Assembly: GCA_039583875.1 (NCBI GenBank)
Contig: CM077164.1
Location: 68,727,628-68,791,627, forward strand
Length of the DNA stretch: 64,000 nucleotides
Direction of reading: 5' to 3'
Source of the DNA: Platanthera guangdongensis
Taxonomy: Eukaryota > Streptophyta > Magnoliopsida > Asparagales > Orchidaceae
Shown here: positions 1 to 64,000 of the stretch, piece after piece
Position numbering within the stretch: position 1 is the first letter of the stretch
Layout: the number at the start of each line of letters is the position of its first letter
The notes under the pieces: model-generated
Told to the model about the DNA's origin: nothing
Databases searched by the model: none
What the model saw: the letters and a program-made list of their open reading frames with translations, nothing else
Made by a program: the position numbers and the translations under genes

Positions 1-834
1 CAAACGCCAAGGCGTTTTGAACTCAGGCATTCCTCGAAGGATTATCAGAAGATCTTCCATAGAAATTTTGAATTTGACATATTTATCTGAACCTTTTTTA
101 TGCTTTGGAGTTTTCGGACGCGAAGATGCGACTGGATGTACGTTCATAAACTCGGATAATTCATTCTGCTGAAGAGACAATGTAGTTCTATCCAGAGGAA
201 GAGGAGGAGATTTGTAATATTTAACTTGTGAAACATTTTGAGAAGAAATGAATTGCTGATCACCAGAAGTCCCATGAGATTGTTTAGCCATCTGATTCAG
301 AAACAAGATATAACCTTTATTTGTTTCTTCGCCTATTATGAACTTATTAACGATATCAATAAGATCTCCATAAGTTTCGGGGTACTTTGTAGTGAGCTTA
401 AATTTCAAAGGGCCTTCTCGAAGTCCGTTTATGAAAGCATGCAAGTAATAATCTTGATGGACGCTACAAACATCCAGAACTTCCTTTTGGAACCGGTCAA
501 CAAAATCTGGATTAGACTCGTCAATTCCTTGCTTGATTCGGAAGAGAGCTCCAACGTCTCTTCTCCGCTTCCTGTAAATAGTGAACATTGAAATAAATTG
601 ACTTCGAAGATCTTTAAAACTGGTTACCGATCGAGGTGGAAGACTATAGAACCATTCCCTTGCAATATCGCCAAAAGATATAACAAAGAGTTTTCATTTT
701 ATTCCATTTGACACGTTTCTTAGTGAAATAGCTGATTCAAAGGCTTGCAAATGAGAAAACGGATCATCATATCCGGAATACTCCGGGAGACGCGGTACTC
801 TGAAATCATCGGAGATAGTATCCCACCGAATATG
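1..834 (-). pseudogene. Tat-like gypsy gag, middle part (element 0)
   Basis: Read on the minus strand from 834 to 1 there is one long frame with the look of a plant Ty3/gypsy gag: a DP-x2-HL-like start, a tryptophan-containing core (REWFYSLPP), and the FKDLRSQF and RFQKEV segments of the Retrotrans_gag family, which forms the virus-like capsid. One in-frame stop lies at 694-696. The fragment begins exactly at the target duplication of element 1 (835-839), and its frame continues that of the gag start at 12971-12788, so element 1 landed inside this gene. The left end runs out of the window. The shorter plus-strand ORF at 238-591 is a shadow of it. Assignment to the Tat/Retand group rests on gag style only. 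Confidence 0.75.
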
Positions 835-839
835 ATGAA
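835..839. other. Target-site duplication ATGAA of element 1, left copy
   Basis: ATGAA immediately precedes the first LTR base at 840 and is repeated at 12783-12787, immediately after the last base of the 3' LTR. A 5-bp duplication is the normal footprint of gypsy integrases. Confidence 0.92.
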
Positions 840-1317
840 TATAATGCCCCCGGTTTTTCGATGATTTTATTTGTTTGGGAACGTCAGATTTATGACGTCG
901 TGGCGTTACTTTTAACGTCGATTTGATGTCGCAATGTCGTTAAGGCAATTTCACATCCGTGCGGTTGAGTAGGCCGAATTCTTGTTGTAATGGGAAGATT
1001 TTGCATTTAAAATTTAAGTTAAGTAATTTTGGACTTGCTCGTCAAGTTTCATCGCAATCCGAGCATTTTTGGAGTCTCGGCGCGCGATTGAAGTTTTGGA
1101 TTGTTTATGTTCGCCGTATGATTCGAAGATTAATATCTAGGGAATGGCTCGTCGGAATCTGGTCTTGATTTCTACGTTAGATTTGTAGCATTAGTGTTTG
1201 CCTTCGGTGCATGTTTCGTTTAATTCGGCGCTCGTCCGGGCTTCCGTGTTGAGTCGTCTCGAGAAGCTATGGTTCTACTTGATTAGCCCGTTTTAGATTT
1301 TACTCGGGCGCCTTTTT

Positions 1318-1440
1318 GAGGGTCAAAACGGCGTCGTATCAAAAAATGGTCAACATGCAATTTGTTCGACGCAAAGATATCTACAACTTTCATGTTGACC
1401 ACTTTTCGATTTGAGGTCGTTTTAAACCCCTAATTCCATG
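1318..1440 (+). repeat. Dyad module, first copy in the 5' LTR
   Basis: A segment of about 110 bp with GGTCAACATG near its left side and CATGTTGACC near its right, around a centre related to TCTCGACGAGA. Related copies occur at about 1690-1805, twice in the hairpin at 1933-2235, at about 10212-10330 and 10590-10700, and at 52385-52500. Confidence 0.75.
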
Positions 1441-1451
1441 TTTTCCGCTAT

Positions 1452-1664
1452 AACTCGAGTGGTGAGCTGCTACTCGAGTATATGCTACTTCTACTCGAGT
1501 AAGTCATGTTTTTACTCGAGTAATGAGCCTCTACTCGAGTATATTGTGTTACTACTCGAGTAGATATGTTATTACTCGAGTAGGTATGTTACTACTCGAG
1601 TAGGTATGCTGTCACTCGAATAGGTATGCTACTACTCGAGTAGGTATGCTGCCACTCGAGTAGG
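1452..1664 (+). repeat. Tandem palindrome array, CTACTCGAGTAG type, 5' LTR
   Basis: About ten copies of a perfect or near-perfect 12-bp palindrome (core CTCGAG) are spaced roughly 20-25 bp apart by short linkers such as GTATGCTA. The array lies upstream of the (TA)n tract that occupies the TATA-box position, that is, in U3. The same array is at 10354-10565 in the 3' LTR. Confidence 0.9.
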
Positions 1665-1689
1665 CTGTTTCTGTCTGTGTTCAGAGGCC

Positions 1690-1805
1690 GTTTTGAGGGT
1701 CAAAACGACATCGTATAGAAAAATGGTCAACATGAAATTTGTTCGTCTCGACGAGATCTACAACGTTAATGTTGACAATGTTTTGATTTGAAGTAATCCT
1801 AGATC
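1690..1805 (+). repeat. Dyad module, second copy in the 5' LTR
   Basis: It starts GAGGGTCAAAACG and has the inverted GGTCAACATG / TGTTGACA halves with the symmetric centre TCTCGACGAGA. It is present at the same relative place in the 3' LTR (10590-10700). Confidence 0.75.
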
Positions 1806-1883
1806 TCTATTTTGGGTTCCCGCAAAACCGCTCGAAATAAACCGTTTTTGACAAAACTTTTATAAATATATATATATATATAG

Positions 1884-2371
<488 letters not shown>

Positions 2372-4286
2372 GACTTAGGTTTTAGAACCAAAATTCATCT
2401 TCTCCGTTATTTTTCTCCCGAACCAAAGCAGTGAGCGAGAGAGAGAGTTTCTTTTTCGTGAATCTTCCGGTGGCCGCCGACGGTTCTCCGGTGCTCGAAA
2501 TCTTCAACGGAACTTAGATCCGGAAAGCTCTCGCCGAGAGCTACGCTATCGTGGTAATTTCTTCCCCATTCCTTGAGTTTTTTTCGTTAGGGTTTTTCGG
2601 CCCGAATCCCTTTTCCACCATTTTTGTCTAGATCTCAACCTCTCCCGCATCTTTTTGCCCCGATCTACGACGTGGAGTTATTCGGTGGACTTTTCCGGTA
2701 AAACCAAGGCAAGTGGTGGTTTCTCCTCATTTCTCCTTGTCTGATTCGATGGTAACGGCTATGTTTTCATGTTCCCTAAAATTTTCTACGCTTATTCTTC
2801 CAAATTATTGTTATGATTAACCGCTTTGTTGATCACATGTTGTTATGATGTTTTGCCATGCTAACTCGATCCTGTCTATTTATGTTTAATCGTTCTTGAA
2901 GTGTCTTACCGATGGCTTAAATGTCTTAGCTCTCGTTATCAAACGTATTAAAGTTTAATTAGGATTGTAAATCGTTCCTAATGGTTGATCAACCATGTCC
3001 GGAATCTAGTAATGTCAAGTAGAGTTTGTCGAGCCAAATCCCGAGATATTTGTGTTATGGTTTTTTTGGGTTTCTTGAATACGCGAGTTAGTGGACGATT
3101 CCACCTCCGCGGTATTTATTACCTTCATTAGTGCCCTGTGAAAGTCTACCTGGTTTTTCGATGCCTGCGGTGTATGGTGGAGAGCATGAGACTCCCTCGC
3201 AGTTAGATGGATAATATATCCATTTTTTTGAGTGGTGTGTCCAAGAGTGACCACTACGCCAGTGTTTTTCGGTGGTGTGTACAAGAGTGACCACTTCGCC
3301 GTGTTTTTGGGGTAGAGTCAACCACAAGTGCCTAATGAAGGTTTTGTACTTTCTTTCTGGAGAGATATGTTTGTAGTCACCTTATAGCCATGTGCGTCTG
3401 GTGCACCCTTGTGGAACGTGACAAGTCACGTTAGAGTTCTTTTCCTGTTGATGCCCAGTTTTCTTTTGTACATTACTTCAGTACTTTTGGTCTTGGGTTG
3501 GTACCCCGGTTGACCCCTTTGATTATTTTGGTTTATTACTTTTCCTGCCACCATTTGTACCTTCTTGCTGAGGTGTTCTGTTTTTGGAATGCCTCAGGTT
3601 CAGAGCAGTAGCAGTTAGCAGTGCTGGTGTTGGATTTCTGGCGGCAGTTTTGGCCGTGGTTGTTGCCTCATCTTAGCGAGGTAGTTTGTTGTTGGTTTAG
3701 TTTTACTAGTTCAGACATACTTTTGTATGTGAGTTCGTGTCAGCTTGTTGGCGCCCACTGATTGTTAGTTGTTGATACTTGCTAGCTTTTCATTTATTTA
3801 AAAGTGGATGTTTTACTTGCTCTCTGGTGAGGATTTATGCTAGGAATGCATGTTAGGTATTTTAAACTATAAAACCTACTACTACTACTTCATGCATTGC
3901 ATAATTTGAAACCTAACTTGTTATTTTTGGCGACCGTAAAAGCTATCTTCCCTACTATAATAAATTTAGAGTCTTGCATAGCATGAGTTGTCCTTTAAGG
4001 ACGTTTTTACTCATGTAGGATGTTTGAGTTAATCTAATCAAGTATTTTTCCGCAGCGTATAATATATTTTGATTCGTGGACTAGATGAGCCACTAAGTCG
4101 AGGGATACGGCTAACTTCTGCACTTAACTGATTTTCCTTAAAATAACTTAAAAGGAACCTTTCTTCATTGTCGGTTGGTGTCTTCCTGAGCGTCCGCAGT
4201 TATCCCCTGCTGACGTGGCATCATGACGCACATTTTCCCTTACTCTGATAAACTTTATTGGCGGTGAAAATGCGGGTTGTGACAGT

Positions 4287-4297
4287 TGGTATCAGAG
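4287..4297 (+). other. Primer binding site, tRNA-iMet type (element 1)
   Basis: TGGTATCAGAG starts two bases after the LTR end. It is complementary to the 3' end of plant initiator tRNA-Met, the usual primer for minus-strand DNA synthesis in chromoviruses. Confidence 0.9.
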
Positions 4298-4444
4298 GGA
4301 GCTTGCTTGACAATTTGTCGTGCAACCTTTTCTTGTTGGTAATAGGTGTTTAGCATCATATCATACACACACTGATATGTCATCAGCACATCATGGCCGA
4401 AGCACGAACACTACACTCATAGCATAACATGAAGTATACGGGAT

Positions 4445-4613
4445 ATATTTTGTAGTATGCGATGCATAATATGTGTCTGTATATGGATCCACCATAGGGG
4501 CAACATGTGAGGGTTATGTAGTATGGGATGCATAACCTCACCACATGAATGCGACTAGCACGTTTCTTTTTCGTTGCATGAGAATGTCATGTAGTATGGG
4601 ATGCATAACATTT
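4445..4613 (+). promoter_or_regulatory. Three repeated stem-loops in the element 1 leader
   Basis: Hairpins at 4445-4472, 4509-4539 and 4582-4613 share the loop TAGTATGsGATG but have different stems: ATATTTTG/CATAATAT, GGTTATG/CATAACC and AATGTCATG/CATAACATT. They lie between primer site and gag. The same three occur in element 2 (21766-21935). The position suits an RNA packaging or dimerisation signal; that role is inference. Confidence 0.6.
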
Positions 4614-4960
4614 TCATGCGTACGCCGCTCATAACATGCATTAGGGCCTTTTTAGAATGCATAGCACAATCATGCATAACATAAATTGCATAAGCACAAC
4701 GTGCCAAGCTAAAGATTGCGGGATGACGTATGTACACACATGGGTTTAAATCAGAAAACAAATATAAATACATGCATTCATGTCATAGGCACAAGAGTCA
4801 ATAGGATGAGAGGATATCATCCTAAGTAGGACATAGCATCATTATAAAATCCCAGAGCAAGTTGCAGCATAAGCGGGTGTCTTTTAAGTATGGTTCTGAA
4901 CTAGTTGTGTGGCTTTATCGTAAGCTAGGATTTTGATGAGTTGTTCGTTTGCTTTTTAGA

Positions 4961-6190
4961 ATGTCGCCAAAGCATCCTGCGGCGAGGTCGACTCCCCAGT
5001 CGGAGGTTGAGTCATCAGGTGCGCAAAGTGAAGCGATTATCGAGCGTCTGCGTCAGAGCAATGAGGCTCTATCAAGGCAGTTCGCTGCGATGCAATCGCA
5101 AATTGAGTCTTTGTTGTCTGCCGCTCCCGCGCAGCAACCTTCAGCGCAAGAGCCCGCCTCGGGCCAAGTCGTGCCCGATACCCCTGCTCCTCTGGTTCCC
5201 CCGATGGCGATACCACCAGAAATGAATTTCATATCGCACTTCCAGCGGTTGGGTCCTCCCACCTTCGACAGGAGTACTGAATTTGTGGTTATAGATGACT
5301 GGATCATCTCCATCGAGGAGATGTTTTCGTATTCTGGAATTCTAGAAGCCCAGAAGGTGATGATTGCAGCCTATCAGTTAAAAGGTCTGGCGAAGAGTTG
5401 GTGGATTCGGGAAAGAGAGAGCCTGAAGGAAGGCTGTACTTGGGAATCTTTTAAGAAGATGTTGCTGAAAAAGTTTCTGCCCTCGGTCGAGCAAGACCGC
5501 CTGATGAATAACTTCCTACATCTAAAGCAGAGACAGCTCACCGTGAGCGAGTACGAGATTGAGTTTAGCAAACTGAGCAGGTTTGCTCCAGATTTGGTAG
5601 TTTCTGAAGAGGGTAGAGTGAAACGTTTCTTGGGAGGACTACGAAGCGATGTCCAGCAGTTGGCATGCGCTTACCAAGCTGAAAGTTATGTTGAAGCAGT
5701 GGAAGCCGCTTTAAAAGTGGAGGCGATTGAAAACGCCAAGAATCGCGGTGCTGTGGCAAGGAAGGAGAAAAGAAAAGGTGTTGAGGATGGTAGCTCCAGG
5801 GCATTTGGCCCTTCTTCGAAGAAGAAAAGTAAGGATGTGTGTAGCTTCTGTGGTCAACCTGGCCACCCCTATGAAAGGTGCTTCAAGAGGACTGCAACCC
5901 TGAAGCAGCAGGTGCATGCCATCCAAGGTGCACCCAAGGGAGAGCTTGTGTGCTCGTTCTGTGCAAGGAAGGGTCATGATGTGACTCGTTGCTGGATGAA
6001 AGAAAGGGTTTGCTTCCAGTGTGGGCAGAATGGACACCAGAAGTCTTCGTTCCGCCAATCTCAGCCCCCACTGCAGCCTGCCCCACTTCAAGCTCTGCTG
6101 CCGCCGCCAAGCCTGGATAAAGGAAAGGGAAAGCTGAACGTGATGACCAGTGAGGAAGCCCAAACCTCTACGCAAGTGATATCAGGTTAG
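4961..6190 (+). CDS. gag: Gag of element 1
   Basis: Capsid/nucleocapsid precursor. I prefer the Met at 4961 (MSPKHPAARSTPQSE) over the one at 4949, because it aligns with the MARRPATRSTPQSE start of element 2. A coiled, Gln-rich N-terminus is followed by the Retrotrans_gag core (SWWIRERESL, LHLKQRQLTVSEYEIEF, about residues 140-230) and three CCHC zinc knuckles: CSFCGQPGHPYERC, CSFCARKGHDVTRC and CFQCGQNGHQKSSF. The third has lost its last Cys (to Phe). The frame closes at TAG 6188-6190. That stop lies within a probable intron (6186-6269); removing it joins gag to pol in frame. Confidence 0.88.
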   Translation: MSPKHPAARSTPQSEVESSGAQSEAIIERLRQSNEALSRQFAAMQSQIESLLSAAPAQQPSAQEPASGQVVPDTPAPLVPPMAIPPEMNFISHFQRLGPPTFDRSTEFVVIDDWIISIEEMFSYSGILEAQKVMIAAYQLKGLAKSWWIRERESLKEGCTWESFKKMLLKKFLPSVEQDRLMNNFLHLKQRQLTVSEYEIEFSKLSRFAPDLVVSEEGRVKRFLGGLRSDVQQLACAYQAESYVEAVEAALKVEAIENAKNRGAVARKEKRKGVEDGSSRAFGPSSKKKSKDVCSFCGQPGHPYERCFKRTATLKQQVHAIQGAPKGELVCSFCARKGHDVTRCWMKERVCFQCGQNGHQKSSFRQSQPPLQPAPLQALLPPPSLDKGKGKLNVMTSEEAQTSTQVISG

Positions 6191-6269
6191 CCTCAGTTTA
6201 ATCTATCCTTATTAATTATCCTTGTTGCCCTAGTTATTGTTCGTTTAGTTACGTATGTTACGGTTTTAG
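6186..6269 (+). other. Probable 84-nt intron joining gag and pol (element 1)
   Basis: The sequence after TCAG opens with GTTAGC and closes with GGTTTTAG. Excision removes exactly 28 codons, including the gag stop, and reads Ser-Gly-Glu-Phe-Lys-Val into the protease. Element 2 has a 93-nt segment with the same borders (CAG/GT...TAG/G) and the same junction peptide pattern SGxFKV, but different internal sequence and several stops. Confidence 0.6.
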
Positions 6270-9200
6270 GGGAGTTTAAGGTGCGGAATAGGTGGGCTCG
6301 CGTCCTTTTCGACTCGGGTGCCACCCATTCCTTTGTGGCCCGGAGATTTGTCGATAAGCACCATCTGAGTGTGGACCAATTAGGAGGCTCCTTCAATGTC
6401 AAGCTCCCTTCCGGTGATTCGGTGATATCTAACCAAGGAGTTCTGAGATGCCCTATCTGTCTTGGCAATTTTCTGGCTTATGCGGATCTGATGGTTTTAG
6501 ATCTGTCTGATTTTGACGTAATTCTGGGCATGGACTGGCTGTCCAAGTATGATGCGGTCATCCAGTGCAAGGCTAAGCGATTGGATTTCAGAATGGACGA
6601 CGGACAACCTATGAGCGTCTATGGATTTCAGGACAGAGTTTCTCCTGTCATTTCTGCGGTACGTGCTTATCGTGCTATAGGGTCTGGTTGCGAGGCGTTT
6701 TTGGTTTCTATTTCTGCTCTGGAAACAGCTTTTGTTACGCCACGTCTTGAGGATGTCTCGGTGGTGCGAGAGTTTCCAGATGTCTTTCCTGATAGTCTTC
6801 CAGGACTTCCTCCTGAAAGGGAGATAGAGTTGGTGATAGACCTCGAACCGGGCACTCGTCCCATTGCTAAAGCATCGTACCGTATGGCCCCGCGTGAGTT
6901 GGACGAGTTCCGTACTCAGCTCGATGAGTTGCTGAGGTGTGGTTTTATTAGGCCAAGTACTTCTCCATGGGGTGCTCCTGTTTTGTTCGTCAAGAAGAAA
7001 GATGGATCGATGAGACTTTGCATCGATTATAGGGAATTGAACAAGGTAATAATTAAGAATAGATATCCTCTGCCAAGGATTGATGATTTGTTTGACCAAT
7101 TGCATGGTAGCTCGATATTTTCAAAGATCGATCTTCGCTCAGGCTACCACCAGTTGAGGATTCGAGAGGTAGATATTCCTCGAACCGCTTTTCGTTCACG
7201 ACATGGACATTATGAGTTTCTGGTGATGTCTTTTGGTTTAACCAATGCACCTTCTGCCTTCATGGATTTGATGAATCGGGTGTTCAAGGATTTCTTGGAC
7301 CGATTTGTTATTGTGTTCATAGATGATGTCTTGGTGTACTCTCGCAATGTTGAGGAGCATACTCAGCATTTGCGTCTGATTTTGTCGAGCCTGAGGGAGC
7401 ATAAGTTATATGCGAAGTTGAGCAAGTGTGAGTTTTGGTTACCTCAGGTGTCCTTTCTGGGTCATGTGTTAAGCAAGGACGGTATTTCTGTGGACCCGAC
7501 TAAGATTTCTGCAGTAATGGAATGGGAGAGACCTTCTACGCCGAAGGAGATTAGGAGTTTCTTAGGCCTACCTGGCTATTACAGAAGATTCGTGGAAGGA
7601 TTTTCGGTGTTGTCTGCTCCTCTAACTAGACTTACTCAGAAGAATACTGCTTTCATTTGGAGTGATAAATGTGAAGAGGCTTTCCAAGAGCTGAAGAGGA
7701 GATTATGTACTGCTCTGATTTTAACCTTACCTACTAAGGGAGTTGAGTATGCTGTGTATGTCGATGCGTCACATATCGGCCTTGGTTACGTTTTAATGCA
7801 AGATGGTAAGGTGATTGCGTATGGATCGAGACAACTAACGATCCACGAGAGAAACTATCCGACGCACGATTTGGAGTTTGCTGCTGTAATTTATGCACTG
7901 AAGCTTTGGAGACACTTATTATATGGCGCGATGTGCAAGATCTATACTGACCATAAGAGTTTGAAGAGCGTCTTCACTCAAAAGGAGCTAAATCTGCGCC
8001 AGCGTCGGTGGTTAGAATATGTAGCAGATTATGAAGTGGAAATTCTTTATCATCCAGGAAAGGCTAATGTAGTAGCCGATGTCTTGAGTAGAAAGACCGC
8101 TAAGATTTTTAATCTATCGGTGCAGTCCTTGATAGAAGACTTTTTGTTGATGGATATTGAGGTTGGGAGTAGTACTGTGCCTGATAGTCTAGAAGCAGAA
8201 GAACCCTCTTGGATTTCCCTTACTCGAGCACATCAGAAGGATGATTTGGACTTGTTACATCTCCGGAATAGAACGGTGAAGGGAGAGCTACCCGATTTAT
8301 CTGTGGACGAGTTGGACACCCTGAAGTATTGGGGTAGATTTTGCATCCCCGCCTTTGACGATATTCGAGCTAAGATCTGTGCTGAAGCTCATGGTTCTAG
8401 TGTAGCCTACCACCCTGGCTCCATAAAGATGTATAAAGATCTGAAGCAAATTGTTTAGTGGTCAGGGATGAAGAACGACATCGAAAAGTTTGTATCGGAA
8501 TGTTTTACATGTTAGCGTGTTAATGCTGATCATAGAAGGCCTGGTGGTAAGTTGACACCGCTTGATATTCCAAATTGGAAGTGGGAAAGTATTTCAATGA
8601 ATTTTATCACCGGTCTGCCAAAGTCTCCCTGTGGGCATGACTCTATTTGGGTGATAGTCGACAGATTGATAAAGTGTGCTCACTTTGTTCCATTTAAGAT
8701 TGGGTACTCGATGAAGAAGATAGCTGAGTTATATCTTGAGGAGGTCATCAGGTTACATGGTGTGCCTGTTAGCATCGTATCAGATCGAGACTCTAGATTT
8801 ACGTCTCGCTTTTGGAAGAGTTTACAGGAGGGGTTGGGTACCGATTTAAGGTATTCCACCGCCTATCATCCTTATACTAATGGTCAGACGGAAAGAGTAA
8901 ATCAAATCGTAGAAGATATGATCAGGTGTTATATTTTGGATCATGGTGGTGCTTGGGATGAGCGTCTCAGACTCATGGAGTTTTCTTACAATAACAGTTA
9001 TCAAGAGAGTCTGCAGATGGCTCCATTTGAGGCCTTGTATGAGAGGCGTTGTAGAACCCCTCTGTTTTGGGCTGAAGTTGGTGAGAGACCGTTGTTAGGT
9101 CCGGAAGCCCTTGAAGAGATGAATTGTGCCGTGACCCATATTCGGGAAAAGCTTTGTGTGGCTCAAGAACGCTATGAGAAATATGCTAATCTTCGAAGGG

Positions 9201-9634
9201 TCGATCTGGAGTTTGCGGTTGGAGACTTGGTGTTTCTGAAGGTTTCTCCAATGTCCGGTGTTAAAAGATTTGGTAGGAACAACAAGTTAGACCCCCGGTA
9301 TGTGAGACCTTTCCAGATTCTTGAGCACATCGGAGTGTCGGCTTATAGGTTGGAATTGCCTGCTACCTTCCCTGGTGTCCATGATGTGTTCCATGTGAGC
9401 CAGTTGCGGAAATGTGTTCGTAATAATCGTCAAGTCCTCGACTCGATACCCCAGATTCAGCCCAACCTTACTTATGTGGAAGAACCTGTTCGTGTTCTGG
9501 ATTTTCAAGAGCGGGTGTTGCGGAGAAAGACCATCCCTATGGTCAAGATTCTTTGGAGAAATCAAGACGTCAAGAGCGCGACGTGGGAATTGGAATCGGT
9601 GATGAGGGGATCTCACCCGCACCTCTTCTCTTAG
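6270..9634 (+). pseudogene. pol: Pol of element 1: protease-RT-RNase H-integrase-chromodomain, two nonsense codons
   Basis: One frame throughout. Aspartic protease [11 protein letters not shown] is at 6305-6340. RT shows CIDYRELNK, the FIDD form of the YxDD box near 7320, and [12 protein letters not shown]. RNase H shows [10 protein letters not shown] (about 7759) and YTDHKSL (about 7945). The integrase zinc finger is split by stops at 8456-8458 (a Trp codon in element 2) and 8513-8515 (expected Gln). In the DDE core the first Asp is Asn (codon 8600-8602, in SMNFITGLP), while SDRDSRF and GQTERV keep the second Asp and the Glu. The C-terminus (PMVKILWRN, ATWELESVM) is chromodomain-like. Terminal stop at 9632-9634. 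Two stops and the D-to-N change make it non-functional. Confidence 0.92.
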
Positions 9635-9729
9635 TTTCAGGTATGTCGTTATGTTTTCAGTTATGTTTGATTTTATCGTTTTGATTGGTTTTGGAGTTGT
9701 GTTAAGTTTCGGGACGAAACTTATTTTTT

Positions 9730-9738
9730 AGGGGGAGT
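9730..9738 (+). other. Polypurine tract of element 1
   Basis: AGGGGGAG lies just before the 3' LTR start (TGTAACGCC at 9742). It is the plus-strand DNA primer. Confidence 0.85.
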
Positions 9739-10353
9739 GACTGTAACGCCCCCGATTTTTCGATGATTTTATTTGTTTGGGAACGTCAGATTTATGACGT
9801 CGTGGCGTTACTTTTAACGTCGATTTGACGGCGCAATGTCGTTAAGGCAATTTCACATCCGTGCAGTCGAGTATGCCGAATTCTTGTTGCAATGGGAAGA
9901 TTTTGCATTTGAAATTTAAGTTAAGTAATTTTGGACTTGCTCGTCAAGTTTCATCGCAATCCGAGCATTTTTGGAGTCTCAGCGCGCGATTGAAGTTTTG
10001 GATTGTTTATGTTCGCCGTATACTTCGAAAATTAATATCTCGGGAATGGCTCGTCGGATTCTGGTCTTGATTTCGCCGTTAGATTTGTAGCATTAGTGTT
10101 TGCATTCGGTGCAAGTTTCGTTTAATTCGGCGCTCGTTCGGGCTTCCGTGCTGAGTCCTCTCGAGATGCTATGGTTCTACTCGATTAGCCCGTTTTAGAT
10201 TTTACTCGGACGCCTTTTTGAGGGTCGAAACGGCGTCGTATCAAAAAATGGTCAACATGAAATTTGTTCATCTCGACGAGATCTACAACTTGCATGTTGA
10301 CCACCTTTCAATGTGAGGTGGTTTTAAACCCCTAATTCTGTTTTTTCCGCTAT

Positions 10354-10565
10354 AACTCGAGTGGTGAGCTACTACTCGAGTATATGCTGCTTCTACTCGA
10401 GTAAGTCATGTTTTTACTCGAATAATGAGCCTCTACTCGAGTATATTGTGTTACTACTCGAGTAGATATGTTATTACTCGAGTAGGTAAGTTACTACTCG
10501 AGTAGGTATGTTGTTACTCGAGTAGGTATGCTGCTACTCGAGTAGGTATGCTGCCACTCGAGTAG
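10354..10565 (+). repeat. Tandem palindrome array, CTACTCGAGTAG type, 3' LTR
   Basis: Counterpart of 1452-1664. Most CTCGAG cores are intact, and some are CTCGAA through point change. Confidence 0.9.
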
Positions 10566-10766
10566 GCTGTTTCTGTCTGTGTTCAGAGGCCGTTTTGAGG
10601 GTCAAAACGGCATCGTATCGAACAATGGTCAACATGAAATTTGTTCGTCGCGACGAGATCTACAACTTTAATGGTGACAATGTTTTGATTTGAAGTCATC
10701 CTAGACCTCTATTTTAGGTTCCCGCAAAACTGCTCGAAATAAACCGTTTTGACAAAACTTTTTATA

Positions 10767-10868
<102 letters not shown>

Positions 10869-12787
10869 GACTTAGGTTTTAGAACCAAAATTCATCTTCT
10901 CCGTTATTTTTCTCCCGAACCAGAGCAGCGAGCGAGAGAGAGAGTTTCTTTTTCGTGAATCTTCCGGTGGCCGCCGACGGTTCTCCGGTGCTCGAAATCT
11001 TCAACCGAACTTAGATCCGAAAAGCTCTCGCCGAGAGCTACGCTATCGTGGTAATTTCTTCCGCATTCCTTGAGTTTTTTTCGCTAGGGTTTTTCGGCCC
11101 TAATCCCTTTTCCACCATTTTTGTGTAGATCTCAACCTCTCCCGCATCCTTTTGCCCCGATCTACGACGTAGAGTGATTCGGTGGACTTTTCTGGTAAAA
11201 CCAAGGCAAGTGGTGGTTTCTCCTCATTTCTCCTTGTCCGATTCGATGGTAACGGCTATGTTTTCATGTTCCCTAAAATTTTCTACGCTTATTCTTCCAA
11301 ATTATTGCTATGATTAACCGCTTTGTTGATCACATGTTGTTATGATGTTTTGCCATGCTAACTCGATCCTGTCTATTTATGTTTAATCGTTCTTGAAGTG
11401 TCTTACCGATGGCTTAAATGCCTTAGCTCTCGTTATCAAACGTATTAGAGTTTAATTAGGATTGTAAATCATTTCTAAGGGTTGATCAACAATGTCCGGA
11501 ATCTAGTAATGTCAAGTAGAGTTTGTCGAGCCAAATCCCGAGATATTTGTGTTATGGTTTTTTTGTGTTTCTTGAATGCGCGAGTTAGTGGACGATTCCA
11601 TCTCCGCGGTATTTATTACCTTCATTAGTGCCCTGTGGAAGTCTACCTGGTTTTTGGATGCCTGCGGTGTATGGTGGAGAGCATGAGACTCCCTCGCAGT
11701 TAGATGGATAATATATCCGTTTGTTTTGAGTGGTGTGTCCAAGAGTGACCACTACGCCTGTGTTTTTCGGTGGTGTGTCCAAGAGTGACCACTTCGCCGT
11801 GTTTTTGGGGTAGAGTCAACCACAGGTGCCTAATGAAGGTTTTGTACTTTCTTTTTGGAGAGATATGTTTGTAGTCACCTTATAGTCATGTGCGTATGGT
11901 GCACCCTTGTGGAATGTGACAAGTCACGTTAGAGTTCTTTTCCTGTTGATGCCCAGTTTTCTTTTGTACATTACTTCAGTACTTTTGGTATTGGGTTGCT
12001 ACCCCGGTTGACCCCTTTGATTATTTTGGTTTATTACTTTTCCTGCCACCATTTGTACCTTCTTGCTGAGGTGTTCTATTTTTGGAATGCCTCAGGTTCA
12101 GAGCAGTAGTAGTTAGCAATGCTGGTGTTGGATTTTTGGCGGCAGTGTTGGCCGTGGTTGTTGCCTCATCTTAGAGAGGTAGTTTGTTGTTGGTTTAGTT
12201 TTACTAGTTCAGACATACTTTTGTACGTGGGTTCGTGTCAGCTTGTTGGCGCCCACTGATTGTTAGTTGTTGATACTTGCTAGCTGTTCATTTATTTAAA
12301 AGTGGATGTTTTACTTGCTCTTTGGGAGGATTTATGCTAGAAATGCATGTTAGGTATTTTAAACTATAAAAGCTACTACTACTACTTCATGCATTGCATA
12401 ATTTGAAACTCTAACTTGTTATTTTTGGCGATCGTAAAAGCTATCTTCCCTACTATAATAAATTTACAATCTTGCATAGCATGAGTTGTCCTTTAGAGAC
12501 GTTTTTACTCATGTAGGATGTTTGAGTTAATCTAATCAAGTATTTTTCCGCAGCGTATAATATATTTTGATTCGTGGACTAGATGAGCCACTAAGCCGAG
12601 GGATACGGCTAACTTCTGCACTTAACTGATTTTCCTTAAAATAACTTAAAATGAACCTTTCTTCATTGTCGGTTGGTGTCTGCCTGAGCGTCCGCAGTTA
12701 TCCCCTGCCGATGTTGCATCATGACGCGCATTTTCCCTTACTCTGATAAACTTTATTGGCGGTGAAAATGCGGGTTGTGACAATGAA

Positions 12788-12971
12788 TGAATGGAGAAGG
12801 GGCCTCTTCTTCTTCATTATAAGGAGGATCATTTGCAACAGATTTTGGTGCTTGCTCAACACAATTCGCAGAAAATTTATTTTTATGGCCAAGGGACTCA
12901 TCCTGCACTTCTGAGAGATCCATAGTAGTTGCCATGAAACTTGATTCAATTTGTCCCTTTGCAGGATTCAT
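12788..12971 (-). pseudogene. Tat-like gag, N-terminal part (element 0)
   Basis: A minus-strand frame starts at Met 12971 and runs to the element 1 junction (61 codons plus one base). It is an acidic, Glu/Pro-rich leader ending SPFIH. After removal of element 1 it continues without frame change into the gag body at 834-1. It lies downstream of the element 0 LTR, as a gag should. Confidence 0.75.
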
Positions 12972-12989
12972 CTTGAAAAGAAGAAGATA

Positions 12990-13634
12990 ACCAAACTTTT
13001 CTCAGAGACCGCCGACTAGTCGCGGCTTGAACTGGCGGCTAGACGGCGCAACAAGCTGATAAGAAGACCGGCGGAAAAGTGAGCGGGTAGAATGACAGGT
13101 TCTACAGTGCTGGAGGCGGGCTGAAAGCCTTAGCCGACGAAGTCGCGGCTTGCTCGATAGTCTGCCGAGCTCTAGAAGCTAGAGCGGTCTGACCAACGAG
13201 ACCGCTGATTTCATCGACTAATCAAGATCTGAAGGTCGCGTGTTAACTTTTGATGCACAAAAACGCACAGGGAGTCGAGCACCACTAGCTAACGGTTCAA
13301 GCACCGGGGGAAGGAAGGGAAAGGAGGAGACTGTCGAGTAGTCGGTTACTAGCGGTCGTAGCTAAAGGATGGAAAAAGAGGCCGCTGGCAGCGGCAACAG
13401 CAGAGTTCACCCACCGCGGCTTAAATGCCACTCCTGCGACGGGCTTTTCTTTATTTAAAGTGAGATACAGTTACATGAAGGAGAAAAAGAGGAAGTCGGC
13501 CGGACTGCAAGCCGCAAAACACTAGACTTGAGACCAAAGCTCTTAACATGCGAGCTCCTAGATACAAGTCAGCGTGTCCTGGGGAGTGCATCCTCCCCCT
13601 ATTTATAGGCTCAGGGGCCTGCCCAAGCGGGCAG
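12990..13634 (-). repeat. Element 0 LTR, R-U5 and leader side
   Basis: On the minus strand this holds a TATA box (CTATAAAT at 13601-13608, followed by a G-rich run), an AATAAA signal at 13450-13455, then GC-rich leader with short palindromes (GAGACCGC, GCCGCGGC types). Its right end is the GGCAG duplication of element 2. I could not fix the LTR/leader border or the primer site between about 12.98 and 13.26 kb. Confidence 0.6.
13601..13608 (-). promoter_or_regulatory. TATA box of the element 0 LTR
   Basis: CTATAAAT on the minus strand, followed by AGGGGGAGG. AATAAA lies about 150 nt downstream, as expected for an LTR promoter and R region. Confidence 0.65.
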
Positions 13635-15035
13635 TGTCACAACCCGCATTTTCTCAGCGGTAAAAATAGTATCAGAGTAAGAGAAAACACGTGCCGTGAT
13701 GCCACGTCGTGCAGGGGATAACTCCACACGCTCAGGCAAAACTCCAGACCTAAGATTTTAAGGAAACACGTTGATTAAATATGAAAGAAAATCAGTTAAG
13801 TTGGATGGCCGTATCCCTCGGCACAGTGGATCAGCTAGTCCAAATGTAAAACTATATCTATATGCAGCAAAAAATACTTTGGTTCAAATTAAGTAGACAC
13901 CCTAAATAAGCACGAGAGTCCCCGGGGGGACGACTCATGGTATGCACGACTCTAAGGTGATTATTATAGGTATAAAAGACAGTGTTTTACGTTGAGGAAA
14001 AATAGTATCATTGTTTTAGAAAACATGTTATGCATGGAGTACATATAGCATTACTTTTAGGTTTTAAAATATCTAACATGCAACCTAGCATAAATCCTTC
14101 CCAAAAGCAAGTAACCAACCACGAAAAGGCAAAATCAGCAGTTTAATTTCATATCCAGCATCACAAGGAGCCACCAGTGGGCATCAACAACCTGACACGA
14201 ACCCACTAGCGAGTATGTATGTCTATATAGAAAAGTAAGGAGCTACCTCACAACAAAACGGGGATCAGCTACCTCAGCAACCCTAGAGGCCACCAACAGC
14301 CCCTCCAAAAGAACTAGTCGCAGAACTGGCTACAACCTGTACCTGAGAAATTCAAGAAAGGAACACCTCAGCAAGGAAACAATCAAGAGGTGAAAATAGA
14401 GCAATAAATTAATTAGTAAATTAAGAAAAAGGGTTTACCAACCCGGCAACAAACTACAATAAGCAAAAGAAAAGGGGATGACAGTAAGAAAAGAATGCTG
14501 TCAAAAACACCACAGAGCGCACCAAGTGCGAGCAATACAACCAATATGCCTTACCAAGAGAGAGCATGCAATAGCATCAAGACATATTCATATGCCAAAA
14601 GAAGGGAAAGCATAATCAGGAAAGGGACTAACAGTCCTAATATGTGGGAAGTGGCAGTGGTCAAAACATGGATCTGAAAACATAACCAAAATCAGACCCA
14701 AAAAGGGCTAAGGGGTCAAACAGTGGCAGCTTTAGGGTCCCACACACACCAACCCAAACCGGGCAAAAGGTGGTGGCCACAGCTCTCCACATAAAACCAC
14801 CCCTCCAGAGGCCACCAAAACTCCACCACCTACCACAACCCAAGAGTCGGCATACAGAAATTAGCCGAACACCCAATGCCTCCCCCTAGGGAAAAAGTCA
14901 CTCTAACAATCCTAAGAAACACACGAACCCAAGACAAAAATGTCGGGTCCAGCCGACGCGGCCTTGCACGCCTAACCCGAACCAACCCCGAGTCTACCTG
15001 ACCCAAAACAAGCACATCACCAGTGTCGTCATGAT

Positions 15036-15629
15036 GTGTCGACACCACGACAAGCCGGTGTCGACACAAGGTGTCGACACAATCGCCGCCGGTGTCGACA
15101 CCAAGTGTCGACACCACAGCGGCCGGTGTCGACACCAGGTGTCGACACCGCCGCGGCTGGTGTCGACACCAAGTGTCGACACCACTGCTGCCGGTGTCGA
15201 CACATGGTGTAGACACTGCCGCTGCGGGTGTCGACACCAAGTGTCGACACCACTGCGGCCGGTGTCGACACATGGTGTCGACACTGCCGCTGCGGGTGTC
15301 GACACCAAGTGTCGACACCACTGCGGCCGGTGTCGACACATGGTGTCGACACTGCCGCTGCGGGTGTCAACACCAAGTGTCGACACCGCTGCGGCCGGTG
15401 TCGACACATGGTGTCGACACTGCCGCTGCGGGTGTCGACACCAAGTGTCGACACCACTGCGGCCGGTGTCGACACATGGTGTCGACACTGCCGCTGCTGG
15501 TGTCGACACCAAGTGTCGACACCACGACTGGCCGGTGTCGACACCAAGTGTCGACACCATGACTGGCCGGTGTCGACACCAAGTGTCGACACCAAGACTG
15601 GCCGGTGTCGACACCACAGTGTCGACACC
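15036..15629 (-). repeat. Tandem palindrome array, GGTGTCGACACC type, left LTR
   Basis: About 594 bp in which GTGTCGACAC recurs roughly every 17 bp. Two alternating 34-bp units, with spacers CACTGCGGCC and TGCCGCTGCG, make a higher-order period of about 68 bp. The long ORFs read through it on both strands are a by-product of the repeat. The array lies downstream of the TATA box, hence in the transcribed leader. Confidence 0.92.
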
Positions 15630-16204
15630 CCAGCTGGCTACAGGAGCCAGATCCAGCAACGACCAAAAAACGAGAACGGGGATTCTCTCTCTCTCTCGAG
15701 TACAACCTCCATCGGCAATGGTAACTACTCGACCTAGACCGAACCAAATCTGCCCCTAATAGACACAATCCCTCAGGAAAACTGAGATTTAACTGGAACT
15801 TTCTACACTAACCACGGTATGATCGGGAACAAGCCCTAGCTTACACCTAAGATCTAAACAAGAAAGACATAAAAGATTAAATCGAAAGAAAGACAAAGAT
15901 CAGCTTTGGCAAGGATGAGGGGACATCACTTGCCTAAATACCAGAAAACTTGGTCGGCGGCCTCCCCCGCTCACGGATCTGACCGCAGAGCAGCAAGCTG
16001 AGGAGCAGAAAGAATGCAGATCCCGGCGAGGGCAGTCCAGATCCACTCTCGAAACCGGATTCCGACCGCTAAATCTCCAGGAATCGGCGTCCGAAGGCTA
16101 GGGTAGACCGACGTTTCTCTTCCTCACGCACAGGCGGCGGCTTCTATCAAGCAGAGACACAGGAAAAGGAGAAAAGGAACCCAGCCCTAGTTCTAACCCA
16201 AGAC

Positions 16205-16210
16205 TATATA
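16205..16210 (-). promoter_or_regulatory. TATA box in the left LTR of element 2
   Basis: TATATA within GACTATATATCAG, about 395 nt from the LTR start on the minus strand. It is repeated at 24562-24567 in the other LTR. Confidence 0.6.
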
Positions 16211-16607
16211 TCAGATTTATAAATAAACAATCAACATAATAATTACTATTTACACCCAACATCAAAACAACCCGAAACCCGAAACTTCTCGGAAACAGAC
16301 AAAATTCACGCCGCAGCTAAAAACCCACGCTACGAGCACAACTGCGAAGTCGAAATTAGCATTCGACGAACGAAACCCGGGATAACACTTCCCGAAGCCA
16401 AAACACAAGCATTCCCTAAGAGGCCCAGCCGAGTCATCAAACAGACTCCGGCTAGCTGGGGAATCTTGCTAACAGGCTACAAACAGGCTACACAGGGAAC
16501 CCTAAGAGCTAAAACCACGCTCTACAACGGCACAAAGCCGGAAAATACGCCATCGTAACGCCAACCGAAGATCAAACATAACACAGAAAAACCGGGGGCG
16601 TTACAGC

Positions 16608-16620
16608 CACTCCCCCTAAA
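16608..16620 (-). other. Polypurine tract of element 2
   Basis: TTTAGGGGGAGTGG on the minus strand, directly before the 3' LTR. Confidence 0.85.
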
Positions 16621-16729
16621 AGAAAGTTTCGCCTCGAAACTTTACTCACAACACCCCTATAAAGAAGGAGAGAAAAAGAGCCAGGAAAGGGCTAAATAGA
16701 TAATAAAATAGAACATACCAAGCACAAGA

Positions 16730-19700
16730 TCAGGGAAACAGATGAGGGTGAGCCTCCCTCATAGTCGACTCCAATTCCCAAGTCGCGCTTTCCACATCTT
16801 GATTCCTTCATAAAACTTTAACCATCGGAATAGTCTTCTTCCGCAACGCCCGAACTTGAGAATCCAAGATGCGAACAGGCACCTCCACATAAGAAAGATT
16901 CGGCTCCAACTGAGGCACAGAATCCAAAACCTGCCTGCCATTCATCACACATTTTCGCAGCTGACTGACGTGAAAGACATCATGCACGCCAGGGAAATTT
17001 GCGGGCAAAGCCAGCCTGTAGGCTGATACCCCAATCCGCTCAACAAAAGGAAACAGCCCCACGTACCTCGGGTCCAACGTCCTATTCTTGCCAAACCGCT
17101 TGACTCCAATCAACGGGGAGACCTTTAAGATCACTGAGTCCCCCACAGCAAATTCCAAGTCCGATCTTCGCCGATTGGCGTTCTTCTCATATCTCTCCTG
17201 GGCTATCCGAAGCTTTTCCCGAATAAGCTTCACAGCGGTTTCCATCTCCTCAAGCGCTTCTGGACCCAACAAAGGTCCCTCGCCAAGCTCAGTCCAAAAC
17301 AAGGGAGTCCTGCAGTGCCTTCCATACAAAGCTTCAAAGGGAGCCATTTGCAAGCTTTCTTGATAACTGTTGTTATATGCGAACTCCATAAGCCGCAAGC
17401 GCTCGTCCCACGCTCCTCCGTGGTCCAGAATATAGCATCAGATCATATCTTCCACAATCTGGTTCACTCGCTCTGTCTGACCATTGGTCTGCTGATGATA
17501 AGCCGTGGAATATCCCAAATCTGTACCCAACCCTTCTTGAAGGCTCTTCCAAAAACGAGACTTGAACCTGGAGTCTCGATCTGATATGATACTTACGGGT
17601 ACACCATGCAATCTGACAACCTCTTCCAGATACAGCTCGGCTATCTTCCTCATCGGATAATCGATCTTAAACGGTACGAAATGAGCACTTTTCGTTAATC
17701 TGTATACAATTACCCAAACTGAATCATGCCCCTTAGGCGATCTCGGTAAGCCGGTAATGAAATCCATCGAGATACTCTCCCACTTCCACATCGGAATCTC
17801 CAAGGGAGTCAACTTGCCACCAGGCCTCCCATGGTCGGCTTTCACATGCCTGCAAGTGAAACACTCTGAAATAAATCTGGCTATGTCCTTCTTCATCCCG
17901 TACCACCAGGCAATCTGTTTTAAATCATGATACATCTTGGTAGACCCTGGATGGTAGGCAACACTAGATCCGTGAGCGTCTCTGCACACCATATCCCAGA
18001 TATCTCCAACTGCGGGGATGCAAAACCTGCCACGGTACTTCAAGGTACCCGCACCATCTATAGAGAAATATGGTAATTCACCCTTCTCAGCTCGAAGATA
18101 CAAATGTAGAAGATCGGGATCGTCCTTCTGATGCAGTCTCGTAAGCGTAATCCACGAAGGTTCTGCTACTGCTATGCTACTCTGCGAATCACAGCTTCCC
18201 ACAGAAATGTCCATCAACAGAAACTCTTCCACGAGACGCTCGGCGGAAAGATTAAAAATCTTACCTGACTTCCGACTCAGGGCATCAGCCACCACATTTG
18301 CCTTGCCTGGATGATACTGAATTTCAACATCATAGTCGGCCACGTACTCCAACCACCGCCGTTGGCACAGATTCAATTCTTTCTGAGTGAAGACATACTT
18401 CAGACTCTTATGATCCGTGAAAATCTTGCACTGCGCGCCATATAGCTAATGCCTCCACAATTTCAATGCATAGATCACAGCTGCAAACTCCAGGTCATGC
18501 GTAGGGTAGTTCCTCTCGTGAGTCTTTAGCTGCCTCGACCCATACGCAATCACCTTCCCGCCCTGCATCAAAACGCAGCCCAGACCGACATGCGACGCAT
18601 CCACATATATATCACACTCACTATCCTCCGTAGGCAAAGACAAAATTGGAGCCGAGCATAGCTTTCTTTTTAGTTCCTCAAAAGCCTTCTCACACTTACC
18701 ATCCCATACAAAAGCTACGTTCTTCTGCGTCAACTTGGTCAACGACGCGGACAAGGTAGAGAAGACTTCTACAAATCTTCTATAATAACCAGCCAAACCC
18801 AAGAAGCTTCTAATCTCTTTGGGGGTAACAGGTCTCGCCCATTCCATAACAGCAGCGATCTTTTCTGGGTCCACCGATATTCCCTCCTTATTAATCACGT
18901 GGCCTAGAAAAGAAACTTGAGGCAACCAAAACTCACATTTGCTCAGCTTGGCGTAAAGCTTATGGTCTCTCAGAGTCGCCAAGACCAGCCGCAAATGTCG
19001 ATCATGCTCCTCTGCATCCTTAGAATACACCAAAACATATCTATAAAGACAATCACGAACTTATCTAGGAAATCCTTGAAAACTCTGTTCATGAAATCCA
19101 TAAAAGCTGAGGGCGCATTAGTCAAACCAAATGACATAACCAAAAACTCAAAATGCCCATGACGAAAGCGGAACGCCATCCGCGGAACATCTGACTCCCG
19201 AATCCTCAACTGGTGATAGCCCGAATGAAGATCTATCTTGGAAAACACGGCACTACCACGCAGTTGGTCAAACAAATCGTCGATTCGTGGCAAAGGGACC
19301 TGTTCTTAATAGTAACCTTGTTCAGCTCTCTATAGTCAATGCATAACCTCATCGACCCATCCTTCTTTTTAACGAACAGCACTGGCGCACCCCAAGGCGA
19401 AGAACTCGGCCTTATAAAGCCCTTTTCCAATAACTCATCCAGCTGAACTCACAACTCTTCCAGCTCTCGCGGGGCCATCCGGTACGGCGCCTTTACGATA
19501 GGACGCGTACCTGGCTCCAAATCTATGGCAAACTCGACATCTCGGTCGGGTGGAAGACCAGGAAGATCGTCTGGAAACACATCAGAAAAGTCACACACCA
19601 CAGGGATCTCTTCCAAACGGGGCTCACTAACAATCGACCCTACCAGAGAAACCACACAGGCAAAATAGCCAGAAACAAGCAACTTCCGAGCACGCACCGC

Positions 19701-20086
19701 AGAAATGATTGGAGACTCCTGGAGAGAATACCCATAAATGCTCCCTGGCTGAACGTTGTCTTTGACGAAGTCCAAGCGCTTACCCTTGCACTGGATCACA
19801 ACATCGTACCTTAACAACCAGTCCATGCCCAAAATAACGTCGAAGTCCTCCAGGTCAATCACCTTCAAATCTGCCTTGGCTAGAAAATCTCCCAACAAAA
19901 TTGGACAATCGAGGATACCCAGGTCCGTAACCACAGAGTCACCGGAGGGGAACTTAACGCAGAAGGCACCACCAACACGATCTAGGCCCAGACTGAACCG
20001 CTCCACGAAGGCTCTAGCCACAAACGAGTGGGTAGCGCCGGAATCGAAGAGAACGCGCCCCCAGTGGTTCTTTACCTTAAATCGCC
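16730..20086 (-). pseudogene. pol: Pol of element 2: protease-RT-RNase H-integrase-chromodomain, many lesions
   Basis: Homologous along its length to the element 1 pol. Protease [11 protein letters not shown] is near 20050; RT has CIDYRELNK and [12 protein letters not shown]; RNase H has [10 protein letters not shown]; the integrase keeps HHCC residues ([11 protein letters not shown]), [16 protein letters not shown] and GQTERV, so the DDE triad survives; the chromodomain-like end is ATWELESTM. Lesions: stops at 19449-19451, 18446-18448, 17438-17440 and 16808-16810, and single-base losses near 19310 and near 19055 in the RT active-site box. Several stops look like C-to-T or G-to-A decay. Terminal stop at 16730-16732. 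Confidence 0.9.
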
Positions 20087-20179
20087 CTACGAATTGCATA
20101 CGCATCTAAGGCAACAAACGCTAAAACGAAAACTACAAACGAAAAGAGAACGTAACGAAACGACTGGGAGGAGTCGAAC
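20087..20179 (-). other. Probable 93-nt intron joining gag and pol (element 2)
   Basis: On the minus strand TCTCAG is followed by GTTCGAC and the segment ends CAATTCGTAG before GGCGATTT. Removal deletes 31 codons containing several stops and leaves Ser-Gly-Arg-Phe-Lys-Val, matching the element 1 junction. T-rich stretches precede the 3' border. Confidence 0.6.
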
Positions 20180-21404
20180 CTGAGAAAACCTGGGTAGAGG
20201 TCTGCGCTTCGTCTGCCGAAAGCACATTCAGCTTCCCCTTTCCTTTATCCATTTGTTGAGTCGGTGGCAAAGCCTGGAGGGGAACTGGCTGCAGAATAGG
20301 CTGGATCTGAGTGCACCTTGTCTAGAGATGACCCTTCTGGCTGCATTGAAAACAGACCTTATCTTTTAACCAACAACGGGCAGCCTCATGCCCCTTCCTT
20401 CCACACAAGGCACACACCACGTCTCCCCTGGAAACACCCTGAATCACGTGCACCTGTTCCTTCTTCTGCGCTCCCAACCTTTTGAAACACTTCTCAAAGG
20501 GGTGGCCTGGCCGGCCACAAAAGCTACAAATCTCTTTGACCTTCTCTCTCGAGACAGCATCAGGTTCCTGAGGGCTCTTCCCTCCACCGGACTTCCGCTT
20601 ATCCTTCCTTAACTGCTGGCCTCTATTCTTGGCATTCTCAATGGCCTTAACTCTCAAAGCAGCTTCAACTGCGCTGGCATAACTGACTGCTCCATAGGCG
20701 TTCGCTAACTGCTGAATGTCGCTTCTTAGTCCACCTAGAAATCGCTTAACTCGGTCTGCCTCAACACTCACTAGACCTAGAGCAAACTGACTCAACTTAC
20801 TAAACTCAATCTCATACTCACTAACCGTGAGTTTCCTCTGCTTTAAGTGAAGAAAGTCGTTCATTAGCCGGTCCCGTTCGACTGAAGGCAGAAACTTACT
20901 TAACAACAGCACCTTAAATGACTCCCAAGTGCAACCTGCCACTAAACTCTCTTTCTCTCTCAGCCACCAATTCTTTGCTAAGCCCTTGAGCTGGTAGGCA
21001 GCGAGCATCACCCTCTGATCGTCCGTAATCCCTGAGTAAGAGAACATCTCCTCAATGGTAATCAGCCAATCATCCAGAATCATGAAATATGCCTGCCCAT
21101 CATAGGTAGGGGGTCTCAGCCGCTGAAACTGGGATATGAACGCCATCTCCAGGGGCACCACAACCACAGGCACGGGAGGAGCAGGAGGGGTAGGGACAGC
21201 TACCCCCTCAGCGGGGTTCTGAGCTCTCGGGGTCTGTCCCGCCACCACTGCTACAAGGGACTGAATCTGAGCCTGCATAGCCACTACCTGCCTCGATAAC
21301 TCCTCATTACTCTGCCGCAAGCTTTCTACCAACGCATCGCTCTGCGCTCCTGACGTCTCACCCTCGGATTGGGGGGTCGATCTCGTCGCAGGACGTCTCG
21401 CCAT
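20180..21404 (-). pseudogene. gag: Gag of element 2, one nonsense codon
   Basis: The start MARRPATRSTPQSE at 21404 matches element 1; the upstream Met at 21419 is less likely. The Retrotrans_gag core shows NWWLREKESL and LHLKQRKLTVSEYEIEF. Zinc knuckles CSFCGRPGHPFEKC and CALCGRKGHEAARC are intact; the third (CFQCSQKGHL) is cut by a TAG at 20322-20324. The frame reopens and continues through a Pro/Gln-rich tail to the probable intron. Capsid role as for element 1. Confidence 0.88.
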
Positions 21405-21765
21405 CCTAACATAGCACAAGCTTTAGACAAATCCTAGCCCATCAACTAGAATGAAACTACCCGGTACGGACAAACACACTTAAATATGAACTTCAACTGC
21501 AAAACTTGCTCTGGGAGTTGTTTTTTTTTTACCATGATGATGTTATGCTTATCCTAAGATGGTTCACCACCATCATACTGACTCATGTGCCTAAACCATG
21601 AATGCATGCATTTGTATTCTTTTTGACTCAAAACCATGTGTGTACATATGTCATCTTGCAAATCTTTAGCTTGGCACGTTGTGCTTAGGAAATGTTATGC
21701 TATGCATGATGTGCTATGCATTCTAAAAAGGCCTTAGTGCATGCCATGGGCGGCGTACACATGAA

Positions 21766-21935
21766 AATGTTATGCATCCCATACTACATAACATTCCCAT
21801 GTAACGAAAAAGAAAACGTGCTAGCCGCATTCATGTGGTGAGGTTATGCATCCCATACTACATAACCCTCACATGTTGCCTCCTATGGTGGATCCATATA
21901 CAAACACATATTATGCATCTCATACTATATAATAT
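21766..21935 (-). promoter_or_regulatory. Three repeated stem-loops in the element 2 leader
   Basis: Hairpins at 21908-21935 (stem ATATTAT/ATAATAT), 21840-21870 (GGTTATG/CATAACC) and 21766-21795 (AATGTTATG/CATAACATT, nine perfect pairs), each with a loop of the TAGTATGGGATG type. They have the same order and place as in element 1. Stems differ between hairpins but pairing is kept, which argues for RNA structure. Confidence 0.62.
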
Positions 21936-22081
21936 GCCCTGTATACTTCTTCGTGCTCATTAGTGTAGTGTTCGTGCTTCCGCCAAGACGTGCTGATGAC
22001 ATATCGGTGTGTGAATGGTATGATGCTAAACACTAATGCAGACAAGGGAAAGGTTGCCCAACCATTTGTCAAGCAACCTCC

Positions 22082-22092
22082 CTCTAATACCA
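22082..22092 (-). other. Primer binding site, tRNA-iMet type (element 2)
   Basis: TGGTATTAGAG on the minus strand, two bases from the LTR end. It differs from the element 1 site by one C-to-T change. Confidence 0.88.
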
Positions 22093-22094
22093 AC

Positions 22095-24962
22095 TGTCAC
22101 AACCCGCATTTTCTCAACGGTAAAAATCGTATCAGAGTAAGAGAAAACACGTGCCGTGATGCCACGTCGTGCAGGGGATAACTGCACACACTCAGGAAAA
22201 ACTCCAGACCTAAGATTTTAAGGAAACACGTTGATTAAATATGAAAGAAAATCAGTTAAGTTGGATGGTCGTATCCCTCGGCACAGTGGATCAGCTAGTC
22301 CATAGGTAAAACTATATCTATACGCAGCAGAAAATACTTTGGTTCAATTAAGTAGACACCCTAAATAAGCACGAGAGTCCCCGGGGGGACGACTCATGGT
22401 ATGCACGACTCTAAGGTGATTATTATAGGTATAAAAGACAGTGTTTTACGCTGAGGAAAAATAGTGTCATTGTTTTAGAAAACATGTTATGCATGGAGTA
22501 CATATAGCATTACTTTTAGGTTTTAAAATATCTAACATGCAACCTAGCATAAATCCTTCCCAGAAGCAAGTAACCAACCACGAAAAGGCAAAATCAGCAG
22601 TTTAATTTCATATCCAGCATCACAAGGAGCCACCAGTGGGCGTCAACAACCTGACACGAACCCACTAGCGAGTATGTATGTCTATACAGAAAAGTAAGGA
22701 GCTACCTCACAACAAAACGGGGATCAGCTATCTCAGCAACCCTAGAGGCCACCAACAACCCCTCCAAAAGAACTAGCCGCAGAACTGGCTACAACCTGGA
22801 CCTGAGGCATTCAAGAAAGGAACACCTCAGCAAGGAAACAATCAAGAGGTAAAAATAGAGCAATAAATTAATTAGCAAATTAAGAAGAAGGGTTTACCAA
22901 CCCGGCAACAAACTGCAATAAGCAAAAGAAAAGGGGATGACAGTAAGAAAAGAATGCTGTCAAAAACACCACAGAGCGCACCAAGTGCGAGCAATACAAC
23001 CAATATGCCTTACCAAAAGAGAGCCTGCAATAGCATCAAGACATATTCATATGCTAAAAGAAGGGAAAGCATAATCAGGAAAGGGACTAACAGTCCTAAC
23101 ACGTGGGCAAGTGGCAGTGGTCAAAACATGGATCTGAATACATAACCAAAATCAGACCCAAAAATGGCTAAGGGGTCAAACAGTGGCAGCTTTAGGGTCC
23201 CACACACACCAACCCAAACCGGGGCAAAATGTGGTGGCCACAGCTCTCCACATAAAACCACCCCTCAAGAGGCCACCAAAACTCCACCACCTACCACAAC
23301 CCAAGAGTCGGCATGCAGAAATTAGCCGAACACCCAATGCCTCCCCCTAGGGAAAAAGTCACTCTAACAATCCTAAGAAACACACGAACCCAAGACAAAA
23401 ACATCGGGTCCAGCCGACGCGGCCTTGCACGCCTAACCCGAACCAACCCCGAGTCTACCTGACCCAAAACAAGCGCATCACCAGTGTCGTCACGATGTGT
23501 CGACACCAGGACAAGCCGGTGTCGACACAAGGTGTCGACACAACCGCGGCCGGTGTCGACACCAAGTGTCGACACCACAGCGGCCGGTGTCGACACCAGG
23601 TGTCGACACTGCCGCAGCTGGTGTCGACACCAAGTGTCAACACCACTGCGGCCGGTGTCGACACATGGTGTCGACACTGCCGCTGTGGGTGTCGACACCA
23701 AGTGTCGACACCACTGCGGCCGGTGTCGACACATGGTGTCGACACTGCCGCTGCGGGTGTCGACACCAAGTGTCGACACCACTGCGACCGGTGTCGATAC
23801 ATGGGTCGACACTGCCACTGCGGGTGTCGACACTAAGTGTCGACACCACTGCGGCTGGTGTCGACACATGGTGTCGACACTGCCGCTGCTGGTGTCGACA
23901 CCAAGTGTCGACACCACGACTGGCCGGTGTCCCAAGTGTCGACACCAAGACTGGCCGGTGTCGACACCACAGTGTCGACACCCCAGCTGGCTACAGGAGC
24001 CAGATCCAGCAACGACCAAAAAATGAGAACGGGGATTCTCTCTCTCTCTCTCTCGAGTACAACCTCCATCGGCAATGGTAACTACTCGACCTAGACCGAA
24101 CCAAATCTGCCCCTAATAGACATAATCCCTCAGGAAAATTGAGATTTAACTGGAACTTTCTACACTAACCACGGTATGATCGGGAACAAGCCCTAGCTTA
24201 CACCTAAGATCTAAACAAGAAAGAGATAAAAGATTAAATTGAAAGAAAGACAAAGATCAGCTTTGGCAAGGATGAGGGGACATCACTTGCCTAAATACCA
24301 GAAAACTTGGTCGGCGGCCTCCCCCGCTCACGGATCTGACCGCAGAGCAGCAAGCTGAGGAGCAGAAAGAATGCAGATCCCGGCGAGGGCAGTCCAGATC
24401 CACTCTCGAAACCGGATTCCGACCGCTAAATCTCCAGGAATCGGTGTTCGAAGGCTAGCGTAGACCGGCGTTTCTCTTCCTCACGCACAGGCGGCGGCTT
24501 CTATCAAGCAGATACACAGGAAAAGGAGAAAAGGAACCCAGCCCTAGTTCTAACCCAAGACTATATATCAGATTTATAAATAAACAATCAACATAATAAT
24601 TACTATTTACACCCAACATCAAAACAACCCGAAACCCGAAACTTCTCGGAAACAGACGAAATTCACGCTGCAGCTAAAAACCCACGCTATGAGCACAACT
24701 GCGAAGTCAAAATTAGCATTCGACGAACGAAACCTGGGATAACACTTCCCGAAGCCAAAACACAAGCATTCCCTAAGAGGCCCAGCCGAGTCATCAAATA
24801 GACTCCGGCTAGCTGGGGAATCTTGCTAACAGGCTACAAACAGGCTACACATGGAACCCTAAGAGCTAAAACCATGCTCTACAACGGCACAAAGCCGGAA
24901 AATACGCCATCGTAACGCCAACCGAAGATCAAACATAACACAGAAAAACCGGGGGCATTACA
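22095..24962 (-). repeat. 5' LTR of element 2
   Basis: 2868 bp, collinear with 13635-16605. The length difference is mainly in the palindrome array, which is 486 bp here against 594 bp. The last bases are followed by the GGCAG duplication. Confidence 0.93.
23497..23982 (-). repeat. Tandem palindrome array, GGTGTCGACACC type, right LTR
   Basis: The same units as 15036-15629 with fewer copies and two internal micro-deletions (CATGGGTCGACAC near 23803 and TGTCCCAAGTGTCG near 23928). As LTRs are identical on insertion, the array has changed since. Confidence 0.92.
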
Positions 24963-24967
24963 GGCAG

Positions 24968-25053
24968 GGCTAAAGTTACCGGCTGCCCGGGTACAGGAGA
25001 ACCGGGCAGAGGTGAGGGGAAGCACATGAGCAGAAAATGAGTAAGGAGGGAAG
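24968..25053 (-). repeat. Element 0 LTR, middle piece
   Basis: 86 bp trapped between the insertions of elements 2 and 3, bounded by GGCAG and CCGCG. It is GC-rich with a CCGGCTGCCCGGG-type inverted motif, like the rest of this LTR. Confidence 0.65.
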
Positions 25054-25058
25054 CCGCG

Positions 25059-26577
25059 TGAAAGTGCAACTAGATCTGATATACTCTAGAGGGGGGGTGA
25101 ATAGAGTATATGGTGCTTTAGAAACTTATACAAACTTTTGCAATAATTGTTGTAATATGTGTGAGCAGGGAAGCAAAAATAAATATAATCACAGCACTAA
25201 GCAAAGCAAAAACTAAGCACAGAAAAATCAAGGCCAGAAACAAACATAAACACAAGCAAAACCAGAAGACACAAGGAAATATAATGGTTCCCCAAACTTG
25301 GGTACATCCACTCTTCTACCACCCTAGGTAGGAATCCACTGCAGGATGAGTTGATCAGGTGTCCTGGGCACCAATGAGCTTTTGATAAGGTGCTCAAAAA
25401 TCAAACCAGATTTTTTGATCAGGTGTCTTGCCACCAATGATCTTTTGACAAGGTGCTCAAAAACCAAGCTCAAACTTTTGAAGGGAGTTTGAAAAACCCT
25501 TTACAGAGTGGGGGTGAGAGAGTGATGGAAGTCTTCTCTTTCTCAAACAACTGAGAAGACTATGTGGATTGATGTCAAAGCTCCCCCTGAATCCTTGAAA
25601 TCTTCAGGAAGAAAAGCTTTGCTGAGGATGATAGGCCTTCAAAGATTGAACTCCAGCAATGGATGATTTCAGCAATAGCTGAAATGTTGAGTGTCTGGAG
25701 TCTTGAAAATATGTTGGCCTTGAACACTTTGAAAACTAAAGAGATCTGAAGATTTGAAAGCTTGGTCTCCTTGGATGAGTGTTCTTCAGAATTCTTTGAG
25801 ACAGAAGATTTTTGAGAGTATCTCTGTAGTCTGTATCTTCTCTCTCTGTATTGTGTGTTCTCTATTGAGAGATTCAAAAATCCTTTCACTTATTCTCTGG
25901 TACAAAATGGAATATCATTCTCTGTCAAGAATAGCCGTTGGCCTGCATTAATTGCATCCTTAACTGTATAATCTCTTCTGGAGGAAAGTCCACAGAAACA
26001 TTCCTTGAAAAATCCCTTGAAACTTGGTCCAGAATTAAATGAAAACGGCTAGCAAATCTCTGAATTAATTGCAGAATAACTCCTAACTGATTTGAATTTG
26101 AATTATGGAAGTTATCTGAAATCGTCGAACTGAGCTCTGTTATCGTCGAGCTGAGCTCAGCGACCTGGAAACACACAGCAGCAAAATATCATCGATCTGA
26201 GCTCAAAGATCGTCGAACTGAGCTCAGAGATAAAGATCCAATGTAGAGTCAAAATCGTCGACCTGAGCTCACCGATCGTCGAATGGAGTTCGACGATATT
26301 ATGAAGTTGAGCTCAGCGATCGTCGAATGGAGTTCGACGATCTGTCGAAGTTGAGCTAGACGATCGTCGACCGGAGTTCGATGAATCGTCGTGCTGAGCT
26401 CGACGATATGACTTAGTCTTCAGACAGAGAATCCTGGTCTTTAGGGAAGCTTCCAAACCTAGACTTCTAACCCTTAGACTCAATTATAATTGACCTATTA
26501 AGCTATACAGAAGGTCAAGCAAAGGTTCCTAGAGACATAGTGATCCTGACCCAAATTAGTAATAGGGTGTTCCAACA
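25059..26577 (-). repeat. 3' LTR of element 3
   Basis: In plus orientation it starts TGAAAGTGCAACTAG, followed by a G-run and GTGAATAGAG, and ends GTTCCAACA. It contains the GTCGA palindrome cluster at 26117-26412. Confidence 0.93.
26117..26412 (-). repeat. Palindrome cluster, ATCGTCGA/TCGACGAT type, 3' LTR of element 3
   Basis: Repeated half-sites ATCGTCGA and TCGACGAT, many paired as ATCGTCGAATGGAGTTCGAC-type dyads of about 25 bp, mixed with GAGCTC palindromes. It is repeated at 36685-36978 in the other LTR. Confidence 0.85.
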
Positions 26578-26592
26578 ATCTCCCCCTACTTG
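26578..26592 (-). other. Polypurine tract of element 3
   Basis: AAGTAGGGGGAGAT on the minus strand, adjacent to the 3' LTR. Confidence 0.85.
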
Positions 26593-26748
26593 GGTTAGGA
26601 TTACTATTTACAGACTTTGGAAAAGCTTTAAATAACAACATACAATCAGAAAAACATAAAAGCAACAACTAGACATGCAGAAACATCACAGATATATATA
26701 TATAGCATCCAGATAATCAGAAGTTCCAGAAATTGTCACCTTACAATG

Positions 26749-29700
26749 TCATTTCTTCTCTTTGCCTTTAACCATTTTAATTTCTCTGTTAGGATTTAGG
26801 GCTTCCTTGTTGGACCTGGTGTCATCTGCTGCACCCAAATAAGTTTGCTTTGTAGGCCTGGGAACCACAGCTGCAGGATGTAATTCCATGTATCTCTCAG
26901 CATCAAAGAATTTACTGGAAGCATATCTCTCTAATTCTTTCTGTCTTTGCTCAGACATTGTTGAAATGTTGGAAGAATCTATTCCTTGTTCTCTGGCCTT
27001 CTTAATCTGATCCAGTGCAGCCAATTCCTTTATCCTGGCAGTCCAAGCAGATGGATTATTTTCAGGGTCCTCAAAAGATACAGGTGGCTCATACCTATTG
27101 GAAGGATTGTCTTGAGGAGGCCTGGCAGATACAGTCTCTTTCAGCTTGTAAGGGAAAGGACCTGATGATGTATCAGATGAAATATGTCCTCCCCTAGAAT
27201 ATGGGTGCTGCCTGGAGTACCCTTTAGAATATACTTGCATATCTCTCTGATTGCCTCTATATCCTCCTCTCCTAGAATATGAACCCCTGGATTGGCTTTC
27301 CCTTTGATAGGATCTGGCATGAGGTTGATAGGGAGCCTGGCTTCTGGCTGGGGGTTGACTTGCAGAGCTTCCACCTGCACCTGCATCAGGAGGAGGTGGT
27401 GGAGGAGGATGAGAGTGCTGGAATGGGGATGAACCCTTCTCATATTTCCTCTTTTTCTTCATGGCTTTCAGCTGGATCTTGGAATACTGCATCCAGTGTT
27501 CAGAGATTGGGCAATTATGAAGGATATAATAAGGGATATCATTATTATCCTTAACTTTAGCAGGAGGAACCCTTTTCATTGCTTTGCTCCTTGCCTTCTG
27601 TTTCCTGGCAATGGTAGCAGATGAGTCATCAGAGTCTGTTTTGAATTCATCAGATTCAGAACTCTGATCATCATATAGAGCATCTATTTTCTTCATAAGA
27701 TCTTTCTTCAGTTGTACAGCAGCAGATGAGGCAGAAGGTGAAGCAGTAACAGCAACAGCAGCAGTAGATTCTGGACAGGTGACAACAGCAGCAACTGTCT
27801 CACTAACATCAGCAGAAACAACAGATACACTATCAGCAACAGAAACTGAAGAGTTGATAGCGGCAACAACTTCACTGACAATAGCAGAAACAGCAAAAAC
27901 AGCATCAAAATCTGCAGCAGGCTCAATTTCAGTGGCCTCTGACATCAGAATGTCCTTGGATATTGGCTCATCAGAAGCAGTGTCAACAGTCCTTTCTTCA
28001 GAAGCAGCAGCAGTGACTGAATGTACAAAGGAAGAGAGGATGCTAGGGTCACAGCCAGAAAAAGGCACAAGTGCCTTGGATAAGTCTTCTGGGGGCTGGA
28101 CATCATTACCCTCTGGAAGACAGCTGAAAAAGGCGGAATCAAACACAGATAGCAAAGACCTGAGGTCAATTGCAAAGACTGCAGTAGGAGGCACAGCAGC
28201 AGCAGCAAGAGGAGCAGCAGACACAGAAACAGCAGCAGCAGATAAAGAGCTTGCAGAAACAGCAGCAGCAGCATGAAGATTCTCTTCATATGGCATCTCC
28301 CCCTGCCTAGATGCAGATACATCTGGATCAAGGCACACTACTGTAGGTGCTGTCTGAGGAAGGAGGGAAGAGAGCCTGGCAGAAATGGCTGCCATAGACA
28401 GGTGTAGAGGAGCCAAGGAGGTCTCCAATAGTAGAGAGAGCCTGGGGGCAATCAGCTCATACAGCCTGTCAGCTAGGGCTGAGAGGTCTACTTGCTCAAG
28501 AGCTGGAGCAGAGGTAGATGGAATGGGAGCAGCTGAAGTTTCTGGAAGGGGAGAGCTGGGGAATGATGGAATGGATGGCTGAGGTGTAGGTAGGGTGGAG
28601 ATGGAGGACAGGGGAATTGATATGGATAGAGTGAATGTGGGCTGGTCTATGATGTGGTGTAGGAGGTCTTGGAATGAAGTGGAGGAGGAGGGTAACTCAG
28701 GAGGAGATGATGGGGAATCATCCATAAAGGAGACATCCAGTAGGGTGAAGGATGGAAGAGAGGGTGAGGAGGTGACATCTGGTGGAGGATAGGAGAAAAG
28801 TGGGTGGAATTGGTCTTCTGGTGGAGGTGGAATGGGTTCTGGGGATGGTGTTGATGTTGGAGATGGGCTAGAGATGGTGATGGTGGAGGGAGATGGAATG
28901 GTGGATGGTAGGGGCAGGGATGGAATGGGAGGAGGAGTAGGAGCAACAGCAGCAGCCAGGTCATCTGCAGGAGCAGAGACCTGTGGGGGAGTGACTCTTT
29001 GAGTCCTGGTGCCTGAAGGAGCACTGGAGGAGGGCCTGCTAGGCTTGCTTATTTGCCTGTCCCACTTTCCAAAGAGGGCACAGGTTAGTCTCTTGGAGGC
29101 ATTGATGTGAACTCCAGAGGAGACCAGCAAGGCAGGGCACCTGGTCTGCAGAAAAACTCCAATAATTCTAAAAAAATTAACAAAACTCTTGTTTATTTTC
29201 TTTTTGATTAGGTCAAAGAAGACATCTCCCCAGTTCAGAGTTTTCTTATCCACAAGAGCTCCCATGAGACAGAGCTGATATCTGGATATTGTATCATGGG
29301 CTGAGTGCTTTGCCAGTAGCACTTTCCTACCACATCTGCCAGGAACCTATATTCAACAGACAGATTCCTCTTGAAGAGCTTGCTAGGGTTTCCCTCTGGA
29401 TGACCCATCCTGGCAAGCAGGTCAGAATACCCTTCTCCAGATAACTCAGCAGATTCTTCTCCATTTCTCAACTCAAAAACCTCTGAAAGAATGGTTGGGG
29501 TCAAGGGTACCTGATTTCCAGCTATTGACCCAACTATAGTGCTATTGTCTTGATTATGAGCAGTAAAAACCCATTCCTTGATTTCATCAGAAGCCAACTT
29601 GATCCGGGTGGTCATGATAGCTGTTAGATTCTGATCCTTGAACAAACCCAGTATATCTTGGAAAACCTGGTCAGTGGTGCTGAAAGATTCTATATCAATG

Positions 29701-29753
29701 TCAAAACCGGCATCGAACTTCATGGCAGCAAGAACAGCAACTGACACAGCCAT
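26749..29753 (-). pseudogene. Accessory (plant transposon protein-like) ORF of element 3
   Basis: Starts at Met 29753 (MAVSVAVLAAMKFDAGF) and, after one probable single-base loss near 29320, runs to 26749: about 1000 codons. The N-terminal 250 residues are globular (ILSEVFELRNGEE, LLAKHSAHDTISRYQL, LNWGDVFFDLI) and recall the plant transposon protein domain also seen in Athila-type ORFs. The middle is very Pro/Ser- then Ala/Val/Ser-rich. The C-terminal third is basic, with an Arg/Gly/Tyr/Ser-rich stretch (RESQSRGSYSRRGG). I see no signal peptide or membrane segment, so an envelope role is not supported. It lies between pol and the polypurine tract, with a TATA-like box and a private palindrome cluster upstream. 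Function unknown. Confidence 0.7.
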
Positions 29754-29866
29754 TGTACCGGCAAAGACTCAACAAACAAAACGACCAAGCGTAGAACTAT
29801 TTGGAGGGAAAGGAAAAATCTTGCAGAGAATTTGAAAGCCCAAAAGAGAACGACGGTGAAAAAAGA

Positions 29867-29878
29867 GTTTTATATTAG
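29867..29878 (-). promoter_or_regulatory. TATA-like box upstream of the element 3 accessory ORF
   Basis: CTAATATAAAAC on the minus strand, about 115 nt before the ATG at 29753, directly downstream of the palindrome cluster at 29879-30172. It suggests an internal promoter; no transcript evidence is available here. Confidence 0.45.
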
Positions 29879-30172
29879 GGTTCGACGCAGAATTGGAAAG
29901 ATCGTTGAACTCAGTTCGACGATCGAGGCTTCTACGGAATCTGAAGAGACTTCAACATCGTCGATCTCCGTTCGACGATATTGGAGAGCGTCGAGCTCCG
30001 TTCGACGATCGTTCAGAGAACAAAATCGTCGAGCGCCGTTCGACGATCGTTGACCGGAAGAGATAGTTCATACTATCTGAGAGGCGCTGAACTCAGTTCG
30101 ACGATTTTTGGAAATCGTCGATCTCCGTTCGGCGATCTTAGGGCAAATCGTCGAGCGCAGTTCAGAGATTAG
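29879..30172 (-). repeat. Palindrome cluster upstream of the element 3 accessory ORF
   Basis: GTTCGACGAT / ATCGTCGA half-sites as in the LTR, at least ten, with variants CTCCGTTCGACG and CTCAGTTCGACG. It fills the gap between pol and the accessory ORF. Confidence 0.85.
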
Positions 30173-30249
30173 AAAAATTCTAGACACTAAGAAAAATCAG
30201 AATGTTTGCCTAGTCTTGGTCAAATTTTGAGCTTTCAAAATCTTGGATA

Positions 30250-33200
30250 TTATATAAGACTTCCTCCATCTAACATTCCTAACTGATTTAGGAAGAAGGT
30301 GTGTTTCTTTTCATCCAAAGGCTTGGTGAAAATATCTCCCCTTTGTAAATCAGTTGGGATATATTGTAATTCAATTTTATTCTTTTCAACATTATCCCTT
30401 AAGAAGTGATGCCTAATCTCTATTTGTTTTGTCCTACTATGGAGGACTGGATTTTGAGCTATGGAAATAGCACTAGTATTGTCACAAAAGATTTTAGACT
30501 TCTCTAAGTTGTAGCCATAGTCTAGGAGTTGGTTTTGAATCCACAAGATTTGTGAACAACAACTGCCAACAGCCATATATTCAGCTTCAGCAGTTGAAGT
30601 TGACACAGATGTTTGTTTCTTACAAAACCAAGAGACAAGTCTGTCACCAAGGAACTGACAAGTTCCACTGGTGCTCTTCCTGTCAATTCTGCATCCAGCA
30701 TAATCAACATCAGAGAATCCAGTTAACTCAAATGCTGAATCTTTTGGATACCAGAGACCTAGATTTGGACAACTTTTAACATACCTGAGAATCCTCTTTA
30801 CTAATGTTAGGTGTGACTCTCTAGGGCTCACTTGGAACCTAGCAGATATACATGTAGCAAACATTATATCTGGTCTACTAGCTGTAAGATATAATAAAGA
30901 GCCAATCATTGCTCTATATGTTGTCTGATGAACAGGTTTCCCATGTTCATCAGCATCCAATACAGTATTAGTAGGCATGGGTGTTTTCATACAAGATGCC
31001 TCAGACATACCAAATTTCTTAACCAATTCATGTGCATACTTGGTTTGAGAAATGAAGATGCCTTCAGCATGTTGCTTGACTTGCAATTCTAGGAAGAAGG
31101 ATAGCTCACCCATGCTACTCACCTCAAATTTAGAATGCATTAGGTTAGAAAACCTTCTGCACAATTTTGAGTCAGTAGAACCAAAAATGATATCGTCTAC
31201 ATAAATTTGTACTAGTAGGGTATGGGACTTATGAGTTCTAATAAAAAGAGTTTGGTCTACTCTACCCCTTATAAAACCATTTTCCAAGAGAAAGCAAGCT
31301 AAGGTCTCATATCATGCTCTAGGAGCTTGCTTGAGACCATATAATGATTTATTTAATCTAAAAACATAATCAGGATAAGTTGGAGAGATAAAACCTGGAG
31401 GTTGTCTGACATAAACTTCCTCTTTGATGTATCCATTTAAGAAAGCACTTTTGACATCCATTTGATATACTTTGAAGCCTTTGTGAGCTGCATAAGCTAG
31501 AAATATTCTGATGGCTTCTAATCTTGCAACAGGTGCAAAAGTCTGGTCGTAGTCGATTCCTTCTTCTTGAGAGTATCCCTGAGCAACTAGCCTTGCCTTG
31601 TTCCTTATAATTACTCCTTGATCATCCAGTTTGTTTCTGAATACCCATTTTGTTCCAACAATGGAATGATCCTTAGGCTTTGGCACTAGTTCCCATACTT
31701 TGTTCCTCTCAAATTGATGCAACTCCTCTTGCATTGCAATGATCCAGTGTGGATCTTGCTCTGCATCTTGAATGGACTGAGGTTCAATTTGAGATAGGAA
31801 GCGGGTGTGCAACAGGTTTTGGTTGACCTGATTTCTGGTTTGCACACCAGCTGAGATTTCTCCAATTATTTGGGAAATTGGTTGGTCTCTTGATGTTACT
31901 AAATCAACAGGGGGTGTTGATTGTTCACCAACCTGTGTTGTTGTTTCCTCTTATGGTACAACAACTGGCTCTTCAGGTTGTGATTCAATGTGTTGAGCAT
32001 TCCCTTCATCTTCACTGCTTTCATCCTCTTGAGTAACCTGTAACCTGTTCAAGTCTTCAACTAGAGAATATTCCTGCAAAGGTTCTATGGTAGAAGAAAT
32101 CTTCTCCTTGAAAGACATGTTAGATTCATCAAAAGAAATGTGAACAGATTCCTCAATTTTCAAACATGATTTATTATAGACCCTATAGGCCTTGCTGATC
32201 ATGGAGTATCCCAGAAACACTCCTTCATCAGCTTTGGCTTGAAATTTTGCTAAATATCTCTTGTCATTATTGTGAATGTAGCAAATACAACCAAAGACTC
32301 TAAAATAGTCAACTTTAGGTTTCTTCCCTTTGAGTAATTCATAGGGAGTCTTTTCCTTTAGTTTATGTATCAGACTTCTGTTCAGCACATAGTTGGAGGT
32401 GTTCACTGCCTCTGCCCAAAAGGATAGAGGTAGATGAGCATTTGACAATAATGTAGTGGCAGATTCAATAAGGGTTATATTTTTCCTTTCAGCTACCCCA
32501 TTTTGCTGAGAAGTTATAGGAGCTGAGAAAGTATGCCTGATCCCTTCACTCTGACAGAACTCTTGCATAAGAAGAGAATCAAACTCTGTCCCATGATCAC
32601 TTCTGATCAGGGCAATGTGAGTATTGAACTCAATCTGTATACATTTGAGAAACTCTGTCAGACACTTAAAGTTATCAGACTTCTTCCTTAGAAAGAACAC
32701 CCAAGTGAATCTAGTGAAGTCATCTACAACTACTAAAGTGTAGGATTTCCCTCCTAGGCTTTGTACTGTGATGGGTCCAAAGAGATCCATGTGTAACAGA
32801 TACAATATCCTAGGTGAATCACTCTTATTAAGTGACTTAAAACTGTTTTTAGTTTGCTTGCCTAATTGACAAGCCCTGCAGAGTCCTTCCTTCTTATAGG
32901 GGCCAGAAGGTAGTCCTCTAACAAGGTTGTCCTTGGATAGCCTAGCAATAGTTCTAAGGTTTAGGTGTTCTAATCTCTTATGCCATAAAACATTTGGTTT
33001 ACAGACAGAGTTAAACAAGCAAATATCTACATTAGTTGAAAGAAAGTCTACTAGATAGATATTATCTTTCCTTTTACCTGTCAACACTGTTGTGTTGTCC
33101 TCTGACTTGATTTTGCATAAGGCTTTGCTGAAGGTCACCTGGTAGCCTTCATCACACAGCTGACTGATGCTAATTAGGTTGTGCTTCAGTCCTTCTACAT

Positions 33201-33414
33201 AAGCTACCTTCTTGAAAGTTACTGAACCAATCTGGACTGCACCATATCCTTTAGTCTGTCCAAAGTTTGAATCACCAAAGATAACTTTGGGTCCAAGCTT
33301 GGCTCTGAAGGATGTGAGGCTGTCCTTGTTCCCTGTCATGTGCTTAGAGCACCCACTATCCAAGTACCATTGCTGGTTAGATGTTGGATAGGTCTTCACC
33401 TGCACATAAGACAA
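30250..33414 (-). pseudogene. pol: Pol of element 3: protease-integrase-RT-RNase H
   Basis: Copia order. Protease WYLDSGCSKHMTG is near 33350; the pre-integrase zinc region is LWHKRLEHLN...CRACQLGK; the integrase has the HMDLFGPI Asp, LIRSDHGTEF and NGVAERKN Glu; RT has [10 protein letters not shown], the [12 protein letters not shown] segment and YVDDIIFGST; RNase H has STAEAEYMAV and the IEIRHHFLRD end. Stops at 31951-31953 and 31312-31314 (a Trp codon expected, TGA found) interrupt one otherwise continuous frame. The link to gag also carries a frameshift and stops. The active-site residues themselves are kept. Confidence 0.9.
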
Positions 33415-33609
33415 TTTATTTGTTTTTGACCCAGTTTACCTTGGGCCTAGGTTGATAACCTTTAAATTCAGAAATGAAAGACATCCCAGGTTGACTCTCA
33501 TATCCTTCAGGGTGATATCTCCTTGGAGGTAAAATTCATTCAGTATAAGGGTTATAGATTTGGGATGAAGAACTCTTAGGATTCAATTTTGATTTGCCGT
33601 TGAAAAATT

Positions 33610-33855
33610 TTCCAGAGCTCTGACCTCTGTTCGACGATCTTGGAGCTGCGTTCGACGATCTTGGGTCAGATCGTCGAGCTCCGTTCGACGGTCGACTATG
33701 GGTGAGATCAGGCACTTGAGATCGTCGACCTGCGTTCGACGACTTTGGCTGAGATCGTCGATCAACGTTCGACGATTTTTCCTGAGATCGTCGAGCTGCG
33801 TTCGGCGATCGTCGATCTTCATTCGGCGATCATCGATCTCTATTCGACGATTTCT
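33610..33855 (-). repeat. Palindrome cluster at the gag/pol junction of element 3
   Basis: At least eight copies of the ATCGTCGA...TCGACGAT motif inside the coding region. On the minus strand it translates as repeats of the form RRTQVDDL. It lies between the gag zinc knuckle/Ser-rich tail and the protease, and uses the same motif as the LTR. Confidence 0.85.
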
Positions 33856-35506
33856 GCTGGGACTTGGTTTTCTGAGGCAGATCAGAATTTTTCCTAGCAA
33901 CCTCTACAACTCTCTTTCCTTTGTCAGAAATGAATTTGATGGGAGTTATTAGGACTATAGGTTGGCTGGATGATGCACCCAAGCCCAGTGTACTGTTAAA
34001 TCTAGAGTTCACTGTGCTTGTGATGTCCATCAGCTTGATGCTTCTCCCATTAAGGGATTCTTCAAGCTTCTTGGCCTCAGAGAGCTCACTTTTCAGTGAA
34101 GCTATCTGTTCCCTACAGCACTCCAACTCCTGAGAGAGTTTGAGGTTTTCTGACTTTAGAGCATTGTGTTCAGATAATTGATTTCTGAGAGAGATAATCT
34201 CTTTCTCAGACTTTAGCAGGTCTAAACACAGTGCTTTAAATTCAGATTTAAAATCTTCTGAACTAAAATCAAAAGAACCAATTACCTGATCTTCTTCAGG
34301 TTGAGTCTCTGAGTCTGACTCTGACTCCTCTTCTTCTGAGTTATGCTGTGAGGCATTGACTGCCATCATGCAGAACTCCTTTTCTTCTGCATCATCCTCA
34401 TCATCACTGGAGCTAGATGAGGCTTCTGACTCCTCTTTTGTCTCACTCCAGGATTCAGCAACAAACCCTTTTATTGTATGCTTATTTTTGCTTGAGGAAG
34501 GTTTGCCATTTCCATTCCTTTTGGAGTCTTTCTCCTTTCTTCTTTCTTTTCTGTCCCTTCTGTCCTTGTTCTTGTTCTCTGGACAGTCAGGAACTATGTG
34601 CCCTGGTTTACTGCAACCAAAGCAAATAATGTCTTTATTATTACCAATGGACTTGTCATACCTTGGCTTATCCTGCTCCTTGTATGATCTTCTTCTGAAG
34701 TCCTTTCTGGCCATTTTGTAGAATCTTTTGGCCATCAAGCTGAGTAGTTCATCATTGCCTATGGCTTTATCTTCAGGCAGATCCTCAGTTGCCTTGAAGG
34801 CTATGTTCTTCTCTTTCCTTGTGGCTGGTGAAGCAGCCTTCTGTTCTTCCTCTATATTCTTGATGAGTAGCTCATAAGATTTGAGCTTACCCAACAAAGC
34901 TTCAGTGGTGATCTCATTCAGACTTCTGGCATCCTTAATTGGCCAGATTCTTGAATCCCAAGTGCTGGGGAAGCACATTAGGATCTTGTCATTGAGTTCA
35001 GTTAGAGAGATCTCTTTATCCAATGTCCTTAGTTCACTGACAATTAGACTTAGTCTGTTGTACATGTCTCCCACTGACTCAGTCTCTCCCTTCTTGAAAT
35101 TCTCATATTGGGAGATGAGATGGGATCTTCTGTCCTTTCTCTCATCAGCTGAGCCTGAGACTATTTCTGAGAGCTTTTCTCAAATTTCCTTGGCTGAATT
35201 GCATTCAGCTACCTTTTGAAATATGTCATCTGACATTGTCTGGGCTAGGATGTTCATAGCCTTAGCATCAGCTACCTTCCATCTCTTGATGTCAGCATCT
35301 GTTCCTGATGGAGGTGGCACAACATTTGTGCTTGTGCTCTCTGGGGGTCTTGGACACACTGTCAAAACAGAGTTAAAGATATCTTCGTCAATAGAATTCA
35401 TGTAAAGTCTAATCCTTGCCTTCCAAAGTGCAAACTTGGAAAGATTGCACACTGGAGGTCTGGTGCTAGCATAATCATTTTTTTGGGCCATGATTTGTGC
35501 AAACAA
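33830..35506 (-). pseudogene. gag: Gag of element 3
   Basis: Start Met 35506 or 35491 (MAQKNDYAS). Copia-type gag: LSKFALWKARIRLYM at the N-terminus, then LNDKILMCFPSTWDSRI, a CCHC knuckle CFGCSKPGHIVPDC near 34620, a Lys/Arg-rich stretch, an acidic Ser/Glu-rich region and a coiled coil (SEKEIISLRNQLSEHNALK). An in-frame TGA at 35180-35182 (probably a former Trp) splits it. The frame ends at 33830, one frame away from pol, with the palindrome cluster overlapping the shift. Confidence 0.85.
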
Positions 35507-35611
35507 AATCTAATAATACACTACAAAAGAAAAACAGATCTAGTTTGGGATCTTTGGGTTCAGGTGTTAGCCTGTACAACCAATCAGGTATGGTATGTTT
35601 AACCAACCTCC

Positions 35612-35622
35612 CTCTGATACCA
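35612..35622 (-). other. Primer binding site, tRNA-iMet type (element 3)
   Basis: TGGTATCAGAG on the minus strand, two bases after the LTR end. Confidence 0.9.
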
Positions 35623-35624
35623 AT

Positions 35625-37142
35625 TGAAAGTGCAACTAGATCTGATATACTCTAGAGGGGGGGTGAATAGAGTATATGGTGCTTTAGAAACTTTTACAAA
35701 CTTTTACAACAATTGTTGTAATATGTGTGAGCATGGAAGCAAAAATAAATCTAATCACAGCACTAAGCAAAGCAAAAACTAAGCACAGAAAAATCAAGGC
35801 CAGAAATAAACATAAACACAAGCAAAACCAGAAGACACAAGGAAATATAGTGGTTCCCCAAACTTGGGTACATCCACTCTTCTACCATCCTAGGTAGGAA
35901 TCCACTGCAGGATGAGTTGATCACGTATCCTGGGCACCAATGAGCTTTTGATAAGGTGCTCAAAAACCAAACCAGATTTTTTGATCAAGTGTCTTGCCAC
36001 CAATGAGCTTTTGACAAGGTGCTCAAAAACCAAGCTCAAACTTTTGAAGGGAGTTTGAAAAACCCTTTACAGAGTGGGGGTGAGAGAGTGATGGAAGTCT
36101 TCTCTTTCTCAAACAACTGAGAAGACTATGTGGATAGATGTCAAAGCTCCCCCTGAATCCTTGAAATCTTAAGGAAGAAAAGCTTTGCTGAGGGTGATAG
36201 GCCTTCAAAGATTGAACTCCAGCAATGGATGATTTCAGCAATAGCTGAAATGTTGAGTGTCTGGAGTCTTGAAAATATGTTGGCCTTGAACACTTTGAAA
36301 ACTAAAGAGATCTGAAGATTTGAAAGCTTGGTCTCCTTGGATGAGTGTTCTTCAGAATTCTTTGAGACAGAAGATTTTTGAGAGTATCTCTGTAGTTTGT
36401 ATCTTCTCTCTCTGTATTGTGTGTTCTCTATTGAGAGATTCAAAAATCCTTTCACTTATTCTCTGGTACAAAATGGAATATCATTCTCTGTCAAGAATAG
36501 CCGTTGGCCTGCAGTAATTGCATCCTTAACTGTATAATCTCTTCTGGAGGAAAGTCCACAGAAACATTCCTTGAAAAATCCCTTGAAACTTGGTCTAGAA
36601 TTAAATGAAAACGGCTAGCAAATCTCTGAATTAATTGTAGAATAACTCCTAACTGATTTGAATTTGAATTCTGGAAGTTATCTGAAATCGTCAACTGAGC
36701 TCTGCTATCGTCGAGCTGAGCTCAGCGACCTGGAAACACACAACAGCAAAATATCGTCGATCTGAGCTCAAAGATCGTCGAACTGAGCTCAGAGATAAAG
36801 ATCCAATGCAGAGTCAAAATCGTCGACCTGAGCTCACCGATCGTCGAATGGATTTCGACGATATTATGAAGTTGAGCTCAGCGATCGTCGAATGGAGTTC
36901 GACGATCTGTCGAAGTTGAGCTAGACGATCGTCGATCGGAGTTCGACGAATCATCATGTTGAGCTCGACGATATGACTTAGTCTTCAGACAGAGAATCCT
37001 GGTCCTTAGGGCAGCTTCCAAACCTAGACTTCTAACCCTTAGACTGAATTCTAATTGACCTATTAAGCTATACAGAAGGTCAAGCAAAGGTTCCAAGAGA
37101 CATAGTGATCCTGACCCAAATTAGTAATAGGGTGTTCCAACA
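35625..37142 (-). repeat. 5' LTR of element 3
   Basis: 1518 bp, collinear with the 3' copy. The palindrome cluster lies at 36685-36978, within the first third from the LTR start on the minus strand, where U3 enhancers are expected. Confidence 0.93.
36685..36978 (-). repeat. Palindrome cluster, 5' LTR of element 3
   Basis: Same half-sites as 26117-26412 with scattered point differences. Confidence 0.85.
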
Positions 37143-37147
37143 CCGCA

Positions 37148-37401
37148 CGGCCTGGTGGATTCCTCCTGGCGAGCTGATGGCCTGGGTCCTAGGCCTTGTC
37201 GCTGAGTAGGGCCGGCGCTGGCGGCGGTCTGACTTGGAGACCGCCCGGCTTTGGCGATGACTAGACGGGTTGATCTGAGTTGCGGCTAGCTGACCAGGCC
37301 GCCCTCTGGTGACCGTCCGAATCGGGAGACTTGGCGGCTAGAATACTAGGCCGCCCGGTCTGGAAAGCTGCGCGAACAGGTCGCGGATTCCGGACTTAAC
37401 A
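37148..37401 (-). repeat. Element 0 LTR, U3 end
   Basis: On the minus strand it begins TGTTAAGTCCGG at 37401. It is GC-rich with several GACCGCCCGG, GGCCGCCCGGTC and CTAGCCGC-type inverted motifs. The next five bases, TCCAC (37402-37406), would be its target duplication; the partner is outside the window. Confidence 0.6.
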
Positions 37402-37406
37402 TCCAC

Positions 37407-37862
37407 CACTAGACTTAATCCATGCAACCTATTGTAAGATTCGCAATAAAAACAATGAAATATAATTCGAGGGAGAGGTTACCCCATGCTTATCAAATGA
37501 GCATACTAGAAGACGCGAGAAAGCTAGAAGCCAAATCTATAGCAAAAATACTCCTCCGCCGCACAAGGGAAAAGCACCCTACAAAATAGCTCCAGCAAAA
37601 AAAATATGTATACACAAAGCCCTAAAAAATTTAATCTAAGCAATGCTTGCGAGTTATTAATTAAACACAATCATCACGTATATAAAATGAAACTAAACAT
37701 AGTAACACAAGAATGAAAGGAGTTGCAAACAAAATATCTACTAACCACCCTGAGGACGAAGCCCCGACTGAATAAGGTAAAGTACATAATCAGTCATATC
37801 AACAAAAACACAAACTAAGAAGAAAAACAGCAAAAAACCCCAAATAAGGAGAAAAGCAACAG
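37407..37862 (-). other. Downstream part of element A, no coding signal
   Basis: AT-rich sequence after the stop of the element A accessory ORF. I see no ORF, terminal repeat or other feature. Element A continues beyond the element 0 insertion, off the left edge. Confidence 0.4.
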
Positions 37863-39078
37863 TCACTCAGGCTGATCTGGAAAATATGGAGGCGGAGGTG
37901 GAGTACGGTTATGAGAAGTAGAAGCTCGAGCAGGGGCAATAGGGGGCACCTGAAGAAAATCAAAAATGCGCGTCATCATGTCGTGCTGCTCACGCAACAT
38001 CTCCTCCATCTGTATATGATGCACGTAGAAGTCAGGATAATCATCTACAAAACTCCTACGATGTGAGGCATGGGCAAAACAAGGCACTCGGGCCAGGGGC
38101 ACGGGATTGATCGGAACGACATCATCGGGCCAGCGGGACTCCTAAGAGGATCCCGCATCTGTAGAAGAAGCCCTAGATGTCTGCTCACACTCCACAGTAT
38201 GAATAACATAGCGCCACGTACCACCAAAGGAAATGCGGCATACTAATCTGAAGGCAGTCATCATGGTGGCTGAAATAAAATCGCCACGGGAAACGGTAGT
38301 CATGTTGGGCAAAGTGTCAAAAACTCCTAATCCCTTGGCGATTAACGTAATAAAATGCAAACCACTGATGGCCTTCAAAGGCACGTACGTGGCCTGGTGA
38401 AGGAAGTAATCCGCAAAAACCCGGCCGAGGTGGAGAGGGATGCCATGATGCATGTTGTAGAGTATAGAAGATCCGACCACCCTGTTACATTCTGTCTCAT
38501 CGAGCGGGCGTTGATGCTGTGCCAGATCAAGTGCTAAACATAGCGGAGCGCGGGAGAGATGACATGGGACGACTTGGCTAACCACACCTCGTACTGCTGT
38601 GACAACCCGGTGATCTCCTATCAGAATGTGTGGGGAGAAGCACCGGTTGGGAACTCAAAGGTTTGGGATAAAATGTCCGACTTCGTGAGTTCGTCAACCG
38701 TGTATACCCCCACATAAATAGCAAGAATACTCACACTAAAAGTGTAAGTACGTAAGTTCATCCAAAATGTCAACGCAGTGGACTCACCGGTGGTTGTGTC
38801 ACGTCGTTCCAAAATGCAGAAGGTGGAGAGGAATTCGAGCATGAGTTCGTGAAATCCAGTCTCCACAACGGAGAAGAGATGACGCCATGACCCACATCGA
38901 GTAAACGGTCGACCTCCAGCTTTAGACCAACGGCTGAGAGCTCCTCGTCTGCAACTTCAGTATTCACCGGATCATCCGGAGCATCATCCAACTCCGCCGG
39001 AACCGCAGTCGGCGTAGAGTAGGAGGAGGGACCATCGAAGCTCTGCAGCTTGCTAATCACCTTCTTATAACCCATGGC
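37863..39078 (-). pseudogene. Athila ORF-like accessory protein of element A
   Basis: Start Met 39078 (MGYKKVISKLQSFDGP). The frame shifts twice (around 38800 and around 38600) and has a stop at 38142-38144. Recognisable segments are ELMLEFLSTF, a YVGVYTVDEL piece, GIPLHLGRVFADYFLHQA, ISGLHFITLIAKGLGVF and a C-terminal heptad-like HIQMEEMLREQHDMM followed by a Pro-rich end. The same order occurs in element B (47298-48333). It resembles Athila ORF-1 / plant transposon protein families by memory of their style. It lies alone behind a TATA-like box and palindromes. Function unknown. Confidence 0.65.
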
Positions 39079-39230
39079 AAAGATGAGAGAGAGAAAAGGA
39101 AAGAAATGAGGAATGAGGGAGGATTTGGAGGACGAGAGCGAGATATCACCATAGAAGACGAAGGAGAAGCGGGCGATTGTAGCAGAGGAACGGGAATTGG
39201 GGCCAGTGTGCGTCAAAATTGCTCGGCCTG

Positions 39231-39290
39231 CATTTTTATAAATAAAAAAACGCACTGTCGTGCGTTTTTGCGGCGCACGTTTTCCCCAAA
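39231..39290 (-). promoter_or_regulatory. TATA-like box and palindrome before the element A accessory ORF
   Basis: TTTATAAAAATG on the minus strand (39231-39242), about 155 nt before the ATG, immediately preceded by the palindrome CGCACTGTCGTGCG (39251-39264) and CGGCGCACG. The motif is that of the element A LTR. Confidence 0.45.
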
Positions 39291-39690
39291 CCGTGTGTTT
39301 TGAAAAAACAGACCAATTCGCCTCATTTTCTCCAAGAAGTCTCCTCCTGCAACAACAGCGAGAAAAATAAAAGAAAATGGAGCAAAGAACCTCCTGAGCG
39401 ACGAGGCAATCTTCCAGAAATAAGTGCAAGCACACAAAAATCTCGCAAGCGTGCAGTAAGGCAAAAATAAAATAAACAAAACGCAAAATTATTTCTAAAA
39501 CAGTAAAAATAAACTAACTAATCCTACTCCTAGATAAGTACTGGGGTTATTGTCATCCCAGCACGACTTATTCGAAAGATAAAAAGTCCTAGCTAATGGG
39601 CCCATGAAAAGAAAAGTGCATAGGTAACTGGTCCATTATTCGTTTCAATAACGGGTACCAATACGGCGATAAAACAGTTACCACTCTACC

Positions 39691-40493
39691 TTAATAATAA
39701 AACCTTCCCAAAACAGGTAGAGGAAATAGGAAGTAAGAAGAGGAGGAGCTCTGGTCCTTGCTCATCTCACTATGAAATAAATCCTTGCCAAGCAAGGTGT
39801 TGTCAACCACAGATCCGCAGGAGGCGATGGCGATGGCATGAGAATAAGGCACATTGTTATCCCAATGCACCCTTGAAGACTCAACCTGCACAGGCTCAGA
39901 TAGAGTAGGGGGATCAAGTAATAAAAGGGAAGAACTAAAATAATCAAAAATAGGGGGAGTTGTCCCGTTCTCACTCCCAGCAGGATCCAAGAATAAATCA
40001 TCGTCGATATCATAAGATTCGTATCGTGGGGAATCCGAGAACTCGAGGTCCGTGGTGGTAAGTGGGATGGCCTCGTCCAATAAGGAGGTGTAAACCTCCG
40101 CATCAGAAAAGGAACATTCCTCATCCCATCGGGGTGCGTAAAAGTGTTCTGAAGATTCGCTTCTCTGTCGGAGATAGTAGAGTCATCATCCCACTTTGAC
40201 GCAACCTCAGGCACCGAATCATCCAAAAATAAGGCATCATCATCTGACTCACAAGAAAAAGGAGTAGCACTCTCAGGCAAAAATTGCAGAGGGGCGAAAC
40301 TGCTCTCGAAATCAGGCATAGAATAAGCAGGCCCCATTGCAAAATCAGTTGCAGACGCCACCCCGTCGACAGGAACAATCTCCGCGTCCCATACTAGAGC
40401 GCATATGGATTCCTGATCCTCTTTTTGCTGGCTACCACAAGAGTGATCGTCATCACTCAAGGGAAGCTCATAAAAAGGGAGTGAGGGACCCAT
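39691..40493 (-). pseudogene. Acidic ORF of element A
   Basis: Two overlapping frames (40493-39762 and 40080-39691) form one reading after a shift near 40100. The product is rich in Asp, Glu, Ser and Pro (CESDDDALFLDDSVPEV, DIDDDLFLDPAGSEN), without a recognised domain. It sits between a gag-like zinc-knuckle remnant and the accessory ORF, as in element B. It is probably the C-terminal part of a degenerate gag-type protein. Confidence 0.5.
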
Positions 40494-40682
40494 GAAGGTA
40501 TGTATGCAGCGAGAGATTCTTCGGTAATCTCAACGGGTAAAGAGCGAGCCAGATGAGCGATGTGAGTGTATGCGCCAGGCAATACCCTGGTAGGCCTATC
40601 CACAATAGTCTTCTGCGAACATGAGGCTGCTGTGCACAACCCCTTAGATGGAGAAGGTTAGCACGAGCAAGGTCAATCCTTC

Positions 40683-40742
40683 ACCAGGTGGCCTACACCT
40701 TGACATAGCAAACACCTAATACAGTGCTCGACATTCATAACA
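40683..40742 (-). pseudogene. CCHC zinc-knuckle remnant of element A gag
   Basis: The minus strand reads CLLCQGVGHLVKD followed by a stop where the last Cys of a CCHC box would be. It lies about 280 nt after the primer site. Short, so tentative. Confidence 0.4.
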
Positions 40743-41012
40743 GCCGTGGCGTCGATGTATCGGCGAAAAGTGTCATAGAGACGGCACTCGACTACGGAAT
40801 ACATCCCGAACAAAAATATTTACAGAAAGGGTGCCACAAACTAGAATACAAATAGCACGGATCTGCTTTGTAAACCAAAAATCAGAAAAGGGATACAAAG
40901 AAAAGAAAATAACAACAAATTCTAAAACGTAAAGCAAAGAAGAAACATGCAATGTACAAATGGAAAAGGGCTTCTATCTCTTATCTCCCTCTTCAAATAT
41001 TCACATGATTGT

Positions 41013-41032
41013 GTTCCCCGGCAACGACGTCA
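41013..41032 (-). other. Primer binding site of element A, tRNA-Asp-like
   Basis: The minus strand reads GACGTCGTTGCCGGGGAA, close to the GGCGCCGTTGCCGGGGA site of Athila/Tat elements, a few bases after the LTR end. Confidence 0.7.
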
Positions 41033-41038
41033 TAAACT

Positions 41039-42735
41039 TGATGCGTTGGACGTCAAATCTACCGGTCGCACAAGTAATATAAAATGGGCGAATGTCCCCA
41101 AGTATCGATCTCTCAAGGAACACAATAAGGTGGAGTTAATTTTGAGGAGGACTTTAGATTGAAGTCCTTAGGTCAGAGTTAACGAAGGGGTTTTGAATGT
41201 TGCGGAAAAGAAATAAAATGCTAATAAACTACTCCTATGCAACGTCGCTATGCGATGCTTCGCTAGGCGGGATGGAAGACTACATGGGATGCTATGCACT
41301 AAATCGCTGGGCGGATGCATGAGTAGGCTTGCGGATGAGGTGGTGAGAATGGAGGAATGAGGCTCGAGAGCACCTCTTCGCTACGCACGCCACTAGCAAT
41401 TACTAGTGCGGCAAAACCGGATTTGATGGAGGATGGAAACAAAGGCGCACCTCAAGCAAATAACGAAAATATAAAATCACATAGACATGATTGTATACAA
41501 ACGTTTTACAAATTAAACAAACTTCATTAAATACAAGAGATTAAACTACACTATCAATAACAAAGCTGGAAATGAGTGTGCTAAATTGACCAAATCCGAA
41601 GTCTTGCTGAGGATTCACATAAGGAATCATCGGGTTGTCAATCCGCATACAAGCTCGGCCCTCAACTGCGTCTGGGGTAGAGGAGGCTGTCATTCACTCC
41701 CAATGGACCCGTCTTCTTTGTGTCACGATCCGGTGGAGAATGGCACAAACTTCTCCTACCTTGATTGAGAAAGTTATATCTAACTCTTCTTGAAGCTCAA
41801 GGATGAAGGAGGAGGCCGAGAGGAAGCACCAACTTTGATTTGACATTGAAAGCTTGCCCGGAGGCCTCTCCAAGGTGGAGAATGATGGAAAACGAAGGAA
41901 CTATGCCCGAAAATGCCGGATGGAATGGATCAAGTCCAGTCCTCTAAAATGGAGGAAAATATGCTTTTAAAATAGAAGCATGTCAGAAAAATAAGCACGC
42001 ATGTTCTGGCGCACGACTGTGCGCTAACTGTGCGTTATTAACTTCCATGTGAAGCTTGCGGAAGATAAAGCGTTGACCCGTGTGTTTTACTTCGTGCACG
42101 GGCGCTTCCGCCCGTGCATGAAGGAAATTGCACGGGTAGCGACAGAGCGCAGGAAAACAAGGGAACATAGGGGAACCGTGCATTTTACACGCGTGCGGGC
42201 GCTTCCACCCGTGCGTGAACAAAGCGCACGATTAACCACACAATGGAACAAAAAAGAAAAATACAGGAAAATCGTGTGTTCCCTTCGCGCACGGTTATGA
42301 TGAAACCGTGTGTGAAGATCGTCAGGTTAGCTCGACGAAATTCATCGAGCTTTGCCCGACGTTTCTCCTGCACAATCAAAACACACAATTGTAAAGAACT
42401 GTGTGCTAAGAAAACGCACGACCGTGCATTTTCCTCAAACCTGCATTCCAGCATTGGGAAAATGCACCACTTGCATACAATCTAATAAATCAAAAGAGTA
42501 CCCTCCAGCAATGCAAAAATGCAACAAAATCAACTGGAAAGGGCCCCTGTGGAGCACCATGTGCTTACCCCCAATAACAGAATGCTCAATTGCACACCCA
42601 TGGGCCTAAACAATGCACTTAATGTGAAAAACTGTATAAATAAAAAATCAACAATAACATACTAAAAGTTAAGTGCAAGTGCGTGAAAACTAGACCAGAT
42701 GAGTCCAAAAAACCCTATATAAATCAGACTCATCA
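41039..42735 (-). repeat. 5' LTR of element A (Athila/Tat-like)
   Basis: In plus orientation TGATGCGTTGG...GACTCATCA, 1697 bp. Ends and the CACCGGTCGCACAAGTAAT-type inner block match the element B LTR. U3 holds GCGCACGA/GTGCGC palindromes at 42000-42430. The outer end carries an inverted GATGAGTC/GACTCATC pair. Element A lies in the pol of element C (its right flank). Confidence 0.85.
42000..42430 (-). repeat. Palindrome cluster, GCGCACGA/GTGCGC type, element A LTR
   Basis: Motifs such as GCGCACGACTGTGCGC, GCACGGGCGCTTCCGCCCGTGC, GTGCGGGCGCTTCCACCCGTGC (here only their stems matter: CACGGGCG/CGCCCGTG) and CGCACGACCGTGC. At least six inverted pairs. Confidence 0.8.
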
Positions 42736-43290
42736 AGGAGCGCATGAAGGGTGCTCAGCATTGGCAGGCGAAGTATTTCAACGCTCGCCCCGAGAACGTG
42801 GAGTTCGTGGTAGGCGACTAGGTATACCCAAAGATTAAGTCGTTCAAAAGAGTTTCACGAATTTGTTGACTCAAGAAGTTGAGTCCAAGGTTCTTGGGAC
42901 TGTTCAAGGTCATGGAATGTATTGGAGAAGCAGCCTACCTGTTGGCATTGTATATAGATCTGAGTGGATTGAATGATGTCTTTCATGTCTCAGTTTTGAC
43001 TAAAGCCTTGATGGAGATGAGCAACGTGGTCGAGGCAGTAGCGATGCTGGTGGAAGAGGACTTGAGGATAGAAGTTCATCCGGTTGGCATAGAGGACTAT
43101 GAAGTTCGGTAGTTATGAAACAAAGAGGTCAAACTTATGAAGGTGCGATGGAATAACTGCAGGTGAGACGAGTTCTCTTGAGAGCATGAACAATCAATGT
43201 GGAAGGACTTCCCAGAACTTTTTTGCTTCAGGTATGCTTTTGTTTGAGTACATACTTAATTCGAGGATGAAATTCTTCTAAGGGGGGAGG
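42736..43290 (+). pseudogene. Gypsy pol C-terminus, element C
   Basis: The plus strand reads integrase C-terminal and chromodomain-region segments: HWQAKYFNAR, LSPRFLGLFKVMECIGEAAY, NDVFHVSVLTKAL, then KVRWNN-like text with several stops. It is preceded by the element A insertion point and followed by a polypurine tract (AAGGGGGGAGGAG) and the LTR. Heavily mutated, so this is the oldest layer of the nest. Confidence 0.8.
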
Positions 43291-43293
43291 AGT

Positions 43294-45424
43294 TGTAACA
43301 CCCTGGTTTTTCCAGATCTTGAGCCTCTAGAAGCTACCGTGCGGCGATAGGTAGCTATCGCCCAGTGATAACCTTATTTCATCGAATCCAGGTGTTGAGA
43401 GCACTGAGTAGCTAGGCATTGAAAGCATTGAGTGGTACCGCTCGGCGGTAGGATTCTACCGCATGGTTGTAGCTCGTGAAGCGTTGAGTTAAAAGCGTTG
43501 AGTGGCTATCACGCGGCGGTATGACTAACACTAGCGATAGAATATTTCTTCCCAACGGGACAGACGGCTTGGGAACATACCGCGACGTGGTAGGTAGTTA
43601 CCGCTCAGCGGTGGTAGACGGGAGCAGTTCTGTCGTTTGGCATTTTGGCCATCCGATTTCTCGTAGGATTTGATCCTATGGCCCAGGATGCTCCCCCGAA
43701 GGGAATATAAAGGGCTAAAACGTTCTAAACCTTCATTCTCTTATCTTTTGAAGTGGGAGTTCGGGTTTGAGAGCAAGAATTTAGAGGAAGAAGAAGGCCT
43801 TTCTCTGCCATTGACGAAGCTTCGAGGCTCCGATCATCTATCCAAGGCCAAATCTGTGGAGTGGACTTGAAGGAACACATTTTCATCCGTGCAAGTCATG
43901 TTTTCCATGGCAAGGAAGAGGATTATTAAGGTAACGACACTTCTCCTCTTGGTCTTTAGGATGTGTGCATGGCATCCATGTTTATTACTGCTTTCTTTCA
44001 AGCATTTAGGTATCAAATCTCTAAAATTTGAAGGGTTCGGGTTGCCATGGCTCAAGAGGAGCAAGCAGGTGGATTATGTCTTTCCCCGACATGATATTGC
44101 ATTAGAAATCCACTTTGTTAGAGGATTAAGCATTGTGGGTGAAGCCGAAGTCGCGACCGTTAGTCCGACTCGGTGATGTTGCATAACAAGCCTTAAGGAT
44201 TATGCTAGAAATCCGTTTGTGGAAAGATTCCGTTTATGATGATTGTCCCCCTTATTTTGGTGTGGGTATGAATGGTAGATTAGGGCGGGAAAGGCTTTTG
44301 ATTGTGATGTACAAAGGAACGACCTTATCTCTTTGCTAGGCTGGCTAGCCCGTGACATTGCAAATTGATGTGTGGAGACTGTTCCGACAAGATAAGTCCC
44401 ATTCTGTGAAACTGACGAGAATGCCAACCTTTGCACAAGCTCGGGCGATGCCAGTAGCGTCCTGCTGGATCTCCTTCGATGGAATTGGTCCTGATTTGGA
44501 GCTGGATCTGGGTCGTCACGAGCGGGTAGGGTCTAGCAAGGGTTCTCAACCTCAGTTTGTGGTTTGTGAGACGGAATCCTGATGTGAGACCTCAGTGCTT
44601 GTAGGCAAGCCCAGGTTTTGAGACACACGAGCGAGTGGGGCCTAGGCAATAGTTCCTTGTGGTGACTTGTACCTATGTGTTTGTGGCTTGAATGCTGAAG
44701 AGGAAATTGGAAGTATTCGATTGTTGATGTGTGATGATGTGTTAGATTCATACGCTATAGGGTGTCTTGGATGAAGCCCGGGTTTGCATACATGTTGCAT
44801 TGTAGTCCCCTATTACTATATGCTCAACATAGAAATATGTTTGTTGTATGCGACATCCAAACATATTTTGTTATTTTCTATGTTCATGTATATTTGGATA
44901 CGGAGTGTTGACCTACAGGATGATGGAGTGCCCCGAGGTCTGCTAGGGACCACCAGGAGGAGATGTGTTGGTTACAAAGTTGAGGTCAGCCATTGCTGAC
45001 CCACGTTACCACCAATTTTACAGGGCAAGGATCGCAAGCGTGAGTTAGTTCGCCGCCCAAAAAGGCCTAAGCCTCATGAAGTGATATCATTGTTTGGAGG
45101 GTTTGTTTCGGTGAATATTATGCTTAGTGCACTATGAATCTGGCTTGCATGTCGAGATAGCCTAAGAGTGCTAATGCACGTGGTTATGTTGATGTTATTG
45201 TTTCAGTTTTTGGACTCATGGATGTTGTAAGGCCATAAGTCCGTTTTGATACTCCTGTGATGGTGGATAACTTTTAGTCTTGTTATTTGTTTCTGCTGTT
45301 TTTAGTCTGAGTTTTGAGTTGGATAGTTTTATATCATCTTATAATGCTAAAGCTATGGAATTTGTATGTTGGGGGGCCCGGACCGGACCCATATTATACG
45401 GTCATTATAGGGGAGGTGTTACAA
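43294..45424 (+). repeat. 3' LTR of element C
   Basis: TGTAACACCCTGG...GGAGGTGTTACA, 2131 bp, with nine-base inverted ends. The first 300 bp hold TACCGC/GCGGTA palindromes (43330-43620). The end block (GGGTCCGGTCCGG in reverse) is shared with LTR F in inverse orientation. The right flank has no obvious duplication because the left flank is lost. Confidence 0.7.
43330..43620 (+). repeat. Palindrome cluster, TACCGC/GCGGTA type, element C LTR
   Basis: At least five inverted pairs such as TACCGCTCGGCGGTA, GCTATCGCCC/GGCGATAG and TTACCGCTCAGCGGTG. Located in U3 just inside the LTR start. Confidence 0.75.
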
Positions 45425-46050
45425 CTTTTATATGATAAGTTATATTTATGAAACCTTAACTTATAAGTTTGTATGAGCATTCACATAAGTTAAGGTACTC
45501 ATGTGATGGTAGTACAGCGGTTGATAGTTTACTTACTGCTCATTCTTTACTTTACTTATTGCACTCTTCTTTTAGTACTGCTTACTTACTTTACATGTGC
45601 TATATAGGATTGCTAGTTCAATGATGAAACTATTAGAAATATATCCATGATAGAATAGTTCCACCGTCACCTGCTTTCATTTGCTTCTGCTTTGTTGTCC
45701 TCCACTTTCGTGCTACCGTACGGTGCCTAGGAGTCGCAGGGATGAGGCGAGGACAAATGGCTTAGTCTTTATGACTAACGGTCACTTGTAACCTATCATT
45801 TTAAAAGCTCGAGGAGATGGAGCACCAGCACGACCAACAGGACGAGGTGGCAGGACCTGAGGAGCATTGACCGCTCACTACTTCTACCATAGTTCGGTGT
45901 TAGGTGAGGACGAGTGATTCAGTTTCCACTGCTGCATCGTGTTGTTGTGTGATAGGGATTTGATTATATTTATCATGTACCGAGCATAAGCTTTTCTCTC
46001 TTTTTGTACTCATTTGTGTCCTGTTGTACTTTTCATTATATATAATTATA
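45425..46050. other. Unassigned spacer between elements C and F
   Basis: About 630 bp, AT-rich, with a TATATA-containing stretch near 45600 and a short open frame near 45810-45870. I see no terminal repeats, known domain or RNA gene. It becomes TA-rich at the F border. Confidence 0.4.
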
Positions 46051-47297
46051 TATATTGTAACACCTCCACTCGTCACATAGAATATAATGGTGGGTCCGGT
46101 CAGGGCCCCACGACATATTTCACATACAAACGGCAGAGTCACGTGTGGAAATCAAAATCTGATAAAACTCGTATCCTAACTCGAGGCATTCTATCGAGGC
46201 ATTTTAAGTTAGATGAAATCAGCACAACGAATGTCCACTACATATATAAATTCCACATTTATATATAAATAACCAAGAATGTATACAACACACACTCACA
46301 CACATGACCTTAAGGCCTTACAAGTTGCTCTTCACAAATATAAAATTTCATACATCGGCACGCAGGGCAGCCACACATGAAATCCAAACATTCTTCACAC
46401 GACCTTCATGGGCCTTAAGCAGCGAGCCTTTCTTCCGCTCATTTCATTTCACTTCAACAGCACCTGCAATTAGGCATACATCCAAAGAGCGGTAAACAAA
46501 GCAACGGTCAGCATTTGCTGACCAATTATAACGACCATACCCCTTACCCGGGGCAGTGGTTCCTTCCCTGTATGGATGACAATTAAACTAGCTACCAATC
46601 ACAAACAAGTGCGCTCAGGCATAACAAAACCACAAACGCCGGTCTCCACCTGACGCTTCGTGCACACAGGGTACCTTACGGTGTACCGGTCTCTGAGGCA
46701 ACACAACCGATTAGAAAATTATTAACTTGTTGGCTGGCTGGTCCTAGTCACCCCAACCCACAGACTAGGGGCATTTCGCCCAAACCAATGATAGGTGATA
46801 ATCTCACGGCAAAATTGAGCATTAATAGATCGACCCACCATTGTGGTGCAATAAGTAGGGTCTGTCATGTGTCCTCCCAAACATTGTCAATATTCGACCT
46901 CCCAAAACAACAAGGGGCAGGTTAGTCTTTCCCGTGCTCAATCCGTCAGTAGCGCATCACTAGACGCGGGTTGGCCTTCCCTCCTGATTATCCGCAGCTT
47001 TTCGCTCTCCCAGAGTAATTAGATCTCACAGTGCTCACACCACAAGGAGCTTACGCAAAGCATCCAAGATCCATACATCCATACATCCATACAAAACATC
47101 CATACGTACAAAGTATACACAGTTATCAAATACACGGAGTCTTCTCTAGTTTACACATAATCATCACCAATCCAGACTAACCGTCCAGATGGGCTTCACA
47201 CAGCATGCCTTGACAAATATGGGACGCCCCGCTCCTGAGCTGGGCTGAACTAGCGGCTAGATTTCCCCTCATGCTTTACTGGAGGCCTCAGTTACTG

Positions 47298-48333
47298 CTA
47301 ACTCTGATGCATTGGCACTCCCGCACTCCGCCTACCCATAGCGGAAGATTCACCTGGCTCTCCTTCATCTTCCTCTTCATCTCTACCCACAGGCGCATCA
47401 CCAGGCATGCAGACGATAAACTTCCGGCCACCTTTTCTCCCAACCACACGTAGTAAATGATAACTCACCAGGTTGGCCTGGAGGTCATGGATGGGGCAGT
47501 GACCTGCACCATCGGAGGTAGCTGGCACCAAACACCCAAACTTTTAGCGATGCTAGTAATGTAGTAAGCACCCCCGATCGCGCCCGTGAGGCAAAAAGTG
47601 GCTCCGTGGTGGAAGAAATAGGCCATCATGTACCCCAGATGGATGGGGTACTGCTGCTGCATACTAAATAGTGAAATCAAATCCTGCCACCCCACCACAT
47701 TCTTGCTAAGGGCCCTTGCGGTGAGTGAGTGACTAAGAAAATGCTGCATAAACCTTAGAGCGGGGGAAACAATCATGTTGATTTGGCACGGCGGGCGACG
47801 TACTCCTCGTTCTCTCCGGTCAGAGAACGCCAAGCGGCACGCGGAGTTACCCCCTCTAGAAAATCATAGCATAACTCGGGGAAGTTAATCTGGGATGCCT
47901 CCGCCTCGGTATAGACACCTGCATGAATGGCAAGCTCCGACAATGTGGTAGTGAAGGCATTTCCCATCATCTGGAAGGAACAAGTGGGGAAATAGCGGTT
48001 GTCCGCCGTTTTCTCCCAAGTGAATGTGGAGAGGAACTCCAACGTCAGTTCCCGATATCCAAGCTCATCACACTCGAACAACTTGCTCCAAAAATCGAAG
48101 GAGTAGAGAATGAGCACGGCCTCTGCCAACGCACCATCATCCCCAATTGAACGCAGCTCATTCCAGTCAACAAGCCACTGAGAGAGGAAGGGCTTATCCT
48201 TCAAGGAATTATAACGTTGAGTATGCTCGGCCTTTGAGAAGGTTCCCATTCTCCCCAAGATCTGAGCAGGGGTTGCCGAAGCATGGCCGGAGCGTTGGTA
48301 GGCCTTTACTACATGGCGGCGTCCAGGCTCCAT
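47298..48333 (-). pseudogene. Athila ORF-like accessory protein of element B
   Basis: Start Met 48333 (MEPGRRHVVKAYQRSGHA). Three frames in succession (to about 47800, to 47465, to 47298) imply two frameshifts. Segments: LVDWNELRSIGDDGAL, RELTLEFLSTFTWEK, LSELAIHAGVYTEAEA, RFMQHFLSHSLTARALSK, PIHLGYMMAYFFHHGA and a basic/acidic tail. They follow the order of the element A ORF. Family by resemblance: Athila ORF-1 / plant transposon protein. No catalytic motif is visible; role unknown. Confidence 0.68.
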
Positions 48334-48435
48334 TATAGCACAGGGAGGAAGAGAGATCTGAGATTGCGGGAGCCTACCGGAGGAGAGAGAGCCGGACCAC
48401 CGGAGAGGAATCGGAACTGGATGAGCGACGTCAGT

Positions 48436-48585
48436 GCACGCGCAGCGGACCAAGCGAGAGATTAGGGCGCATGCACAGTGGACGACCGACTGAAATTTAA
48501 AGTAACTGGGCCGGCGCATGACCTGTGGTCGTGCGCTTATAAGTAGTGCGCATGACCAGTGGTCGTGCGCAGTGAAATTTTTCAC
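48436..48585 (-). promoter_or_regulatory. Palindromes and TATA-like box before the element B accessory ORF
   Basis: CATGACCAGTGGTCGTG, CATGACCTGTGGTCGTG and GTGCGC motifs surround TTATAA (48537-48542), about 200 nt before the ATG at 48333. The palindromes are those of the element B LTR. Confidence 0.5.
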
Positions 48586-48825
48586 ACGCCTGGTTTTTCA
48601 GTCAATTTAACACTGCTGACCATGTGGTGGAACAGAGAGCTCATCACGCAGCTGGGCTGCCACACCCAAATAATTAAATACAAACATAAAGTTAAACAAA
48701 AGAAACACTACCCTAGATAACTGTTGGGTTTATTGTCTCCCAACAGGACTTATTCAAAATCTGAGCATTTCCTAACTAATTGGCGAATGAAACTTGAAAT
48801 GCTCAGGCAGAGGTTCATGGTCGTG

Positions 48826-49643
48826 TTACATTAGCGGGTACCGGAATGGAGACAGAACATAAGCCCCAATACCTGTATACGTATACCTGTCGTGTCTGTC
48901 AGGCATGGGAAGAAAGTAACTTGGGAAGCTCATCGGCTCCAACTCCACCTGCATCTGGTCACTATAGGTCCTAGGCCGCATTACAGGCCCTTGCACTAAT
49001 TGGACCGATTCCACGATGTGGTCCTGCATGGAAGTAGACACGAGAGCGGGGTCAAGAAAGAAACTAGAAGAATAACATAAAGGAACCTCAATCTTGGGGA
49101 TGGTCCCGGAGTCATCCCCCGTCGGTGGAATTGTGGGTGCTTCCACACAGCTGTCTAGGCTGATGCAAGAATGTTCTAAAGTTATATCTGCCTCGTCCGT
49201 GCCTCGGGCATCCTCACATGGGGTGAAGATCGCAACCTCGGCCACGGAGTCGTTCTCATCGACGGGATCTAACATAACGTTGGAAACACTAATTTCCACC
49301 TGCGAATCAACCTCAACAATAATATCAGAAGAAGAAAGAATGTTATGCAAAGAATAAGGTGAAGGCACGAAGCTCGGTAGGACGTTGAGCGCTGGCTCTT
49401 CGCAACTAATAAATTCTTTGCTAGGTGATTATGCACTTCAGGAGTATAAATATCCGTGTCGGAATGGGGATAAACACATGTATCGGTGCACATACCTGGG
49501 ATGCCTTCTCCAAAACATAGAGATGGCAATGTTGCATACCCCGATACGGAAGGGATGCTGCCCAAGGTTGAAGTGGAGACAATCCGAAGATTTGACTCGT
49601 CATCCACTTCTAGCTCAGCTAGGTAAGCGGTGCAATCCTTCAA
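48826..49643 (-). pseudogene. Acidic ORF of element B
   Basis: Frames 49643-49269 and 49368-48826 overlap and read as one acidic, Ser/Pro/Asp-rich protein (VMLDPVDENDSVAEV, TPPTGDDSGTI-like text) without a recognised domain. It has the same position and character as the acidic ORF of element A. Confidence 0.5.
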
Positions 49644-49879
49644 TGCATGATCCCAGCTTCGACAAAAAGGGACTGCTTAGCCGGCTTCGGTGGTGCAACG
49701 GGTGCTGAAGCCGAATAAAAGTTTTGTGGCAATGGCTCCGCGGGTCGGTAGCTAACCGACTTATGTCTACGATATGTAGATTCCTGAATTTCCCAGGTAC
49801 TATACTTCTGAGGGCATCTATCACTAGCATGAGAGATGTCTCCACAATGACGACAACAGATATTGAAATTGGCCCACAT
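49640..49879 (-). pseudogene. Zinc-knuckle gag remnant of element B
   Basis: 80 codons with CRHCGDISHASDRC, a full CCHC knuckle, then a basic, Pro/Ala-rich tail. Nucleic-acid-binding end of a degenerate gag. It shifts frame into the acidic ORF. Confidence 0.6.
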
Positions 49880-50047
49880 TGCGGAGATTTCAAATATAAA
49901 GGATACAACTATTTTGCATAGATTCTACGAATGAAACTAACAATTCCATCCGACGGAATAACAACACAAGAGAAAAGGGATCAAAACAAAACAATACAAC
50001 TCTTATAACAAAATTCTCAGTCATCCGAAGTCGCTCTATAGTTGCAC

Positions 50048-50065
50048 TCCCCAGCAACGGCGTTA
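50048..50065 (-). other. Primer binding site of element B, tRNA-Asp-like
   Basis: AACGCCGTTGCTGGGGA on the minus strand, a few bases from the LTR end. Near match to the Athila/Tat site. Confidence 0.72.
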
Positions 50066-50071
50066 AAAACT

Positions 50072-51611
50072 TGATGCGTGTAAATCGGCAAGCGCACCGG
50101 TCGCACAAGTAATAAAGTTTGTGAATAAATCCCCGAGTGTCAGTCTCTTGAGGAATTCAATTAGCATAGAGCGACAACAGTTCAGAAAATATTGTTATGA
50201 GGGTTATACTTAGAAAAAGAGTAAAAAGGGGACTTGAGAGATTGTGGTTGTTTGATCGAATAAACTAATTAAAGCTATGCGTGTCGAAGGCACCGCTGCG
50301 CAAGGTGAGATGAGTGTATCGGCCGCGATGTCGAACTTCAGTTGGGCGAGTGGCCGAAAAGCTAATGGGTGGAAGTGTTATTGTGGTGGAGTGCAATCGG
50401 GCGAAACATGGGTATGGAGTGGATGTGGAGTGGGCGAGGCGCATTCACACACACAACTATAAGCATAAGGAAACTACAAACATCTCATTAGACATACAAT
50501 AGAACATGTAGTTCATTACAATGTTATATCATTCCATACAGCAGAGGAAGGGGAAGAGGAGTAAACCAAAAGAGAGTGAAGATCCACCGCAGGTCGTGGA
50601 CGGAATAGCGAGTTGTCAATCCGCTTCCAGGCTCAGTCCGAGGAGGTTCCGGTACCAACGAGCTGTCACCTCGAAGGCCTTTGAATCCGTTCTTTAGGAT
50701 GTCTTCTTCTCCAACTCCAGTGGAAAGCTTGGAGTTGAGGTCGTCAATGGCCGGGAGCTTCGCCGGAGAGTTTGGAAAGTTTCGGAATAGCCGGCTATGG
50801 ACTCCCGATGAAGGTGGAGGTGATGGAGCAGCTGGAGAAGTAAAATGGTGCTTCCCGCGCACTCCCCGATCACAGAAAATGACGGGCGTTGACCAAAATC
50901 GCGGAGCAGACCCTTAAATACGGAGGTAGCAAAAGCAAAGCGCACGATCAGTGGCGCACGACCAGTGGTCGTGCGCACTGTAGCTCGATGATCGCTCGCC
51001 ATTTCCAATTAAACCTGCAACCTGGATAGAAACATCAGCAGATATGCGCACGATCAGTGGCGCACGACCGGTGGTCGTGCGCACTGAATCCACTGATCGT
51101 GCGATAGGCTAGGACAGATTTGCAGAAAGTAAGGGGTAAATGCGCACAAGCAGTGGCGCACGACCAGTGGTCGTGCGCACTATGGCCAGTGCTCGTGCGA
51201 TTACCCGGGCAGAATTAGGAAAAATGAGAATGTAATGCGCACGATCAGTGGCGCACGACCAGTGGTCGTGCGCAATAAGTCCAGTGGTCGTGCGCAGTAA
51301 GTCCAGTGGTCGTGCGCAGTGTTCCTGCATTGTCGGGGTCTCCCGAGCGGTTCCAGAGCACGCACACGAACCCTGCACCAGCAGAAGAGACAGGTAGGCC
51401 ACCAAACGTGCACTCCACATTCCCAAGACATGGCAAAAGAACCACACAAACACAGAAACAAATAAAGCACACAGAAACGGGCCTAAAGTGCACTTCATCA
51501 TAAAATAAGCACGTAAGCAAATATAAGCAGTTATGGCTCTCAAGTGTAGTGCTAAGACGATAAAACTGGCCCAGATGAGTCCAAAAATCAGTGTAAAATT
51601 TGGACTCATCA
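50072..51611 (-). repeat. 5' LTR of element B
   Basis: In plus orientation TGATGCGTGTAAATCGG...TGGACTCATCA, 1540 bp. U3 has the GTGGTCGTGCGC palindrome cluster (50940-51320). A TATA-like ATTTAA lies near 50915. The outer end is a 12-bp stem hairpin (51574-51610). Confidence 0.85.
50940..51320 (-). repeat. Palindrome cluster, CACGACCAGTGGTCGTG type, element B LTR
   Basis: At least five long palindromes with core CACGACCAGTGGTCGTG flanked by GCG/CGC, together with CGCACGATCAGTGGCGCACG variants. The unit recurs about every 100 bp, plus closely spaced single CAGTGGTCGTGCGC halves at 51260-51320. Confidence 0.88.
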
Positions 51612-51796
51612 TATGCATATGTCGTACTCCACAGTTCCGGCTCTAGATGCAGGCTAGATCAAGGAATCACTTTCGATATCCACCTCTTGGTGGATGATTT
51701 CATGCTATGCATAAAGAAAGGACTTTGATGTCAAAGAAGGAAAACTTTGTCGGCGGAATTTTGTCAACCACTCCCCCAACTGCTCAACCCGAGCAC

Positions 51797-51834
51797 GACA
51801 CGCCCTGGGACACGCCCGTGTCCCAGGCCGTGTC
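51797..51834 (-). repeat. Nested palindrome in LTR F
   Basis: GACACG...CGTGTC outer arms enclose CTGGGACACG/CGTGTCCCAG inner arms. About 35 bp from the LTR start on the minus strand. Confidence 0.8.
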
Positions 51835-51869
51835 AACCAATCATACCCAAATTGGGAATTTGGGGGTGT

Positions 51870-51974
<105 letters not shown>

Positions 51975-52384
51975 TTAACTACATTAAAGTAGTAGTTTTG
52001 AATATTAGAATCAGATCACGATCGATCACGACCGTTGAATATAAACCGAACATTTGATCGCAGCCGTTCAACACAGCAACGAATCAGGACCGTTCATATT
52101 TTTTCATAGGCCTCCTAAATCTATATAGGGCCTCTAAAATTTAGGTCACCCTACAATTCATCAGCTCAGTACAAAATAAAGGCGCGCCGGCCCGCCCACC
52201 CAGCGCCAACAATACACAACCCGCCTGCAAGCCTGGATAACCAGCCAAACCAGCCCCTTTGAATTACATCTTCAAACTTAAAGAGACAAAATAACTTATA
52301 TACCCATAAAACAAAACCAAAATTGGCGGTGTGCGACTAAATCCCACACCGTCAATTAAGTATATGGGTTGTACGGGAAAGCTA

Positions 52385-52500
52385 TTTTGAGGGTCAAGAT
52401 GGTCCCAAATTGTAAAGTGATCAACATGAAAGTTGTAGATCTCGACGAGACGAACAACGTTAATGTTGACCACTTTTTGATTTGAAGCCGTCTTGGACCT
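52385..52500. repeat. Dispersed dyad module, isolated copy
   Basis: GGTCAAGATGGTCCCAAATT, then GTGATCAACATGAAAGTTGT, the symmetric centre TCTCGACGAGA, and GTTAATGTTGACCAC. Homologous to the modules in the element 1 LTRs and the hairpin at 1884-2256, but here outside any recognised element. Confidence 0.75.
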
Positions 52501-53130
52501 CAAGCGGGCTTCGCCCGCTTGACCACCCGGCGGGCCCTGAAATCGGGGGCGCACCCGTTAATAAATTTATTAATTATATTAATTAATTATTAAATAAAAA
52601 AAAACAAATCTCGATGCGTCGCTGCGAGCTTCGCCCGCAATCAAGCGGGCTTCGCCCGCTCCCGCCCGTGAGCCCCTCCCCCCGGCGGGCTTCCGCCGCC
52701 GGCGCCGCCTGCCCTTAGGCGGGATCCTAACCTCTGTCGCAGATTTTATTATTTTTATTAATTTTAATAAATTTATTATTGTTAATAAATTTATTAATTA
52801 TATTAATTAATTATTAAATTAAAAAAAAACAAATCCCTCAAATATCCAAGAAAATATTTCTGATATTTATTCATTTATATGCAGCTAAGCGATAGATGTA
52901 CTCTTGTCTCATTCTTATAATTTTAATAAATAATTATATTAATTAATTATTAAATATAAAAAAAAGAAAAAAAAAAACGGATTCCCCTTCCTCCCGCCCG
53001 TCCCGAGCCCCTCCTCTGGAGCCGGCGGGGGAGCCGCCGGCGAAAAGAATGCTCCGCCGCCGGCGCCAAAAATAATGCGTTCGAGGATGGGCTCGGTACG
53101 GGCGGGAGGAATCCGGGGGGGTGATATCGG
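52500..53130. repeat. Alternating GC-rich hairpins and AT-rich repeats
   Basis: Three copies of an AT block (ATTAATTATATTAATTAATT; near 52565, 52790, 52930), each followed by an A-run, alternate with GC-rich stretches containing AGCGGGCTTCGCCCGCT and GCCGGCGGGGGAGCCGCCGGC-type inverted repeats (stems GCCGGCGG/CCGCCGGC). A family of unknown class; no coding. Confidence 0.6.
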
Positions 53131-53868
53131 GCTAAATCCCTGAATGAACAGTACCAGGTTTTGAGAATTTTTCAGGCGAAAATATGTACAGACCTATATC
53201 TATGAATCCGAAAAAATTAATGAAAAAAAGTCAGAAACGATTTTGTGGCCAAAAAAAGATCGGACAAAAAAAATTGGTCCAGATGAGTTTCATGGTGTGT
53301 TTTGAGATATGTTTATTGTTTTATATGATAAAGATATATATGTCGAGCGAAATATGATGTTATGACAATGACGTGTGAACTTGCTAGTTTTCACTTACTG
53401 CTAGTTATCAGGGGGAAACAAAACACTTCTTTCGAAAAAATCTCGAAAATCATATTGACCAACAGGTTGAATGATCGTATTAGTCAGCAAGATCGGCGTC
53501 GTGCAGTGTCAAATATCCAGTGCGCTGGTGCAAACAAAAAAATTTACATTCATGTTTTTAAAATCAATAATTTAATATTAAGGCGACGGTTCTGAGTATA
53601 AGACCGAGTAACTTCCTTAATAAGGGGGAGGGGGGTCTTACAAAATTTAGGACTATTATAGGTTTTGCCATGTTGGCTGTGAAATGAAAAAAAAAAGATA
53701 TGGGTAGGTCATTATATTTGTGTTTTTGAGTATGCGTTCTTTGGTTGATAACTTGATATGCTCCGGTGTTTGGTAGAAATGACCTTTATTTGATAGTTAA
53801 AATCCTATATTTGTAGGAGATTTTGTCATATTACCACAGAGAAGAAATATACAAATGATTTATATATA
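53131..53868. other. Spacer with no firm feature
   Basis: Mostly AT-rich. A short plus-strand frame near 53455-53530 reads NDRISQQDRRRAV, faintly like the Arg-rich leader of Helitron proteins. Nothing else recognised. Confidence 0.3.
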
Positions 53869-53890
53869 TCTATACTAATACATTAAGCAA
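53869..53890 (+). mobile_element. Probable Helitron 5' terminus
   Basis: TCTATACTAATACATTAAG, preceded by A, matches the conserved 5' end of plant Helitrons (TCTATACTAATA). I could not find a convincing 3' hairpin plus CTAG, so the extent is unknown. Confidence 0.5.
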
Positions 53891-56800
53891 AGGCATCGTC
53901 CGTTAGGATTTCTGATTTCCCGATTTTGCCCTCCTGCCTCCGCGTCGTGCCCCGTCTGCCTCGCCTCTGCCCCGTGCCGCGTCCTCCTCTGCTGCACGCC
54001 ACGCTGTTCGCCGCCGCTCCGAGGCGCCGCTCTTCCCCACCGCCTCCGCTCACAGCGCCACGACGCCCTCTACATCGCACCGTCTGCCTCATACCCGCTC
54101 CTTCTTAAACCCCCGACCGTCCCCCGTACATTTCGTGCCTCTACATCGCAGTCTGCCCGGAAGTAAGCTACCTTCGTGCTCTTCTGACCTAGGCAAGTCC
54201 ACCTCATTGCTCCCCCGTTGCCGGCCGATCCCGTTCTTTTCAATCTGTTGTGGAGTACCGCGTGGATACTCCATCTGAATCCGGCCATGAAGTTGTTGGC
54301 ATGTGATAGTTAACGGTCATCTACCCTCTAATGTGATCATGTGCTCACGAGCCGTAAGTGAAACCTTAGATCGACCCCTTCTCACTGTAACCGCGAAAAA
54401 TCTCCATCTGAATCCGCCCATTTTTATCTGGACAGGTTCGGCAGTCGTACCCTCATGATATGAATATCGTCTCCGTCTCCAGAAAGAAATGAAGGAGGAT
54501 TTCCCCCAAAACATCCCTAGACTTTACGCGTACTGGTTCTGCTGACACTGTAGCTAAATCAACCAACACTTTTAAAATCGGAAGAAAATCTCCTTCTTTT
54601 CTGCACTGCACTTTACTAATCAGACCAACCAAGAATCACAAATTGATTATTGCATGACTCTCCATGAATGAACATTACTGTTGTATTAGTCATTTCAGAA
54701 GAAAGTTTGACAACACAACACTAGTGTAGTTATATGTACAAATCCTAAATCTAATAAATTTAAGCACTGCACTTTAGTTAACTTGAAGATTCAACCAAGC
54801 CAAGAAATCAAATAGTTGATAACTCTTTATTGATCTTAATGTCTCTCCATGTCTACACATTTAAGGACTAAGTTTACTTGGAGTTTTTAGTAAAGTACAA
54901 GACAAAATGAGGGCAGGGTTAGCTATAAATCATCTCCTTCTTCTCTGCAGGAATGATACTTTACTAAGTCAACCAAGCAAGAAGTCAAGCTTATGAAGAG
55001 TTATTAGCAGAGCGTGACATCCATATAACATTGCTCGAGCTGTTTAGTTAGAGGATAAAATACATAATTGGATTAGTCTTAATGGGATATCAGAATCATT
55101 GATATATACTCTGCAAGAGACATTGAATTCAACGAGTTAAGTAAATCACATACTGTTTTATCAATTCATTACAGGTAAAAGATCTAAGCATGAAACAGTT
55201 GGGCAAAACGATGCATCACCCATCGAAGTATTGTCTGAAGTGTCATACACCTAATAAGCACTGCACTGAAGCTTCAGGATGTCAGACTAATGCTTTGAGG
55301 CCGAAAGTCTATCTTGATCGTGTGGCCCACTTTGAGCACTTGACAAAATTGTCGTTCATTATAGAGGCATTAAATTGATGAGTCATGTCACTGTAAACTA
55401 TTGAAAGGCAATAGAAGATTAAAACGATAGACATCTGAATCATTTTGGATTCACGCCCGACCATTAAACATAGCCACTGCATTGACAACTATCGATGAAC
55501 AGAAAACAAGACCATATTGAGAGAAATGATTCCCTCCAAGAGAGTTCTTTTGGAGAGTCAAAAGTGTAATATATGGCATATATTGACTCAATGGTATAAA
55601 AATTCAATGATAAGAGTGAGGCTGGAGGATTGGAAATCACCGTTGGCTTACATATACGTATTAGGTTTAATGCCCATAACCCCTGAGATCACCAGAAAAT
55701 GGCAATACCTTGGTGTTTAAATGCGGATGATATCCTTTTGCGGACCTCGAACACGTGTAAATGCAGATTTGCTCAAAATCATTTGGCTACTTTAGAAAAG
55801 AAGAGTTTACAGGGCAAAGACCCGATGTATGGAGCTTAAATGTAGTCTAAAAAGGACAGATGACTCGCCTGGGTGATAGAGATATTTCCCAAAATTTCTT
55901 CGATCGATAGTTGCTAATAAAGATGTGACACTGCAAGCCGCGTTATCTTGAAGTGGACAAGCGCTTATCTTATATGATCGTACCTCTAAAACTTTTTTAC
56001 CACCTCCGCACAATAGACCTACGATGCTCTATGGTTCTTGGGTAGTGAATTGTCTAAATGAGCAAAAAATTCGAAATCTGGAACACTCCGCAACATTGGA
56101 TAATACCCTTAGGAATGAAGGTTCAGGGATAGGCCGGGTAACACCATGCGTCATCTAAGATACATACAAAGGAGTTGCACCAGCAGTCTAGTCATATAGG
56201 CACCTCAAATTGTCATGATGTACAATATTTTGCAAAAGATACATCAGCGATAAAGGAACCACATAGCAACCCCCTATAGTTGGATAAAGGCTTGAGTGTT
56301 GTTGTATTTTTTTCAAAGTTCACGCTCTCAAGTTCTACTCCTATTGAACTTCCCTTCACTAACATCCTTCTTGAGAGGCATAGACGGTCCCATACATCAA
56401 TTGAATTATGTATGACCCTTTATTATAGTCTTCCTTATCCACGCATTTATAAAAGGTCTAGTGAATTGCCAAATTCATCTCTTGAAGCCTGAAAATAGAT
56501 TTATGCCAAAATATGTGTATCACCACGATCTTTTGATCAAGGTGTTAGCCCATCATCAACCTTACTTTGCTGCAGGTGTGAAAGAATAATCTCCTCCTTA
56601 GAGTTCACTTCATGGATGCAATAGAGATTTACAATATATTCACACTCGCTTCGCATCAATAACTTGGTTAAATAAATGCTAGAAACTACATGGATATTTC
56701 ACAGTACACACAAGACATAAATCTATATTCCCAAATTCTACGCATCAAGCTCGAACTCATTTGCTATCACTATGATAGGACATTACTTGAGTCCGTTTCA

Positions 56801-58776
56801 TGATAAGGAGATGCCCTCTACTAATAACTGAGTTGAAAAGGAAACTCTTATATTTACCAAGTCCAGATCTTGCATCTTGAAGTAACAGTTGTTAGAACCT
56901 AAAACGGTGTATCACAAACTCTCCGCGCGCTACAGGTGGTCGAGGGAGGAAAGAAGCAAATGCCCCATCGATTTGAACTAGCCCACGGTTTCGACATAAA
57001 GTGAGTACTGCGCAATAGGAGCATTTGAACAATGAGGTTTTGTTGTCTGCGATGAATGCCATGTTTGCCCTGCCACGGTGATTTCCTTCCATGTGGCGAG
57101 CCTCTTGATTAACTGTAAAAGGATTATAATAATGTACCAGGGAGTGTCAGTGGGGAAGAAAAGAGAAAACTTTCGACTGAACCCCTAGTGTCTGTATCAT
57201 ATATGACAATGCATAGTCCTCTTGCTTTGCTAATTCTTTGCGTTCGCTGTACCCCATAGTCACCCCTGGTATTTTCCAGGGTATGCCGAAGTTCTGGATG
57301 ATTCACAAACACTAACGTCTCAGTAACTACGTATTAAATCCACCTACATATATGAATATGGGCACTGGTTTCGTTATTTTTTTCCAATAAGAAATACTGC
57401 ATGTCAACTGTATTGCATTTCCATAGGGACTGATTTCATATCACCTTGCTATTTGTTAGTATAGGAGAATGCCTGAACACATTGTGCTCTGGTCTGAATC
57501 CAAAAAGCGGCTTTATAAGAGACCACCTACCAAATGCACATGTAGGGTTTCTTGAAGAGTACTTGTGATAAACACTACCACAGACCAGAGAAGCATGACG
57601 CATCCAAAACAGCATGACACCAACAACTTTGGGAACTCTGATCACTCTGGTAACAGCAATGTACCCTCCCATATGCTTGTTTGATACTCACCTTAGCTAT
57701 CATAGGACTTGGGTAACATAACTCAGCAACTTTCTTAACCATGCTACGGGACCACTGCTTCAGAAATTAAGTAATCACTTTGGTAACCAAAATCTGTCAG
57801 GCTTTCTGCATGCCACCGTAAGTTTTACTACTGATGCACACTGCAGGACAGAACATACTGCAATCTGATTTCTTTTATAAATGCCCATATACTTGATTCC
57901 TGACTTCAGGCTGACCATTTGTTGACACAATGGGAAACCAATGACTAGGATGAACCAGGATGTCCTAGATAAGTTGATATTTGCGAGATTAGTCAGTCTT
58001 ATCGATGGAGTCTGCTGAAACTTAGCTGAATGAAGAAGATCCACGGGCTACTAGAAAGTGGTGACCGGGAAACACTATCTCGGCCCATGAATGTCTCCGC
58101 CTGTTTACTAGATGTTAACCTCACTTGAATACTACCTCTCGAGCAATGATCGACCTGAACTATAGATATCAATATGTCGTCGGGGAGCGCAGGTGTACAT
58201 ATACATGATAGTTGCTCTGTCAAATATGCTCCTACGCGGATGAACCACTTTGTTTATGAGTGTCGGAATATATAAACAGACAGACAATTTCAACACCTCA
58301 ATGATTTCTCGTACATGTTGAGCTTCATTTGAAGAAGTACCAAGATGCTGGGAGCATACAGCCACATTCTCAAAGGCATACGGCTTTGGGTCCGCCATAG
58401 TCTTACCTTTAGAGGATTTACTTAGTGTTTATCTCAATTTACATTTTCGTTCACAATTCCACATATAAGATGCAACACAGGTAGGTCTGTTGCTATTGCA
58501 TAGTGCCTTGTAATTTCTAGAGCCAGCATTTGCACTGACACCCTGCCATTCTTGTGAGTCTGCCTACTCATTAATATAGGACTTGACAATTACAAACCTA
58601 CATATATTTCTCAGTTGCTATCTTCATTTGTTACAAAGGCACAAAAACTTTCAATGAAGGGCTTTACTTTTCAGTTACTTTCATTAGAACGACCACTGAG
58701 ATTAATAAGCACCTCGTATTTAGCATGATAAACAGTGTCCTCACGACGATTCTAAGAGTACTTGAAATGCTCCTCC
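53891..58776. other. About 4.9 kb without recognisable genes
   Basis: The first 400 bp are strikingly C/G-rich (open minus-strand frame 53883-54092, low-complexity Arg/Gly); the rest is AT-rich, with ORFs no longer than about 90 codons and no known domain. One frame at 55190-55378 has a Cys/His run (CLKCHTPNKHC) that could be a decayed zinc finger. Possibly Helitron cargo. Confidence 0.35.
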
Positions 58777-58905
58777 GAAGGCAGAGAACGTCAAATTGTC
58801 CTATCTGCAGAACGAGCACGAGATCGTACCCTGCGTCAATGGCGATCAGGATGTAAGCTCACTGAAGAACAGCGTTCCTCACAACGTGCACGTAACATGA
58901 GTGTA
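58777..58905 (+). pseudogene. Possible Helitron N-terminal protein fragment
   Basis: The plus strand reads RQIVLSAERARDRTLRQWRS, then LTEEQRSSQRARNM: the Arg-rich, EQR-containing repeats seen at the N-terminus of plant Helitron replicase/helicase proteins. No helicase or Rep motif follows. Tentative. Confidence 0.35.
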
Positions 58906-59394
58906 ATATGCCCTAAGCAATGAATGTGATCCCGCATATCCGCAGAACGCCATCATGTACATACTATCTGTGCATTTCAGCTTACTAGCGAGGTGGAAAC
59001 AGCTCCTGCTCGTCGTGACCTAACTGCAGCCATCAAGATTGTCTTGACTGCAAGTCCTACACATGTGCGAATCTGGTAGGCAGTACAACATTTGCCGACC
59101 TTGAGGGTGCAGGATCAATCATCCTGATGAGCTCTGTACACAACCATTACAGTGATCGCAATGTTCCACCATGGGGTAAACATCTACTTTTTTCGTACTT
59201 TCTTCTATAATCTGTACATATTGTATTGCACTCAATAACGTACTTATGTGAACCTTTACTTCACTCATTGGATGTCTCTTTGCCTCATTATGAATGGTCA
59301 TTTGCCACGCGGAATAATGGTGTCATTAGACGATGTGTAAATACGCTGTGAGGAGTTTCTAAAATCATGACCGCGAGTGTCAGCATGGCTAGGT
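58906..59394. other. Spacer with no firm feature
   Basis: No ORF, repeat or terminal structure that I can support. Confidence 0.35.
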
Positions 59395-59915
59395 TGAAAG
59401 AATTTGTTTCAAGATATCCTAAACACCTAGAGGGGGGGGGGGTGAATAGGTTCAATTATTTTTCCTTAAGGCAGACAATATATTTTACTGATTAGACAAC
59501 TTATTCAGCACAACATTCAAACAATCATAGCACAGTTTAAAAGAAACACAGCCAACACAGAATGCACACAGATTTATAGTGGTTCCCAAAGTGATGGATA
59601 CATCCACTTCCCCCCTTCGTCTATCTAGTAGTGTACTAGATTTGGCCTAACTTCCTTCTTATTCCCTCAGATCCTCAGATCTTACAACTCAGAACCCAGA
59701 ATGGTTCCTATAACTCAGACTTCAGCAAGTCTTACAGCTCAGATCCTCTCAGAGAATCCAACCTCAGAGTGAGTCCACACTCCTACAACTCAGGCAATTA
59801 AGCCCTACCTCAACCTTTTCCCAGGCCTACAACTCAGGCAATCAAGCCCTACCTTAGCCTCTTCCATAGGCCTACAACTCAGGGAAAGTAATCCCCTACC
59901 TCAGGCATTCAGCCC
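59395..59915 (-). repeat. Element H: Sirevirus-like LTR fragment
   Basis: In plus orientation it starts TGAAAGAATTTG and contains CTAGAGGGGGGGG then GTGAATAGG, the same start style as the element 3 LTR, and then TATAGTGGTTCCC. Inside are short repeats of CCTACAACTCAGGCAAT. It is cut at 59915 by element G. Confidence 0.65.
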
Positions 59916-60028
59916 TGTTAGAAAGTAGAGAAAGGAAGCGAAAAGAAGAGAACAAGCCGAATAAACTTTTGAATAATCGAAATTTTATTATCCAAAAAAG
60001 ATAACTATTACAAAGGTATGCCCTCCCT

Positions 60029-60036
60029 TATATAGA
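60029..60036 (-). promoter_or_regulatory. TATA box of element G
   Basis: CTATATAAGG on the minus strand, about 255 nt into the LTR. Confidence 0.65.
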
Positions 60037-60107
60037 ATGGAGGAGAGAAGAGAGAATACAAATAAGAGATGTGGGACTAAAAATTACAAGCTAAGCGGAC
60101 TGTACAA

Positions 60108-60282
60108 AGTAAACCGCACAGGCCGCGCGGTTAGACAGAAGGACTAACCGCACGGCTTACAGTAAGAGATGCAGAGAGGTCGCCTGTGAAGATTGCTAGA
60201 CCGCCCGGTTTACAAGTCGCCGAGTCAAACCGCCAGACCGCGCGGTCTCCAACCCGCCAAGACAGACCGCCCGGTCTCCAAC
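60108..60282 (-). repeat. Palindrome cluster, GACCGCGCGGTC type, element G LTR
   Basis: AACCGCAC...GCGCGGTT, GACCGCCCGG, AGACCGCGCGGTCT and AGACCGCCCGGTCT. The same motif class also occurs in the element 0 LTR. Confidence 0.85.
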
Positions 60283-60289
60283 TTCAACA

Positions 60290-60299
60290 CTCCCCCTCA
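60290..60299 (-). other. Polypurine tract of element G
   Basis: TTGAGGGGGAG on the minus strand. The natural pol stop (TCA in plus, 60297-60299) overlaps it. Confidence 0.8.
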
Positions 60300-60362
60300 A
60301 GCTGGAGCATATATATCAATCATGCCCAGCTTGTCGCAAACATGCAGAAACGAGGCGGTAGA

Positions 60363-63300
60363 CTAAAAAAGGCTTGGAATGAAGATGTCAGCTAGCTCTT
60401 TATCAGATGTGACAAACGGAGTGCAAATCTGTTCTTTTAAAATCTCTTTACGAATGAAATGGCAGTCAACCTCAATGTGCTTTGTTCTTTCATGGAATAC
60501 CGGATTTTTGGAGATGTATATGGCGGCCTTGTTATCACAGAACATAGGTAGAGGATGGTTGTACACCTCTCCTAAATCTAGCATGAGAGCCCACAACCAT
60601 TTCAACTCACAAGTGGTTGACGCCATACTGCGATACTCAGCTTCTGCACTGGACCTGGAGACAACAGACTGCTTTTTACTCTTCCAGCTCACCAGATTTC
60701 CCCCAACAAAGGTGCAAAAACCTGAGGTAGACTTGCGATCCCCTTTGTCATCAGCATAACTTGCATCTGAGTAGGCTTCAATCCTCAGATGACCATTCTT
60801 CTGAAACAGTAATCCTTTCCCAGGCGCTGCTTTGACATATTCCAAGATCCGCAAGGCGGACTGAAGATGACAATCCCTGGGCGCTTGCATGAATTGACTC
60901 ACCTTGCCCACAGCATAAGAAATGTCGGGTCTGGTCACTGTGAGATATATGAGCTTACCAACCAGACGCCTGTACCGCGAACTATCTGAAAGAAGAGGCG
61001 AATCATCTGTCCAGGTTTTGTCCTCCCCAATAGCCATGGGACATCGGGCAGGTTTTGCTCCAGTCAATCCTGCCTCTTTTAAAAGATCAAGGGCATACTT
61101 ACGCTGAGAGAGAACTAAGGAGTCGGGCTTCCGAGAGAGTTCGATCCCCAGAAAGTACTTTGGAGAGCCCATATCTTTAGTGATCAGATGTTGGCGAAGA
61201 TGTAGCTTTGTCAGGGCTACCCCTTCCTGGTCATCGCCAGTGAGAAGAATATCATCGACATATACAGCAAGAACAACCAGCCCAGAAGGAGTTTTGCGAA
61301 TAAAGAGAGAGTGATCAGCAGAGCTTCGCACAAAACCAACAGCCGCCACAATACCGCTGAACTTGTCAAACCAAGCTCGAGGACTCTGCTTGAGGCCATA
61401 AATTGCCTTCTGCAGCCGGCATACTCGTGTCTCCCCCTGAGCAACATACCCAGGAGGTTGCTCCATGTAAACGGCCTCGTGAAGATCACCATAAAGGAAG
61501 GCATTCTTGACGTCCAGCTGAGAAATTGGCCAATCCCGATTGACGGCCACAGAGAGAAGAACCCGGATTGTGCTGAGACGAGCCACAGGGGAGAAGGTGT
61601 CAAAGTAATCAACCCCATAGGTCTGAGTAAAGCCCTTAGCCACAAGGCGAGCCTTATACCGATCCACAGTGCCGTCTGGGCTAAATTTGACCACAAAGAC
61701 CCAGCGACAGCCAACAACATCAGTGCCAAAGGGAGGAGGAACAAGAGTCCAGGTACCCCGCTCAGTGAGGGTCGCCATTTCCTCATCCATGGCCATCTTC
61801 CAGTGAGGAATAGCAAGGGCCTCCTGATAGGAGCGGGGTGTGGCAGTGACAGAGATAGCCAGTGCAAAGGCCCTGCGAGAAGGAGTAAGACGATCATAGG
61901 AAACAACAGCAGCAAGGGGGTGTAAGGTGCACGTCCGCACCCCTTTGCGAAGAGCTATAGGAAGATCCAGGTCAGTCGGGCCCGCGACATCCGGAGCATC
62001 TGTGGTAGAGAAAGCTGGCCCGGGAGAAGAGAGCGACGGCAGCGGAGAGGAGGGAGAGGGTGGTGGGGAAGGGAGAGAGAGAGGTGGAGGAAGAGGAGGG
62101 GGTGGAGACGGTGTAGTGGTGGAGAGTGTAGGAGGAGACGAGGGAACGAAGGGAACGGCAGGAGAATCAGAAGCTGGGAGAAGAGGAGAAGAGGCATCCG
62201 AGAAGTAGGAGGTATTCTCGAAGAAGGTGACGTCAGCAGAGACGAACTGCTTACGAAGGACGGGATCAAAGCAACAGTAGCCTTTCTGAGTGGTGGAATA
62301 CCCCAGAAAGACACATTTGGTGGAGCGAGGGGAGAGCTTATCACGGGTGGCAGAAGGGGCATGCACAAAGGCAGTGCATCCAAAGATTTGGAGAGGGAGA
62401 TGAAACGGCTCCTTGCCCGGATACAAAATGGAGAACGGGGTTTGGCCATGGAGAACCGTGGAGGGAATGCGATTGATGAGGTAGCAGGCAAGGAGAACAG
62501 CATAGCCCCAATAGGAGCGAGGAACATGCATCTGGGTCATCAAGGTGCGAGCGACATCGAGCAGGTGTCGGTTTTTGCGTTCGGCTACACCATTTTGTTG
62601 TGAAGAATAGACACAACTAGTTTGATGAAGAATCCCATTTTGCATGCAGAATGTAGAGAAGTCACGACTGAGATATTCTGCGGCATTATCAGACCGAAAA
62701 ACTTTGATAGAAACATCAAACTGAGTTTTGATCATGAGATAGAAGGATGTCCATACAGAGGATAATTCGGAGCGATCTTTTAACAGATACACCCACGTAC
62801 AGCGAGAGAAATCATCAATGAACATGACAAAATAGGAACTACCCCGACCAATGGTAAGAGTAGGAGAAGGACCCCAGATGTCGGAGTGGATAAGATCAAA
62901 CGGACGGGTAGAGCTACGAACGTGCTTTGGAGGGAAGGAGGAGCGGTGATGCTTGCCAAGCTGACAGGCCTCACAGTTGAGCGGAGGACTTTGAGGAGGA
63001 AGGTGGGGCAGAAGTTGACGAAGAAGACGGGGAGGAGCATGACCAAGGCGGAGATGCCATTGGAGAAGATCTGTGGAGGTGGAGGAGAAGGTGGAAAAAG
63101 CAGAAATGTTGTCGAGGAAGTATAAGCCGCCACTCTCAGTCCCAGTAGCAATCGTCCGTTGGGAGTCCGGATCCTGAAAAGAGCAAGAAGTAGAAGTAAA
63201 TGTGACGGAACACTGTAATTGCTTGCAAAGAGATGTAACAGATAATAAGTTGCACGGGAACTGGGGCACATATAGAGTATCCGCCAAGTGAAGAGACGGG

Positions 63301-63587
63301 GTGACATGAACTATCCCTGTGCCATGAACTGATGATGAAGAGCCGTCAGCGAGAGTAACTGGGGGCAAGCGAGCATGTTTTTCTAGGAGAGAGAAACACG
63401 GGAGATGGCCGGTCATATGATTCGTAGCACCAGTGTCGATCAGCCATTTGCCCTGAGTAACAACGTGTGCACGACCAGAAGACGTGACAACCGAGGCGAA
63501 AGCCATGAAGGGAGGAAGAAGAAACTGCAGCGGTCTCGGTGACAGCACACCAACGGCACGAAGGGCGACGACCAAGGTGCAGAGCAC
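60363..63587 (-). CDS. pol: Pol of element G: protease-integrase-RT-RNase H
   Basis: A 1074-codon open frame on the minus strand. Protease WLIDTGATNHMTG is at the N-terminal side; the pre-integrase has WHLRLGHA...CEACQLGK; the integrase has SDIWGPS, VFRSDNAAEY and NGVAERKN; a Pro/Ser-rich hinge follows; RT has CRWVFVVKFSPDG, VDYFDTFSPVARL and YVDDILLTGDD; RNase H has SWKSKKQSVVSRSSAEAEYR and the IEVDCHFIRKE end. All catalytic residues I can check are present. It stops at TAG 60363-60365, but the same frame continues for about 20 codons (LHVCDKLGMIDIYAPA) to a TGA at 60297, so the very C-terminus is probably lost to a nonsense change. The best-preserved coding unit in the window. Confidence 0.92.
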   Translation of the reverse strand: MLCTLVVALRAVGVLSPRPLQFLLPPFMAFASVVTSSGRAHVVTQGKWLIDTGATNHMTGHLPCFSLLEKHARLPPVTLADGSSSSVHGTGIVHVTPSLHLADTLYVPQFPCNLLSVTSLCKQLQCSVTFTSTSCSFQDPDSQRTIATGTESGGLYFLDNISAFSTFSSTSTDLLQWHLRLGHAPPRLLRQLLPHLPPQSPPLNCEACQLGKHHRSSFPPKHVRSSTRPFDLIHSDIWGPSPTLTIGRGSSYFVMFIDDFSRCTWVYLLKDRSELSSVWTSFYLMIKTQFDVSIKVFRSDNAAEYLSRDFSTFCMQNGILHQTSCVYSSQQNGVAERKNRHLLDVARTLMTQMHVPRSYWGYAVLLACYLINRIPSTVLHGQTPFSILYPGKEPFHLPLQIFGCTAFVHAPSATRDKLSPRSTKCVFLGYSTTQKGYCCFDPVLRKQFVSADVTFFENTSYFSDASSPLLPASDSPAVPFVPSSPPTLSTTTPSPPPPLPPPLSLPSPPPSPSSPLPSLSSPGPAFSTTDAPDVAGPTDLDLPIALRKGVRTCTLHPLAAVVSYDRLTPSRRAFALAISVTATPRSYQEALAIPHWKMAMDEEMATLTERGTWTLVPPPFGTDVVGCRWVFVVKFSPDGTVDRYKARLVAKGFTQTYGVDYFDTFSPVARLSTIRVLLSVAVNRDWPISQLDVKNAFLYGDLHEAVYMEQPPGYVAQGETRVCRLQKAIYGLKQSPRAWFDKFSGIVAAVGFVRSSADHSLFIRKTPSGLVVLAVYVDDILLTGDDQEGVALTKLHLRQHLITKDMGSPKYFLGIELSRKPDSLVLSQRKYALDLLKEAGLTGAKPARCPMAIGEDKTWTDDSPLLSDSSRYRRLVGKLIYLTVTRPDISYAVGKVSQFMQAPRDCHLQSALRILEYVKAAPGKGLLFQKNGHLRIEAYSDASYADDKGDRKSTSGFCTFVGGNLVSWKSKKQSVVSRSSAEAEYRSMASTTCELKWLWALMLDLGEVYNHPLPMFCDNKAAIYISKNPVFHERTKHIEVDCHFIRKEILKEQICTPFVTSDKELADIFIPSLF

Positions 63588-64000
63588 AAGCCGCGCGACT
63601 AAACCAGGAGGTCGCGGCGACTAACAAGAGAAGCGGCTAAGAGCGAAGAGGCGGAGAGGCCGCTCAAACAAGGAAGAATCCGCGTGAAACCGCGGCGGGA
63701 ACAAAAGGGAAGAAGCCGCGTGAACACGAGCGGCTAGGATTCAGATCAAGGCACAGCGGGGAAGAAGTCGCGCGGACTGCAAAGGGCCGAGCGAACAGAA
63801 GAGAGGAGAAGAGCAGGTGACCGCGACCAAGATGCGGGTAAGAAAGGGACAACCCGCACGGTCAGGCAGATCACAGCAGTTGCGAGAATGCGGTCAAGGG
63901 CACAGCGGGGAAGAGGTCGCGCGGACTGAAAAGGCCGAGCGAACAGAAGAGAGGAGAAGAGCAGGTGACCGCGACCAAGATGCGGGTAAGAAAGGAACAA
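63588..64000 (-). repeat. GC-rich palindromic region in the place of the element G gag end
   Basis: A tandem duplication of about 150 bp (63752-63852 against 63903-64000), rich in CCGCG, GTCGCGCGGAC and GACCGCGAC motifs. On the minus strand it lies just upstream of the protease, where a CCHC gag end is expected, yet no zinc knuckle is visible. Motifs match the G LTR palindromes. Confidence 0.6.

Follow-up and report, generated by a model that had tools for sequence, protein, structure and literature searches.

Results

The window, a 64,000-nucleotide stretch of the Platanthera guangdongensis genome, contains three complete LTR retrotransposons (E1, E2 and E3) and, beyond them, elements C, A, B, F and 0/G. 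LTRs were paired by self-BLAST and their ends were read. The Sirevirus lineage of E3 and the Athila family of element A are presumed assignments.

840..4284, + strand: 5' LTR of E1 (Ty3/gypsy), paired with 9742-12782
1449..1664, + strand: array in the E1 5' LTR, 11 TACTCGAGTA sites (8 exact) at steps of 19-21 bp, 609-824 bp into the LTR from its start
4940..9634, + strand: gag and pol of E1 in three open frames (Retrotrans_gag, RVP_2, RVT_1, RNase H, SH3_Tf2-1)
9742..12782, + strand: 3' LTR of E1
10351..10566, + strand: array in the E1 3' LTR, 11 sites (8 exact)
13635..16605, - strand: LTR of E2 (Ty3/gypsy), with ends identical to those of E1
15020..15638, - strand: E2 array, 36 GTGTCGACAC sites (33 exact), steps of 13 and 21-22 bp alternating
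22095..24962, - strand: other LTR of E2
23480..23991, - strand: GTGTCGACAC array in the other E2 LTR (motif search and self-BLAST)
25059..26577, - strand: LTR of E3 (Ty1/copia, presumably Sirevirus-like)
26115..26407, - strand: array in this E3 LTR, CGTCGA-N7-TCGACG and half-sites
26749..29346, - strand: env-like open frame of E3, between pol and the 3' LTR
29916..30154, - strand: internal E3 array upstream of the env-like frame, TATAAAA at 29874
30250..35179, - strand: RT/RNase H, integrase and gag frames of E3 (integrase and gag from Pfam, RT/RNase H from its own sequence)
33631..33851, - strand: internal E3 array around the gag/pol boundary
35625..37142, - strand: other LTR of E3
36707..36972, - strand: array in the other E3 LTR
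43436..43604, + strand: TACCGC/GCGGTA half-site cluster of element C, about 140-310 bp past an LTR-start-like TGTAACACC at 43294
48514..48571, - strand: two CATGACC..GGTCGTG palindromes of element A, about 180-240 bp ahead of the first ATG in a presumably Athila-like open frame
50940..51320, - strand: cluster of element B, four GCGCACGACC-N3-GGTCGTGCGC and half-sites, adjoined by TATTTAA at 50920
51804..51827, no strand assigned: single hairpin CCTGGGACACGCCCGTGTCCCAGG of element F
60198..60276, no strand assigned: three GACCGCSCGGTC-like sites of element 0/G, past the end of a minus-strand copia pol

Palindrome clusters in the window and in the genome

Perfect palindromes of at least 10 bp were counted in the window and compared with 200 dinucleotide shuffles per region. 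The LTRs of E1 hold 9 and 10, compared with shuffle means of 3.0 and 2.4 (reached by 2 and 0 of 200 shuffles), and those of E2 hold 34 and 25, compared with means of 1.8 (0 of 200 in both cases). The excess is weak in E3, where each LTR has 4 against a mean of 1.3 and 5 and 6 of the 200 shuffles reach this number. The internal regions of E1, E2 and E3 contain 3, 3 and 5 perfect palindromes, under their shuffle means. The rest of the window (37143-64000) contains 23, as expected by chance (23.2 in shuffles); elements 0, G, A, B, C and F together therefore carry no excess. The three complete elements of the window do have genuine palindrome clusters. An earlier note on this DNA had given every LTR family such a cluster and proposed dinucleotide shuffling as the check; run on the window, the check upheld the claim for E1 and E2, weakly for E3, and not for the remaining elements taken jointly.

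All six exact copies of CTACTCGAGTAG in the window lie inside the two E1 LTRs and all 18 of GGTGTCGACACC inside the two E2 LTRs; E3 contains 23 of the 25 window copies of ATCGTCGA and 15 of 15 of TCGACGAT. The motifs had been placed mostly inside the LTR, which fits E1 and E2; E3 has further clusters outside it, at 29916-30154 and 33631-33851. Among the other elements, B has a real cluster, a gapped 23-mer present four times (50954-51273), and C has six TACCGC/GCGGTA half-sites in 43295-43700, compared with a mean of 0.2 (0 of 2000 letter shuffles reach six). Element F has one 24-bp hairpin and no more. The 0/G motif occurs at three sites in 60199-60276 and once at 37349, each with at most one mismatch. 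Relatives had also been said to differ in their palindromes: this is so for E1 and E2, whose LTR ends are the same, but not for A and B, which have a CACGACCAGTGGTCGTG-like motif in common.

In a random sample of 20 stretches of 10 kb (200 kb) of the P. guangdongensis genome, true palindromes formed 10 clusters, 7 of them with CpG, whereas fake palindromes built on three other letter pairings formed 0, 1 and 1. Two of the stretches held 93 of the 95 copies of GTGTCGACAC, and a single stretch held all 29 copies of TACTCGAGTA. That short, repeated, CpG-containing palindromes exceed chance across gypsy and copia elements, as first noticed in the window, is borne out.

Edges and spacing of the sites

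The edges of the sites were examined by anchoring on the central TCGA alone. The 110 anchors of copia GTGTCGACAC arrays are flanked at either end by three bases conserved at 95-97%, and the bases just beyond these are conserved at 48-49%; in copia TACTCGAGTA arrays (245 anchors) the values are 79-96% and 31-54%. Sites picked at up to three mismatches (129 and 300) gave the same picture. The sites are 10-mers with sharp bounds, mostly about 20 bp apart. Steps of 18-24 bp account for 48% in E2, which has a 13+21 pattern, and for 73-100% in the other five sets. Across the whole genome, counted in 5-bp windows too coarse for finer helical phase, 939,392 GTGTCGACAC pairs lie at 18-22 bp and 34,635 at 23-27 bp, the latter count covering this one motif. 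TACTCGAGTA forms 109,547 pairs at 18-22 bp and its reversed control 0; the only decoy palindrome used, CAGTCGACTG, with the same TCGA centre, also gave 0. Of 30 CGTCGA/TCGACG pairs in the sequences analysed, 24 have a spacing of 7. L015 has a less exact core (5 of 19 sites exact). Within sites, compensating changes were not in excess. Tandem duplication is one way in which arrays expand, which means that the sites of any one array cannot be treated as independent. Copies of one family have common descent.

The same sites in gypsy and copia families

TACTCGAGTA and GTGTCGACAC are each present in gypsy LTRs and in copia elements that we take to be Sirevirus-like. The gypsy carriers are E1, E2, L035 and 11 of the 17 LTRs L036-L052; the copia carriers include L021 and L023. 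The third motif, CGTCGA-N7-TCGACG, is mostly found in copia elements; two gypsy LTRs have a single copy apiece. The spacers between shared cores are near-unrelated: six gypsy-copia comparisons gave z of -1.4 to 2.9 (30 shuffles, 2.9 being reached in one comparison), compared with z of 13-23 for five same-family pairs. The spacers of E1 are also unrelated to those of L035, a relative of E1 (z -1.0). The palindromes had been called private to each family, which does not hold, as those of E1 and of E2 each recur in copia elements. Since the same 10-bp words occur in both superfamilies between near-unrelated spacers, a private code for self-recognition is unlikely. Rather than marking single families, the words look like protein docking sites that families have in common.

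The 17 related gypsy LTRs, which have one common start, are partitioned among the motifs: TACTCGAGTA is found in six, GTGTCGACAC in five and GACACG-type sites in three, and no LTR of the 17 has both TACTCGAGTA and GTGTCGACAC. Two of the 17 (L041, L043) have no cluster in the LTR part examined, L049 and L050 have weak ones (7 and 6 sites at up to one mismatch), and the cluster in L048 belongs to a nested element. On the copia side, the sequence next to the array is 82-83% alike in L015 (mainly TTCTCGAGAA) and L023 (TACTCGAGTA); L026 has a mixed array.

Arrays of the Sirevirus-like elements

E3, L021 and L023 are presumably Sirevirus-like, given their copia domains and env-like frame. Such copies have arrays in the LTR and again ahead of the env-like gene (E3 29916-30154, L021 4408-4727, L023 2655-2880, L026 about 1350-1510). 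The LTRs of L023 and L021 contain 35 sites (21 exact) and 39 sites (30 exact), where an RM box calls for at least eight copies. In L021 and L023, each of the two promoters has a TATA-like word after the array. Such words, which are weak evidence, occur in 9 of the 15 segments scanned, and the arrays of E2, the E3 LTR, C and L015 had none next to them. The E3 LTR array has 30 CpG in 293 bp (observed/expected 1.73), compared with 2 in the remaining 1226 bp of the LTR (0.04). The ratios for array and rest of LTR are 1.16 and 1.13 in E1 and 1.08 and 0.73 in E2; the L023 and L021 arrays have 1.27 and 0.76. CpG decay after insertion is alike at palindromic (8 of 72) and other positions (45 of 345; P 0.85).

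The env-like frame of E3 has no Pfam match, and its relative in L018 matches PF20167, a domain of unknown function, below the cut-off. Identity between families is 23-35% (in pieces) for the env-like domain, compared with 58-69% for RT/RNase H. The one structure model of an env-like protein was uninformative (pLDDT 34.5).

Discussion

We consider it likely that the clusters act as cis-regulatory arrays, in which homodimeric, sequence-specific DNA-binding factors shared by gypsy and copia elements find their sites in rows. In the LTR control region the sites, some 20-21 bp or two turns apart, would face nearly the same side of the helix; in the Sirevirus-like copia elements a second array stands before the env-like gene. 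The genome would use a few specificities, namely TACTCGAGTA with the neighbouring TTCTCGAGAA, GTGTCGACAC, CGTCGA-N7-TCGACG and probably GACACG-N2-CGTGTC. The same factors would serve families of gypsy and of copia, and sister families within each superfamily would have switched between them. A protein bound as a dimer may raise expression or counter silencing. Sites for dimeric factors, which the earlier note had named as one possibility with the host as their source, would best account for the palindromes. The occurrence of the same words at like spacing in gypsy LTRs, together with about a million site pairs in the genome, suggests a factor acting in trans across superfamilies. The most likely candidate comes from the host, a family of related transcription factors; a bolder choice would be the env-like protein of Sireviruses.

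If the env-like protein were the binder, it would dock both on the LTR and on the promoter of its own gene and would activate the element or lift its silencing, as VANC does for VANDAL, and gypsy families would have evolved the same sites and freeload. We regard this as unlikely. E3, L021, L023 and L026 do have arrays ahead of the env-like frame, and in Bousios 2010 (PMC2829016) the env-bearing Sireviruses described have motifs before env and the env-less ones do not. VANC targets are similar in being short tandem motifs that differ between related TEs, with VANC6 motifs reported in an unrelated TE (PMC5735166). However, no DNA-binding domain was found, the sole match being that of the L018 relative to PF20167, below the cut-off, and the structure model does not help. 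The fast divergence of the env-like domain favours this reading but may only reflect weak constraint, and env-less Sireviruses such as OPIE-2 and PREM-2 are described as retaining LTR motifs (PMC2829016). By the same analogy, plant Sireviruses may encode a VANC-like switch, an env-like protein on helically phased palindromes of the LTR and of its own promoter, whose target shifts by symmetric half-site changes (TACTCGAGTA to TTCTCGAGAA). Gypsy families would be freeloaders that use the protein but lack its gene, and several codes in one genome would split its retrotransposons, of either superfamily, into regulons; this we find rather unlikely.

RNA or single-stranded DNA hairpins had also been suggested, for self-recognition; as the selected feature they might feed siRNA production or dimerise element RNA. 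The two whole arrays tested, of E1 and E3, fold much more stably than shuffles (z -9.4 and -4.8), the B, F and CGTCGA-N7-TCGACG motifs fold well alone (the three gapped motifs at -11.2, -18.4 and -18.9 kcal/mol), and maize small RNAs are reported in excess on Sirevirus palindromes (Bousios 2016, as cited in PMC10760457 and PMC5311732). But the two commonest motifs, TACTCGAGTA and GTGTCGACAC, are loopless 10-mers with 0 kcal/mol alone, any palindrome array folds, and hairpins predict neither two-turn spacing nor 10-bp edges nor free spacers, which makes them decidedly unlikely as the selected feature. Capture of arrays between superfamilies by recombination, with sharing due to descent instead of a common factor, is very unlikely. 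It would fit the identical 10-bp cores and the nesting of elements in one another (L022/L035, L048), and could explain the maize Sirevirus palindromes reported in Helitrons (PMC10760457), but gypsy-copia spacers have little similarity, those of E1 and L035 are also unrelated, and two motifs, perhaps a third, are common to both superfamilies. In neutral tandem-repeat turnover, slippage would have multiplied a chance palindrome, palindrome arrays being common because hairpins promote expansion; some of the repetition in E1 and E2 is indeed in tandem, with a regular 34/68-bp unit in E2. Such neutral turnover is disfavoured and seems highly improbable: fake palindromes almost never cluster, the one decoy with a TCGA centre formed no pairs, and the cores are kept while spacers differ. 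The cores also recur in two superfamilies.

The arrays supply short, exact bait sequences for isolating a recognising factor. A shared factor predicts co-regulated groups of retrotransposons and, if element-encoded, would give the plant env-like gene a function.

Tnt1 (BII boxes) and Tto1 (a 13-bp motif) are known for regulatory repeats in U3 that vary from one sister family to the next, and the orchid arrays resemble these. Those repeats have far fewer copies, and we know of no palindrome code of this kind common to gypsy and copia. There is also a close likeness to Sirevirus RM boxes, described as palindromic and CpG-rich, as occurring many times over in the LTR and again ahead of env, near a TATA box, and as varying between elements around a CGG-CCG core in 12 of 13 (PMC2829016). 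E3, L021, L023, L026 and L015 resemble this pattern, with CpG ratios and TATA-like words that vary among the arrays as given above; their cores are TCGA-centred or CGTCGA-type (TACTCGAGTA, GTGTCGACAC, TTCTCGAGAA, CGTCGA-N7-TCGACG). The RM motif is also called Sirevirus-specific and missing from classic copia elements there, while the words found here occur in gypsy LTRs as well. In the portions of the works cited here, no binder is named for the boxes, described in 2010.

In maize, structured regions of Helitrons are reported to have the Sirevirus palindrome as their most frequent motif (PMC10760457), a precedent for clustered LTR palindromes shared across TE classes. The maize palindromes are tied to small RNAs; those described here are known from sequence, and are shared with gypsy LTRs that have arrays of their own with near-unrelated spacers. 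VANC proteins, encoded by the TE, bind their motif and remove methylation, a sequence-specific anti-silencing with a motif set in an unrelated TE (Hosaka et al. 2017, PMC5735166), and both systems have short tandem motifs in non-coding TE parts that differ between related TEs. VANDALs are Mutator-like DNA transposons, however, whereas E1, E2 and E3 encode LTR retrotransposon domains; the VANC binder is identified while the orchid arrays have a candidate, and the word 'palindrome' is absent from the text of PMC5735166. Retand gypsy elements likewise have a long region from pol to the 3' LTR that contains tandem repeats and additional ORFs, many of which have a predicted DNA-binding domain and a proposed regulatory role (PMC11963269). 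Their ORFs are antisense with a TRP28 domain, and the portions of that work used here describe no shared palindrome code. New beyond Bousios 2010 are the 10-bp edges, the two-turn spacing, the genome-wide counts and the sharing with gypsy elements.

Palindrome arrays in the LTRs of the window

Self-comparison of the window delimited three complete LTR elements, whose domains were placed by Pfam and by similarity to E1:

840-12782: E1, gypsy, complete LTR element
13635-24962, minus strand: E2, gypsy, complete LTR element
25059-37142, minus strand: E3, copia, complete LTR element

In E3 an additional env-like frame lies between pol and the 3' LTR, which is where Sireviruses carry theirs. We take E3 and two copia elements from elsewhere in the genome, L021 and L023, to be a Sirevirus-like lineage.

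The motifs named in the earlier note were found in the window, among them the palindromes TACTCGAGTA of E1 and GTGTCGACAC of E2 and the gapped CGTCGA-N7-TCGACG of E3. Every LTR family had been said to carry such a cluster. Counting perfect palindromes of at least 10 bp against 200 dinucleotide shuffles, we observed an excess in the LTRs of E1 and E2 and a weak one in those of E3, but none in the internal regions of the elements or at 37143-64000 (23 palindromes versus 23.2 in shuffles). The claim thus narrows to the three complete elements and, partly, elements B and C, and does not extend to every family. In B, there is a real cluster of gapped palindromes at 50954-51273. The cluster in C (43436-43604) adjoins a gypsy integrase remnant, and its half-site GCGGTA is also the half-site of AGCGGTASTACCGCT, the Inga Sirevirus box listed in Table 3 of Bousios 2010.

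The arrays of E1, E2 and E3 lie 170-1586 bp into the LTR, and in E3, L021, L023 and a further locus, L026, they are repeated ahead of the env-like frame. TATA-like words were present in 9 of 15 segments scanned. The array holds 30 of the 32 CpGs of one E3 LTR; outside the array, the E3 LTR at 25059-26577 contains only 2 CpG in 1226 bp (obs/exp 0.04). Long pure AT repeats occur at 2259-2368 and 10770-10865, in the E1 LTRs, and at 51873-51972 (adjoining element F).

Clustering in a random genome sample

A cluster was taken to be at least three equal arms, each no more than 600 bp from the next. As controls we used fake palindromes built from the letter pairings A-C/G-T, A-G/C-T and mirror, for which results are given in that order. 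The window contained 4 true-palindrome clusters versus 0, 0 and 0 for the controls, and 200 kb of random sequence (20 stretches, L005-L024) contained 10, seven with CpG and three without, versus 0, 1 and 1. When arms were set to 6 and loops of up to 5 were allowed, the window gave 11 clusters versus 0, 0, 0 and the random sequence 25 versus 0, 1, 1; these are counts of clusters and not of families, as several of the clusters belong to one array. Looser settings gave a cluster in 12 of the 20 stretches (controls 0, 3, 4) and a CpG cluster in 9 (controls 0, 0 and, for mirror, 3). The sample held 340 ten-bp palindromes. Ninety-five were GTGTCGACAC, from four stretches, with 93 in L021 and L022, and 29 were TACTCGAGTA, all from L023.

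Two stretches contain very dense hairpins, 24 in a row at L009:3495-4276 and 16 at L016:5708-6324 (e.g. GGGCGGACTCC..GGAGTCCGCCC and GGCCGCCC..GGGCGGCC). Clusters of ACTTGCAAGT, a palindrome centred on GC and not CG, occur in related sequence at L007:3380-3638 and L015:8445-8980.

Gypsy and copia elements share motifs

The motifs had also been described as private, which proved incorrect: L023 (RT 59% to E3) carries arrays of E1's TACTCGAGTA, and L021 (RT 61% to E3) carries arrays of E2's GTGTCGACAC. The occurrence of the same motifs in several families and in both superfamilies rules out a private family signature. Exact matches to CTACTCGAGTAG were of the L023 type at 10 of 14 loci examined, corresponding to about 7 elements, as L003 overlaps L004, and each of the pairs L027/L028 and L031/L032 is probably a single element. 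A gypsy relative of E1, L022/L035, bears a ACTCGAGT array of its own in the matching part of its LTR.

We then compared bases ~400-1650 past the LTR start in 17 gypsy LTRs that begin like E1 and E2, hand-picked among 100 matches listed on a single contig (the genome has 4,662). Within this region TACTCGAGTA was present in six LTRs, GTGTCGACAC in five and GACACG-type sites in three (L039, L040, L045); none contained both TACTCGAGTA and GTGTCGACAC, no cluster was found in two, and one was broken by a nested B-type element. GACACG-N2-CGTGTC is the GTGTCGACAC half-site turned outward. E3's motif occurs once each in L040 and L045 with the 7-bp gap kept, which is only suggestive of sharing. In L001:1380-1620, L002 and L025, GACACGGGCGTGTC is mixed among CTCGAG palindromes.

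Between arrays of one family, the spacers resembled each other strongly (five pairs, z 13-23). They were near chance in six comparisons of gypsy versus copia arrays (z -1.4 to 2.9), and likewise for E1 versus L035 (z -1.0). The near-chance values between superfamilies indicate that the words arose, or persisted, independently of the sequence around them.

Site edges, spacing and motif change

When copia arrays of TACTCGAGTA and GTGTCGACAC were anchored on TCGA alone, the three bases flanking the anchor on either side were 79-97% kept and the bases just beyond them 31-54%. The same edges thus appear without choosing sites by their core, ruling out a selection artefact. The array of copia L015 is looser (53-100% and 47-53%, TCGA anchors). 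Steps of 18-24 bp make up 73-100% of all steps in five sets; in E2, where 13 bp alternates with 21-22 bp, they make up 48%. Across the 4.25-Gb genome there are 939,392 GTGTCGACAC pairs at 18-22 bp versus 34,635 at 23-27 bp, and 109,547 TACTCGAGTA pairs at 18-22 bp. Reversed controls gave 0, 1, 0 and 2 pairs, and one arbitrary TCGA-centred palindrome used as a decoy gave none. These counts are full totals; individual places come from among the first matches listed.

The sequences flanking the array on either side are 82-83% alike in L015 and L023, with sites mainly TTCTCGAGAA-like in the former and TACTCGAGTA in the latter. L026 contains both motifs as well as half-and-half forms. In L023-type LTR arrays, 30 of 195 CTCGAG sites were half-and-half (A..A) and none was the full alternative motif; motif change therefore seems to pass through asymmetric sites. 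A test for compensating changes within sites found none in excess.

What the arrays may bind

The arrays are predicted to be sites for cooperative dimeric binding by a protein. Judged from the sequence, this reading fits best because the arrays combine dyad 10-mers, sharp edges, a spacing of about two turns, free spacers and a promoter location, and are shared by unrelated elements. The arrays do form hairpin RNA, but as a consequence of their palindromes, and single loopless sites do not fold. Integration into palindromes was rejected as a cause, as the available text of PMC6911290 reports only a slight target-site preference. CpG decay after insertion was no different inside palindromes (8/72) and outside (45/345, including L006, an element without motifs). 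There is therefore no sign of protection in inserted copies, and post-insertion protection of palindromic CpGs was rejected as a reading.

The protein in a cooperative dimeric complex may be a host factor or the env-like protein, both being candidates. The env-like domain diverges fast and its frame sits behind an array of its own, but no DNA-binding fold could be demonstrated. A structure model from five relatives was uninformative, and the domain alone as query of a protein search returned no matches. In four Platanthera gene models (P0003, P0005, P0009, P0010), env-like retroelement sequence is seemingly fused to unrelated genes; two of the models bear the names methylthioribose kinase and deoxyhypusine synthase, and P0005 and P0009 have other Pfam domains. 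These fusions are likely an annotation artefact.

Comparison with known systems

The word palindrome is absent from the available text of the Platanthera genome paper (PMC9023349), and a literature search did not find the name of PF20167 together with 'retrotransposon'. Among titles and the beginnings of abstracts, no description of palindrome arrays in gypsy LTRs was found. Palindromic boxes are described in Sirevirus LTRs and before env by Bousios 2010 (PMC2829016), the available part of which states that classic elements lack them; here, in contrast, the same boxes also occur in gypsy LTRs. Their presence there, the exclusive classes among sister LTRs, and the core edges, spacing and genome-wide scale of the boxes are new relative to the literature searched. 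Sharing has a precedent in maize, where the Sirevirus palindrome is common in Helitrons too, according to the available text of PMC10760457. The nearest working model for the palindrome arrays is VANC, as presented in the available text of PMC5735166.
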